NCBI GenBank assembly: GCA_003116995.1 | Contig: BDSL01000017.1 | Coordinates: forward strand, 310,001 to 374,000 | Direction: 5' to 3' | DNA: 64,000 nucleotides | From: Yamagishiella unicocca | Taxonomy: Eukaryota; Chlorophyta; Chlorophyceae; Chlamydomonadales; Volvocaceae | Shown here: positions 1 to 64,000 of the stretch, one piece after another | Layout: each line of letters begins with the position of its first letter | Position numbering within the stretch: the stretch's first letter is position 1 | Position numbers and translations under genes: made by a program | The notes under the pieces: model-generated | The model's input: only the letters and a program-made list of their open reading frames with translations | Databases searched by the model: none | Told to the model about the DNA's origin: nothing

Positions 1-245
1 CCTCAGCTCCTGCAGCGCCATTGGGCGTAACGCCTGGGGATGTTGGAAAAGCAACAATGTTTTACTTAGGTGGACTGCAATAACAAACATGCTTTTAGGT
101 TTTGCTCTGATGCTTGTGCTGCGCACGTCGTAGCTTGTTGTCAGCATCCCGCGGGTTGTTAGCATACTACGCGAAGCGCGCTGGAAAGTAGCGTCAGTAA
201 CGTATTGAGGGTCGCCTGCGGTGCCAGCTAGCACTGCGCCCGGAC
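1..245 (+). other. Upstream region of the F-box/LRR gene
   Basis: No open reading frame of note is seen. This stretch probably holds the 5' UTR and proximal promoter of the gene that starts at 246. No TATA-like box or other named promoter element could be assigned with confidence. Confidence 0.4.
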
Positions 246-3200
246 ATGGATGGCATGTCGCTCCGCGCGGCTTGCATCGCAGCCCCATCCGCAGCAGCAG
301 CGGTCGATCCGGGCAGTATGTCAGCCGCTCGGGTGCCACAAGATGTCCTGGCTGTTGTCTTCTGCCATATCAGCATGAGCGTCCGCGACCGCGGCGCCGC
401 CCGCCTCGTGTGCCGTCATTGGCGCTCGGCGGTGGATGGCCTCACCGTCCGCCGGCTAGCGCTGCGGAGCCCTGGCCCTGGCAACTGCGCTCTTCTTCTG
501 CCTCGGCGCTTTCCCCTCCTTCAGGTTCTGTCCCTGGGCAGCGCCGTCACGTCCAGCCGCGCCGCGTTCGCATCGGCGCTTGCCGCTCTGCCGATGCTCG
601 GCCAGCTCTCGCGGCTTTCCCTGGAGTTCGCCTCACCCGCGGCCGTCCGCCTTCCCTCCTCCCTGCACGCGCTCAGCCGCCTGCAAGCGCTGTCGGTGTC
701 AATCAATGCCGTACAGCAGGGGCAGGGGCAGGCTGGGGCCGGGGCCGGAGCGGCCGTCAGCGCCACTGGCGGCGGCGATGGTGGTGGTGGTGGCGGTGCA
801 GCAGGCGACTACGATGAAGGCATTGCGCCCACCAGAGGCTACCATGGTTCCGGAGCCAGGTCCGTGGCGGCCAATGGCCGAGGGCTGTATGCGCCCGTAG
901 CTGCCGACGACGGCGGCGGCGGCGGCTGGGGTAGCGGCGGCGTGAGCAGCGCCAGCTCAGCGGCGGCGGCGGCGCTGCGCATTCCGCCGTCGGGCCTGGT
1001 GCCTCTTCTTGCCGTACTCAGCCAGCTGACCTCCCTGGAGCTCGTCCACCTGGCTGCGTCCGTGCCAGACGTCCTGGCCGCCGTACGGGCGGCGTCTCGG
1101 TCGGCTGCTGCCGTACATGCGGCGGCTGTGAAGGGCGGCGGAGGTGGCGGAGGTGGCGGAGGTGGCGGCGGCGACGGTGAAGATGGCGGCGTTGGGCTGC
1201 GGAGGCTGGTGCTGGTTGGCAGCGGCATTAACCTGACCGGGGTGGGCGAGCCAGCGGCGGTGGCACAGCTGGCCCGCCTGGAGGTGCGGGGTGCCGTAGG
1301 CGGGGTGGGTGGATGGAAGGACGTTTGAGCGGAAACCCGTAGGTGGGGTGGGGGGTGGGTAGTGGGGGGGTATGGGGTGAGAGAAGTTGGGATTGGTCGG
1401 TTGGATGTGGTGGTGTAGGCAACTGCGACGGCGACGGCAACTGCACGGGCTGGCAATGACAGGGGTACTTGGCGGTGGCGGAGGCCGAGTGGGAGGTGGA
1501 CCGCGCATATAGGCGGCAACACCAGGGCACAAAGGAGAGGGTATTACATCTACGGGGTAGCCGACCGGGGTGCTGGCTGTCACGTTGCTGGGTGACGTGT
1601 CGTCGACTCAACCCAGTGGCTGCTGTACGGGCCGTACGCGGCGCCATAGGGCCCACGTGCACGTGTGTTGGGGCCGGGAGGCGGGCCATGCGGGTTTCCC
1701 TCCAAGGTGGGGCAGGTAGGGGGGGAGCGGCGGCACCGGCGCCGGCACCGGCACAGGCACCGGGGCACAGGCAGGGGTGATGAGGGGTTTCGAGGAAGAC
1801 CCGTGGATGCGAGAAAACCCGTGATGAAGGGGGGAGGCAGAGAGCAGCGGGGTCGGTGTGCCTAAGTTGGGCGGGGGTGGCAGGGGGGCCGGGCAGCCCG
1901 CGTCTCGGACGTTTCCCCATTCCCCGCAGTACAAAACCCTTGGTTACCCCTCCCCCGGTTTGACTGCCCCCCCTTTTTCCGGCACAGACTCTCTCTGTGG
2001 ACAGCTGCACGGGGGCTGATGCTCTGGTGCCGTTGCTGCCGCACTTGACGAGGCTGCGGGTGGGTCCAGGGAGGGGGGAGGCTGCGGGTGGGTCCAGGGA
2101 GGGGGGAGGCTGTGGGTGGGTCCAGGGAGGGGCCGAGGCTGCAGGTGGGTCCAGGGAGGGGGGGAGGCCGCAGGTGGGTCCAGGGAGGGGGGAGGGAGAG
2201 GCAGGTGGCGCAGCAGCGCGTGTCTGCCACATGGTAACTGAAGTGAGGGACTGAAGGCCCCGGCAGCGGGGGGGTTGGGGTTCCGGGGGGAAGGGGAAGA
2301 CGGACACACAGCCCACATGCCCATGCCGGGTCTGTACGGGACCCTGGATTGCTGTATGGATGGGGTGGGGTGGGAGGGGGAGAGAAGCCTGCTGTGTGGG
2401 TGGGGAGGGGTATGAGAGGAAACCCGGGGGTCGGGAAACCTGTGTTTGTGTGTGTGGGGGGGGGGCGCCGCCAGAAGAATGTGCTGTGTGTTGGGGTAAG
2501 GGCGGAAGAAGCTTTCTGCGTGAGGCAACCCTGTTGGCACTGGCTCAGGCGGCCTTGAGCGTCCTTAAGCAGGAGGAGCTTCTCTTGAGGAGCACGTGCT
2601 AAAGGATACTATATAGATTTCAATTTCAATTCAACCCTTAAAAGTCAAAGTTGAACTCTCAGTTTAAGGTTTGTGCGGGCGGATTAATTGGTAGATTCGC
2701 CACTTTCCCCATGTCACTCCCGCTGCATCGCCGCTGGCCCCCTGCTTCTGTCTGCTCAGCGTTCAATCGATTTGCCAACATGATAAGACCTGAGAAACCC
2801 CCCATCGACGCCGGCAACCCTCTTGCCGCTCCAGAGGCTGACGCTGGACGGTATGGACTACGCCTGGGCTGCCGCCGCCGGCTACCACCGGCGAGCCGGG
2901 TTCGACAGCAGCAACGACCTGCAGCAGCACGCCAACCACCACAACCACCAGCAAAACCAAAACCAGAACCTCCACGCGGGCAACGATAATGCGCAACCGC
3001 ACAACGGCCACGACAACCACCACCAGCACGCCGGCAACGGCGCTCTTGCGAACCTCTTTGAGATCCGCGGCGGCGGCGGTGGTGGCGGGTGGCTAGGCGG
3101 CGGGGCCGCCGCCGCCGCCGCCCTGGCGGCGGCGGCTTCCGGCCGACCCCTTGCTTTCCTGCTGTGCCTGTCGCAGCTGTCTTCCCTCAGTCTATCTGGG

Positions 3201-6200
3201 TCCTTCCTGCGGACGTTGCCTAATCGGGACATCGGCGGCCTGACGGCCCTCTCGGCCCTGGACCTGTCCGGCAACGGAATCGACGACTTGCCGCACGGTG
3301 GGGCTAGAGGGCTAGAGGGGTGGTGAGGAAACCTGCTAACACGACATGGGAGAACGAGGAGGAAACTAAAACACATGGCCTTCTCGTCACCCCCCCCCCG
3401 GTCCTCGTGTCCGCCGACCATGCGCCCATTATCCTGTCTTTTTCGTGTCAACGGTTTTCATGCCACCCCCCGGCCGCGAACTCTCTCCCGCCGCTCCCTT
3501 GCTCGCTACCGCCCCCCCCCCAATCCATGCCTTTATGCCGATTCCGAACCCATGTCGTGTAACCGGGTATTTATGCTCTCCCCCCCTCCCCACAGGCCTT
3601 GCCTCGCTGCCGCTGCTTTCCCGACTGGATGTATCTCAGAACGAGCTGGTGGCGCTGCCGGCCTGGCTGGCCGGGATGCAGGCGAGTCCGCTGGGGCCCG
3701 GGGCCGCATACCGCGTGTAGATCAGAAGCTGAAGGGGATAGGAGATAAAGGAGGCGCACGACACGTGTGTTTTCAGTACCTGACACGAAGACTTGACTCA
3801 ACAACTTGCTTTTGGAAAGCGATTGTTCAAGAGATCGATCCTGCAATATGTGATGGGGTTACGGGTACCCAAATGGATTTTGGTTTTCCTGGAACCAAAA
3901 CCAACCGTGGTTGTCCCCGGACAGTTGCATTTGTGGCCTTGTTTTGCACATTAGGGTTTTGTGGGGGTCGGCCCTCCACCTGTCTACTCCCGGCGCCTCC
4001 CCCCCTCCCCCCCCCGGGCCTCTTCACACCCTGCGTCCATCAAAACCCATACCCCCCTCCCCCTCCCACCCGCCCCCCCGCAGTCGCTCGAGTCGCTGTC
4101 CTGCCACCACAACTGCATTGAGCGCTTCCCCTCGCTGCTGTACGACCTGACCCGTCTGTCGTCTCTTGCCATCGGGCACAACCGAATCAGCTGGTGGTGA
4201 GGCGGCGGGGCGGGGGGGCAGGAGCAGGGGCAGGGGCAGGGGCAGGGCGGGGAGCGCGGGGGGTGGAGAGTTTTAGGGTTTCGTAACATGACTCGAGCAA
4301 TGGAAAAGCGTAGTGTGGCAAGGAAGATGTGGGGGTAAAAATATATCCGCGAATCCACGGCCGACAGACCAAGGGCGAAGATGTGGGGGTCGTGGGTGGG
4401 CGGGGGAGTCGGTCAGTGGAGGTTTTGGCGGCGGGGCACACTTGGGTTGCAACAAACCGACTTTGGGTTTGGGGGTTTGGGTTTTAGGTTTTGGGTTTTG
4501 GGATTTAGGGTTCTCAACGACCCAGCAGCTAGCTAGAAGGAAATCCCCTCCCCTTCCCTTCCCTCTCCCTGCAGGCCAGTCGAGTGCGCCCTCCCCCGCC
4601 ACCGCCGACCCATGGCCATCGACGCCGACCGCGCCGCCGCCGCCGCCGATGCCACCGCCGCCGCCGCCGCCGCCGCCGCCCCTTCCAGCACCATCAGCAC
4701 CACCTCCAGCTGCACCGCCTCCGTCTCCACTCCCTCGTCGCCGCCGCTGCCGATTTCCTTTCTGGACCTCTCCCACAATCGGCTGTTTGGTCTGCCGGGG
4801 GGGCTGGCGGCGCTGGTTGCACTGCGCTGCCTGCGGCTGCGAGACAGCTTGGCGGGGCTTGACAGCAGCGGCACCGCTCGGGCCATGGCGCTGCTGGCGG
4901 GCCTGACTGCGCTGAGGGAGGTGGGTGCGGGGGTTAAGGGAGGAACCCGGGGGAGGGAGGGTGCGGGCAACGGGCATAAAGACCTGGCTACACGGCATGG
5001 GTAGATTAGCTGGCGCATTGGCCCCCTCACCCCCTTCCACCCCCCAGGGGTTTTTGAGGAAGACCCGTGGGGCAGGGGGTGAGGCAAGGGGGTGATGGCA
5101 AGGGGGTGATGGCAAGGGGGTGAGGGGAAGGGGGTAAGGGGAAGGGGGTAGCACTGGCACTGGCGGCGGCGATGTGAGGATGCTGGTGCCAGCCCCTCCA
5201 TGCCAACCAACCCCTTTCCCACTCACGTTCTGCGCCTCCTCCTCCTCCTCATCCCCTGCCCTCCCCCCCCCGAACCGGGTTTCCCTGCCCCCCCCCTCCC
5301 CTACAGCACATTCGTTTGTTTCCTTTAGTTCCTTTAAACGGCCGCCGACGGGCCACATTCACAGGCTTCACAATAGTCAGTCCAAGTGCTCCAGCAGCGC
5401 CCGCAAGCCGCAACCATTTGTCCGAACACTTGTGCGCCAGCTGCGCTACCCATGTCGTACGTGTGACTGGGTCCTTACGGCGGCCCCCCCCCCATCCCCA
5501 ACCCAGTTCTCCAGCATGCATGTAAAAACGTCTATTCTAAACGGTTTTTTGGGACATCCACGGGTCTCCCTCGAACCCCCCCATCCGCAAAATCTATGCG
5601 CCAACTGTACTTCCCGCGTCGCGTAAACGGTCTTTATTCGCGCCCCCCCCTCGACAGTTGGACTTGTCCTCCAACCACCTGGACCAGCACTGCATCGTGC
5701 CACTGTCAGAGCTACGAGGGCTGCGGCAGCTGTGGCTGGCAGACAACGGCCTGGAGGTGCGGCAGCGGGCGGCGGGGGGGTTAGGAGTTGGGAGTTGGGA
5801 GGTCCTTGGCTGGGGTATTTGGGTGATGGGGTCGGGAAGAGCGTGGGGTAGGCTGGCCAGCCGAGCGGAGGTTGGAGAAAAAAAGGTCAGGGACCAGACC
5901 AGAGGAGGCGGTCCAGGGAGGGCGGGACGCGGCTCTCGTTGCCTGCCTTGGCGTCGGTTGCCTGTCGGTTGCTCTCTACAGTTGAACAGAATGCGTTTGT
6001 ACCGCCGGTTTCTCGCGAGTACCTGCACAACTTGGAAAGCACGTGTGCGTCTTGACCCACTTCACGGTAGTACACGGAAGGTTGCTAGCGTGTCCGTCAG
6101 TTCGTTCCTTCGTTAGTTAGTTACTTGGTTAGTTAGTTGCTGTGGGTGGTGTGTGGGGCTCTCACCGCCACCTCCTCAAACCGCTGTTGCCCCCCCTATG

Positions 6201-9068
6201 CCTATTTCCTCTGTGTCACACCCTGCCGCCCACCAAAACGTTTCACTAGAGCGCTAGGGGACCGTGTTGACGTTCGTCTAGGCGTAGCAGCTGGAGGCGA
6301 CACGCGACCTCCGGATGTTACTCCCTAAATCAAGTCCTCCATCATGCAACTCCAGACGAGTGGACCAAACTTTTCCTGAACTGTTTTACTTTTCAGTGCC
6401 GACCCACGGGTCTCCTCTCACACCCAGCCGCCGCCTCCGCCGCCTCCGCCGCCGCCGCCGCCACAGGAACTCCCACTGGGTCTGGCGCACCTGAGCTGCC
6501 TCACGCTGCTCAGCCTCAGAGCCAACCGATTCATCGAGGTGCGTCGTGCGTGCCACGACGGGGCTGACGGGTGCAGGCATGACGGTGGTTTGGAACGGTT
6601 GGGAACGGTTGGGACGGTTGGCGCACTTTGACAGGGGGCAGAGGTCGGCAGGTCGCCGGCTCCCAATGCAGCCAGATTGTTCCCACAGCGACCCTGCCCC
6701 ATCCAACAGCTCCTACTCTCCCAGCATGTATTTCCAAGCATGTGTGGACCAAAAGTTTAATAATCGGTTCTACTTTTCAGTGCCAAAACACGGGTTTCCT
6801 CTCATACCCCTCTCCCTACCTTCACCCACGGCTTCCCCCCTGCTCCTATGTTGTCGGTTCATCAGTTCGCTCTCAGGCCCCTTCTCCCCCCCTCCCGGCG
6901 CGCACCCCCCCCCCATCTCCCCCCATCTCCCCTCCTCGCTCCCCCCCACTAGCTCCCCGTGTGTCTCCGTTGGCTGTCAGCCCTGGAGGCCCTGGACCTC
7001 TCCTGCAACCGCCTGGCCGAGCTGCCTCCATGGATCGGCGGCTTCAGCGCCCAAACCCAAATCCAGCCCCCTTCCTCACCCGCCCACGAACCCCACCACA
7101 ACCACCACCACCACTCCCACCACCTGCACCCCGCGGGCCCCAACCCGGGACCCCACCAGCCCGCTCCCCTCCCCCATCAGCAGCAGCAGCAGCACGGCCT
7201 GCTGGGCCTTGTGGGGCTGCGGCACCTGGACGTGTCGCAGCAGTACTCGGTGGTGGTCCGGGAGAGCTCCGTACCGCACATACCGCCGCGCCTGGTGAGT
7301 GGGTTTCGGAGCACAGGTTTCGGAGCACGGGTTTCGGAGCGTGGACTTCGGAGCGTGGGTTCCGGAGCGTGGGTTTCGGAGCAGGGGTTTTCGGAGCACG
7401 GGTTTCGGAGCACGGGCTTCGGAGCACGAGCTTCGGAGCATGGGAGCGCGGGCTTCGGAGCGCAGGTTTCGGAGAGTGGGTTCCGGAGAGTGGGTTCCAG
7501 AGAGTGGGTTTCGGAGCGGCCGCAGGTTCAGTTCGGCTACGTGTCCCCCCACGCCCGGCCTTGAACCCGCTCTGCAAAAACCGTGATAGTAAAAACTCTC
7601 CCCCCCTTCCCCTCCCCCTCCCCCATCCAACCCTTTATAACCCCTCCCTTCTCCCCCCTTCCCCCTCCCGTTCTTCCCCTCCCCCGGCTGCTGCAGGAGG
7701 TCCAGCCGCCGCATTGCCTGTACGGGCCGCTGCAGGTGACCACGCGCCGCAGAGCGGCGTCCCGTTTAGGCTACTTACTTCGGTTTCGGAGGAATGGGCG
7801 CCCTGGGCCGCCGAACGTGCGATTGAGGCCGGGTGGCACCCTCTTGCTTGATTTTCGCGCGTGGTTCGTTCCTCTTGCACCGCTGCTGCGGACTTCCGGT
7901 CCGGGGGGAATCAAGCCGGCGGGGGCGGGAGTTACGGGAGGTGGCGATACACACACGTCCGAGCCGCGGCGTCCCTCCTTACATATGTAAGGTGCCCCCG
8001 GCGCGCGCGCCCAACCGCCACAACCGTCTAACCGCACGTGTCGTACCCTTCGTACCTTGCCGTACGCCTAACCGCCAGGGCGACCTGCCTGACGAGCTGC
8101 TGCGGCTGCCTCACTTGCGCACTCTGGTGCTGCAGCGACACATGCTGCGGGCGGGGTCGTCGGTGCTGCGCCGGCTGCAGGTGCGCTCCAGGGGGGTGGT
8201 GCTCCGGGGGGGTGGGGGAGGGGGGGGGCAGAAAAGAACCGGTAACTCGACATGGGGCGCTCCAGGGGGGGGGGGTATAGCGTAACGACCCGGTTACACG
8301 ACCCAATTGCGCTCCGGGATGTGTGTGTGGCATAAGAACCGGTTACACGGCATGGATAGGAGAGCGGAGGGGGGCAGGGTGAGAGCGCGATAAGGGGGGT
8401 TCGGAGGTGACGGCTGCCGGTGCGCTCCAGGGGGGAGGGGGAGAGCGTGGTAAGGGGGAGTCGGAGATGGCTGCTGCAGGTGTGCTCACCGGGGGGGGGT
8501 AGCGCGGAGACCGGGGGGTGAAGGGGAGCGGGAGGGGAGGGGTAAGCGAGGAGACCCTGAAACACGGCATTGGCGACACCGGGATCAACCGCCGGGATGG
8601 GCATGGCAGCGCTAGTGTAAGGTGACGTGGCGCTGTACGATTCTGCACGATACTGTACGGCATTTGACCCCAAGATGCACGCCAGCCTGTGGCTTCGCTA
8701 AGGGGTACCGTAGGGCGGCTCCCGGCCACTCCGCTTTCCGTCGAGCACGCGAGACTCCAACACCGCAAAACACACACGCCCGCGCCACCGTTTCCATGCA
8801 CCCCGCCTGTACCGCAACACACACACACACACACACAACACACACACACACGAACTCTCAACCCCCAGGCTCGTGGCGTGGACATCGTACACCCCCGACC
8901 GCTGAAGGTGGAGTCCCTGCCCGGCGCCGCCGCCGCCGCCTTCACCACCGCCGCCGCCGCCGGCGGGCTGCTCTTCCCCGCCCGCCATCCGGAGCTCCGA
9001 GGTGCTGCCGCCGCCGCCGCCGCCGCCGCCGTCGCCGGTTTCCACGGCGGCTCATTCCGCGGCGGCAG

Positions 9069-9100
<32 letters not shown>

Positions 9101-9968
9101 CGCGCCTCGCCGCCGGCCGGTCGCCATCCTTCCTGGGGCCACGCGATTCGATGCTGCTGCTGCTGATGGTGGTGCTACTGCCGCTGGCGACGGCGTCGGC
9201 CTGTGCGGCTCTGGGGCTACCGCCGCCGCCTCATGTTGTGAGTGCGCTCGCTCGTTCGTTCGCACGTTCATTGGTTCATTAGTTGGTTGGTTGGTTGGTT
9301 GGTTGGTTGGTTAGTTAGTTGGTTCGTTCGTTCGTTCACCGCCGCCGCCGATGGGCTGTCGCGTAAATGTACCCTGTGCACGGCAGGGTCGTACTGCCGT
9401 TTGCCGGACCGCCTCGTCGTACAAGAGCAACCACGCATGTGCCCGACATGCGCACGTGCCCGACATGCGCACGTGCGGAATTGCAGACCTACGTGCAACA
9501 TTGGGGTCCGGTGTACGGCATCCTTCCCATCGCTACCCAGCTTACACCCCGCCACCCCACCCCGCCCTCGGCTCCCCCGCCCCTTCCCTCCTCCGCCTCC
9601 GCTCTCCGCTCTCCTGATCGGCCTTTCCTGCTAACACGATCTCTCCTCACAACCTCCCCTCCTCCTCGGCCGCCTCCGCCGCGGTTTTACTGTTCGGTGC
9701 CGACCCACGGGTCACCTCTCCTACCCTCCTCCGTCTCTTATCTCCATCATCCTGTGAAGGGGTCCTTCTTCCTCCTCGCCGCCCTGACCCAACTCAGGTG
9801 ATGCTGGTGGTGGTCGCCGCCTCCACCCGCCTGGCGCTCTTCGCGGTGTGTAGGTCCAGGGAGGCGGACCGCCGCCGCCAGAGGCAGCGCGCCGCCGCCG
9901 CCGCCGCCGCCACCGCGGCGGCGGTCGTCGGTGGCGGCGGCGGCGGCGGGCTGGGGGCCGGCCAGTGA
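246..9968 (+). CDS. F-box / leucine-rich-repeat protein with C-terminal transmembrane hairpin
   Basis: Thirteen exons keep phase throughout (1104 codons with stop): 246-1283, 1988-2059, 2835-3297, 3596-3681, 4084-4196, 4575-4920, 5658-5756, 6467-6538, 6953-7294, 7697-7735, 8079-8180, 8869-9237, 9798-9968. Residues about 28-75 form an F-box (VPQDVLAVVF then RLVCRHWRSAVDGL), which normally docks a substrate receptor onto Skp1/cullin ubiquitin ligases. At least eight leucine-rich repeats follow, for example LSALDLSGNGIDDLP, LSRLDVSQNELVALP, FLDLSHNRLFGLP and LEALDLSCNRLAELP, usually one or two per exon. Poly-Gly, poly-Ala and His-rich inserts separate them. The last two exons encode two hydrophobic stretches (MLLLLMVVLLPLATASACAAL and VMLVVVAASTRLALFAV) and an Arg-rich tail, so the product may be membrane-anchored. 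Exon 4 uses a GC donor (CAG/GCGAGT). The substrate is unknown. The exon 5 end could also be 4193; both keep frame. Confidence 0.82.
1318..1340 (+). repeat. Module A-like copy at the 5' end of F-box intron 1
   Basis: A GGAAACCCGTAGG core follows GACGTTTGAG just downstream of the exon 1 donor, next to G-runs. It is in transcript-forward orientation, as expected for a copy at an intron 5' end. Confidence 0.5.
1784..1825 (+). repeat. Module A copy, F-box intron 1
   Basis: This contains the core TTTCGAGGAAGACCCGTGG followed by ATGCGAGAAAACC, the same unit seen at 18943 and 44395. It lies in the 3' half of the intron in forward orientation, so it is an exception to the usual orientation rule. Confidence 0.7.
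2041..2200 (+). repeat. G-rich minisatellite in F-box intron 2
   Basis: About six imperfect copies of a ~26-bp unit built on GGTGGGTCCAGGGAGGGG start at the donor of exon 2. The exon 2 end (CTGCGG/GTGGGTCC) is itself copied in the array, so each unit carries a donor-like sequence. Confidence 0.75.
3322..3351 (+). repeat. Module B copy, 5' end of F-box intron 3
   Basis: This reads GAGGAAACCTGCTAACACGA then CATGGGAG. It is nearly the reverse complement of the copy at 3548-3577 at the other end of the same 298-bp intron, so the two could pair and bring the splice sites together. Confidence 0.65.
3548..3577 (-). repeat. Module B copy, 3' end of F-box intron 3
   Basis: CCCATGTCGTGTAACCGGGT is followed by TATTTATGC and a C-rich tract that runs into the CACAG acceptor of exon 4. 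It is complementary to 3322-3351. Confidence 0.7.
4332..4382 (+). repeat. Module C copy, F-box intron 5
   Basis: ATCCGCGAATCCACGGCCGA is followed by a diverged CAGACCAAGGGCG. It is about 135 bases inside the intron, in forward orientation, and homologous to the copies at 45415, 53216, 55766 and 60648. Confidence 0.75.
4463..4512 (+). repeat. Interstitial telomere-like repeat, F-box intron 5
   Basis: A run of GGGTTT, GGGTTTT and GGATTTAGGG units resembles degenerate TTTTAGGG/TTTAGGG telomere repeats of green algae. Similar short runs occur at 48455-48475 and 51648-51690. Confidence 0.5.
5502..5582 (-). repeat. Module A copy, 3' part of F-box intron 6
   Basis: CAGTTCTCCAGCATGCATGT, TCTAAACGGTTTTTT and CATCCACGGGTCTCCCTCGA occur in order, then a C-run. 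This is the reverse complement of the module A consensus. A module B-like block (5597-5650) follows directly before the exon 7 acceptor. Confidence 0.75.
7302..7525 (+). repeat. TTCGGAGC minisatellite in F-box intron 9
   Basis: About fifteen imperfect copies of a 14-15-bp unit (GGGTTTCGGAGCACG and variants) begin just after the donor at 7295. They keep open frames on both strands, which explains long spurious ORFs here. Confidence 0.85.
8166..8500 (+). repeat. Repeated donor-like units plus module B copies, F-box intron 11
   Basis: The exon 11 boundary CTGCAG/GTGCGCTCCAGGGG is imperfectly recopied near 8409 and 8468. Module B copies (AAGAACCGGTAACTCGACAT and AAGAACCGGTTACACGGCAT) lie at 8230-8257 and 8333-8356 in forward orientation. 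Confidence 0.55.
8816..8851 (+). repeat. CA microsatellite
   Basis: This is an almost pure (AC)n run with one phase break, in the last part of F-box intron 11 shortly before the exon 12 acceptor. Confidence 0.9.
9270..9332 (+). repeat. GGTT microsatellite in F-box intron 12
   Basis: Tandem GGTT units with AGTT and CGTT variants lie just after the exon 12 donor at 9238. Confidence 0.85.
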
Positions 9969-12900
9969 CAGAGCCAGTAACTGATAACATACCCAGTAAC
10001 TGATAACAGAGCCAGTAACTGATAACAGAGCCAGTAACTGATAACAGAGCCAGTATCATATCATACCAAGTATCAGACCCAGTGACAGAGCCAGTAATAG
10101 CCCCTGGTGGATCGAGACACGGGGGAGGGGATAGCAGCAAAAAGGTGCAGGCAGCAGGGGGTATACGCGCAAAGGCGAGAGGCGGAGGCGGGGCGGCGGC
10201 CGCTGCAGGGCGGGTCTCGTGAAACGGCTTGATGGAGGAATGCGATTTCGGTGCGCTGGAGACCCGCGCTGGGGTGGGGGTGGGGGGGTGGGGGGGCGAG
10301 GAAAGGTGTGAACACAACACGAGGTGTTGGGGGCTCATGGGTGGCTCTCAGATGAGGGCGAGGTTGGAGAGGAGGGAGGGGGAAGTAGGTTGGAGAGGAG
10401 GGTTGAGAGGTGACCCGTGGGTCGGTAGGAGAGGAGGGAGGGGGAAGTAGGTAGGAGAGGAGGTTTGAGAGATGACCCGCGGGTCGGCAGGAAAGGAGGG
10501 AGGGGGGAAGGGGAGGCAGGGGAGGAGGGCTTGTGACGAAAGCCCGTGGAGGAGAGGAGGGAGGGGAAGAGGGCGGTAGGAGGGTTGCGAGGAAAACCCG
10601 TTGGAGGCGGGCAGCAGACGGGGTGGTGGTTGCGGAATAACTGCTTTTGAGGGGGGTTGTGGGGGTGGCGGTCTTTGTGGCACTACGCAACAGGGACTCG
10701 AAGGGGAAGGGACTCCCAGACGGCTGCTGGCGGCACTTAAGATTGCGCCGCGGCCGTACACCACATGGTGTTCTACGGGAGGAAGGGGAAGGGACGGCAG
10801 GGGGCGGAGCAGTACCGCGGGCGGCACCACTCGAACTGCGGGGCTTGCTGCCGCCCGCTGCTTCTGCATTGGGATCGGTTGCCGTGCTGGTAGCGGTAGA
10901 TTATGATTGCGGTTGTGCGGTTGCAGTTTTGACGGGTAATGGTTGAGATTAGTCCAGCAGGCGGTTGGTGGAGGTTGCGGGGTACCGATCCAGGCCGGGA
11001 GGGGCCCAGACGTTGCGATGTGGCTTCCACCCCCATCCCCCGGTGGGGGATGATGAGTAGAGCCGGTGGGAGGGGTTGCAAGTACAACCCGGTGGGAGGG
11101 GGTTAAACGGTTTCCTCGACAGTACCTCTGAGGTGGCGAGGCCGGAGGGAGGGCACTGCTACGGCAGTTCCTCTCCCCTGCTTGGGTTTGGACTTTTGAG
11201 CCCTTCTTGAGGAGTCATCACCCGACCACCTGTCATCCGCCACCCATGGGAGAGAGATAACGGCTGTTCTATATCTGGCGACGTACCTGCTGTCCTAGCG
11301 ACGTGGCATGCTAGGTTCGTTTGTTGGTTATTGGGGTGCAGGTATACTGGTATATTGTGGCGATAACGCCAGAGCGACAGCAAGACCTGTGGTATTAGAA
11401 TACGTATAATACTCTACGTAGCATAACATGAAGTACCGGTATATGGGATGGTGGGTACAATGACCGGAATGAATAAAGGAATATGGCTGACGTGAAAACG
11501 TAATGCCCCCGACCCGCTGTATTGCGCGCAGTGGGCGGATAGCAGTTGCAACTGTACCTGGCCCCGGTCGTTGTATGTCGTACCACGCGAGGCAGGCAGG
11601 CAGGCAGGGTGGCACATGGTGGAGCGCGACGAACGCGTGACGGATGACCCGGATCGGCAGGCTCGCTGATGCATGCATCGCGCTGTTGTTGCTGTAAACC
11701 AGACGAGGAACCAGTTGTCGACAGGACGCATCCGGCACTAGCATTGGATGCGTCATAGTAGTTAATGGTCGTGCCATGTGTGAGGGGGGGTTACAATAAT
11801 AGAGGGGGGGTTGGGGGTGTTTTGTGGCTGGTTCCGGTATTGGGTCGGAGGTACCATGTAGGGGGGGCACGTGCATTGAGGACTGGGGTGTACGGCACCC
11901 TGACCCCCCCCTGGCCCTCTGCGTCCACACACGCGTGCATCCATCCGGCACAGCGTCCGCAGCACACGCGCCGTACGCCATGGTTGATCGGAGATAGCTG
12001 CGAGATTGTTCCTACAGCAAATGCCCATGTATGCCCATGCTTCAAGGGGCTTCACGTGTGGCGGATGGTCTACCAACAGAGCCCAACCAACAACGGTAAT
12101 GCATCAGGGGTGCACTGCCGATATGCGTTGTGCACGAGAGGCTCACCGGCATCATATCGCATCTGCCATGCCCCAGCGCCGGCACGAACGATTCGCGGGC
12201 ATTAGTCATGGTTTCGGCGCCGCTCCAGGAACGCGTATCTTAGCATGACGGTCGGAGTGAAATATCTCGCGAGTGTGTTGTTAGGTATGGTTCGTTGACA
12301 CTGAGTAACGGGCGTCGTCTTATATCGTCTGGTAAATTTCGGTGTTGGATGGTAGCTGGCTCACGATCGGAGCCGAAGGGATAAGGTGCGCACATCGAGC
12401 CTCCGCCGCCTTAGCACGGCGGGATGCCACTCCTGGTATTCCCGGCCGTGCTCGAAGTACCCTCTCGCACGAGGTGCCCAGTTGCAGACGTGTAACAACA
12501 GTGACGAGCATAGTTACCGCGCAAGTAACAGTGCAGCTGCTGTTTCGGTCGGGAGTCAGGATACCGCGCTTCGGTCGGGAGTCAGGATACCCGGGGCAGA
12601 ACCCGGAAGAGGTAGCGACTTGCGGCGTTCACCTGCTAACGTGCCTACGACCTGGTCAGTTGTAGCCTGAGCGCTCAAGGCAGCGCACGCCAGTCAGGCC
12701 TGGAGTCGGCCAATACGGTCAGCCAGGAAAGCACGAACAGCACGGCCGGGAATCTGTCGATGAGCTAGTCATTGTGCAGACCTGCGCCTTTGTATAGGAC
12801 GTATTAGGGGCGAGAAAACCACGCCTGCTCCCTCCCGATACCCTGATGGCGAAGCCAACAACTTTTTTCTGCGCTCTTTGTCTTGTGCCTTGCCCTCAGA

Positions 12901-13087
12901 TCGCTAGCAGAGCCGAGTAACAGCTGCAGCAACCTCCAGTCGCGGACCCAGCAGCCGGCTGGGGTACGTGACGCTGCACCCTCGAGCTCTGCCGCGCGAC
13001 CTGACCGGCCGCCAAGCGAACCGACACCAGATAAGAGGCAATGGCCTAAATTGAGGAGTTTAGAGTCCTCAAGAAAAAGACGGGTCG
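9969..13087. other. Intergenic region without a convincing gene
   Basis: Only short, compositionally driven ORFs occur. From about 10350 to 10620 there is a purine-rich imperfect tandem repeat (GGAGAGGAGGGAGGGGGAAG) carrying CCCGTGG-type module A cores. A GGCA microsatellite is near 11590. A 25-bp duplication built on TTCGGTCGGGAGTCAGGATA is at 12546-12595. No TGTAA signal was found close behind the F-box stop. Confidence 0.6.
9970..10097 (+). repeat. Tandem repeat directly after the F-box stop codon
   Basis: Four to five copies of a 20-bp unit (CAGAGCCAGTAACTGATAA) start two bases after the stop at 9966-9968, so they lie in the 3' UTR or immediately downstream. Confidence 0.8.
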
Positions 13088-13777
13088 TCAATAGAGGACT
13101 TTCGGCCCGTCGCGGCTGAGGGCGACATTACTGCGGTGGTGCTGCCAGCGGAACCCGTAGCGGTGGGCCGATCTATCTCTCGCCCATAACCAGCCATAGA
13201 GCGCCGGACGACGGGTCCTGGAGGTCTTGGCGGAGGTGCCGCAGCGGGTGCTGGTGGCCGGAGACCCGGTGGCAGCTCGGGCTCTACTGGAGGCCTTGGT
13301 GGTGGTGGCTCTTCCTGTGATCGCAGGCTGGGGGCCCTGCAAGGGGGTTGACGTGTGCGGGACGGGGATGTTGGGGGGGCCTTGGTCGGTCCCGGCTACA
13401 CGAGGCATCCTGCGTGCCGGCCGCTTCATGGGTTGCGAGCGCGTTGGGAGGGGCACAAGGAGGGGTGCTGTGGCTGCTGCGCGTGCGTGTCCCGCTGCTC
13501 CTAGAGCCTGCCTAGCTGCGGAGATTGCCGCTGCCCTCATCCTCTGCCCCACGGTCTGCACACGACCAAGCAGGGTCGTGCTGAAGTCTTGGCTCCACGC
13601 GAACGCTCTCTGCGCGGACATCAACTCGGCCCGCGCCACGGACGGTAGGCGACTCCTGAGCGCTCTCCTCGGCACCGCAGTGCTGCCCAACTCCCGTTTG
13701 AGCTCGTTCGTCGGGTCCGCGCGGTACGATGTCACCTTCAAACACCAGGAGGCATACCGGGAGATACCGCCAAACAT
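13088..13777 (-). other. Open reading frame of uncertain status, possibly retroelement-derived
   Basis: A 229-codon frame is open on the minus strand, with an overlapping 269-codon plus-strand frame (13227-14036). The minus product starts MFGGISRYASWCLK and has a basic, Ala/Pro/Thr-rich C-terminus; neither is a family I recognise. It lies 250 bp downstream of the retrotransposon relic on the same strand, so it may be part of a second broken element. Antisense open frames of this length are expected by chance in GC-rich DNA. Confidence 0.25.
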
Positions 13778-14028
13778 GCCGTACAGGGGCCAGGGGGTGG
13801 TTCAAAACCAACAGATCGTGTTGGAGCACCTGGTGTTCTACTGGCACCAGCACGTCCTAGACACCGCACCCCCCGTGCCTGGGGCCATCACGGCATTTCG
13901 CGCCTTCACGTACCCGCCCGGGAACACCCCCGGCTTCTCTCGGGGTGTTTTAAGGGTGTGGGGAACTGAGGGACGGACTCATCCCCTTTATGCCCGCACC
14001 ACCGGGGAGTCTAATTGGGGTGTGTTTG

Positions 14029-14325
14029 TTATTTAGGGTTGCCCTCCAGGTGTCGCCGAGCGCGGATGATGGAGCTGGCTGTCTCGATTGTATGTGTGTG
14101 TATTTTTGTGCAGGCTTTCGTGGTTTGCTCTGGGGTTGCCCCGAGCTGGTGGAGGAGTGTTATGAGGGTCTTTGGGAGCGTGCCTGTGGCCCCCAGAGTG
14201 GCAATTTGTGTTTCAGTGTAGCGCACCTCCCATCCTGCCTTGCGTAGTTCGGCTGCTAGTTTTTCATGTTGCGTGGACTTCTGAGCCAGTTTCTCAGCGT
14301 GTTGTAGGTCTCCTGTGTATCCCAC
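14029..14325 (-). pseudogene. Retrotransposon ORF fragment: C-terminal tail
   Basis: In another frame the region continues with EVGYTGDLQHAEKLAQK and a helical Lys/Thr-rich tail, ending at TAA. It is separated from the preceding fragment by a frameshift near 14330-14370. Confidence 0.55.
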
Positions 14326-14365
14326 TTCAATTATGTAAAAGTCTCTTTGCTCTTATGCCAGGTCC

Positions 14366-14566
14366 CTAATACCGTTTCCGCCGGGTCACTCGGGAGGGGA
14401 GGTTCGGTGCAAACAGTATGTCTGGTCGCATCCGCTGGGTGTCCTCTGCGCCTAGGTGCGGGAGCATCCAGGCCGGGACTCGATTGCTACTGCAGTAGCG
14501 GGGAAGGTCAGCAGCGTTGCCAGCGTCCATGATCATCAGGCCGCCCCCAAACTTGCCTTTGTGCAC
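14366..14566 (-). pseudogene. Retrotransposon ORF fragment following the nonsense codon
   Basis: This continues in the same frame as 14600-15292 after the TGA. It contains GGLMIMDAGNAADLP, VPAWMLPHLG and RPDILFAP, and then hits TAG and a frameshift before the next fragment. Confidence 0.55.
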
Positions 14567-14599
14567 GCAGTCCGCGATGATTTGCGTCGCTTCCTTATG

Positions 14600-15292
14600 T
14601 CAGTTGATGTACATCCCTTCCATCATAGGATGAGTGCATCCGCCAAGGATGTGCGCTCCGGAGTCCATCACGGGCCCGTTTGGGTTGCAGTTGCGACACA
14701 ATGGGCACTTCCCGTCCCCGCCTCGTCCGTACAGCATTTTTAGTTTTGCATTATAGAGCATTCCGTAGCGGGCTTTGAGGACCTGGAGCTTTGTCCAGTG
14801 TTGAGTTTTGGGGTCTGCGAGGTATGAGTTGCTGGTCCTGGGGTCGAGGGAGGCCGAGGCGCTGCGCCATTTTTCCGTTAGAAGATGTGTCGTTGGCGTA
14901 GCCTGCAAGGGTTCCCTTGGGAATTTCTTCACGACTCCTTGGTTCAGATCGCTGATGTATCGGCTCGTGCTTTTTTGCTGCAGCCAGAGGAGCTTATCGA
15001 ACGGTGCGTTATCTGAGGCCTCCGTCATGTCTGCTTCTGTTTCCCCTCGCGCGACCGCGGTCGCGCCTTGGTCAGCTTTCTCATTTTCAATTAGTACAGT
15101 ATGTGATCGCACTTTGATAAACTGCACGAGAGTGTTCCGGTTGGCGCATTCGTACAATAGTTCAGCGATACTCTCAAGGATCGCTTTGTGCCTCGAGATA
15201 TGTAACTTACCTGGATCGTTTACAGCTCTCTTTAAAAGGCGAATAGAGGATTGTGAGTCTGTTGCAATCATGAGCTGCGAGGGTGTGTCCAT
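14600..15292 (-). pseudogene. Retrotransposon ORF fragment: C-terminal half of RNase H and Cys/His motif
   Basis: The frame contains ATDSQSSIRLL and VRSHTVLIENEKADQGAT, typical of the second half of RNase H, then a CPLC...H...C cluster. It stops at TGA (14600-14602). The same frame is open again immediately afterwards, so this is probably a CGA-to-TGA nonsense change. Confidence 0.65.
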
Positions 15293-16028
15293 GAAATATG
15301 GCGAGGGCTGCCCGGATAGCGGCCAGCTCCGCTCTTTGTATTGTATTTGTGCATTCGTGCCCAGCCGGGTCTACGGAGGGAGTCTCACCTGTACGTCCGT
15401 TGTAGGCTGCGGCTCCGAGTCGGTTGGCGCGGTTGGGCCCGTCTCCTGCCTCCGGTTTTATGCAGCTACCATCTGTCCAGATTATCTGTTCAGTAGCGAG
15501 TCGGAGTGGGCTTCTGGCGGGGAAGAGCTCCCCGAGCGTACGTTGCAGAGGTACTAGTTCGGGGATTCGCACGCTTTTAGAGTGCATCATGTCTGGCGGG
15601 GGCGACGCTGCCATGCGTTTCAGTGTCTGTGTTACTCTGTTGGGGTATGGCCTCCGGCTCACCGCTGCTGGGTTATCATCGTCGCGTGTTCGCAGGTGCT
15701 TCTTCGGCAATCCGGTTGCTCCTGCAGCTCCTAGTTCATTCAGCAGCGCGCGCATGGAGCGGGCGTTGAGGCCTTGCACCGCCGCCTCGTTGCCAACTAC
15801 GAAGATGTCCAGGCCGCCTTTATGTCCCGCAAAGCCACTTGGGTGCCTGTACCGAAACCTGCGGTGAGTGCGGAGGCGGGTGCCTGCTGCGGGATGCGGG
15901 CGAGATGGTGCATGTAGGGTGTCTCCAGTAGTTGTGTATGGGGGCATGTTTTGCTGTACGGGGCGACCAGCATAGTGGCAGTTGGTTCCCTGTCGGATTG
16001 GTTCGCGGCCGCTCCCGCAACTGCCCAC
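15207..16028 (-). pseudogene. Retrotransposon ORF fragment: N-terminal half of RNase H
   Basis: This frame carries the catalytic WTDGS aspartate and the QRAELAAIRAAL glutamate of RNase H at its C-terminal end. It then runs out of frame near 15290, where the next fragment takes over, which indicates a one- or two-base indel. The first ~130 residues are not recognised. Confidence 0.65.
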
Positions 16029-16339
16029 ACCGCCGCCTTACGAACACTTGTGGGGTCTGGGGAGGTTAGGTGTGCAGCAGGCACTAACCCTGCACGAACA
16101 GCGCCTAATGTCCGTGACGGCCGAAGCCTGCTGTGGGGCATGCATGACACATCGACACCATATGGGGGGTGTGAACTTGCAAATAGGTACACGCAGTCTG
16201 CAAGGATCAGTTTCCTTGGGGGGGTTGTTTGTAGGCATTGCATACACGGCTGTCTTGGCGGCGACGGGCGGCGCCACCAGCACCAGCGGCGCCAGCGGCA
16301 GCTGGCGGCAGCTGGCGGCAGCGGGTTCAGCATCGGCCT

Positions 16340-16959
16340 ACACCGCCTTCACCTGGCTGTGGCGCGCTTCTTTATTGGTGACGTCTTATCCAGGAACAGC
16401 AGGGCACGAAGGCGCCCAGTTTGCCACCCAGAAATGCTTACTAGGGCTTATTGCCAACGCCCCCGGTCGTCCACTGGTGTGCGCCGTTGCTGGGCGTCTG
16501 CTAAATGGAACGCTCGATGCATGAACGCGTCGTCCATCGACGAAACAAGCTTTATTCACTCTGGCGCCAAGCTCTTTATTTTCTCTCGTTGCGGTGCCGC
16601 AGCGAGGGGTAGACCGATGGTCGTGAGGGCGCACCGCGCTTATAAAACAAACTTCCAATGCATCACTTGATAAACGTATAGGCTTTTAGGCGAGGCGGAT
16701 GCTGCGTTTCAATGATCACCAAATGGGCTGGACTGCGGTGACGTAACCAGGTCCTAACCCCCTTGTCAGAGGGTCGTGGCCGAATCTATAACTACCGGGT
16801 ACATTAGGTAGCCAATTTTACCAGAAGAACGTGTCTCTACCATAATTAGCACAGCTATGGTTGCGACCCTGCTATCCTGACCAAGACAGTCCGGTACCAA
16901 GCTTTGGTACCAAGCCTGGTCGTCCGGTACATGCCTAACCAACTCGAGAGCTTGCCAAC
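16340..16959. other. Intergenic stretch between the retroelement relic and the protease locus
   Basis: No supported gene is seen. Short imperfect repeats occur (GGCAGCTGGCGGCAGCTGGC at about 16295-16320 and a GGTACCAAG duplication near 16895). Confidence 0.5.
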
Positions 16960-17257
16960 ATGAATTCCTATAGTGTGCTTACAGTTTCTTCAATGCTGTC
17001 GCGTCTGCGAATGAAGTTGACGTGGATTCCGTTAGTTAGGGCAGCGCAGTCGCCCGCTGCGAGGGTGGCATTGACGCCCAGCAAGTTATTGGGACTAAAT
17101 CAGCTTGAGATCGCGGCTGGTCTACGTTCATCAAATCTTCAGTTCGCTCGGAGCCACTTCTCCGCGCGCCATGCCGAGGCTCAGCCAAGCCGCTGGGGCT
17201 TCCGCCCATCGGCTGCCTTGGCCCTTGGTGCTGCTCTCGGTAGTATCGGCTACATAT
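16960..17257 (+). CDS. Possible alternative first exon or short upstream ORF
   Basis: An ATG-started frame encodes a basic, Ser/Ala/Leu-rich N-terminus and then a hydrophobic ALALGAALGSIGYI segment, resembling an organelle-targeting leader. It runs into a strong donor (AT/GTAAGT) at 17258 in phase 1. Splicing to 17671 would enter the protease frame in phase. Splicing to 17340 gives a stop at about 17470. It could thus be the true 5' exon of the protease, or a separate small gene; the evidence does not decide. Confidence 0.35.
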
Positions 17258-17396
17258 GTAAGTTAGGTTCCGGCTGATAGGGCGTCGGGCGTCCCTTGCC
17301 AGCGGACGACAGCCCTAACGCTCATTCCGCGGCTTCTAGGCAGGCCTTTCCTGGACACCTTCGAGGTGCACATGTCTTCTTGTGATCCAAGACTTT

Positions 17397-20295
17397 ATGA
17401 ATCGGCCACGTATGCCCGCTCGTTTGCCTCCTCCCCTTCTTTCGCCCCTGGGCCATGGTCCGGTACATAAAAGTGCGCACATACAACCGACCAGCGCCGA
17501 CCGCACAGTGGAATCGCCTTCGCAGGCCTACAGCCCACACCATGAAGCACAACATAAGCACCACCTTTCAATTTCGGAGGCGCAAACCCCGACTGCCTCA
17601 CTCTCCCTTCCCGACATCTCTCCATTCCGCCTTTCCTCCTTGGCCCGCCTTGTGTCCGCCCGGGCCCCAGGTGGCGGAGGCGAGCCAGACGGCGCCACCA
17701 CCGCCCTATCCGCGGCCATGCTCCTCAACTTTGCCATCTTGGCACATGAGGGGGGTCATCTGGTAGCGGCGAGGGCGCTGGGCGTGTCGGTGCGGGAGTT
17801 CTCTGTTGGCGTGGGCCCACGGGTCGCTTGGTGGCAGGTGAGCGGGTCGGGTCGGGCTTCGCGGCTTAAGAGGTGAATAAAGCTAACACACAAGATAGCA
17901 GGCTGGTTAATTACACATTTTCGTGAGTTCCATGGTGTAGCGGTAAAATTACTCGCACCGTACGGCAAGTAAGGCAAGTAAGGCAAGCGGGCAACCAGCG
18001 CTCCCGCCGCCCGCCCAATCCGGCCATCTCTCGCAAAGTCGATCCGCGTCATCAGCTGCCGCTGCCGTGTCTCCTGCAAGTCCTCCGTTCGTCCGCCCAT
18101 CACTCCTCATCACCTCGTGCAGCGATCGAACTCGTAAGTGCTTCTCCCTTCCTCCCTCCCTCCCTCATAGCCGCCAATAATGAGTTATGTGTCGACACAC
18201 GGATCTCCTCTGACATCACTCTGAACCCTCTCAGCCGGTCTCCTCAGCTCGCCAACTTTCGCCCTACCACAAAGACTGTAACATACACACAACGACTCTC
18301 CATCCCCGCCGGGCCCCCCCCCCGCACTATCCTGTCCTTTTCACGCCAACGGTTTTTGTACCGACCCCGCGCACACACCGCCACCCCCCGCGCACCCCGC
18401 ACTGTCTATCCACCCTCCCTATCCATCCAGGGCGCCACCACCACCTACTCGCTGCGCGCGCTGCCGCTCTTCGGCTACATCAGATTCCTCACAGCCACGC
18501 ACCTCAACACAGCCGCCGCCGCCGCCGCGTCAGCCGCCGCAGCCACCGCAGCCGTGTCAGCCCCAAGCGCCGCCGCCGCAGCCGCCCTCAGCAGGGGCCT
18601 GCTGCCCGTCCTGCGGCTGCGCAGGACCCCTCCCGCCGCCGCCCCCTCCCCGCCGGTTCTGCTGCTGGAGTGGCTGCCCCCGGGACGTCGCGCGCTGGTG
18701 ATGGCGGCGGGGGTGGCCGTCAACGCACTGCTGGCGGCGGCGTTCGTGGCCTGGCAGGTGTGTCGTGTCGTACCGTACGGCACGCAACTAACGCTCCGCA
18801 GCCCCTGGGCAGCTGGGGAGCAACCGAACACGTGTTGATGGGTTTCGCTTGGGGCGATTGCGATTTTTACGACGGGCGTTGTAAGGGAAACCCGTGTAGG
18901 AAGCAAGGAAATACCGTTTAGGACAGACGTCCGGAAGGGGGTGGGTTTCGAGGAAGACCCGTGGATGCGAGAAAAATCGCTTAGGACAGACGTTTTGAGG
19001 GGGCGGGGGGAGGGCGGGGGCAGCAGGCGGGTGCCCCGCCACAGCGCCAGCTGATGCCCATTCATCACGACAGGAGGCAAAACGGCACCTTCGCATAACA
19101 CACCACACCACCACCCGCGCCCTTTTCTACACGCACACCGCGCCCTCGCGCCCATTCAACCCACCCCGGTCCACCCAGGTCCTGTCGTACGGCGAAATGG
19201 GCCTCGTCGTACACCCGGGCGCACGGGTTGTCGCCGTGGGCGGCTGGGAGGGGGGAGACGAGGAGCCGCAGCCGCCGCCTGATCAGCGGCTGCATGCGGG
19301 TGATGTGGTGCTGGGTGTGGGTCGCTGGAGGCTGCCGGCGGGCGGGCAGGTGGTGAGCTGATGGGGGGGGGGGCGTCGGCGCGGTGCAGGGAGTAGACCG
19401 CGGAGTGGACCGCGCGTGCGTGTGTTTGGGGGGGGGGTGGAGAGGGGGCACCCAGTGTGTGTGTGTTTCGAGCTGTGCCACTCGTGCCTCTGGCGCCGGC
19501 CTGGCGGAAGGGCTGGAGAGGGGGGAGGAGAGGGACCCGGCGGCGGCGTAAGGCCTGGCGGTGGCATTGGCGGAGGAGGTGGCGGCGGCGTGGGGCTCGG
19601 CGGCGCTTGTGGCGGCGTCGGCTCCGGGGTGGGCGGCGTCGGCTGCACTGGCGGCGGCGGCGCTGGCGGCCACCGCCGCATGCCCCTCAGCCACCAGCCC
19701 CGAGTCCGACGCGTCCTCATGTGAAACACGTCCTCGGCCTGACGTAGTAGGGCCATGAGCAGGGGAGGGCCATGAGCAGGGGAGGGCCATGAGCAGGGGA
19801 GGGCCATGAGCAAGGGAGGGCCATGAGCAGGGAGGGCCATGAGCAGGGAGGGCCATGAGCAGGGGAGGGCCATGAGCAGGGGAGGGCCATGAGCAGGGGG
19901 GGCCATGAGCAGGGGAGGGCCATGAGCAGGGAGGGCCATGAGCAGGGAGGGCCATGAGCAGGGGGGCCATGAGCAGGGGGGCCATGCAGGGGGGCCATGA
20001 GCAGGGGAGGGCCATGAGCAAGGGGGGCCATGAGCAGGGGGGGCCATGCAAAGCAGGGTAAGGCCATGAGCATATCATCCCCATACCGACAGTACGGCAT
20101 CCGGCTGACCTGCGTGCTCGTCCAGGCGGCGCCTCCATGACCGCAGCCTCCACCCGCAACACGCTGCATCAACCACGAACCCTAAATACAACCGGCGGCA
20201 TCCCCGCCTCTTCCCTTCGCTCCGTTCCTCGTTTGCTCCCGCCCAGGAGAAGCTCTTCGTGCAGGCCCTCCAAGCCGCCGCCTCAGAGCCTGCCC

Positions 20296-20331
<36 letters not shown>

Positions 20332-22828
20332 TCACCGCCGCCACCGGCGGCGCCGAGTGTGCCCGCCTCGTCACCCAAGGTGCACGGTCGCTTGAAGGCG
20401 TCAAGGTTGCCGTACTGCGCGGCAGCGGCGGCGGCGGCGCCGCTACTGCCGCCGCTGCATCGCCGCCCCAGACCGTCATGTACCTGGATGCTTCACACGT
20501 GCTGCAGTAAGCAGGGGGCACGGAGGCGGGGCACGCGGGAGGGGGTTTCTGGTCTATCTGCCGCTGGTAGTTGATGGCAGCGTCGTCTAGTTGGACGGGG
20601 GCGCAACGGCGGAGCGGTTAGGGTGGTTAGGGCGTTTAGGGCGGCTAGGGCGGTTCCAGCAGCCGGTGATTGATGCGTCGACCCGACGCATCTTGCTTCT
20701 CGTGGGATCGGAGGGGAGGTGCAGCAGGCCGGCGGCGTCGACGGCGGTGGCGACGTCGTGGTCGTTCGTTCTGCAGCAGCAACATCCACACCAGATCTTG
20801 GCCCTCCCTGGAGCGTCCTGCCCGTCGTTGCTGATCGCGGCTGGGGAACCTGTACGGCACATGCAGGTACGAGACGCTGGCTGTCGGGCCCAACGTCGTC
20901 ACGGGCTATCGGCGCCCCGCAGACGCGTGGGAGGCGGCGATGATGACGGGGAGAGAGCTGGTCAGGTGCGTGCACTGGCGCGTTGCTTACCATTGTTGTG
21001 CCTGTGTGTTTTGCTCTTTTGCTGTTTCGCTGTCCAGGAGGGAAGGGAAGGGGAGGTGTCGGGGTGTTAGGAGACCCGTGATGAAGGGGAGGGAGGGTGT
21101 GACACTGATTGATGTCAGGAGCGTACGACACACCGTCCGGCGCATCTTGTCTCGGTGCTCGCCGACCCCGGGGCTTCCTTCTTCGCCCGTACAGTTGGAC
21201 GAACATCGTACTGAGCTGCTGGGCGGAGGCACTCTCCGCCGCGACAGGCGCGAGCAGCAGCGGCGGCAGTAGCAGCGTCCGAGCTAGCAGCGGCAGTAGC
21301 ATCAGCAGCGCCAGCAGCGGCAGCAGCAACGGTCCGCAGATGGTGGGTCCGCTCGGCCTGGTGGCCTCCGCCGCCGAGGTGGCAGTAGCAGCAGCCAGGG
21401 AGGCTCGGGCGTCCAGCTGCTGCAGCTACTGCTCCGCCGCCGCGACCGGCGGCAGTAGCGAGGACTCCGAGGACTCCGACGCCGGGCCCAACGGCGCGCA
21501 AGACTTGTACGACGATACTGTACGGCAACCGCCCGTGCTCCTGGGTTTGGGCATACAACTGAATTTGCAGGTGCGGGCGCGGGGCGCCGGAGGAGGTATA
21601 GGGCCCCTTGGGGTGACGGGGCAGGGCCCGGCTCCAGGTGGTGTCGATGTGTCATGCCCGGGAGGAGCCCTCGCGCGTCCTTCCTGCCTGTTGGGGTGTT
21701 GTTGGCATACCGTGAAAATGGGTTTCTAGGGTTTCGGAAACCTGATGAGAGGAAATTGGATCTATGCTGCTTGTTGGGGCTAGGTTGGGTTAGGTGGGAA
21801 AATCCTGGTGAAGTGGTGATCTGGTGTTCTGGTGTTGGGGGGGGGGAATGGATCCTTACGACGAAGGGCGTGGCAATGCTGAATACCACCGACAGGCAAG
21901 GGTTCGCGCAGCCATCCAGTCGGCCAATCTGCCGACCCACGGGTCTATAACTCTATATCGCCAAGCTCCTGCGAAATCCCCCGCCCTCCGTGACCCCCGA
22001 CCAGCTCGCCGCTGTGAACCTGCTTCCGCTGCCGGTGTTGGACGGTGGTCAGCTGCTGTTGGTGGCGCTTGAGGTGAGCTCCAGGCGGGGGGGGTGAGCT
22101 CCAGGGGAGGGGGACGTGAAGCGATGGAAGGTCCGTTGCGGGAACCGCCGTTGTGGGGACCCCACCGTGGCTTTGTGGTGGTAAGAGATCGGTGTCCTTC
22201 CGCTGGGAGGCAGGGCCCGGCTCCAGACATGGCCCGGCTCCAGGCAGGGCCCGGCTCCAGGCAGGGCCCAGCGGAGGACCAGACGTCAACAGAGGTTTCG
22301 TTTTCACCGTTCCCGGACAATCTTCCGCTCCCAACGACCCGCCCCCAACACCCGCCCCCAGCCGCCTGCGCGTAAATCCAACCAACAAACCCGCTCCGAA
22401 ACCCTCGGCCTTGACCACAGGCGGCGCGCGGCGGCCGGCGCCTGCCGCCCTCCCTGGAGCGCTCCGCCCTACTGGGCAGCGGTTTGCTTGTGGGCTGCTG
22501 GGTGGCCATGTTGAGCCTCCAGGACCTCATCGGCCTGGTGGACCGAGCAGCAGGGCGCCTGACGGCCTCAGTGGGGCCATATGACCCCCTCCATTACCAC
22601 CAACTCCAACCAGCAACTACCGCAACCACCGCAACCGCCGCAACCGCCGCAGCCACCGCAACCGCCGCAACCGCTGCCGCCGGTGAGCTGCGGGTCTTGG
22701 TGCAGGTGGCTGCCGGCGGCGGCAACGCCAAGTTAGGGCCGCCCCGACCCGCGGGTCGCTCCAAGGGCGAGTGCGACGCCGACTTGGATGTAACCGCAGC
22801 GGCGGCGGCCGGTGCTTGGGCGACTTAG
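17397..22828 (+). CDS. Site-2-protease/RseP-family intramembrane zinc metalloprotease, probably organellar
   Basis: Eight exons stay in phase: 17397-17837, 18431-18757, 19179-19349, 20247-20506, 20867-20965, 21195-21570, 22005-22073, 22421-22828 (~716 residues). Exon 1 ends with the zinc site HEGGH (about residue 117) in AILAHEGGHLVAARALGV, followed by VREFSVGVGPRVAWW as in RseP and plant ARASP-type proteases. Exon 2 has SLRALPLFGYIRF and a membrane helix (VMAAGVAVNALLAAAFVAW). Exon 3 begins a PDZ domain (LHAGDVVLGVG). Exon 6 has VGPLGLVASAAEVA. Exon 7 has the third catalytic motif, NLLPLPVLDGGQ (aspartate near residue 571). Exon 8 matches the C-terminal GGRRLPPSLERSALLGSGLL block. Ala-rich inserts and a threonine/alanine repeat tail are lineage-specific. 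The N-terminus is Pro/Ser/Arg-rich, consistent with a plastid transit peptide (inference). The 5' exon is uncertain (see 16960-17257). The exon 3 end could be 19352. Confidence 0.85.
17925..17946 (+). other. Relic of the 5' half of a tRNA-Gln-like sequence
   Basis: GTTCCATGGTGTAGCGGT matches the acceptor-stem/D-arm start of eukaryotic tRNA-Gln and contains a pol III A-box-like TGGTGTAGCGG. No matching anticodon arm, T-arm or 3' acceptor strand follows, so this is not a functional tRNA. It may be the head of a tRNA-derived SINE in intron 1 of the protease gene. Confidence 0.4.
18323..18370 (-). repeat. Module B-like copy, 3' part of protease intron 1
   Basis: CACTATCCTGTCCTTTTCAC then GCCAACGGTTTTTGTACC is close to the copies at 3425-3470 and 56270-56310. 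It lies near the 3' splice site of its intron, in reverse-complement orientation. Confidence 0.55.
18943..18999 (+). repeat. Module A copy, protease intron 2
   Basis: GGGTTTCGAGGAAGACCCGT, GGATGCGAGAAAA and TTAGGACAGACGTTTTGAG occur in order, in forward orientation, in the 5' half of the intron. A second, partial copy (TACCGTTTAGGACAGACGT) precedes it at 18911-18932. Confidence 0.75.
19745..20070 (+). repeat. GGCCATGAGCAGGG minisatellite in protease intron 3
   Basis: Roughly eighteen copies of an 17-20-bp unit (GGGCCATGAGCAGGGGAGG) vary mainly in G-run length. The array gives long artefactual ORFs on the minus strand. Confidence 0.9.
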
Positions 22829-25755
22829 CGGGAACCTGGCACATGTCGGCTGACACATGTCGCCTGGCACATGTCGCCAGATTGACGTGCCAGGGGGCGA
22901 AGTCTACTGAAGTGCTCCCGCGTTGTAAGTTTAGTACCACGCGCAGTCCGATGTCCGATGCGTGAAGCTGGCGGCCGAAATAAAAAGAGGATCGTCAGAG
23001 GCGGCGAGGCGCCGCGGTCTAGGGGGGCAGGAGGGGGCAGCAGTTTGGTGGCCAGGTAGGTTGAGAGGTGTGGTGCAGGGGGAGAATATATTGAGAGGAG
23101 GCGGGGAAAGAGGCGAGAGCTGGGAGTGGGGCGTGGGGAGCGTTGAACACGGAGAGCGGCAGCTGAGAGCGAGAGGGGAGGGGGAAAGGGCGCCGCGTGT
23201 GTGTACCAATGCCTTTTGGTGCGGCGCCGTACTTGCACGGCAAGGATACGGTACATGAGGGCACGGAGCTCAATCGTGCTGGCCGACCCACATGGTCGGG
23301 CGACCCGGCGTGCGTTGGGGGAGAAAATAACGGTGGCGATTTGGGGGAGAAAATAACGGTGGCGATTTGAGGAGTTAATTTTGTGGCCTCGTGATACCGA
23401 TAGCAGATGGTGATGAAGACAAAGGAAATGGCGTGGGGCGGGCGGGCGCAGGGGCCCTCGGGCGGTCTTGCAAGTATCATCAGCGGACGAGGTGGGGGGA
23501 AGCCTGGGGCAAGGGGCTGTTGCCGCGGGCTTCGGCTTTGAGAATCTCGGCAAGGCAGGTGCTGAAACCAACCGCACCTTCGCGTAGTAACCGAGCACGC
23601 GTGTTGTTAAGGTTTAGGGTTTAGCCGTGCGAGCCCCGAATGTCGATGCATGGGGGAGTCCATCCCCTGGGTGGGCGTATGCAGTGCGTGCGCGGGCCCT
23701 ATGGGGTGTCGTACTGTCGTACCGGCTCCAGGGGGCACTGGAGCTTAACATTGGAGGCGCGCTTTGCGACCGGCCACTCAGCCAACCCCCGGGATCCTTC
23801 CCAGCTCGGAATGCCGCAAAGGACCCGGAGGGGTTTCGGAGCACTGCGTCAGGCGCCTTGCGCGCAGGCTTAAATAATGACGAAAAATTGAGAAAGATGT
23901 ACAAAAGCTCCTTTAATAAGCGGCGTTTTTTTTGTTGTTGTTACATCGCATCTTTCGTTGTCGTTGCTTTGCCCCCGGGACGAGGGAGCATTTGGGGTGC
24001 GAATGGGGGACAGTTGGTAGTTTGATGCCGTACGGCGCCTGCGCGGCACGCGATGGGCGCGACTGCACTCACGGCGGCGGTGAGGCGATTTTATACCCGT
24101 ATGCCCTTACGACGCTTCGTGACTGAATGCAGCTTCGGTCGGATGCTGTTGCCTGACTGAATGCAGCTTCGGTCGGATGCTGTTGCGCGCCTCGACACTT
24201 GTGCGACTCCTAGATAGGCGACTGCTGGAGACCGGCGTGTGTGGAGGCTTGCTCGTCGGGCGCATGGACACAATGGTAGAGAGCTAGAGCGGCGCGGAAT
24301 CACCGCGTAGCATTCGTAGGACTGAGTACTGCTGCTACGGACTCGAGTACCAGCGCCGGGTCCTTAAGGCGGTAAGAAATCCCTAGGACTGGCTGCCCCC
24401 GGCTGCCTTGTTGTAATGGTAATATAGTTACTACTTCTACCACCACCAGCTGTAAGTATAAGTCAGCATCGATGACGTCACGACCCGACTTTAATCACCC
24501 ACGCCAAGCCCCTGCCAGCGTCATGCCTCGTCATGTGTAAACGAAGTCGCGATCCGGTGCATCCTGTGTCACTGACGTCTCGGTGACTGGTCCTTGGGTC
24601 TCATTGCAGATTCCATTGTGGGCAAAGGAATCCACTTATAGGCGACATGACGCGCAGGCGAAGCCTGCGCTGACAAGGGCTTGTTGTTTGCGGATACATA
24701 CGGCGCGACCTGGGATACGACTTGCTCCCCCGCCGAACGCGTCGCACGGCACGTCGATGATCGGCATGCGGCGTCGTCGAAGACGCACTGGTTACCTTCG
24801 TTCCCTGTTTCTCTTAGGCCTCACTGCGCACATAGCTAGGGCTGGACGCGCAGGAATGGATGAGTCTGGATGGATTTGATGATGCGTGACACCGCCGGCT
24901 GCCACACCGGTCCATTTTAACGTCGCTCTGCTATGTGCGTCGTGCGAGTTTGACGCGGAACTTGAACAACTCGGTCAACTCGGTCCAAGAACCAGCCGCG
25001 AAGTCGAGCGGTGCGCGGCGCTGTGCTACTGAGTCGCTTCGCAGCGGTGCGGCGATCGCTCCGTTGTAGCGGCCTGGAGCGTGTGTCCCACCTGTCGTGA
25101 GACCTCGTATGGCAAGTGTGCGTTTCCCTTTGGCACATCGACATGGTAGCTGCGAAGCAGCGGCCGGTCTTAGGTCGAAAGATGCGATCCTGTCGTATAG
25201 TGCCAACAGACATTGTTACACGTTCGCCTTCCGGCTAACTGGCAGCTAGACGCGACGGGGATGTTCCGAGTGCAGGGTGGTGGGGATGAGGGTCTGCAGG
25301 GCGTTGGGGGCTGCGTGGGGGCCTGGAGACTGGGGCTAGGGCAGGCTAGGGCAGGGTAAGCGGCACGGCAAAACCTGGTGGATACGTCACAAGGTCAAAT
25401 GATTGGGATATTCCTTCGGCGCATGTCAAAGGGAATCGGTTGAGGTACCGTGATGGAAACAGCAGCAGCAGAATGTTGATGCCGGCTCAACCGCCGCCCT
25501 TTTGGCAAGGTTTACTGGCGCTTTCCCAGGCTGCGTACAAATTGTTGTCTTCTGCATGATTGCAACCAAGGGCTTACGTATTTCGCAACAGGCTTCACAC
25601 GAGATACGGTATCTCTGTACGGATGTCATACGCAATGACCTTTCTTGCAAGAGGGTAACTGACCATACTGGTTGACCCGCTTAGTGTAGATGTTCCATAT
25701 CCGTATGCCTAGTAGCTGCGGTCCAACAAAACCCCAGTTTAGCAAAGCAGTAACC
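22829..25755. other. Intergenic region with small tandem duplications, no supported gene
   Basis: A 26-bp unit (GGGGGAGAAAATAACGGTGG...) is present twice at about 23317-23369. A 36-bp unit starting GACTGAATGCAGCTTCGGTC is present twice at about 24120-24186. GGTTTAGGGTTTAG near 23609 is telomere-like. Open frames are short and overlap on both strands. Confidence 0.55.
22924..22928 (+). terminator. Poly(A) signal TGTAA of the protease gene
   Basis: TGTAA, the usual chlorophycean polyadenylation signal, occurs 96 bases after the stop codon of the protease gene. Confidence 0.55.
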
Positions 25756-27119
25756 ATGGCGACACTGTCGCAAGTTGATGTGCCTTCGTGGGCTGCCGAT
25801 GAGGTTGCGTTAAGGAAGACCCCAAAACATGTTCCTGGCAAGCTGAAGGCAAAGCTGCGCTCTTTATTTACGCGCGAGACCACCCGGAAGCTCAAAGCGT
25901 GCAGCACAGCGCCCGACACAGGTGAATTATGTTCATGCCATTATGCAACGTCATTATCATGGCGAGATATGAAATGGCTGTTGTCTGACGCACTGCCCAT
26001 CGCCTGTGGTTTGCGTCTGCAGAAGATGCGTCCTGGACTTTTGGTCCCGACGTCCCGCGTGGGAATAGCTTCTACGATCAAATAGTCGCCCGCTTTTCTT
26101 TTGATGTGTCCCAGCATCAGCCTAACCCTCGGTCCACCTCCAACTCCTGCGTCTGGTACAGTAACCGCGGCCCCCGTGTAGCCCGCCCGGCCGCCAGCTT
26201 CGAAGCCCCCCGCCCGGACTCACTCTACTCTCTACTCTACAGCAGCAACAGCAACAGCAGCTACTGCAGGGGCATGGCCTCGGCCACGGACCCGCCGTCG
26301 TCACTGCAATCCGCGCTCAGCCTCCCGCGCCAGGAACATCTTCAGGCAACCCTCTCCCGCACGACTCTGCCTTCAGCCGGGGCCACGAAAGGCGCCTGCC
26401 GCGAGAACCCCAGGCGACCCGCATCCACAGCCTCGGTGCTGGTCGCGCCATCCTTCAGCTGCGGCAGCAGCGCTTGCAGCGGCGGCGGACGGGTCAGCCG
26501 CTGCAGCGTTTGCAGCAGCGGGTTTGCCTGCCTCAGTAACACGCCCGGCGGCTCCCTGGTCGACTCGTATACGGACGTCCCGCTGGTCGGCGGTTCGAGC
26601 CCCGATGGCGACATCGCGGTCACCTCTCGATCGGCTCAAGCGGGACCCCGTCGCTTGGTCCACGACAGCGGCTGCGGCCCCGCCAACCAGCCGCCCAAGG
26701 CAGGAGGCTGCATCAGCCCGGCAGGGACCCGCGCGCCGGCCTCTCCGGTGCTCAGACGGTCCTCCTATGCCGGCTTCGGTCCCATGTCTCCCAGCAGCAG
26801 CCGTAAGGATATGTCTGCCTCATACGCTGCTGCCTCGACATCCAACTCCCGTCGCTACCTTGCCGCATCGTTGCCTGTGGCGGTGCCTGCGTCAACGGAG
26901 CAGCAACAGCAGCAGCAGCAGCGGCGGCACCAGCGGCTGGAGTCGCAGGGCGCCGAGGACGTATTGCAGCCAGCCGGCACCGGGGTGACAGCGCCTGGCG
27001 AAGAAGAAGGCAGGAGCGGCGGCGGTGGCGACGGCGGCAGCGGCGGTGGGAGCGGCAGTAGCCAGGAGGAGGATGACGTGGAGGATGACGTCTTCCGTGG
27101 GACCATGCACCTGATCTGA
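25756..27119 (+). CDS. Two-exon gene of unknown function, Ser-rich with acidic C-terminus
   Basis: Exon 1 is 25756-25921 (donor G/GTGAAT) and exon 2 is 26023-27119 (acceptor CTGCAG). The join is in phase and yields about 420 residues, reading through EDASWTFGPDVPRG and FYDQIVARFSFDV. The start has a good context (ACCATGG); in-frame ATGs at 25690 and 25705 would add up to 22 residues. The N-terminus is basic (KTPKHVPGKLKAKLRSLF). The middle is Ser/Pro/Gly-rich with scattered cysteines. A poly-Gln tract (7-8) lies near residue 350 and the end is Gly/Ser- then Asp/Glu-rich (EEDDVEDDVF). No known domain was recognised; it is probably largely disordered. Its single intron lacks the dispersed modules of neighbouring genes. 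Confidence 0.6.
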
Positions 27120-27220
27120 TTGGAAGTGGCGTGACCCGACTGACATGGTCTGACGTGATCTGACCTCATCTGACGTGACCTGATCTGATAAGGTCTGGTC
27201 CAGCCCAGCTTGGAGGGCAC
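27120..27220 (+). repeat. Degenerate CTGACGTGA/CTGATCTGA repeat after the stop codon
   Basis: Directly after the stop, about eight imperfect copies of a ~10-bp word (TCTGACGTGA, TCTGATCTGA) follow. They are probably in the 3' UTR of the preceding gene. Confidence 0.5.
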
Positions 27221-30200
27221 CGTACCGCGTCATCTGAGGAGGTTTCAAGCGGGCTTCCTGGTATACTCTTGCCTCCTCTCCTACTCGCATAGCATGGGCA
27301 CGTCATGCGGACGTAGGTAATCAGCGGATTGGAGGTGTGAGGTCGCACCAGAGCGGCGATGCTGGAAGACGCGCGCACATACAAGGGGGGGGAGTTTACA
27401 AGTATCGGCGAGAGGGAGAGCGGTGTGAGTATGGGTGGCGATAGATGTTGAGCTGTGAGATTCGAGCTCGACGAGTGGACGCAGCTGGAAGGCGAGGGCG
27501 GATGGGCGAATCAGCGGGGTATGCGTGCGTACCTTGCCTTCCGCTCCCTTCCCTGGAGTTGAGCTCCTCGCCGTCGGGCGAGCTGCCGTGCTGCATTTGC
27601 GGCTGCATGCCGGGCATTGCCGCCACTTGGGGAGGAAAGGCTGGGCGAGGGGTTGGTGGCGGCGGAGTATCCCAGCGCCCGACAGCGGTTTCGGTGGGGA
27701 CGTGGGCACTGTTCGGTCGTTCTGTTTGGGCTGTCGGAACAGCGCAAAACACGGTTAGGGGTTTCGGAAAGGAGAGCTGGCTTGTTTGGACTTCGTGCAC
27801 GGTCGCGAACAGGTGGCGTGCGTTTTACACTCGGGAGAGGTCTGCATGTGCGCGGCGGTGCAGGGGGGATGCAAACGCATGCCGTTTATCACTTATTTTG
27901 TTTTAATGCATTAAGCGGCTTTCCACGCTGCTGCCGGCGGCTGGATGCGACACGGGAGCAACCCGTCCATTGAGGCCATTGTCTCGTTTGGGTAGAAGAA
28001 CTTGGATGGTATTGCTGTCGCCTGCTTTGATTGCCCCTGCCTTTCCCAGCCATATGGGTCCGTAGGTCGCATCCCCCTGTCCTTGGAACCACGCAGGTGG
28101 TCCAAAGAAATGGGGCTGCTCGCAAGGTCGTACAATGGTTTACAGGAGGCGGCTAATGTGGGGACTTCTGTCGCGCAAGCCTTTTTGAGGCCTTATGGTG
28201 GTGGCCATATGCCAACCAAATACGCAGGCACTGCCCAGTTTGTGGTGGCCTCTTCTGGTGTTGCGTCTTTGCTGCTGTGTGGTGGGCGAGGCGGCAGCGT
28301 GCCACTTTGCAGACGTACGGCTGGGACTTGAGATCTCATCGTGGCGTGTTCGTCCCTGACACAGCCACCTTACTAATATCGATAGTTTGGATACGGGGTT
28401 CGGAATATACCACTCTTTTGTTTCCCTGCGTTTGTCGAAGGCAGGAGCGGCAAGCTTAGCAACAATGCCAGGGGGCCCTTGCCGGCGCCGTGATTGTCTG
28501 GCGGTAGCGGCACTGTGATTGTGTTCGCCTTTTGAGGATTTAAAATTTATTTCGTGTACTGTTATACTTGAGACTGCGCAACGAGAGCCGGTCAAGGACA
28601 CCCATCCAACACCCGCCTACGCGCGGGGCTGGTGGGGGGTAGCGGCTAAAGGTGCGGGAGATGGTCCCTCGGCGGTGGCAGACCGCATGTCCTGGCATTT
28701 GAGCTAGCGATAAATTTCGTCGTTTGGTTTGGTCTGCCTTCCTGCAATTGTTAGGGTTGAAGGGTATTCACGCACGCGCGCTGTTGTCGGAACTTGAAAC
28801 CAGCACGCGCACGCACGCACGATATTTGTGGACACCGTATAGCGGTGTCGCCTTGCACTCAAGAGCTTGTCCTTGGATCCCTTGACGTCACGCATCCAAT
28901 GCTCCCGTCCCCAGGCAGGCAGTTTGCCCCTGTGGATCGCACATGCGGGTTTTAGCGTCGTCAAATAATTTCGTAATTCTTCGCGTCGGTGCTTCAATTT
29001 TGCACGACGCTCGATCCATAATACGGTGCCCAGCGCGGCTTCCGGTGCGGCTGTTGGCACCACGTTTTTCTAGCTGGAAGCATAGTTGGCGGTTTTGGAA
29101 CGCCGGCGCGAGCCGTTGACGGCTTGCGTGGGCAGTCGTATGGGGGCAATGCCCGTAGGTGGTTTGCTCGTTGGGTAAGGTAGTCCATCAGCGCGTCTGG
29201 GGTAGGCGCCGACGATGTGTGTCTGTTTGCGTGGCAATGCCGATACCGGTGACTTCGCGATTGGAGCGTGTATCGCCGTCGGCATCCACATGCGGCATTC
29301 TGATTGCCGACGTGTTGAGGTTCAGATCCACGCCTGCCAGGCCTCCCTGGACCGCGACTTAAAATCCCCAACACCCTCGCCCCAGCGGGCACCTGCACCG
29401 TCCCTCGGCGCTCAACAGTTTTCGCAGCATTTTTCGCAGCACTGCTCACGGCTGGGCGGTTCCGCTTTCCGTATGCAGCCTTATTACAAGCACCGCACTG
29501 TCTTTTTCGTCGTCATTCGACGGCGGGTGGCTGGCTGAACATTTTTCCGTTGTTACCGTAAGGGTGGCTTTGGTGGCTTCTAGGGGCCCAGAAACTACTG
29601 GCATACGGTATCCACTTCGTTGTGCTGCTGCATTCAGCTCCTCGGTACTTCATTCCAGACAGACACAGTCCCACACACAGCAGTGTGGGAGTTTGCAAAC
29701 CCAGGACGATGCCGAGTCCGAGCCCCAGTTGTTGTAACGGTTACAGTGGGTTCCAGACCAAGAGCCCCAGTGTGTTCTCCCTCCGATCCGCTATGTCCGT
29801 AAAAAGGGTCTGAAAGCAGCTGGGCGCCGTCTGGTGCTGTGCACCGCAGCAGCAGGATGGTTTTCATGGATGGAGGTGGTGGCCTGCCGGGGCGAGCGGG
29901 CTCGATGTCCATCGGGTGCCTTGCGCCCATCGTATTCGCCATCGAAGTTCGCCGGGTCAGGCCTAGTTCCGGAGCCGTTTTGAAATTGGTGCTAGGTGGC
30001 ACTGATACTGATCCATGCCGCTGCATCAATAACGCGTTGTTTCATGAGGCGCTATCCTTCAGCCGCGCCGAGGTATTGCATGGCTCGGCGCTCCTGTGCT
30101 GCTAACCGTCTGCCCGGGTTGGCCCGCTTTGGCGCTCCCGTGCTGCCAACCGTCTGCCCGGGTTGGCCCGGTCATGCTCAGCGACTGGGAGGCGCAGTTG

Positions 30201-32301
30201 CAACAGCTACTTATGTCACGGACACGATTTAGGATAGAGGCAGGCCGGCGACGGATTAGCGAAGGTGCGAAGCATCGGACACCAGCGCCTAACCGCAACG
30301 CGGCGCATACGGTGGGCTGTTTCATCGCATCGACTTTTTGCAAGCTTAGTGTAAATTTCCCGCCAAAACTACGTTTCCTGGACCGGAACGGAGCTTTGGA
30401 GTGCTCTGCCACCGTCTTCCCCATGCAGTGTAAGGAAATTCCTTCCCAGGCGCCACAAGCCCTTTCAAGGGGCTTCTGTTTGTGTTATACAAGTACGGCG
30501 TGGCGGTTCCCTGTGGTTTCGGCATGGAAAGGCTTAACTGAGCGGATGCAGCAGGATGCAGGTTGGTACAGGCGTGCAGCAACGTGCTCGCGACGAATGG
30601 GTATATGTTTGCGCGCAAACTGCAACACGGCGGATACGGGAGGCCGTTGCTCACCGTATGGTCCGTATCGAAGGCTTGCGGGCCGATCGGTCAACTGCAA
30701 CGTTCCCGCCAAAACTATATGTCCTGCTAGCCGCAGATCACTTTCCGGTTGCAACCGCATCGGCCAGAAAGATGGATAGCCTTCAGGACAGCGTCCGAGC
30801 AATTCCAGCATAGATACATGGGCGCCACTAAGTGCGCTTTACAGAAAGCCGAAAATGGGGAAATGGCGCCGCGCGTTGGAGGTTGACCACAACATTGACC
30901 GTCATGAGCAGTTTGCGGGCCGGTGCGCCATTGGTTCCGATGCCTGCTCGGTGTGAACGGGCCGCGTACGCAGGTCCCGTATCACGCAGCGGGGCATTGC
31001 CTCGGGTGAAGGGTTCGCTTCGCCGCTTTTCCCCACCGATCCGAAGTATTCATGGCATGCGTATCCTCAATGCTGGATCATGCCATGTCCGGGATGATCT
31101 TTGTTCCACCGCACGAAGGCAAGAGCTTAACCAGCACTGACAGCACACGTAACACTCAAGAGTAGGAGTCCAAACGTCAGACCCTGGGACCCGATGCCTC
31201 CGTCTCGGAATCACAGTATCCGCAGCAATTCACGACGAAAAATGAAACGGTATGACCGCACCGACAACCACACGAGACAGAACCACACATCGTTGTCGAT
31301 TGTTGGAGTAGCATCCAAGCGCTATTGCGTACTGTATGCAAGCTGGGTAAAAGCTGCTTTAAACATAGGCGATAAGTTCGTCCTCCAGAGCGAAAGACAC
31401 GAGTTTTAAAGTCATTGTCGTATGCAACCTCTCACACAGCTGACTGGAACCTGCCTGAGATGCAAAAGTGAAACTTCAGGATTGTCTACAGACGTCAGAT
31501 GAACGCCGTGTCCCAGCTTCCAGCGCCGTTTCAGTTCGCGTCTGTCAGGCTCCTTAGCGTTGTATTGGAGCTGTATGTAGCTTAGTACGACCCGTACCGG
31601 TCGCATGTGCTGTTGCGAGAGCGCCAACAAAAGCTTCGGCCTATTCCTTGATTTCGAGCTTCACTTTGTTTGCTGCCTATTGCAAACACCACTCCTTCCC
31701 TCTTTCCCATAGCCCTACTCCAGACCCTCCCCCCCCCTTCCGCCAACATAAGCATCGGCGCCGTCAACGCTTACCCAAAACGTTGGATCTTCATATCCAC
31801 TAATTGCATATACGAGGCAACTTTTGGCTAAAGTGATTACGTTCCAGAGGCAGTGATCTGCACGAAGTTTGTGAGGTACGTAGCAATGTTGTTACTTCCA
31901 GCGACGATACGTCTCGCTGGCGAAGGTCATCATAGGGCATATGACATAGTGAAAAGAGCCCTTTGGTTTGGCTTTACTATATGACATTACTATTTGTGAT
32001 GATCTTACACGTCATACTTTTTGGGAGTCAAGGTCACCTACGGTCACGAATTCACCTACAGGCACCTGGCAAATAGGTCTATTCAATTCCTTCCTTTGCG
32101 GTATGCATTTATCCGCAACTGCATAGAATCCTTACCGGCGGCTGATGAGGGCGTGACCCTGCCACGGAGGCCTTAGCCGTACTCAGCTGGCGCGCTTTTG
32201 TCGTGGAAGGCGCCGCTACGGAATGACTTGCTGACTGTTGGGTATTTACTTTTATCTAAATGCAGATACCAGGGTGCTCAGTAACTTGAGCAACCTCAAT
32301 T
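27220..32301. other. Long intergenic region, lower GC, no supported gene
   Basis: Short overlapping frames occur on both strands (the longest is 227 codons at 30096-30779), none with recognisable domains. There is a ~43-bp tandem duplication at about 30083-30170 (GTCTGCCCGGGTTGGCCCG in both copies). Two copies of TTCCCGCCAAAACTA at ~30356 and ~30702 resemble E2F-type sites. It may contain old, unrecognisable transposon DNA. Confidence 0.5.
27534..27731 (-). other. Weak candidate minus-strand exon
   Basis: A segment bounded by a plausible acceptor (TTCCGACAG) and donor (AAG/GTACGC) on the minus strand reads as a Pro-rich, Met/Gln-containing peptide (AAMPGMQPQMQHGSSPDGEE). No partner exons could be assigned and no family is recognised, so this may be chance. 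Confidence 0.15.
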
Positions 32302-35300
32302 ATGGCTGATATACAGCTTGCACCACCCCCTGTGGTGGAAGACGCTGAGGTCTTCCTGTCGGCCTCGGACGATGAGGTCGTGCAGCAGGCAATTACTCCA
32401 GAGCTTCTCTCGGCCCTTGTCAAGCAGGTGCGGCCGCTCAGGCGAAGGGCGCTTGTAGGCTGCACCTCGTCGTCGCGCCATGCAGACACCCTGCTGTACG
32501 CCTCAGAGTCCCTCTGACTACCAGCTGATTCGCGCTTGCCAGGTTGAGTTCTACTTCTCCGATGCCAATCTTCCTACTGACAAGAAGCTCCTGAAGCAGA
32601 TTCGCAAGGACGCTGAGGGATTTGGTAAGCGCCGACTAGACCACGTCAGCGCCCAAGTTTTGATAGCGGGCTTTCAGGCTTGTTTCGTGTTTGAGTAGGC
32701 CTGGTTATGCCTTCGTAGTTGTCTGTTTCACTACAGCTTTTGCGTTTGTCATGCGACTTCGCCTAGCTCTTTTCGCATGCCCATTAAAGTGAGTCCACGT
32801 GCCTGCCCATTATATCGCCGCCGCCGCAGTTCCTGTTAAGCTCTTTGCGAATTTTCGCAAGGTGCGCGCCCTGTCGAAGGATGTGAGTATCATCACGGAG
32901 GCACTACGGGGCGCAACTCTGCTGCAGCTTTCCCAGGATTGCAAGCGTGTGCGGCGCATCATACCAGTGCCTGAATATGATATCTCCGATATCCAGCGCC
33001 GAACCATTGTGGTTGAGAACCTTCCCGGCAACCCCAGCCCAACAATTGAGAGCGTCACGGACATGTTCCGCCTGTACGGGCGCGTCAAGCTGGTCCGAAT
33101 CTGCAGCCGGGAATCGAAGGGCAAGCTACCCAGCTGGCTGACGGTGAGTGACTCTGCTTGTGGGAGGCCAAACTGTTTCAGGCTTGCTGTCTGTACGGTC
33201 GGCGGGATTCGTACGGCGATGGTGGATTCTGAATTCTTAGCCTTTCATTTTCGTAACGTATTTCTGGTCTGACAACGCCTGGATTACGTATGCAGCACCG
33301 TCATTGCACGAACACGCATCATTTAAGTCCGCGCTGCAATCTGTTCTTCACGCTAATAGTACATACGCCCGTTCTTTCACCTGTCCCGCTGTCAGGGCTC
33401 CTGCCAAAACATGGGTGGTCAGCAGCACGCGTACGTGGAGTTCGAGGACGAGGAGGGCGCCATTCTGGCTGCTGCTGCCCTCGCCCAGGAGAACGACGCC
33501 CCCGACGGTGTCGTTCAGGTCCGCCGGCTCCTTGCCTGCATTGCTGAACAGCGCGAGCGCCGCAGCGTCAACGGCGCGGGCAGCAGCTTTGGAGGCAGCA
33601 GCGTCGGTTGCAGCCGCAAGGGTAGCCGCGATGTGTCCCCTCTGGGCAGCCGACACGGCAACAGCCGCCGCAACAGCGGCGGTGGAGCTCCGTATGGCAG
33701 CTACTCGTGCGGTGGCAGCACCTGGACCTCGTCGGGCGGTGGCGCCCCGCCGTCGGACCCCTACCATCAGTCGTACCACTACCATTCCTACGGTGGCGCT
33801 TTCGACCACGGTGGCGGCAGCCGACGCGGAAGCGGCGGCGGTGCCGGCGCATCGCCCACAGTTCCGCACCTCCCCCCCCCACCGCCACCACCACCGCCAC
33901 GCCGTAGCTGCGACAGCGCGCCGCCTTCGGAGCTGCTGCCCGCCGCCCCTGCAGTCGCACCAGCACCTCCCGGTAGCGGCCGCTCCCTTAACATCTACCG
34001 CCCGCCGGCCAAGCGCCTGTCAGATGGTTACAACAGCGGCTTCCAGACGCCCGCTATGGCCGTCGCTGCCCCCCTGGTGACCCCGCTGCAGCGCTCTCTG
34101 TGCGGCAGCTTTGGCAGCAGCAGCTTCGGCACTAACGGCAGCACGGCACCCGTCAGCGCCGCCAGCACGCCGACTGGCGCGCCATCGTCTCCATCGCCCA
34201 TGATGACTGCGATGCCGCCTGCCTTCATCTCGGTCGCCGCCAACTCGCCGCCGATCTCGACTCGCGGCATGTCCAGCGGAGGCGGCAAGCCGCCGGTACA
34301 CCCGCCATCCATGTTGCTGGGCCAGGGCGCGGTCGTGGCTCCAACCGCCGCCGTCGCCGCCAAGTCGCTGCCATCAGAGAGCCCCGTCGCTACGGTGCCC
34401 ATCAATTCATTGGCTGAGGCCATCGCCCATGTGCAGGCCGAAAGGCGGGCATCGGAGGCCGGCGCCAAGACGGCTGCCGTCCCTCCCCCCGCCCCCATTG
34501 CGGATGCATCCCCGGCGGTGTCCGTCCCATCAGCCACCGTTCCTTCCGTGCCCGCACCATCGGCCGCTGCGGCGGCTGTGGCGGCCGCCCAGCGCCCGGG
34601 CCCCACTGCGCCCAAGTACTGCCTGGACCTGGCCGCCGGTTTGCAGTCCCGTGGCCCACGCTTTGTGAGCTCTGTGGAGGGATCCCAATACGCCGACGCT
34701 GGCCCCAGCCCCAAGCAGACGGCCTGCAACAAGGCCATTGTGGCCGTCGCAGCCACCGCCGCGCCTGCGCCATCAACTCTGCCGCGTGGCACCCAGGCTC
34801 AGATGGTTGCCAACGTCGAGGACTTCATCAACAACATCCTGGCCCGCCCAGCCGCCCGCCCTGTTGCGGCGCCGAGCTCCGCTGCAGCCGCCGCTTCTGC
34901 CGCCGCAACAGCAGCCACCAACGGCGCACCCCAGCAGCAGCGTAAGGCCTCTTTGGGGGCCGCAGCCGTTCCGGCGTCGACCCCGCGGTCGCTATCGTTG
35001 TCCTCTGCGCAGCCACAGCCTGTCGCTGACGCCGCCGCGGCTGTCGCTGGAATCCTGGCGTCCGCGCTTCGCCGTCCCTCCAGCACCCCAGTCGCAGCTG
35101 CCGCCGCCACTGCCTCCGTAGCCTGCTGCGATATTGTGCCCCCGGCTAAACCTGCTGCCGCCATCGTGGCCACCGTTTCCACGGACGTCAAGCCCGCCGC
35201 CGTCACCCAAACTGCTGCAGCACTGCGCCCTACTGTTTACATCACAGCTATCGCTGAGCACGAGGCCGTCGCTGGAGCCCCCGAGCTATCGCTCGAGCAC

Positions 35301-35870
35301 GCGGTCACAGTCACGGTGCACAGCCACGCCGGCGCTGGCTTCCAGAAGCCCAAGCCTCAGGTCGTTGTGCCTGAGCCGGAGGTACTGGCCTGCAGCAGCA
35401 GCAGCGTCACTAGCAGCCCGCGGGAGTCGTCGCCCATTGCCCGTTACACGCCTTCGGGATATGCTTCCTCTGCTGCGGCCAACAACTACAACAACAAACC
35501 CAAGAACGTCAAGAACAGCAGCACTGGTTCCGCTGGCCGCAGCGCCCAGCCGGGCGCAAAGCGTCTGAGCCGCCGAGAGTACGCACAGTGGGCGGCTGCG
35601 ACTCCCGGATTCCGTGCAGAGGCAGCCATGAAGTACGCTGCGTCTGGGAGCCCTGTGGTTTCTGCCGGACTCGCGCGCAGCAGTGGTGGTGGTGCTGGTC
35701 AGGGCGCTTCCGCCTCACCAGCGGCGCTGGCGTCGATCTCTGACGGCGGCATGTTTGGGTCGACCACCACCTCGATGGGGTCTTCGCATGCGGGCGCTAT
35801 CTGGCACGTTGCCAGGGGACCTGATGGGTCGAAGGGTTTCGGCGGCCGCGCTCGGTCGTTGCTGGCCTGA
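32302..35870 (+). CDS. LARP6: La-related RNA-binding protein, LARP6 type
   Basis: Four exons join in phase: 32302-32427, 32543-32624, 32830-33143, 33396-35870 (998 residues). The La motif starts at about residue 42 (KQVEFYFSDANLPTDKKLLK, then GFVPVKLFANFRKVRALS and the GATLLQLSQDCKRVRR wing). An RRM-like domain follows: RTIVVENLPGNPSPTIESV with strand HAYVEFEDEEGAI, split by intron 3. The La motif/RRM pair at the N-terminus and the VENLP strand match LARP6, a protein that binds RNA structures or mRNA 3' regions. The C-terminal ~750 residues are low-complexity Ala/Ser/Pro/Gly with no domain seen, longer than in most relatives. The first 41 residues are acidic. Introns are short and carry none of the dispersed modules. 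Confidence 0.9.
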
Positions 35871-37772
35871 GCATTAGGAAAGGAATGGTGCTTCGGAGAG
35901 AATCGGAATGTCGTTGGATGGGAGTTTTGGAGGTTTTCCCGTTTTTAGCCATGATTGGATTATGCGGGGCGATCTTCGTGGTGTCCGCGCTCTCCGGAAG
36001 ATTAGGTGAGATTTACTTGTGGCCTCTACACTGAAGCACGGGTACACCAGGGTGCTGCGCCGGGCCCTTCGAATGCCTGATGGAACATTCAGGGGTAAGT
36101 GATGGATGAGGGAAAAGGTGCGTCTCGTTTTGGTATACTTTTGTCGTCAGGTGCGGTGCAAGAATACGTTCATTCATGCCACACGCGGACTGGCGCGCCC
36201 AGTCACTTTCAGCTAACCCAGCTTGGCGGCCACACTACAGGCCGTACATGGATCTCGAACTTTCGAGCGCAGCTGTTTGTTTTGAAAGGCGGGTTTTGTT
36301 ACTGGCAATGATCGCGTGTGTGATAGACGGTTTTGACTTAGCAAATAAAAAAGGCCGTGCTTGCTACTCACCGAAGGACTGCATGGGAGAATGGCAATAT
36401 TTGATGCAGTAAGGGTTCTTGGTAAGGGATATGGCGTCATGAGAAGGCGAGAGTTGGTCTCACACTTTGTAGGGCGTTGCCCAGCCCTTGTGACTCGTCC
36501 GAGCTAGCGAACGTCTGCTTCATCACACGTACGTGTGTACGTGCTAGGGCCATACAATTAGTGTCTCTAGCTCCTGGACTAGATGGGGCGTAAGACCGCG
36601 GAGCGTTTGGGTGAGGCGAGGCGTGTGTTGGATGCAATCTGCATCTTACTGCTGTCTGTGTCCTGGTCGGTTCTCCTATTCTTTGTACCGTTTAGAGACT
36701 TTGTTCTCCTCGATTTTTTTCTAGTGTTCACAATTGATTTAAACCAAAAGCTAGGCTTAGCAGTCCGCGGCCCGCCGCTGGATTGGACCCTTCCTCTAGT
36801 AAACTTTCTTTAGTAATTGCCGGATGTGGTTGGCGTATGGGCGGCAGCCCTAGCTTCCCATCGTCCCGCTTTAGTATTTGCCACTCACAATGGCACTCTT
36901 CCTCTGTAATGCCCTCTAGTATGACCGGATGAGTCTCTCCTCCTCTCCTTTTGGGTGGCATTCGCACCGACCTGCTGTATCGCAGGCCGCACTCGAGCGT
37001 CCTCTCGCACATTTAATAACCGACGTCACGAGCATGTATTGGTTGCCAGCACCGCTGGCTCGCTAAGCGGCTCAGCACGCACCTCTTATGGGGAACAAAA
37101 CTAGGACGTGTCTTGTTTTGTTTAGGTGCAACCTGCCTGTACCCCTCGTTCTGGCGGCAGCAGTAATGACGACTCTGGCTTGGTTGAAGCATACGTCAAG
37201 GATAGGGGAGCTTGCTGCTTAGTGTCTGGAACCACACGGGTAAGCCATGCGCGCGTGGCAGGAAGGGATGAGAGGAAAACCCGTGGGTGGGCACAGACTA
37301 GGAACGCCTATTACTATGTCGTTTGGTACACGAGGGAGGTAGGGAGGGGGATAATGGCATGGCCGAGGCGCGTGCGAAGGCCACTTCAGTGACATGAAAG
37401 GGAGGAGCTTGTGAAGATGGTGTCGGACTTCCACGCTACTTCCACTGGCTAACAAGACGCTCGCAACGTCGCAAGTCGCCGATTCCATCTGCCGTATTCG
37501 CCGTGCCTGCGCGATTTCACGGCGTGCGAAATTCCCAAGCTGACATGCTGCTCTGTACAGGCTGTATTGGCTGTGCTGGCTGTATTAGCTGTATTTGGCA
37601 TGCAGTTGGACGAGTTAGTGTAATAGTAGGTAGGAAACGCTTTTCTGCTGCTTAACATGCTAATTTAGGAATTCAACATTTATTTCTGTTCATTAGCATC
37701 ATCTTCTGTCGAAGACAGTGATAATATTTCAGCCGGTCTGCTGGCAGCGGGCCAGCGGCGGGCTCGGAGGAA
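35871..37772. other. Intergenic region between LARP6 and CCDC47 homologues
   Basis: AT-richer than the flanking genes. The longest frames are under 95 codons and unconvincing. The 5' UTR/promoter of the CCDC47 gene and the 3' UTR of LARP6 must lie here. One module A-like core (AGAGGAAAACCCGTGGGTGG) occurs at about 37271-37290. Confidence 0.5.
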
Positions 37773-39771
37773 ATGCGGCCTGAGGCCGTCGCCCTCTTGG
37801 GCTTGTTAGCCCTTACATTAGCATGTGGTTTGGCAAATGCAAATGGCGTGGAGCTGGAGGGCCTTGACAGCCCAGATCTCCCCGTCGACCTTGGCGACAG
37901 CGCTGCAGGAGCGTTTGTTGGCGAGTCGCAGAACGCTGAGCAGTGCCGCGGCCAGTGCCAAGAAAATCAGGCGCCGCAAGAGGAGCCCAAGCCCCGGGCT
38001 GTCGTTGGAGGCGCCCCTCGGCGGCGGACGACCGCATTCGTGACACCGCAGCGCCCCAAGAACTACCACCTCGAGGCTGCGGCCGCTGTCATCTTGGTCA
38101 TTTATATCGTCGTCGCCGTATGGGGCACCCGGGCCAACGGCAAAATCGCCGAGGCCTTCGCAAGACAGCATTGCATCGGCGACTCGGCGCTCTTCCCACG
38201 CCAGTTTGCGCTGTGTGGTGCCGGCGAGCCCAATGCCTCTGGCGGACGTGCACCCCTGATCAAGGAAAGCTCTTCCCTTTACAAGTTCTACGCCTCCGGA
38301 CGGCGGCACTGCCAGGGGTGCCTGGCCACGGTTTCGCTCCGAAACCGCCCCGACCTGCTCTCCTGGGCGCTCAGCATCTTCCTGCCCGCCGAGGACCTCG
38401 TGGAGATTGAGATCTACATGAACGAGGTCAACATGCCCCCCATGGTCCTGGCTGTCGGCACCCCCCGCCAGGCCCGCACCCTCGCTGACCGCGCCGACGT
38501 GCACGCCTACGCCAAGCCGCTTAAATTTACTGGATCCGGATCCGTCAACGACCCGGTTCCCAACTGGCCAGGCCAGAAGCTCCAGGTCCTGGCCGAGCAC
38601 AGCTCCCTCTTCTACGACCTCTTCTCCGACCCACGGGTCAACGCCGTCTTTACCTCCACAGCACATGCCGACAAGCTGCGCCTCTTCCGCAGCCTGCTCG
38701 TGACGTCGGAGAACTCCAACGGCAGCCACAAACGCCTGCTGCGCTTCGTGTTTGCCTTGCCAGCCTCGGACGACATGAAGGCGCTGGCGCCGCTGCTGGC
38801 GCTGGTCCCGTTGCTGGTGGACCTGGTCGGGGTGTACAAGTGAGGACGGCGGGAGGGGCTCTGACGGAGGGGCAGATGAGCGGGGCCTGACGAGCGGTGT
38901 GTGTGGGAGGCGGGCGCACCTGGGCATGTGGGGGTCACCTAACAGAGGCAGGCGGGGGGGCGTGACGGGCTTGGGCTTGGGCTGTGAAGGCGGCGCTCTT
39001 GCCTTTCTGGTCAGCAGCCGCCAGACGCCGTTGGGCGGTGTCGCTGGCCGCCTCGAGCCAGCTATCGGGGATGAATCCGTACAGGTCCCCGGGGCGCACG
39101 TGTAGCTGCCGTTGGGTTGCGGTTGGGATTGGTTTGGCAGGGGGCTGGGATTGATTTGGCGGGCGTTTGCTGGGGGCAAAAGCTGGGTCCACCAATGTGG
39201 TCCATTGCTGTCTATGTTTTCCATTATGCGTCTTGTACCACGAGGCCTATCCGCTGTTTGAATAGAGCCCTACCTTCCCCCCTTGCTCCAGGCTGTCACC
39301 GGATCTGAAGAAGCGAGCGATCGACACTCGGACCCGGCAGGAGGCGGCGTCGGCGGATGCAGAGGAGAACCGCCGTAAGCGCATCGAGGCCGTCCAGAAG
39401 CGCAAGATGGAGAAGCTGATGGAGGAAAAGGTACGACACACGTTGTGTCGTACATCTTGGGGAGGCGGGGGCCAGGCCGAAACCCCCATCTAAGATCCCT
39501 GCGCCCAAACCTGGAACCCAAACTCTGGTACCATTAGCAACACAAACTCCTAGCAACACAAACACCAGCAATACAAGCACCCAGCAACACAAACCATAGC
39601 AACACGAACCCTAGCACACAAACCCAAAAACCCTTGCCCCGTTGTCCCTCCCTCCCTCCCTCCCAGGAGCGCATCTCCCGGCTGGCCCCCGAGGCCCGGC
39701 GCAAGGCGGAGGAGCGTCTGGCCAAGCAGGCCGCCAAGAAGACCATGAAGGTCAAGATGATGCGCATGTAG
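37773..39771 (+). CDS. CCDC47: CCDC47 homologue (ER multipass-translocon / PAT-complex subunit)
   Basis: Three exons keep phase: 37773-38839, 39292-39430, 39667-39771 (436 residues). A signal peptide (GLLALTLACGLANA, residues 9-24) precedes an acidic luminal segment. One membrane helix lies at about 101-118 (EAAAAVILVIYIVVAVWGT). A cytosolic DUF1682 domain follows (LYKFYASGRRHCQGCLATV, DLVEIEIYMNEVNMPPMVLA, LRFVFALPASDDMKALAPLL). It ends in the diagnostic Lys/Arg/Met-rich coiled coil (RRKRIEAVQKRKMEKLMEEK ... KKTMKVKMMRM). In animals CCDC47 acts with Asterix to receive multipass membrane proteins at Sec61 and affects ER calcium. Length fits the family. No dispersed intron modules are present. 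Confidence 0.93.
39431..39453 (+). promoter_or_regulatory. Hairpin covering the 5' splice site of CCDC47 intron 2
   Basis: The intron begins with a perfect 10-bp stem (GTACGACACA / TGTGTCGTAC) and a 3-base loop, starting at the first base of the GT donor. In RNA it could mask the donor or position it; any regulatory effect is inference. Confidence 0.5.
39533..39626 (+). repeat. AGCAACACAAAC tandem repeat in CCDC47 intron 2
   Basis: Six to seven imperfect copies of a 15-16-bp unit (TAGCAACACAAACC) lie shortly before the pyrimidine-rich tract and acceptor of exon 3. Confidence 0.85.
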
Positions 39772-39779
39772 GCGCTGAT

Positions 39780-39975
39780 GCGGCAGGAGGGGGAGGAGGA
39801 GGGGGAGCAGGAGGAGGAGGAGGAGGGCGAGGAGGAGGGGGAGCAGGGCGAGGAGGAGGGGGAGCAGGGCGAGGAGGAGGGGGACGAGGACGAGGAGCAG
39901 GAGGACGAGGAGGAGGAGGAGGAGGAGGTGCAGGAGGAGGAGGTGGAGGACGAGGAGCAGTGGTGGTGGTGGTGG
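39780..39975 (+). repeat. GAG/GGA-rich simple repeat after the CCDC47 stop
   Basis: A GGAGGAGGGGGAG-type purine run begins nine bases after the stop codon, so it is probably in the 3' UTR. It encodes spurious Glu-rich or Leu/Ser-rich frames. Confidence 0.85.
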
Positions 39976-41754
39976 TGCCGCGGGATCGGTTGTTGCACCG
40001 GTGGTGGCTGGGGCTGGGGGCTGGTGCTGCTGATCACCTGCTACTGCTGATGCTGGCGCCGCTGTTGCAGCTGGCAGGGGTTGTGGGGGAGGTGCAGCTG
40101 GTTTGGGATGTGCGGTTGGTGGGGGAGGTGCGGCCGGTGGGGGAGGTGGGGGGTTCCGGATCCAGCGGGGGCGCCGTGAGATGGATCCTGTTCCACGCCG
40201 CGTCTGGGGCCAGTGCAATGTACGGGCAGAGGTGCGGAGCCTTGGGGGTTACTGAGGTCGGAGTTCGCTCACGCCGCCGCCACCGCCGCCGCTGCGGCGG
40301 CGGCGGCGGCTGCAGTACAGGCCGCGTGCAATGTGTGTGCCGGCGTGTCCCCGGTGTGAGATGCGCGCGGTGTGTGCGTTTCAGGGCGTGGTTGCGTGGT
40401 TGCGCGTTTGCAGGGTGCGGGCGTGGTTGCGTGTTTGCATGTCGGGTTCCACCCGAGTGCTCATTTGCGTTGCGCGCGGGGCGCTTAGTGTGGTGCCGCA
40501 GTGTGCCGTACACGGCATCCGCACGCCTGTCGTTGCGTTTTCAGCTTTTCATGCAACACTGAGACCCACCCACACACCCACTCGTGTGCCTATGTGGCTA
40601 CGGACACACAAACAGCGTGTTCGCGGTGTAGCGGTGGAATAGCGAACAGCAACGCGATTTGTTTCCGTGGATTCCTCGCGGTCAAATAACGCGCAACGGG
40701 AAAGGCGACTGCGTGGTGGCTGGGCTGGCAGCGCCAGCGGTTTCGGAGCGCAGTGCCATCGCCACGAGTACGCGCGTGGTTCGCATGTTTTGTCTTGGAC
40801 GGAAGCGCTGACCAGCTAAGATTTTGAAAGATAGGAGTACACATTCAGGCGGATGCGGGAGACGTTCGATGGCGCGGTGGCGGTGGCGGTGGGTCTTCAC
40901 TGAGGTGGCCGTGGGCTGGTCTCATCCACATGGTCGAACTCGAGACGGGAGGGTACCGGTATGGCGGTCGAGGATACCTCGAATGACGGCACCGGTATGG
41001 CGGTCTGATGATGGGATGTGCTGTGCCGTACTTAAGCCGCCCGCGGCCTGGCTGTTGGGAGGGCCGAGGGCGTAGTTTGTTCTGCGGTACGGTGGCGGGA
41101 TGGGGATTGGGCCCATGCGCGGCGCGAAGAGCGCCCGCAACGGCCCTCAAACTGTTTTCCGGGCACCCTCTTCCGTCCCTCGCTGTCCCCATTTCCAGAA
41201 GGGCGCATTGGACGTCTCAGCATGGATGCGCGGTGCTGTTGGGAGGCTGTGCAAGGGCAGCAAGCGCGGACAGGCCATGCGTGCGATTTGCTTGTAACAG
41301 CCATAGGAATAATTTCCAATTGCCAGGCCATTCCGTAGGGATGGCATGCCTCTTCTCAGATCCACAATGCCGAGCCCGCGGTTGTGGCGCTGGCCGGTAT
41401 CTCGACATGAAGTGCTCTGTAATGTTGCGTTCGTGAATTTATTCGGCGAATTCGCAAGAAATATAGCGTGCATCAGGTGTGCATACGTCGTAACTATAAT
41501 AGTACAAACGCCCTCTCAGACACCCGAAGCTGAAGCGACAGACATTTAAAGCCGCTGCGTCCTTTCGTCCTCGTCGCTTCCAAGCTGTCGAAGTACTTTC
41601 ACCTGGAGGTCTCAGTTTTGTTTCGTGCTGTGCTGCATAGTGTCGATCAGCAACGGTTCAGGCGGGAGCTGCTGATGGCTAAGTGTTGATTGGCGTTCGT
41701 GGCGCGGCTAGCGTCACACAGGAGGCTCGACCTACGAAGCAACCCAGACACAAA
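39976..41754. other. Intergenic region before the DUF212 gene
   Basis: No gene is supported. A GGTACCGGTATGGCGGTC-like word is repeated at about 40953 and 40988. The 5' UTR of the next gene lies at the right end. Confidence 0.5.
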
Positions 41755-44700
41755 ATGGAACCCACCCAACATAACTGGGTCGTCGGGTTCTTCGTCAACG
41801 GCGTATTAATATCGGCCATGGTGGCATTCCTTATAGCCCAGCTCTCCAAGGTCTTTACCCATTATTACCAAGAACAGGTGCGAAGAGGATGCCGCCAGTA
41901 TGCGATCTGTCAGCAACGGACGAAAAGCCCTGAACATAGTCTTGCCCCATGTCTCCGACCTCGCCGCCCTCATTCCACACCCACGCGCCGCTGGGCCTCA
42001 GGTTTGGGACTGGACTAGGCTGGTGAGCAGCGGCGGCATGCCGTCCTCCCACACGGCTCTCATCGTAGCTCTCACAACAGCAGTAGCCGCCGAGAGCGGC
42101 ACCAGTAGCTCCCTCTTCGCGGTGTGCTTGGTCATCTCGCTCATCGTCATGTACGACGCGACAGGTACGGTTCGGCGCTGCGCGCGCCTCGATGATCCCC
42201 CTCCCCCGTAGACACACGCGTGTTCCTGGGGCTCTCGCCCTGGTGCAGCGCGGCAGGCAGCCCCAGTGCACGTCTACTCGCTGGTGGAGCCAGAGCCACA
42301 CAGGGCTCTCAGCTGCAGCGCACTTGCTCCGCCGCCTGCCCAAACCCACCTTAACCCCGCCCTCGCTGCCCTGCCCTGCCCGGCCCACCCTCACCCCAGT
42401 TCTCCAGCATGCGTCGTAAAACGTCGATTCGAAACGGGTTTTCTCACATCCACGGGTCTTCCTCAAAACCCCCCCTTCCCCCACGCCCAGGCGTACGACT
42501 GCACGCCGGGCGGCAGGCCACGGTGCTCAACATCATCATCGCGGAGATGCCGCCCGACCACCCCGTGCAGGTGGGGGCGAAGTGGGGGAGACGGGGGCTT
42601 CGAGGAAGACCCGTGGAGGGAGACGGGGGCGGGGGAGGGGGGCGGGGGATGGTGTGAAACCGGTGACGGAGGGGGAGGGGGGGGCGGTGCGAGGAAAACC
42701 CGTGTACGAAGAGCAATCGGGGGATGGAGGAGGTGGGGGGAAAGGACGGGGGTTGCTGGCGAGGAGATTCGTTTACACGGGGTGCGGGGCTGGGGGTGCG
42801 GGGCTGGGGGGGTGCGGGGCTGGGGGGTGCGGGGCTGGGGGGATGCGGGGCTGGGGGGGGGGGGGGGGGGCGGGGCTGGGGGGGTGCGGGGCTGGGGGGG
42901 TGCGGGGCTGGGGGGTGCGGGGCTGGGGGGTGCGGGGCTGGGGGGGTGCGGGGCTGGGGGGGTGCGGGGCTGGGGGGTGCGGGGCTGGGGGGGTGCGGGG
43001 CTGGGGGGGTGCGGGGCTGGGGGGGTGCGGGGCTGGGGGGGTGCGGGGCTGGGGGGGTGCGGGGCTGGGGGGGTGCGGGGCTGGGGGGGTGCGGGGCTGG
43101 GGGGGTGCGGGGCTGGGGGGTGCGGGGCTGGGGGGGTGCGGGGCTGGGGGGGTGCGGGGCTGGGGGGGTGCGGGGCTGGGGGGGTGCGGGGCTGGGGGGG
43201 TGCGGGGCTGGGGGGGTGCGGGGCTGGGGGGTGCGGGGCTGGGGGGTGCGGGGCTGGGGGGGTGCGGGGCTGGGGGGGTGCGGGGCTGGGGGGGTGCGGG
43301 GCTGGGGGGTGCGGGGCTGGGGGGGTGCGGGGCTGGGGGGGTGCGGGGCTGGGGGGGTGCGGGGCTGGGGGGTGCGGGGCTGGGGGGGTGCGGGGCTGGG
43401 GGGGTGCGGGGCTGGGGGGTGCGGGGCTGGGGGGGTGCGGGGCTGGGGGGGTGCGGGGCTGGGGGGGTGCGGGGCTGGGGGGGTGCGGGGCTGGGGGGGG
43501 TGCGGGGCTGGGGGGTGCGGGGCTGGGGGGTGCGGGGCTGGGGGGGTGCGGGGCTGGGGGGGTGCGGGGCTGGGGGGTGCGGGGCTGGGGGGTGCGGGGC
43601 TGGGGGGGTGCGGGGCTGGGGGGGTGCGGGGCTGGGGGGGTGCGGGGCTGGGGGGGTGCGGGGCTGGGGGGGGTGCGGGGCTGGGGGGGTGCGGGGCTGG
43701 GGGTGCGGGGCTGGGGGGGTGCGGGGCTGGGGGGGTGGGGGGTGCGGGGGCTGGGGGGGTGCGGGCTGGGGGCGGGGCTGGGGGGTGCGGGGCTGGGGGG
43801 CGGGCTGGGGGGGTGCGGGGCTGGGGGGGTGCGGGGCTGGGGGGGTGCGGGCGGGCTGGGGGGCGGGGCTGGGGGGGTGCGGGGGCTGGGGGGCGGGGCT
43901 GGGGGGTGCGGGGCTGGGGGGGTGCGGGGCTGGGGGGGTGCGGGGCTGGGGGGTGGTGGCGGGTGGGAGGGGCAAGTGCAGCCAACTGGCCGGCAGGTGA
44001 GGACCCCGGGGGTAAGGGCAGAGGTCCGAATGAGCCCTGGGTGCTGGCCCGAGGGGAGAAGTGCTGGCGGGAGGGAGGGTGCTGGCCATGTGGGAGGGTG
44101 ATGGCCATGTGGGAGGGTGCTGGCCATGTGGGAGGGTGCTGGCCCGTCATGGCCGGTGATCCGCCCGCTATCGTGGTGCTGTAGGGAGGGGGGTGCTACG
44201 TGTCGCCCCCAGCTCAGCTCCAGGGAGGCACATGCGCGCCATGACCGACTCGCGAGCTGGGAACATGGCGCCCAGGGGCCTCCCTGGAGTTGAGCTGGGG
44301 GCGCGAGTCCGGGAAGACAGGATGACGGGGGTTGTAGGGAGGGGCCAGGTCGGGCATGGAGTAGGCGCATTACCAAATGTGGGTTGACTAGGGGAATTGC
44401 GAGGAAGACCCGTGGACGCGAGAAAAACCGTGTACTTGGGGGTAAGGGGGTGTCTGGCAACGGGTGGTCCCCTGTTTAGAGGGAGGGTTGCAAGGAAAAC
44501 ACTTGTACAAAGAAAACCGTGGGAAGGGGGGCCGCGGCGAAGGAACCCGTGTATAAGAGATAGGAGGAGGAGGCGACAGGGGGGGGGGCCGGTACGTTAT
44601 GTGGGATGGCACCCTCGGGCTCGATGCATGCTTGAAGATGACGGAGGGCGGCTGAGGGAGGGGCGAGCGTTGAGCCAGTGATGAGTCATGGTCCTGTGAA

Positions 44701-46340
44701 GAGGGGGGAGGAAGTAAGGGGGGCCTCTCTAGCCAAGGGGCGACGTCTCGTGTACGGCACCAGTACGGCTGTCAGTGGCTGCCACTCCAACCTACGACCG
44801 CCCGGTGTGGCACGACAGGCGGCGCATCGGCAGCACCAGCAGCAACAGCAGCAGCAACAGCAGCAACAGCAGCAGGGAGTGCTGCCGTGGCCGTCCCGAG
44901 AGACCCGGGGGTCGGGCCAGCGCAACCCAGGAGCACGTGCGCGCTCCCGTTGGTGGGGTGGAAGAGACAAAGACAAAGACAAGGCAAGGACAAGGCTCTG
45001 AGAACCCTACTAGCTAAAGGGTGTACGGCATGTTGTGGGACGAGCAGCTGGCCAGCCGGTTCCCTTGGCGGCTCGTGTTCCCAGCCCGGTCGGTGGTTCG
45101 TGGGAGCAGCCCCTGAGCCCCGACAGGGACCGGGCCGTAACTGGGCCCCGTTACTGGCCCTGGTCCTCGGCCCCAGTTGCACCGTGCGGGGAGCGCGGCT
45201 GGGTGGTGCTGGGTGGTGCTGGGCCGCTGCCTGGGTTGCGGGGAAGTCGTGTTGGGATGGGTGGAGGGAGGGAGGTGCCACATGTCGTCATGGGGGTTCC
45301 TCCAGCCCCCCTACGGCACCCCTCCGGGACCCCCTCCGGGCGCCCGAGGCTGAGGGGGTCGGCCAGAAACACATGTTTCGAAAGTGCACAACTGGCCCGC
45401 GGAAGGGGGTGGGGGGTATAAGAGAATCCGCGAATCCACGGCCGGCAAGCCAAGGGCGATGAAGGTGGGTGCGGCCGCCAGGCAGCCCAGCAGCCGCCCG
45501 CGGGACCCGCCAGTCAGATGGAGGACCTGCCAGCCAGGTGGAGGGCGCGACCAGGGGGGCGGCGTTAGCGGTGGCGGCAAGCCCCCTGTTCCGGACCGCC
45601 AGCCATGGGTCCACCCTCCTGTCCCTGCCCCGCTGCGACCGCTGCAGCACTGGGCCCAGACCCCAGGACATCTCGTCACCCACGTGTGCATCTCGCATAC
45701 CATGCATCCAGCCCCACCAAGCGCGACCAGCAACCGATTCGCCACTCCAAATCTCCGGAACTCCCCCGCCCCAACCCCTTCCCTAGTCGGCTTCACTTGG
45801 CCCTCAAGTGCCGACCAACCAACATGTTTCCTCTTCACCCCGCCCCACCTCACCCACGCCCCCCACCCCACCCCATCCAGGACTCGGGTCGTCTCCGAGA
45901 TAGCCTGGGCCACACGCCCATCCAGGTGAGGCCGAGGCGCGGTGGGACCGAACCGAGCCCCCCAGATGACCCCACGCCGTCGTCTCTGCGGCCATATCAC
46001 TTGCGGCCGCCCCTTCCCCTCTTTCCTGTGTCCGACGACCATGCGCCAACTATCCTGCTCCTGTCGCGTAAACCCCCACCCCTCCCATGTCGTGTGACCG
46101 GGCCTTCTCGCCACTCCCCTCCCCAGACCTCGAAACGTCCGTGTCCTAAACGGTTTTCCTTTCATACACGGGTTCTCCTTGCACCCCCCCCCCCCCCAGG
46201 TGGCGGTGGGAGCCGTCGTGGGCGTTGTGGCGGGGCTGATAGTGGAGACGTTGTTCCTGCTGGCGGGAGGTGGCGGCCAGGGCTCGGTTGGCGGCGGGAG
46301 AGGCGCGGGGGGGCTCGTGGCGGGGCCAGGGGCGGCTTGA
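41755..46340 (+). CDS. Acid phosphatase/vanadium haloperoxidase-related (DUF212) membrane protein
   Basis: Five exons are in phase: 41755-41877, 42002-42164, 42491-42570, 45881-45925, 46200-46340 (183 residues). The protein has the family layout: an N-terminal helix ([20 protein letters not shown], residues 11-30), the signature [18 protein letters not shown] (residues 44-61), a helix ending [15 protein letters not shown], then [13 protein letters not shown], the short LGHTPIQ motif and a last helix ([18 protein letters not shown]). The SSGGMPSSH motif resembles the phosphate-binding motif of PAP2 enzymes, but no activity is established for this family. The C-terminal Gly/Ala tail is probably a species-specific extension. 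Intron 3 is 3310 bp, very large for a 183-residue gene, and holds a 1.2-kb minisatellite. Confidence 0.88.
42396..42472 (-). repeat. Module A copy, 3' end of DUF212 intron 2
   Basis: CAGTTCTCCAGCATGCGTCG, CGAAACGGGTTTTCTCACAT and CCACGGGTCTTCCTC occur in order, then a C-run leading to the acceptor of exon 3. It is in reverse-complement orientation relative to the gene. Confidence 0.75.
42779..43962 (+). repeat. 1.2-kb TGCGGGGCTGGGGGG minisatellite in DUF212 intron 3
   Basis: About seventy tandem copies of a 15-17-bp unit (TGCGGGGCTGGGGGG) differ mostly in having six or seven terminal Gs. Later copies (after ~43730) are more degenerate. Every unit has two G-runs of four or more, so the transcript side can form G-quadruplexes. 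All frames are free of stops, giving large false ORFs on both strands. Confidence 0.97.
44395..44530 (+). repeat. Module A copies inside DUF212 intron 3
   Basis: TTGCGAGGAAGACCCGTGGA then CGCGAGAAAAACCG (44396-44430), followed by two partial copies (AAGGAAAACACTTGTAC and AAGGAACCCGTGTA). All are in forward orientation in the middle of the large intron. Confidence 0.65.
44828..44877 (+). repeat. CAG/CAA microsatellite in DUF212 intron 3
   Basis: An interrupted (CAG)n/(CAA)n run of about 45 bases. Confidence 0.9.
45415..45468 (+). repeat. Module C copy in DUF212 intron 3
   Basis: ATAAGAGAATCCGCGAATCC, ACGGCCGGCAAGCCAAGGGC and GATGAAGGT occur in order. Forward orientation but 400 bases from the 3' splice site, so it does not follow the position rule. 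Confidence 0.75.
46025..46190 (-). repeat. Module B then module A copies, 3' end of DUF212 intron 4
   Basis: A B copy (GTCCGACGACCATGCGCCAA, then CCCATGTCGTGTGACCGGGC) is followed by an A copy (GTCCTAAACGGTTTTCC then ACACGGGTTCTCC) and a C-run that ends in the acceptor of exon 5. Confidence 0.7.
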
Positions 46341-46630
46341 CGGATACGGTGTACGGATACGGTGTACGGATATGGTATACGGACACTTGTGTGCTGCAAG
46401 GCCGCTGTTCCACAGCGCCGGTTCCCTTCCCCAACTCGGGAGCCTCAGCCCCCGGGCTGCCTGGCTGCCCTCCACATCGCGAATGATGGGTTCAACACAG
46501 TCCCGCGCCTGGTGCGAAAAGGAGGACCAGGGGTGATGCGGGAGGGCTGGTTATTGATGCAGGGAGTGTGGCGGTGGTCCTTGGAGACTGGAGCCGTCCA
46601 CGACGTCGTATGTATCGTGCCGGACCGGCT

Positions 46631-46635
46631 TGTAA
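46631..46635 (+). terminator. Poly(A) signal TGTAA, DUF212 gene
   Basis: TGTAA occurs 291 bases after the stop codon, a usual 3' UTR length in green algae. Confidence 0.4.
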
Positions 46636-46794
46636 CCTCTGCCTGCCTTCAACGCGTCCGGGCAGCCGGGCGTCCGCTGCGCTGATGCACTCGCGTTGAG
46701 GTCGCCTCGCCCCTCTTGGACACCACGAGGCGCCACCTAAGGAGGGTCCCGCGTGCCCCGGTGATCCCCCCTCCCTCGTGCGTCGCGTGGGTTC

Positions 46795-46953
46795 CTCGCT
46801 TCCTGTCGTTTCGCCGTAGCCGCTTTAGCTTAGCCGCCAAAGGTCGACATACGACCTTCGGCTTTAGTATCCCTAACCCAGTTCCCCAGCATGCATCTCA
46901 AAACGCCTGTTCTAAACGGTTTTTTCGGGCATCTACGGGTCTCCCGCGAAACC
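46795..46953 (-). repeat. Long copy of module A unit, intergenic
   Basis: The copy has the usual A core plus an upstream flank (TTTAGCTTAGCCGCC ... GTATCC) that is shared with 59204-59361 inside an RRP12 intron. The homologous unit is thus about 158 bp, longer than the short cores elsewhere. Together these two copies suggest the full-length element. Confidence 0.7.
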
Positions 46954-48033
46954 CTCCCTCGAGCGGCGCGGAGTTGGTCAGCCCGGAGGGCAGGGTGCTT
47001 GTTACAGTAGTCCCGTCGGGCCGATGACGAGGGCTGCACCACCGCAGGGCCGCCATATCCTCCCCCTTGCCCGGTAACCTGCCAAACCTTTCGGTTCGTT
47101 GAAGACTATGCACCAGCTAACCTTCCCATGTCGGGTTACCGGTTCTTTTCTGTGACCCCCCTCGCCGCCACCGCACCTCGCAGCTGAGAAGAGGTAGGAG
47201 GACGTCGCAGCTCGCAAGCAGCAGCAATCGCATTGTTGCATTAGTGTGAGCGAGCAGGCAGGCTGGAGGCCGCAGGAGTAGGGGGCGTCCGTCGTGTCCT
47301 TAAAACACAAGCTGACCCCCCGCATTTCCACACTGCCAAGCGACCTGGCAAGGTCCGAACCTGTCCAAAAGCTAATGTTTAACCACCACCACCCAAACAC
47401 ACCGGTTACCGGTTCTTTTATGTTTTACCCCCCACCACCACCACACACACACACAAACACACACACACGCTGCGCATTATCGCACCTTGCTCGCTGAGCA
47501 TCACAACTTCCCCACGCCCCCAAACAGCTGCTCAGCTCGAAGGGCCTCGTGTCCCAGTGAGCACTGTATGATGAGCTCTTCCTTAGACGCTGCGCAACCG
47601 ACTCGGTTGGTCGAGCGCCAACAGCGATCCAGATCCCAACTTCCAACCGAGCGCAGCTGCCCCTCGTGAGGTTGGGGCCTCGCATGGAACACCCCCCTCC
47701 AATGCTGGACGCTGCTGCTGCCGCCAGTGCTGCTGGTGCTAGCACTGGTAATGGTGCCGCCGCTGCTGCTGCTGCTGCTGCTGCGCGAAAACACACAGCA
47801 ACCGCACTCCTCTCGACTCCCCACAGTCCCTGACCCCCGCCCCCTTCGTGCAAGTTCGACACACCATACGAACAAAACACCTCGGGTGGGCCCCCCCACG
47901 CCACCGTCTGCTCCCCGGGAAACAAGTCGTTAACGGTTGACGGTTGACTCTTAAAACGCAGCAACAGCAACGCCACGGCCCCCTCTCCCACCCCCCTTTC
48001 CCTCCTCAGTGCTCGCTAATAGAACCGATCGCT

Positions 48034-51000
48034 TCACTCCTCCATGCGTTGCCGCTTGGCGCCGCCGCCGTCGCGGCCGCCGCCACGGCCACCACGGCCG
48101 CCGCCGCCGTCGCGGCCGCCGCGGTCGCCGCCACGTGCCGCCGCCGTCTGCCTCTTGGCCTTCGCGCCCTTCAGCGCACCTTCCTGCTGATTGGGAAGCG
48201 GGGGGGGGGTGCGGGGGAGGGGGAAGCGTGGGTTTTAGAGAGTGCGACTATGGCAGGAGACTCGGTGCGGTGCGGTCCCTCACCACGCGGGTGGTCGCCC
48301 GTTTCAACTGGGTCTTTCTTTTCGCGACTGGGCCCAACCAACACCGTCTCTCTAGTACGAACCAACCAACCGTAACGCACCTGTGCGCCGGCCACGATTG
48401 ACGCCAGCTTTGTGGACGCAGCGGCCTGCAGGGGGGGACAGGGGGGGTTGGTAGGGTTTTAGGGTTTTAGGCTGGGGGGGAGGATGGGGTGGTTGCTGCG
48501 GTCCTGGTGGTTGTCGTTATGATGGGTGCGACGCGGGAGAGGCGGAGAGGGGGATTGTACAACAAGCCGTACCCTGCCCTGCCGTACCTGCTTGCCGCGA
48601 CGACGGTTGAGCATGCGGCGGTCCAGGCTCCAGTACGCGTACGGCTCCACCTTGGACTTGCCTGCGGCGGTACGACAACATGTACGACGAGCGTGTGAGG
48701 GACGAGCATGGCAACGGGGGAACGGAGGGAACCGCAACACTCGGCAGTCCCCCGCCCCTGCGGATTACCCCTGGGTTTGGAAAATACCCCACGGCTCCTA
48801 GCCTGCCAGCCCAGGCGGGAGACGGGGACACGGGGAGCGATAGCGACCCGTGACCGATTCGCGACCCAGGCCACCGTGTGTGATACCCAAACTTACCCTT
48901 GACGTCACCCGCCGCCCCCCGGGCCTTGAACCTGTCTCCGCTGTGGGCCCCCTTGCCCCCCCGCGTGCTGGCTGCCCCCCTGCTGCCAGCGACGCTGCCG
49001 CCAGCAGTGGAGGCGCCGCCGGCTGAGGTTGCGGACCTGCCGCCGGCGCTCCGGCCGCCCGCGCTGGCGGCGCCTGCTGAACGCCCGCCAGCCGACTTGG
49101 CCTCCGCGAAGCGCACGGAGCGGGACTCGCCCGCCTTCTTGAGCGCGTAGCGTAGGTCCGCCACCCCCTGCGCACGTTTGCACCGGGCACGATCAGGGCG
49201 CCCCCGCGGCAGCATATGACGTCATCAACTCATTATATGACGCCGTCGATTCATCACATGACGTCACTACATGACGTCATCAACTAATCACATGACGTCA
49301 TCAACTTATCACATGACGTCCGCGCCACCGACGGCAACACCATGAATGCGGAGGGCGCGCGCAGGGCCGGGCTTCCGACGCGTTCGTATATCGACTTTAG
49401 GTTGGATGAGCTTGATGATGTGCTGACTGTCGGTGGATATGCCACCAATGAGACGGTAGCAACTCGCTGGCTTTTCCTGCAGTTTTCCCCGCCACAGACT
49501 GTTATTGATTTGAGGGAGGCGGTTGCGGCACTGGACCCGCCGGTCATTCCCACCATGTCGTGGCTCAAGGATTGGTTCAAGGCTTATATCACGACGGCCG
49601 AGGGTGCATCGGTCTATAACGGCATCCGCCGGCTCAAGTCGGCGAAGCCGTTCCGGACAGTGGACGAGGCGGTTCAGTTGGTCACTGACTTGAAGCGCGA
49701 GCTTCCGGCCAAGACACCTGACGCTCTTTTCGTCTATCTGCTCGTGGACCTTGCGCCGGACGCTTTGAAGGACCGCTTCATGTACGACCGCTCCACGGGA
49801 AGGAGCGTAAGCTGTGCCTTCTTTGCGAGTCGGATAGGCATTTTGCCCAAGACTGCTCGCAGGCCGATGGCAAGTTGGCGCGCGCAGGGCCGGGCTTCCG
49901 ACGCGTTCGTAGAAAAAGAACTCTCCGCGCGCAAACTTGCCATCGGCCTGCGAGCAGTCTTGGGCAAAATGCCTATCCGACTCGCAAAGAAGGCACAGCT
50001 TACGCTCCTTCCACCCGCACCAACACCAACACCACCAACAGTATCACATCGTCGCGCGCGGATAGCCCGCGCGCGGGCAGCCACGCGAACCCAGCGCTGA
50101 CGCAGTCACGTCGGGGTAGGGGTCCACATGGGCACGTGTTCTTTCATACCACCGGTAGCGGGCACGAGGATACGAGGACACGAGGAAACCAGCGGCAGCG
50201 CAAACCTGACATGCGAGGGCACAGGGTACGGAGCACGCAACGGTACGCAACCGTACGCAACGGTATACAACGGTACGGGGAACGGCACATAACGGTAGGC
50301 AACGGTACGGAACGGTACGCAACGACTATCTGCCCGCCCGCCGGGCCTTACCTTGAGGTCGTCGTAGTCCGAGTCGTCGCTGTTGTAGCCGTCGGCGTCT
50401 CCCGCCCTCCGCCGCTTCTTGCTGCCACGCTTGCTCCAGGCTAGCGGGTCGTCGTCTTCCTTGTCCTCGTCGATCACCATCTTGCCCGAGCTGGCGTCAC
50501 GCTTGAAGTCCGCGTCCGCGGGACCGCCCGCCGGGCGCTTGCCTGCAGCAGCAGCAGCAGCAGAGCACCAGCGGCAGCAAATCTCAGCAGCAGCGGCAGC
50601 AAATCTCAGCAGCAGCGGCAGCGGCAGCAGAGCCCAGCAGAGCCCAGCAGCAGCGGCAACAGCAGGTAACAAAGCAAGCAAAACAGCAGCAGCAGCAGCA
50701 ACTGATCTCAGCAGCATCCACACGTTTTCCGATAGACAACCCCAAGCTCTCCGGCACGAGCACCACCACGTGTCCGAAAACTAACCGCCAGTTAGTCCCT
50801 GCCCTCCGTTTCCTGTGCCGCACAACCGGGTCTTCTTCTCCCCCCCGCCCGCCGTCCCCGACCCCTCCCCCAGTCCCCCGCCGTCCTCAGCTCACTCGCT
50901 CACTCGCTCACTCACTGACCCACTCACTCCCTCGCCCATCCTTTCACTCGCTCGCTCGCTCACTCACCTGCCGCGCTGCGGACCAACTGCCGAGACGCCG

Positions 51001-54000
51001 CCGCGTCCAACAGATCCATCGGGTCGCCGCCGCCGCCGCCGCCGCCAAGTCGTACACCGCCACGGCCCGCCGCCGCCGCCGCCAGGGCCCCGGGCCGCTG
51101 GGGGCCTCCGCGGGTCGATGCCGCAGCTCCTGCGCCCCTGACACTCCTGGATGGGGCCCCGCAACGGAAAACGGAAAACGTAAAACACAAAACACATAAA
51201 CACAAAACACAAAACGCATTCATTGCTGAGAGGCGTAGGACGGCGGGCCAGGAGGACAGGGTCGGAGTCCGGGGTGCAAGACAGGGAAAGTGGCGGGGCT
51301 AGGCGGACGGGGGGGGGGGGGCGACCGGATGGACCCAGGGCGGCGGCCAGCCGCAGCGGATGCAGTGGCCGTATCCTCCCTCCCCGGACCCCTCCCCCCT
51401 CTATGAATGCGATAAAAACCCGAAACCCTTAACCCCCATCCGCCCCCACCATGCCACCCACCCACCTGGCACCCCCGCCAGCCCCTCCTGCCCCTCCAGC
51501 CTCTCCGTCGCTGCCTCCATCCTCCGATGAAAACACGGCGGTGTGGCCCCACTGGGAGGCCCGGGCGGTGCGGCCGCCCTGGGAGCTGGCGCCGCCGCTG
51601 CGGCGGGAGCGGCGGTCGTCATCGCCGGCCTGTGGGTGGGGGGTATTTCAGGGTTTCAGGGTTTAGGGTTTTAGGATTTAGGGTTTCGTTTTCGTTCTGG
51701 GGCTTTCGTTTTTGACGTGTTCAGGCAAGGGCGGGGCGGGTGCGCACCGGTGCGAACGAGGGCCAAGCCACCGAGAAATGGTGGTCTTCCTTTTTCCCCT
51801 AGAGAAAGCGAGCACACACACCCTGGCTCCCTAGCTCGGCCCTCGGGCCCCTCTTCGGAGGCATTCCTGAGGAGGGCATCTCTCAGGCCCCAACAAACCA
51901 ACACGGCCCGAAACGCTCCAGCTTATCCCTGCCTCCGACCCCCCCTCTCCCCCCGAAACCCATCTTTCCCCCTCGCCCCCACCTTGCTGCCCCCCTCGCT
52001 CGCCGCCCCCGCGCTCTTCTTGCGTTGCTTCTTGGTGGTCTCTCGCCGGATGTGCGCGAGCAGCTTCACATCGGACGCGGGCATGGCGGCGGCGACCGCG
52101 TCGAAGCCGCAACGGCGGGCTAGGCGCTCCACGATAACTCGGACCTGCGCGCACGCATGTGTTTTTTTTATGTTTTGTATACTTTGTAAATTAAATTTTG
52201 TATACTTTGTATATTTTGTGTTTTTTTTGTGTGTGGGGGGGGGTATGTTGGTATTCTCGGGGAAACGGGGGGGGGATGGGGAGGGCGATAACCCGCGGGG
52301 GAAGCGGAAGGGAGGGGGCTCCTTTGGAGCGCCCCCCAGAACTGGACGAGCGCACGTCCAAAACGTACGGCATCACACGCATCACGGCGCGTCCATAGCC
52401 GGTGGGCCCTGCTGTCGTACAATGGCTCAGGAAGCCGCCCAGCACAGCCCCGCCGACGACGGTACGATATATGTGCGAATGCGTTGTGCTGTACGGCATG
52501 GCGCCCTCGCGCTCACTCACCTTGAGCTTGAACTTGTTCTTCGAGTCCTCCGCCCACACCAGTGCGCCCTCCAGTATAGTGCCCAGTTGCGGTGTCAGTA
52601 GCTCCACAGGCAGCCGCATGGCGCAGACCTGCACCACCGCTCCAGGGAGGGTTCGAGGGAAACCCGTGGATGTCCCGCTCCAGGGGGGGGGGGTAACAAA
52701 AAGGGGCGGGGGGGCCCGGTAAATCGACCAGGAAGGGGTGGCGAGGAATGCCAACGCGGACGAGTCGGTTGCACGTCGGTGTTGATGACGGTTGTCGATG
52801 ACGACAAAGGTGACGTGGTGGCGGTACGACAGCAGTACGACGACAGCAAGCAAGTCGTTACGTGCAGCCCCCACGCAATCCGTGCTGAGGCCGCTGTGAC
52901 ATGTGCAACGTGTACGACATGTAGGACATGTGCAACGTGTACGACATGTAGGACATGTGCGGTCCTCACCTGACCCACATGGCGTCTCCCTCTGCCCGTA
53001 CCTCCCTACCCCGCCCGTCCTAGCTTCCCCCTCCCTCCCTCCCTCCCTCCCCTTTCCCCTTCCCTCCCCCTCTCTCCCTCTCCCCCCCTCCCTCCCTCCC
53101 TCCCTGTCCCCCCCTCCCTCCCTCCGCCCTCCGTTTCCCATGTCGTGCAGTCGGGTCTCCCCCCCCGCCCCCGCCCCCGCCTCCGCTCCCGCTCTTTGGC
53201 GCACCACTGGAACATCACCTTCACCGCCCTCGGTTTGTCGGCCGTGGATTCGCGGATTCTCTTATCAAACCCCCTGCCCCTGCAGGTCCGCTCCCACCTT
53301 AACAAAGCCCAGCACCGCCTTGATCACCTCCCGCGCCTTGCCCCGCAGCAGCGCCATCACGGGCGGCAGCAGAGCAGCGACCACGTTCTGGAGGGGACGG
53401 GGGGGGGCAGGGGGGAGGCAGGGGGGGTTAGTGGCTACAATTAAAGAACCGGTAACTCGACTGGGGAAATGTAGTTGGTGCAGGGGAGGGAGGGGGGGCA
53501 GGGAGGGGGGGAGGTGGCGACAGCACCAGGAAGCTCTTAAGGATCGAGGGTGAGGGGTGGCCACAGCGGTGGCGGGTCGCCGCAACACCCAGAACCCCAG
53601 TCCCGCCCTCCCCCTCCCGCTCCCCCTCGCACTTAAAACCCTAAACCCCCACGCGCCCGCATGGCCGCTCCAGGGAACTCCCTGCTCCTTCCCCCCCGCA
53701 AAATCCCTAACCCACTTGTCAGAACCCCAACAGAGGACACGTACACAACAAAACACACACACATACATACACACATACATACACACATTCATACACATAC
53801 ACACCCCTCCACACACACACGCTCACCTGCATGGCCGCGGCAAACTCGTATGTGAGGCGAGCTAGCGACATGACTGTAGCCGACACCATGTGGGGGGTGG
53901 TGGCCACCAGCCCGCCCATCACCATGGAGAAGAACTCGTGCAGACCCCCCCGGCCGGCACCCGCCCCCTCCGACTCCTCCATAGCGTCCACCCCCTCGTC

Positions 54001-57000
54001 GTCGCTGCCCGTGATCCGTCCCGGGTCTTGCTCGTCCATCACGTGCGCAAGGCCCACCAGCAGGTCGTACGCGGCGGAGCGAGTCCTGCGAGGGCCGGGG
54101 GGGAGGCGATGGAGGGGAGGGGAGGGGGCGCGAGGGACACGCAGGTCAGTACGGCAGGTACCGGTACGGCAGGTACCGGTACGGCAGGTACTGGTACGGC
54201 AGGCTGATGCGAGAGAGATTGCGGAGATTGGCGAGGCAGAGCAGTAGCAGACCCAGTCCAAATGCGCGCGTGTGCGTGTGTGCGTGTGTGGAAGACTGGG
54301 GCTGAAAGGGCCTTACGCCGCCGCGGGACCCCACTCACTTTTTGTTCGCCTCCTTCGTACACAACACGATGTCCGCGATCAGCGACGCCGCCATCTGCCG
54401 CCGCCGGGCGTGCTGCGCCGCCGCCGCCGCCGCCGGGTCCCCCCCCATGGCGTCCTCCTCCGCCTCGTCGTCGTCCGGCCCCTCGGCTCCCAGCACGTTG
54501 CGCGGCAGCTCCACGCCTGGCTGCTGCAGCGCCACCACGACGGGCCTAATAAGGCGCAGCCGGTAGCGGCGGGCGGCGGAGAGGGTGCTGGCGGCGCTGG
54601 GGCCCAGCAGCTGCGAGTGTAGGCGGGGGGGGAGGGAGGGGGGAGGGAGGGGGGAGGGTGTTTTAAGGTGGGGAGGTGGGTGCGGTGGGTGCGGTGAGGC
54701 TGTGTAAGTTGGTACAGAGTGGGTGGGGGACTGGCGGCCATGCCCGATCATGGTCGCGCAGAAACGCGCAGGGTGGTGCGGGAGCGGGGGACACACACAC
54801 ACGGCTCCAGGGAGGGCCGCCCGGAGGTGCCAGAAGGTGCACCCATAAGGCTAGACTCGGCAGCGCCCCCGGCTCCTCCAACACCAACACAGCCTTCCCC
54901 TCCCCCCCCACACAGCACTGTTCACCGGCGGCTAGTTTCTGACCTCCGTTTCCTATGTCGTGTAACCGGGTCTTCTCGCTACCCTCCATCCATCCTCCAC
55001 CCACCCCCCACCCCCCACCCCCCAGCATGCATCTCAAAACATCTGTTCTAAACGGTTTTTCTCGCATCCACGGGTCTCCCTCGAACCCCCCTCGCAGCCG
55101 CTCTCCTCCCCTTCCGCGGCCGCCCCCCACCTGCTTGAGCACCTCTCCCAGGTTGCTCCGAAGCCAGGGCTCCCTCGCCTCCGCCAGCACCGCCAACACC
55201 TTGAAGGCGCGCTTCTGGACAGAGGGCTGGTCGTGGACCAGGGAGGTCTTGACAGCCTGAGGAGGGAGGTGAAGGCGAGGGGGCCACGGGCGGCAGGGTG
55301 GTGGCAGTTACCGACAACATCCGTAATAAGGAAATTATTATCTTGCGGAGCGGTTGCGGTTGCGGTTGCGGTTGCGGTTGCGGTTGCGGTTGCAGTTGCG
55401 GTTGCGGTCACCATGTCCCACTCCACCAACCCGACCCTCCGATTTAAGCTTCATACTATACCGCACATTACGGTGACTTTTTCATTCCCTTTAAAAGCCC
55501 GCTGACGGGTCACCTCCACGGGTCTCTCAGCAGTCAATCCAAGTGCTCCAGCATGCGCCCACAACTAGGTGTCCGAAGACTATGCGGCAGCTACACTTCC
55601 CATGTCGTGTAACCGGGTCTTCACGCGCCCCCTCCGGGGCCCGCTGCCCCCGCCTGCCCCCCCCCCTTCTCGCCGCCTCCTCCCCCCCCACCACCACTTC
55701 CCATGTCGAGTAACCGGCTGTTTTTGTAACCCCACCACCACCACCACCACCACCACCCGCTGGACCGTCACCTTCACCGCCCTCGGTTTGTCGGCCGTGG
55801 ATTCGCGGATTCTCTTATCAAACCCCCCCCGACCCCCAACCTTTCCCCCCGGCTGCCCCCACCTGCCCCCACCACCACCACCACTTCCCATGCCGAGTAA
55901 CCGGTTTTTTCTGTAACCCCACCACCACCACCCCCAACCCCCCCCCGCACCTTGAATAGCACGTCCACCGCCGCCTCAGGGAGGCCGTAGCTGAGCCACA
56001 GCGCCATCTCCAGGAAGGCGTTGCGGCGGCTGAGCGGGTCCGCACCGCCCTCGGTCACCGGGTCGGGGGGCGGCACCTCGGCGCCCTCGTCCACGATGAT
56101 CTGCCGGGGAGCCGTGGGTGGGATGCATGTGGGTTTTAGGGTTCCTTGAGGGATTGAAGGGTTTTAACATGTTTAAAGTGTCGTGAGGATCGTTGTTCCC
56201 GATTCCCTGCAAACACATCTCCCCCCAACGACCTCTTTGCCGTTCTTCGCGCCCTGCCCCCTCCCCCCCACTAACTATCCTGCCCTTGTCGCGTCAACGT
56301 TTTTTATGCCACCCACCACCCACCAACCACGCCCCCTCACCCCACTTTCCGCCTCCCCCCCCCACCCACACGCACGCACCCACACATACACACATTCACA
56401 CATTCACACACATTCACGCACATACACACACACGCACACGCATTTATAAAACACACGCACACGCACACGCGCGCACCTTTGACAGCTTCTGCAGCGCCGC
56501 CCGGAAGTAGCCGCCCACCACCCCCGCGTCCGTCACCGCCGACATGGCAGCGATGGCGGCCGCATAAGGCCCCCGGCTTTCCGGCTCCGAGCCCAGGTAG
56601 GCCTTACACAGCACCGACAGCCACTGCTTGTTGAACGCCCGGAGCGCCGTCAGCGCCGCCTCCGCCTCCGCGGTGCCGTACCCCGACGGCGCCGCGCCGC
56701 CGTGCGCGGCGGCGGCGGCGGCGTCCTCGGGGCTGGCGGCGGCGGGGCCGTCCTCGTCGTCCTCCTCGCCGCCTTCGGCGGCGCCGCCTCCGCCGCGGCC
56801 GGCTCCGGAGCTAGGCCCGTGGGCGGCTGGGTCGGCGAAGCCGATCACCTCAGAGCCGCGGCCGTCGGCCGCAAGCACGTGTCGTACCTGTACGAGCGTC
56901 GTACAGTTGTCAGATTGGAGACCGCCCCCGCTGTTTTGCAAACCACAAAGTCCACACTAGTAGTCCGCGGTCTGTGCATGGCAGGCCCTCCCTGGTCCCT

Positions 57001-60000
57001 TCTCCCCCCCGCACTATCCCCCGGGCCGCCCCCCGCCCCGGCCCCCCCCCGCCCGCCCCGCCGCGCCGCCCACATGCGTGTCATACACACCCACCCACCC
57101 CACCCGACCCACTCCAAATGTCTGTCGCAAACGGTGTTTTGTCGTACACGACGTGTCTTCCTAGCAACCCCCTCCCCCCCCCCCCCACGCACCTGTGCGC
57201 AAGCTCTCTGGAGCGCATGGCAGATGGCGGGCTGCAGGTCGGGGCGGTTGTTGAAGGCCGCCGCCAGGGTGTTGACGAGCGTGCCGTACGAGGTGGGCAG
57301 GTCGGTGGCCCAGCTGATGAAGGCGGGCAAGCAGTGCCAGATCTGGCAACGGGGGTCAGAGAGAAGAGGGGTTTAAAGAGAATCCGTGAATCCACGAAGA
57401 AGGGGTGGCGAGGAAACCGGTTCATTCGACAGGCATCGTATATCGAGGAGAAGAAACCGAGGAGGGGGGATGGGAGGAAATCCGTTGGTCGTCACTAAGA
57501 GTTGCATGCTGGAGAACTTGGTTTGGGAACCCAGGAAGGGGGCGAGGTGAGAAAGGTAGAGGGGAGGAGGAGGAGGAGGAGCCGGAGGAGAACGAGGAGG
57601 AAGACTTTACAGGAGGAGGAGCATGAAGAGGAGGAGGAGGAGCAGGAGGAGCAGGCATGGAGTGGAGTGGGCGGCGGTGCGGCAGCCCGGTGGGGGGAGA
57701 GAAAGAAGCTCCAGGGAGGGAGGGCTCGAGACAGCGGGGCCCGCAACCTGCCGCATATGTCTTCGCTGACCACGTGACCTCGTGGAGCAGCCTGCCTGCC
57801 TACCTGCAGCTCCAATGTACGGCACTTGAGCGCCAGCGCGGCGGAGGGGGCGCCCCCCGCGGCGGACAGAGCTGCGGCCCGAGCGCCCAGGGACTGCGCC
57901 ACCGGCAGTAGCTCCTGTGTGTGGGGGTTGATAAGAGAATCCGCGAATCCACGGCCGGGGGGGGTTGCATCAAAGAACCGGTAAAGGGGGGGGGGCAGAC
58001 GACCCGGTTACAGGACATAGGGCCCGGGGGAAGGGAGGATGATGCCGTGGCAGCAGCAGGAAGTTGCAGCAGCAGAATCAGGTGTTGGCGAGAAGGGGTT
58101 GGTCGCAAGACGCCCGCTTCCACAGGTTTGCCGGTAGTCCGTCCCAGTGCTCCAGCATGCGCCCACAAAATAGGTGTCCGACGACCATGCGCCAGCCTTC
58201 CCATCCATGTCGCGTAAACGTGGTTTTTATGCCGCACCCCCCCCCCCGGGGTGTCCGAAGGCTATGCACCCACTACATTTCCCCAGTCGCGTTACCGGTT
58301 CTTTTATTGTACCCCCCCCCCCCCGGGAGGGGTTGCGGCTGGCGCCGCTGCTCACCTTGAACCAGAAAGCCAGGTGCGAGTGTCGTACATGGCGGCGCAG
58401 CAGCGGCAGTAGCCAGGTGCGGGGCTCGGCGGTGCCGGATAGGCCCTCCAGGATCTGGAGGGGCAGCACCTGTGTGTATTGGGGGGGAGGGGGGGGCAGA
58501 GGGGGGGAGGGGCAGCGGGGGGGAGGAGGAGGGTTGAGGAGGGGGGCAGTGTGGGTGGCGAAGCGAGGGCGGATAGAGGAAGGGCGGCGAGCAGCCCTGG
58601 CGGTATGTGCCTGGGGGAACCGCAACTTGGGGGCGCGGGAAGTGGGAGTGGAGAGGTAGGGCCAGCTGCAGCAGCAGTGGCAGCAGTAGCGTCACCCCCC
58701 CCACACACATACGTGTGTACGGCCATATGCTTCACCCTGTCGTACAATACACAATCCCCACCTTCAACACCGCCTCAGGGCCCAGGAACCGCAGCGCCGT
58801 CCCAAGGGTCGCCTCCGCCGCGCCCGAGTGCGCCGCCGCCGCCGCCGCCGCCGCCCTCGCGTCGCCGTCGCCGTCGCCGTCGGCCGCCTCCCCCGCCGCG
58901 TCCTCCGCCCCGGACACGATGGCTCCCAGACACTCCACCAGCGGGGCGGCGGCGTCGGCGGCGCCCAGCTCGCCAAGCTTCTCGATGAGCACGCCCACAA
59001 CTGAAAGCGGTTTTTACGGTTGGGTGGTTGGAGGAGGTTGGGAGTTAGGATGCGGGGTGGGCGGACCATTCCCCCGATGGCTAATTCCAACCGATACACC
59101 ACAGAACCGAACAAGATGCAACGCAGGATACTGGACTCGAACCCGAACCCATCACCAAGCCCGTCAACTCCCAGCCCCCTAGGTTTACCCCACCCACCCA
59201 CCCTCGCTCCCTTTCGTCTCGCTGCAGCCGATTTAGCTTAGCCGCCGAAGGTTGACCTACGATCTTAGTCTTCCGTATCCTCACCCCAGTTCTCCAGCAT
59301 GCATCTCAAAACGTCAGTTCTAAACGCTTTTCCTCGCACCCACGGGTCTTCCTCGAAACCCACCCACCCACCCACCCACGCGACCAATCGCCCACTCACC
59401 TGGCAGAGACATGCCCCACGCGTCCTGGTAGCGGGCAGAGAGGCTGGTCGCCACCGCCGCCACCAGAGAGGCCAACGGCGAGGGACCGGCGGGGGAGGAG
59501 GGTGCGGAGGGGCGGGCCGGCTGGCGGGCTGCGGCGATCGTTGCCGGGGTGAGGCAGTCGGAGATGAGGGCACGAAGCGCCTGTGTGTGTATGTGTGTAT
59601 GGGGGGGGGAGGGGAGGGGCGTGTTTATGGTGTCAACGGCAAGCGCGGAAGTCCGATGTGCCAGTTAGGAAGCAACACAGGTAAGCACACCAGCACCAAC
59701 AACACAAGTAACCACACCACGTCCGCAAGTCACCGTTATCACCGTTGTCACCGTTGTCACAGCACCCCACCCCGCCCTGCCCCGGCCAGTTCTCCAGCAT
59801 GCAAATACGAAAATCGACACGTGCCTCGTAACTTTTCCTCGTTGGGCATACTGATTCTCTCAACCACCCGCCAGCAACCAATCAAACGATCAACCAACCC
59901 ACGCCCGGCTACGGACACTTCCGTAATCTCGCGCTGCCGTACGTACCTCAGATGTGCCGTACCGCACGCCGTCCTGCTCCGCCGCCAGCTGCGGCACCAG

Positions 60001-63000
60001 CGCGTGTACGGCGCGCGGCAGCCGTGCTGCGCATGCTGCGGGGTCGGCCTCCGCAAGGCGGGAGAAGCCTCCCTGGAGTCGGAGAGGGGCCGAGAGCGGT
60101 GTTGGGGAAGGTATCAGTAGGGTGGCCGTATATTGGTATCGGCCCAAAGGGCCTTATTTTGGCAAAGAGGGGGGCCTTTGAAAGGGCCTTATTTCGGCCA
60201 TATTGTGGGCCCACGGCCAGCCAGGCTCGGCTCCATGATGACGAGATCGGCGGAGGCCCCTTGATGCTGCCCCGCCTCCTGCTCTGTGTATCTCTCTCAT
60301 CCGAACCACGGGTTTTCTCCCCCCCTCCCGTACCCCCCCCCCCGTAACCCCCCTTCCCCCCCCCATCGGGGGGGACACACTCATACTGCTCCCCCCCCCC
60401 CGGCCCCCAAACATCCACGCACCTCTAGTAGCCGCCCCAGCGCCATCAGCAGCCCCGGGTCCCGGCCGCCGCCCACCCAGAGCGACTCGGTCTCGATAAC
60501 CACCTGCAGGGTGTGGGGGAGGGGTGTGGGGGGGGGTTTACGTAAAAGAACCGGTAACTCGACATGGGAGGTGCAGCTGGTGACAATAGCCCTCGGACAC
60601 CGGGACGCGTGCGCAGTGCTACTGGACTTGAGTCTGTGGGGGGGGGGGTGATAAGAGAATCCGCGAATCCACGGCCGACAAACCGAGGGCGGTGAAGGTG
60701 ACGGCCCTCTGGGGGGGGTGAGGTGGGCACCGTACACGCGACGAGGACAGGATAGTTGGCGCGTGTGTGGGCGGGTGGGTGGGTGAGAGGAAAACCCGTG
60801 TACGAAGGAAAACCGTTTAGGACAGACGTTTCGAGGTGCATTCTGGTCTGGAGAACTTGGTGTGTGAAGGGGGTGGGGGTGAGAGAGGAAAACCCGTAGG
60901 GAGTTATGAGACAATGAGAGGGAAACCCGTAGGGGGAAGGCGCGTCGGCGGTGGCGGCTGCGGACGAGGCATCAGAGGACGCGGTGTACGGCGGGAGGTA
61001 CGGGACGTGAAAGGATGAGGGAGCGGGTGGTTGGGGGGGGGAGAGAGGCGGCAGGCGGTGTGGTTCCGGAGCGGCCCTGCCCCGGCCCCCCCACGCTAAC
61101 GGTACTTACCGTTAGCAGGTTAGACAGATCTGCTGACGTCAGCCGAGTGGTGGCGGCGCCGCCGATGCCGGCGGCGCCGCTGCCCCCCAGCGCCGCCAGT
61201 GCCTCCGTGACGTGGCGGTCCAGCAGCGGCTGCCGTAGGCCGTACAGCTTGAGCAGCAGCTCGGTAGTCGCCTGGTGACGGTTGGTCAAAGGGGGTTGGG
61301 ATGACTAAGCCGCCCTTCCCGGGATGCAAGAGCGGTTGATCGAAGGGGGTTGGGATGGCCAAGCCGCCCTTCCCAGGCTAAAAAGCGGTTGATCCCGGAC
61401 TCAGCCCACGCAGCCCCCCCTTCACAAAACCCATGCCGCATGGGGCCCCCTCCCCCCGCCCTCCACGGGTTTCCCTCGAATCCCCCCGCCCTCCCCCACC
61501 TCGAGCCACCTCCCCCCCCCCACACACACGCACAAACGGGTTTTACTCGTTTCACGGGTTTCCCTTCCCCCCTACAACCCTTCTACTCGCGTCCCCGGGT
61601 CTCCCTCAAAACCCCACAACCCTTGTCGTGTAATCTGGTCTGCTCGCCACCATCCACAGCCCCCCCTGGAGCTGCCACCCTCCCCATCCCCTCCCCACCC
61701 GAGTTCTCCAGCATGCATCTCGAAAAACGTCTGTCCTAAACGGCCTTTCTCGCATCCACGGGTATTCCTCGCAACCCCACCTTTGCGGCCCCCCCACCTT
61801 TGCGGCCCCCCCACCTTTGCGGCCCAACCACCTTTGCGGCCCAACCACCTTTGCGGCCCAACCACCTTTGCGGCCCAACCAGCTACACTCCCCATGTCGA
61901 GGTACCGGTTCCTTTCCGTTCCTCGCAACCCCACCTTGGCGGGCCCCCCAGCTACACTCCCCATGTCGAGCAACCGGTTCCTTTCCGTTCCTCGCAGCCC
62001 CACCTTTGCGGCGGGCGGCGCCAGCAGCGGCAGCACCCCCTTGAGCGCCCCGATGAGGTGCAGCGCGTCCGACACGGCGGTGGTGATGGCCTCCTCGGCG
62101 GCGCTGCGCTGCTTGTTGGTGGCGGCGGCGGCGGCGTGCGCGGCGGCGGCGGGTCCGGGGAGCACCCGCTGGCAGACTGAGGAGGGGGAGGGGGAGGGGG
62201 GGGCATACAAACCGTTTACGCAACAGGGGGGGAGGGTGCGAGGTCCCGGGGGGTTGCAATTAAAGAACCGGTAACGCGACTGTGGAAACGTAGTGGGTGC
62301 ATAGCCTTCTGACATCGGTCCCGGGGGGAGGGTGCGAGGTCCCGAGGGGAGGGTGCAGGGACCGATGCAGAGGTTTGCAAGGTGAGCTCAGCTGCAAGCA
62401 GGGCGTTCGGAGGTGGTCGTGCTTTCGTGATGAACCTATGGGTCGAAGCGGTGCGTTTCGGCGGGGCACCGTTATGTGTGGTGGATGGAAGCCAGTGGCT
62501 TGGGAAGGTAGCACCGACCCACGGGTCACTAGGCTTCACACCAAAGATCAACCCCTTCCTCCAGCCGACTTCCTTCGCACGCCCCCCCCCACCCCAAACC
62601 CCCACCCCCCCACTCCCCCCCCAAACCGCCAAACCCCTACCTCCCCCCCGGCACCCACCCTGGACCACCAGTTCGCTGGCCGCCCCCAGAGCCGGGCTCC
62701 GCTGCAGCCCCGCCAGCAGCTCCACCAAACCACCCACCGCCCGCTTGCGGACCTGCGGGGGGGGGGGTGTGGAAAGAAAACCCGTGTACGAAAGGAGAAC
62801 CGTTTGTAGGATAGACGTTTCGAGATGCGAGGGGGAAGGGGTATTCGGGTGCAGGGGTGAGGTGGGGTGGGGGTTGGAATAGGGCGGAGGGGCGGAGGGG
62901 GCACCTGGCGAAGCGACGTGGGACGAGCCGGGGGCCATGACCGCCCAAAGTTACGGTAACAGCACAGTGCAACCACCTCCGGTAATGGCAACGGCCAACA

Positions 63001-63715
63001 GAAACGGAAAGGAAACCGCAACGGTCGACGCGCGCACCTTGGGTCGGGCGTCCGACACGAACGTCAGCATCTGGTTGAAGGCGGGTACGGCAGCCAGCCA
63101 GGCCGCGGGGTCGGCAACCGCCAAGATCTGGGTTTCGGGTTGAGGGGAGTGAGACGGGGGGGAGGGGCGTGTGTGTTTTTAGGGGTCGGGTAACGGAAGA
63201 GGTAAACAGCCTTCGACGACTCCTCGGGAGCCGCTCTGGCGCCTAAACAGCATCCATCACCGGCGATCCCGCCCCAACCAGCCCTGCTGACCTCGAAGGC
63301 CTTGCCGGCCTCCACCCGCCTCCCGCAACGCTACTGAAGACCCAAGTACGTAAATACCCGAATACCCAAATACCCAGTTCACCCGCCCGCCCCGACCCGC
63401 CCAAACCACGCCCCAGTCTTCGACCACGCCCGCCGCGCCCGTGTCGGGCAGGCCCCTCCCTAGCAGGAGCACCGGGCCCCCCCCTCTAACACCGCCCCTC
63501 CCTGGAGCCCCCCCGTCTCGCCTCCCCCCGCCAAAACGTACACAACCCACCTGCGCCAGGCAGCCCAGCGCCGCCTTGGCCGTCGCGGCATCTGCCGAGT
63601 GCCCCGCCAGCAGCGCCCCCACCAGCTCCGCACTGCCGGCGAAGCGGGCCCGCAACACGTTGTTGGGCAGCCGCGTCAGCACAACCGACAGCAGCGTCAG
63701 CATGGCCAGAGCCAC
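48034..63715 (-). CDS. RRP12: RRP12-like ribosome biogenesis protein, last 27 exons (5' end off the window)
   Basis: Minus-strand exons in transcript order: 63715-63551, 63127-63038, 62752-62659, 62176-62004, 61271-61110, 60503-60423, 60072-59947, 59580-59400, 59000-58762, 58469-58356, 57914-57804, 57342-57193, 56887-56477, 56100-55951, 55256-55131, 54610-54339, 54085-53827, 53387-53298, 52628-52521, 52144-51983, 51629-51466, 51137-50968, 50542-50352, 49167-48897, 48661-48588, 48425-48381, 48183-48034. All phases agree (1443 codons with stop). Family blocks: VSDARPKVRKRA, the NUC173-type LPAFISWATDLPTSYGTLVNTLA, SVQKRAFKVLAVL, LHEFFSMVMGGLVATTPHMV, KAREVIKAVLGFVK, RRCGFDAVAAAMP, QWGHTAVFSSEDG, DPMDLLDAAASRQLVRSA and PYAYWSLDRRMLNRR. 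RRP12 is a HEAT-repeat factor for 40S/60S maturation and nuclear export. Ala/Gly/acidic inserts and an RGG-rich C-terminus are present. The N-terminal ~90 residues lie beyond 64000. Confidence 0.93.
48455..48475 (+). repeat. Short telomere-like TTTTAGGG run in RRP12 intron
   Basis: GTAGGGTTTTAGGGTTTTAG gives two TTTTAGGG-type units in the intron between the exons at 48661-48588 and 48425-48381. Confidence 0.45.
49213..49322 (+). repeat. 21-bp tandem repeat with CRE-like TGACGTCA cores
   Basis: Six ATGACG(T/C) cores start at 49216, 49237, 49258, 49271, 49292 and 49313: 21-bp spacing with one 13-bp step. The unit is close to ATGACGTCATCAACT plus a short AT-rich spacer. It lies between the RRP12 exon at 49167-48897 and the Gag-like ORF, and may be the control or terminal region of that inserted element. 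Confidence 0.75.
49342..50100 (+). mobile_element. Gag-like retrotransposon fragment inserted antisense in an RRP12 intron
   Basis: The plus-strand frame from 49342 (~155 residues up to about 49805) has a helical Gag-like character (LDELDDVLTVGGYATNETVA, VATRWLFLQFSPPQTVIDL, VDEAVQLVTDLKRELP). A zinc knuckle C-X2-C-X4-H-X4-C (CLLCESDRHFAQDC, 49815-49856) follows in a different frame, so the frame is shifted just before it. Beyond the knuckle the sequence turns into an inverted duplication of itself. No protease, reverse transcriptase or integrase is present, so this is a truncated, rearranged copy. It is a cellular retrotransposon relic lying in the intron 50351-49168 of RRP12. Confidence 0.65.
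49798..50012. repeat. 87-bp palindrome inside the Gag-like insertion
   Basis: Arms 49798-49884 and 49926-50012 are reverse complements over 87 bp with one mismatch, around a 41-base loop. The zinc-knuckle codons lie in the left arm, so the right arm is an inverted copy. The loop contains a second direct copy (49878-49911) of a 34-bp sequence found at 49355-49388 near the ORF start. Confidence 0.95.
50235..50332 (+). repeat. Tandem GTACGCAACG-like repeat in RRP12 intron
   Basis: About eight imperfect copies of a 10-11-bp word (ACGGTACGCA, ACGGTATACA) lie just downstream of the donor of the 50542-50352 exon. Confidence 0.75.
50543..50710 (+). repeat. CAG-rich repeat in RRP12 intron
   Basis: An interrupted (CAG)n array with an AGCAGCGGCAGCAAATCTC unit duplicated. 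It lies next to the acceptor of the exon 50542-50352, which on the sense strand is a CTG-rich pyrimidine tract. Confidence 0.85.
51648..51690 (+). repeat. Interstitial telomere-like repeat in RRP12 intron
   Basis: GGGTTTCAGGGTTTAGGGTT then TTAGGATTTAGGGTTTCG gives about five TTTAGGG/TTTTAGGG-like units next to the acceptor of the exon 51629-51466. Confidence 0.55.
53216..53273 (-). repeat. Module C copy at the 5' end of an RRP12 intron
   Basis: The 58-bp sequence CACCGCCCTCGGTTTGTCGG ... GATTCTCTTATCAAACCCCC is identical to the copy at 55766-55826. On the sense (minus) strand it starts about 25 bases inside the intron after the exon 53387-53298. Confidence 0.9.
53437..53484 (+). repeat. Module B copy at the 3' end of an RRP12 intron
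   Basis: TTAAAGAACCGGTAACTCGA precedes CTGGGGAAATGTAG. On the sense strand it sits just upstream of the C-run and acceptor of the exon 53387-53298, reverse-complement to 5'-end copies. Confidence 0.8.
55021..55091 (-). repeat. Module A copy at the 5' end of an RRP12 intron
   Basis: CAGCATGCATCTCAAAACAT, TCTAAACGGTTTTTCTCGCA and TCCACGGGTCTCCCTCGAAC occur in order. On the sense strand it is forward, about 40 bases inside the donor of the exon 55256-55131. Confidence 0.8.
55352..55412 (+). repeat. GCGGTT microsatellite in RRP12 intron
   Basis: Ten or so GGTTGC hexamers in tandem, with one CAGTTGC variant. Confidence 0.9.
55590..55735 (-). repeat. Two module B copies, RRP12 intron
   Basis: CATGTCGTGTAACCGGGTCT (about 55599) and CATGTCGAGTAACCGGCTGT (about 55702), each followed by a C-rich block. 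A third copy (CATGCCGAGTAACCGGTTTT) is at 55889-55915, close to the donor of the exon 56100-55951. Confidence 0.75.
55766..55826 (-). repeat. Module C copy, RRP12 intron
   Basis: Identical over 58 bp to the copy at 53216-53273 and, apart from strand, to 60648-60703. Sense-strand forward, in the 5' third of its intron. Confidence 0.9.
57926..58015 (+). repeat. Module C then B copies at the 3' end of an RRP12 intron
   Basis: GATAAGAGAATCCGCGAATC then CACGGCCG, followed by CAAAGAACCGGTAAAG and GACCCGGTTACAGGACAT. All are reverse-complement on the sense strand, next to the acceptor of the exon 57914-57804. Confidence 0.8.
58180..58312 (-). repeat. Two module B copies at the 5' end of the same RRP12 intron
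   Basis: GTGTCCGAAGGCTATGCACC, CAGTCGCGTTACCGGTTCTT (58251-58312) and a variant GTCCGACGACCATGCGCCAG ... GTCGCGTAAACGTGG (58177-58232). On the sense strand they are forward and begin ~45 bases after the donor at 58355. They are complementary to the 3'-end copies at 57926-58015. Confidence 0.8.
59204..59361 (-). repeat. Long copy of module A unit at the 5' end of an RRP12 intron
   Basis: Shares ~158 bp with the intergenic copy at 46795-46953, including the TTTAGCTTAGCCGCC flank and the A core. On the sense strand it is forward and lies about 40 bases inside the donor after the exon 59580-59400. Confidence 0.8.
60535..60860 (+). repeat. Module B, C and A copies in the 3' half of one RRP12 intron
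   Basis: B at 60538-60570 (AAGAACCGGTAACTCGACAT), C at 60648-60703 (same 55 bp as 53216/55766 on the other strand), A at 60785-60860 (AACCGTTTAGGACAGACGTT then CTGGAGAACTTGG). On the sense strand all three are in reverse-complement orientation, upstream of the acceptor of the exon 60503-60423. Confidence 0.85.
61701..61777 (-). repeat. Module A copy in an RRP12 intron
   Basis: AGTTCTCCAGCATGCATCTC, CGTCTGTCCTAAACGGCCTT and GCATCCACGGGTATTCC occur in order. Sense-strand forward, in the 5' half of the intron after the exon 62176-62004. Confidence 0.8.
61777..62003 (-). repeat. Tandem copies of a 5' splice site in an RRP12 intron
   Basis: At 61777-61880 there are about seven copies of a ~17-bp unit (ACCTTTGCGGCCCAACC). 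On the sense strand each reads GCCGCAAAG/GTGG, the same as the real exon end GCCGCAAAG/GTGGGG at 62004. At 61880-62003 a ~68-bp unit with a module B core (CATGTCGAGGTACCGGTTCC) and another GGTGGG junction is duplicated. Confidence 0.85.
62255..62305 (+). repeat. Module B copy at the 3' end of an RRP12 intron
   Basis: TTAAAGAACCGGTAACGCGA, then GTGGAAACGTAGTGGGTGCA and TAGCCTTC. It extends the same consensus seen at 58251-58312 on the opposite strand. Confidence 0.8.
62770..62830 (+). repeat. Module A copy at the 3' end of an RRP12 intron
   Basis: GAAAGAAAACCCGTGTACGA, GGAGAACCGTTTGTAGGATA and GACGTTTCGAGATGCGA occur in order, 18 bases from the acceptor of the exon 62752-62659. Confidence 0.8.
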
Positions 63716-64000
63716 CTGCGAGTGTACGGCGAGGGAGGGGGAAAGGAAGGGGGGTGCAAAAATTACCCGGTTACTCGACGTGGGAAGCGTAGCTAGGAAG
63801 TAGGCTTCGGAAGGGGGAGGGGGGAGGGGGAACGGAGGGAGGGGGAGGGAGGAGCGGAGGGGCGTGTGTGTATGGTAAGGTCGCTGAGCCACGGCAGCGG
63901 CCGTGGGTGGAGCGGTGAGCTGGGGTTAGTGGGGCGAGTTCCCTCCGGCAGCCCCCCTGCTACAGCCGCCCATGGCCCATGGCTGTAGCTGCAAGGTTTG
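63716..64000 (-). other. RRP12 intron running off the right edge
   Basis: No further RRP12 exon was found here. A module B copy (63762-63797; ACCCGGTTACTCGACGTGGG) lies near the acceptor of the exon 63715-63551, reverse-complement on the sense strand as elsewhere. Confidence 0.6.

Follow-up and report, generated by a model that had tools for sequence, protein, structure and literature searches.

Three mirrored repeat families in introns of Yamagishiella unicocca are probably the 3′ ends of C-tailed retroposons inserted at G-runs

Several introns in the stretch of Yamagishiella unicocca DNA analysed here (hereafter the window: 64,000 nt, bases 310,001-374,000 of contig C17) carry short repeats of three families, A, B, and C, which tend to read forward near the 5′ splice site and as their reverse complement near the 3′ splice site. 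Does this arrangement amount to a code that pairs the two ends of an intron, or does it follow from the way in which the repeats arrived? As set out below, we consider it quite probable that each family represents the 3′ end of 5′-truncated, C-tailed retroposons that insert at G-runs, and that the compositional skew of the introns yields the mirroring.

The surveyed genome comprises 133 Mb in 1,415 contigs. Counting exact matches on both strands, the 19-base core of family A occurs 1,087 times genome-wide, the 18-base core pattern of B (with one two-way base) 662 times, and the 20-base core of C 775 times; the reversed control patterns have no exact match. Profiles of A, B, and C were built from these three cores, which had been read from the window by the original prediction, and were applied at a threshold of E ≤ 1e-2. 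The search gave 100 copies: 39 in the window (14 A, 18 B, and 7 C), 10 in a contiguous 200-kb tile taken from elsewhere, and 51 at other fetched loci, most of them obtained through an exact A core. With 39 copies in 64 kb vs 10 in 200 kb, the window is unusually copy-rich, and it had been picked for its repeats. These counts omit diverged, sub-threshold copies (e.g., at 3322) and, at 18323, a module of a fourth type. This related fourth module, recognized by eye outside the A, B, and C models at window ~3419-3470, 18324-18369, 46037-46083, and 60715-60760, has the pattern CTATCCTGTCC...CG.GT..ACGGT followed by C's.

Gene models were made with our own ab initio, self-trained exon-chaining gene finder, without RNA support, and are partly wrong, e.g., at ~44-47 kb of the window and at tile position 25060. 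The modelled window genes include a leucine-rich-repeat-like protein (read from the translation), an M50 peptidase, and RRP12, and one modelled chain joins a La-domain gene and a CCDC47-like gene. A longer RRP12 protein query retrieved 15 relatives, one of them from Tetrabaena socialis (79% identity over 11% of the query); a single RRP12 exon used as a protein query found no match. Taken together, the relatives and the base composition hint at a volvocine-like green alga. The window also holds other repeats: a 14-bp tandem repeat (GGTTTCGGAGCACG type) at 7294-7520, in a modelled intron of the leucine-rich-repeat gene; an extended G-rich minisatellite with units of 8/16 bp (GGGGTGCGGGGCTGGG type) at ~42660-44000; and a near-perfect inverted repeat at 49798-49887 / 49923-50012, with 90-nt arms that are 98% complementary and 35 nt apart, perhaps a young fold-back element.

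The copies in the window are given below. All were found by profile search, with duplication scoring in addition where so marked; the strand is that on which the G-run leads into the core, and the RNA sense is the opposite strand.

1791..1826, +, A copy; originally listed as an exception; G-run upstream
3333..3351, +, weak diverged B match near donor; E 0.05, below threshold, uncounted
3549..3572, -, B copy; 24 nt to acceptor
4345..4383, +, C copy; GAAGATGTGGGGG duplicated, 13 bp (duplication scoring)
4978..5015, +, B copy; 57 nt to donor
5436..5476, -, B copy
5509..5573, -, A copy; 85 nt to acceptor
8233..8256, +, B copy; 52 nt to donor
8334..8360, +, B copy
18884..18935, +, A copy
18949..19000, +, A copy
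42402..42464, -, A copy; no gene model there
42601..42617, +, weak short A match; by eye, flanked on each side by a GGGAGACGGGGGC repeat; E 0.023, below threshold, uncounted
44400..44434, +, A copy; no gene model there
45418..45464, +, C copy; originally listed as an exception; G-run upstream
46079..46106, -, B copy
46123..46179, -, A copy
46885..46948, -, A copy; insert ~160 nt, duplication ends GAGGGAGGG (duplication scoring)
47111..47148, -, B copy
52654..52672, +, weak A match; E just <0.01 in a window-only search, outside the 39
53219..53266, -, C copy; 31 nt to donor
53443..53480, +, B copy; 55 nt to acceptor
54942..54974, -, B copy
55021..55083, -, A copy; 47 nt to donor
55587..55621, -, B copy
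55688..55723, -, B copy
55772..55819, -, C copy
55874..55910, -, B copy; 40 nt to donor; flanking repeat in part of low complexity (duplication scoring)
57110..57162, -, A copy; 28 nt to donor
57376..57396, +, C copy; 30 nt to acceptor
57930..57974, +, C copy; 15 nt to acceptor
58268..58304, -, B copy; 51 nt to donor; shares its intron with the C copy at 57930
59293..59355, -, A copy; insert ~152 nt, flanked on each side by a low-complexity GGGTGGGTGGGTGGG repeat (duplication scoring)
60545..60582, +, B copy; 41 nt to acceptor
60650..60697, +, C copy
60787..60846, +, A copy
61707..61771, -, A copy
61878..61914, -, B copy; 32-bp duplication (duplication scoring)
61948..61983, -, B copy; 25-bp duplication up to the modelled RRP12 donor (duplication scoring)
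62262..62299, +, B copy; 27-bp duplication GGGGGGAGGGTGCGAGGTCCCGGGGGG (duplication scoring)
62776..62832, +, A copy; 19 nt to acceptor
63761..63796, +, B copy

Twenty-three places had been listed in the original prediction, nine at 5′ ends, 12 at 3′ ends, and two as exceptions. Model matches (E ≤ 0.01) lie within 70 nt of 20 of them, or of 19 if 46025, whose match is ~55 nt away, is dropped; the models missed the other three, namely 3322 (E 0.05), 42598 (E 0.023), and 18323 (no match). The exceptions at 1784 and 45415 are genuine copies, and each has a G-run too.

The mirrored placement of the three families is real. Of the 75 copies that lie in modelled introns of 80-800 nt, 68 conform to the claimed pattern, standing forward when in the 5′ half and reversed when in the 3′ half (coin-flip P ~1e-13), and the rule is followed by 29/32 copies in the window, 5/5 in the 200-kb tile, and 34/38 at the other loci. 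The 25 copies outside this count are intergenic or lack a gene model (15), exonic (1), or located in modelled introns outside 80-800 nt (9). The further observation that copies adjoin G-runs was borne out as well: over the 25 nt that precede the core, G exceeds C in 97 of 100 copies, a run of at least four G is found in 82, and a run of at least four C in three. Genome-wide, exact A copies on the reverse strand have GGGG within 16 nt upstream in 416/555 cases and CCCC in 5/555; forward-strand A counts were left unused because overlapping starts were counted repeatedly, and in the rows listed the reverse-strand places appear once each. A G-run directly before the core is the simpler rule and fits the copies better than one based on intron ends.

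Throughout the window and the tile, the first half of introns is G-rich and the second half C-rich. In the 231 modelled introns in which no copy was detected, the GC skew starts at +0.25 over the first tenth and drops to -0.30 over the final one, and their G-runs of four to six or more fit the mirrored pattern in 74-78% of cases even so. Most simply, because an excess of G follows the 5′ splice site and an excess of C precedes the 3′ splice site, copies come to stand forward at the start of introns and reversed at their end, and landing beside G-runs in such polar introns makes a special intron-folding system needless. When insertion points were sampled by flank composition in element-free introns, 78% agreement with the rule was predicted vs the 91% observed (nominally significant, P 0.004), and the excess remained in the same sense with one copy per intron (P 0.036). 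A conditional null drawn from the element-bearing introns themselves, outside the copies, gave 85% expected vs 91% observed (P 0.11); with one copy per intron, 52/59 agreed (P 0.34). The skew is thus adequate to account for the orientation under the conditional null.

Are the copies insertions? At 18 of 98 copies, flanking direct repeats of 12-32 bp reach a score of at least 8, vs 0.8 expected from mismatched flanks, and they enclose inserts of 37-306 nt, one repeat adjoining the G-run side and its partner lying past the element; 80 of the 98 show no duplication at this score. Over all copies, the scores differ from those of mismatched flanks with P 3e-13. One locus, L035, has a 36-bp duplication that in our reading spans the end of an exon together with its GTGAGG donor, both of which two insertions in succession repeat there. 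Duplications of 15 bp each are found at L043 and L038, and one of 23 bp at L007 (tile position 25060), where the exon is one that we take to be from a putative cysteinyl-tRNA synthetase. According to the gene models, a splice site is reached by three of the 18 clear duplications (L035, L043, and window 61948); by eye, it is also reached by that at L007 and by the 36-bp one at L035.

The two ends of the copies differ. The G-run end is complete in 57/62 A, 27/28 B, and 7/10 C matches, and the distal end in 27/62, 18/28, and 6/10, respectively; completeness of the G-run end is favoured in these figures because many A copies were fetched through a core near that end. Copies range from ~40 nt to ~1.9 kb, the longest read being the A copy in L060. 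Long A copies have the G-run end in common and, outside the short contigs described below, differ in their start points, and an alignment of nine long copies revealed no second common end. Ten copies are 95-100% identical to the long A copy of L060, a near-identity which, judged from sequence, suggests recent activity. In the same comparison, 15 of 42 rows share one start (query 1021), are 99-100% identical, and are all on short contigs; these rows do not represent scattered truncation, and perhaps one copy has been multiplied. The piece concerned, 380 bp of long A on 15 short contigs (C1037, C546, C310, and twelve others), may stem from an array or from a repeat region left unplaced. Separately, four exact B matches at C4:801830-801952, with a spacing of 35 bp, form a B-derived tandem array.

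Read in the RNA sense, i.e., the reverse complement of the orientation called forward above, well-preserved copies end in terminal A's (...CGAAA in A, ...GTAA in B, and ...TCAAA in C) followed by a C-run. Insertion would most likely proceed by target-primed reverse transcription, in which a nicked target strand with a G-run at its end would anneal to the 3′-terminal C's of the RNA, priming cDNA synthesis. Such synthesis would often stop early, giving 5′ truncation, and repair would leave the 12-36 bp duplication.

Non-LTR retrotransposons (LINEs) have a shared 3′ end, variable 5′ truncation, and target duplications of variable length. The A, B, and C families resemble LINEs and their SINEs in these respects and in having many dispersed copies: their duplications vary in length (18/98 copies), and a constant 3′ end is combined with scattered 5′ truncation, the short contigs being the exception. 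They differ in having a C tail and a G-run target, and no linked reverse transcriptase or endonuclease was found. A Pfam search of 14 ORF translations from L059, L060, L061, and upstream DNA, a part of the ORFs listed, found no reverse transcriptase, the sole match being a sub-threshold phage fibre. A search with RVT_1 gave 610 candidates, of which 150 were scored and listed; 81 of these were compared with 87 of the 125 long-A rows listed, repeats and short-contig rows being excluded. Among the matches listed, ~6 kb separates the nearest RVT_1 place from a long A copy; four of the places are upstream of such a copy on the same strand, at a distance of 6-10 kb (on C99, C133, C129, and C10). As for an origin from a tRNA or an Rfam family, L050 contained no tRNA and 701 of its bases had no Rfam match. 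Nor did the 3′ end of A show a conserved RNA fold: three weak pairs were seen over 26 copies, none changed on both sides.

Short retroposons are also known from Chlamydomonas, where SINEX-1 to SINEX-6 have LINE tails and 3′ repeats of (ATT)n, (CTTT)n, and (A)n (PMC3747384). Both groups are short green-algal retroposons; the tail of A, B, and C is C, and it is by the 3′ repeats given in the consulted part of that paper alone that the two are set apart. No C-tailed, G-run-associated element of this kind appears in a title among the literature matches listed, which were open-licence papers.

Several observations count against the retroposon reading: the 80 copies lacking a duplication at the score used, the start shared on short contigs, the want of a reverse transcriptase in the sequences searched, the excess over the element-free null, the higher number of copies per G-run in introns than in intergenic DNA, and the absence of a conserved fold at the 3′ end of A. 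It also has to be weighed against four others. That the families are chance similarities of G-rich, low-complexity sequence is invited by a window full of G- and C-rich repeats and has next to no chance of being correct, as the copy counts refute it: the cores are not low-complexity, and each has 662-1,087 exact matches vs 0 for the reversed controls. It is very unlikely that these introns were created by the three families acting as introners or DNA transposons (MITEs). Introners share with them mobility and a tie to introns, and the copies are dispersed, short, near-identical, and often intronic. However, introners make whole introns, some families with 3-9 bp duplications and/or inverted ends (PMC9860276), whereas A, B, and C sit inside introns and do not form whole introns with splice sites. 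Copies that obey the orientation rule are 8-282 nt away from whichever modelled splice site is nearer, within longer introns that sometimes hold three copies. Their duplications, where found, are 12-36 bp rather than the 3-9 bp that the consulted part of the source gives for DNA-type introners, and the nine aligned long copies lack a common second end. The proposal that inverted copies pair the ends of an intron, and thereby aid exon definition or splicing, seems extremely improbable to us. The mirrored orientation (68/75) speaks for such a functional code, but most modelled introns have no copy (231 vs 59 with one) and some copies lie outside gene models. The statement that several introns carry copies at both ends proved weaker than worded: both ends are occupied in 2/58 window introns (Fisher P 0.66) and 0/144 tile introns, which is the chance level, sub-threshold copies such as that at 3322 being uncounted. 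Folding was carried out on introns of 150-600 nt, 17 with copies and a sample of 36 element-free ones. Copy-bearing introns formed 27.7 end-to-end pairs vs 16.9 in whole-intron shuffles and 33.1 in shuffles keeping the composition of each third; element-free introns formed 19.3 vs 14.4 and 21.7, respectively. The suggested folding check is therefore passed against whole-intron shuffles but not against those keeping third composition, and since there is no excess over the latter, end pairing is attributable to G/C polarity. Two results lean towards pairing. Measured against the third-keeping control, copy-bearing introns are slightly more stable than those without copies (mean z -0.65 vs 0.06, P 0.049), and intron 57915-58355 folds better than its controls (z -2.6 to -3.4, ~7 more end pairs), whereas intron 3298-3595 has a z of -2.1 and yet nine fewer end pairs. 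With co-occurrence at chance and end pairs no higher than composition-keeping shuffles allow, pairing of intron ends for exon definition is not supported.

A closer competitor, which we nevertheless regard as unlikely, is targeting to splice sites or transcribed intron ends beyond a preference for G-runs, e.g., through R-loops or a splicing-linked factor. It would be consistent with the clear duplications that touch a splice site (3/18, and by eye those at L007 and the 36-bp one at L035), with the excess over the element-free null (P 0.004), and with the number of copies per G-run in the window and tile, which is higher in introns (43 per 1,530) than in intergenic DNA (6 per 851), exons having none per 670; the tile alone, with seven intronic vs three intergenic copies, is too small to judge whether G-runs alone suffice. 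Against it, the excess loses its significance once the conditional null is used, and the median distances to splice sites are 44 and 51 nt observed vs 49 and 43 nt under a G-run-only null, with no significant difference (KS P 0.22 and 0.18). Moreover, the strand used with respect to transcription differs between the two ends of an intron, contrary to what single-strandedness coupled to transcription would lead one to expect. Of the alternative idea of intron-end-specific insertion, then, the insertion part stands, but the target looks like the G-run, which is mostly found at intron ends. We also think it improbable that there is a real intron-end preference beyond G-runs and that duplications copying exon ends and donors seed splice sites, mini-exons, and introns, which would make C-tailed, G-run-primed retrotransposition a route to intron remodelling.

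On the retroposon reading, what looks like a designed code can be produced by a mere preference for a target, since landing at G-runs in polar introns is enough to give mirror-image intron ends. The ~2,500 exact core matches would represent insertions by which introns grow longer and splice sites are at times duplicated. Long introns are described as a feature of related volvocine genomes (PMC8226300), and the present alga would appear to belong with them.
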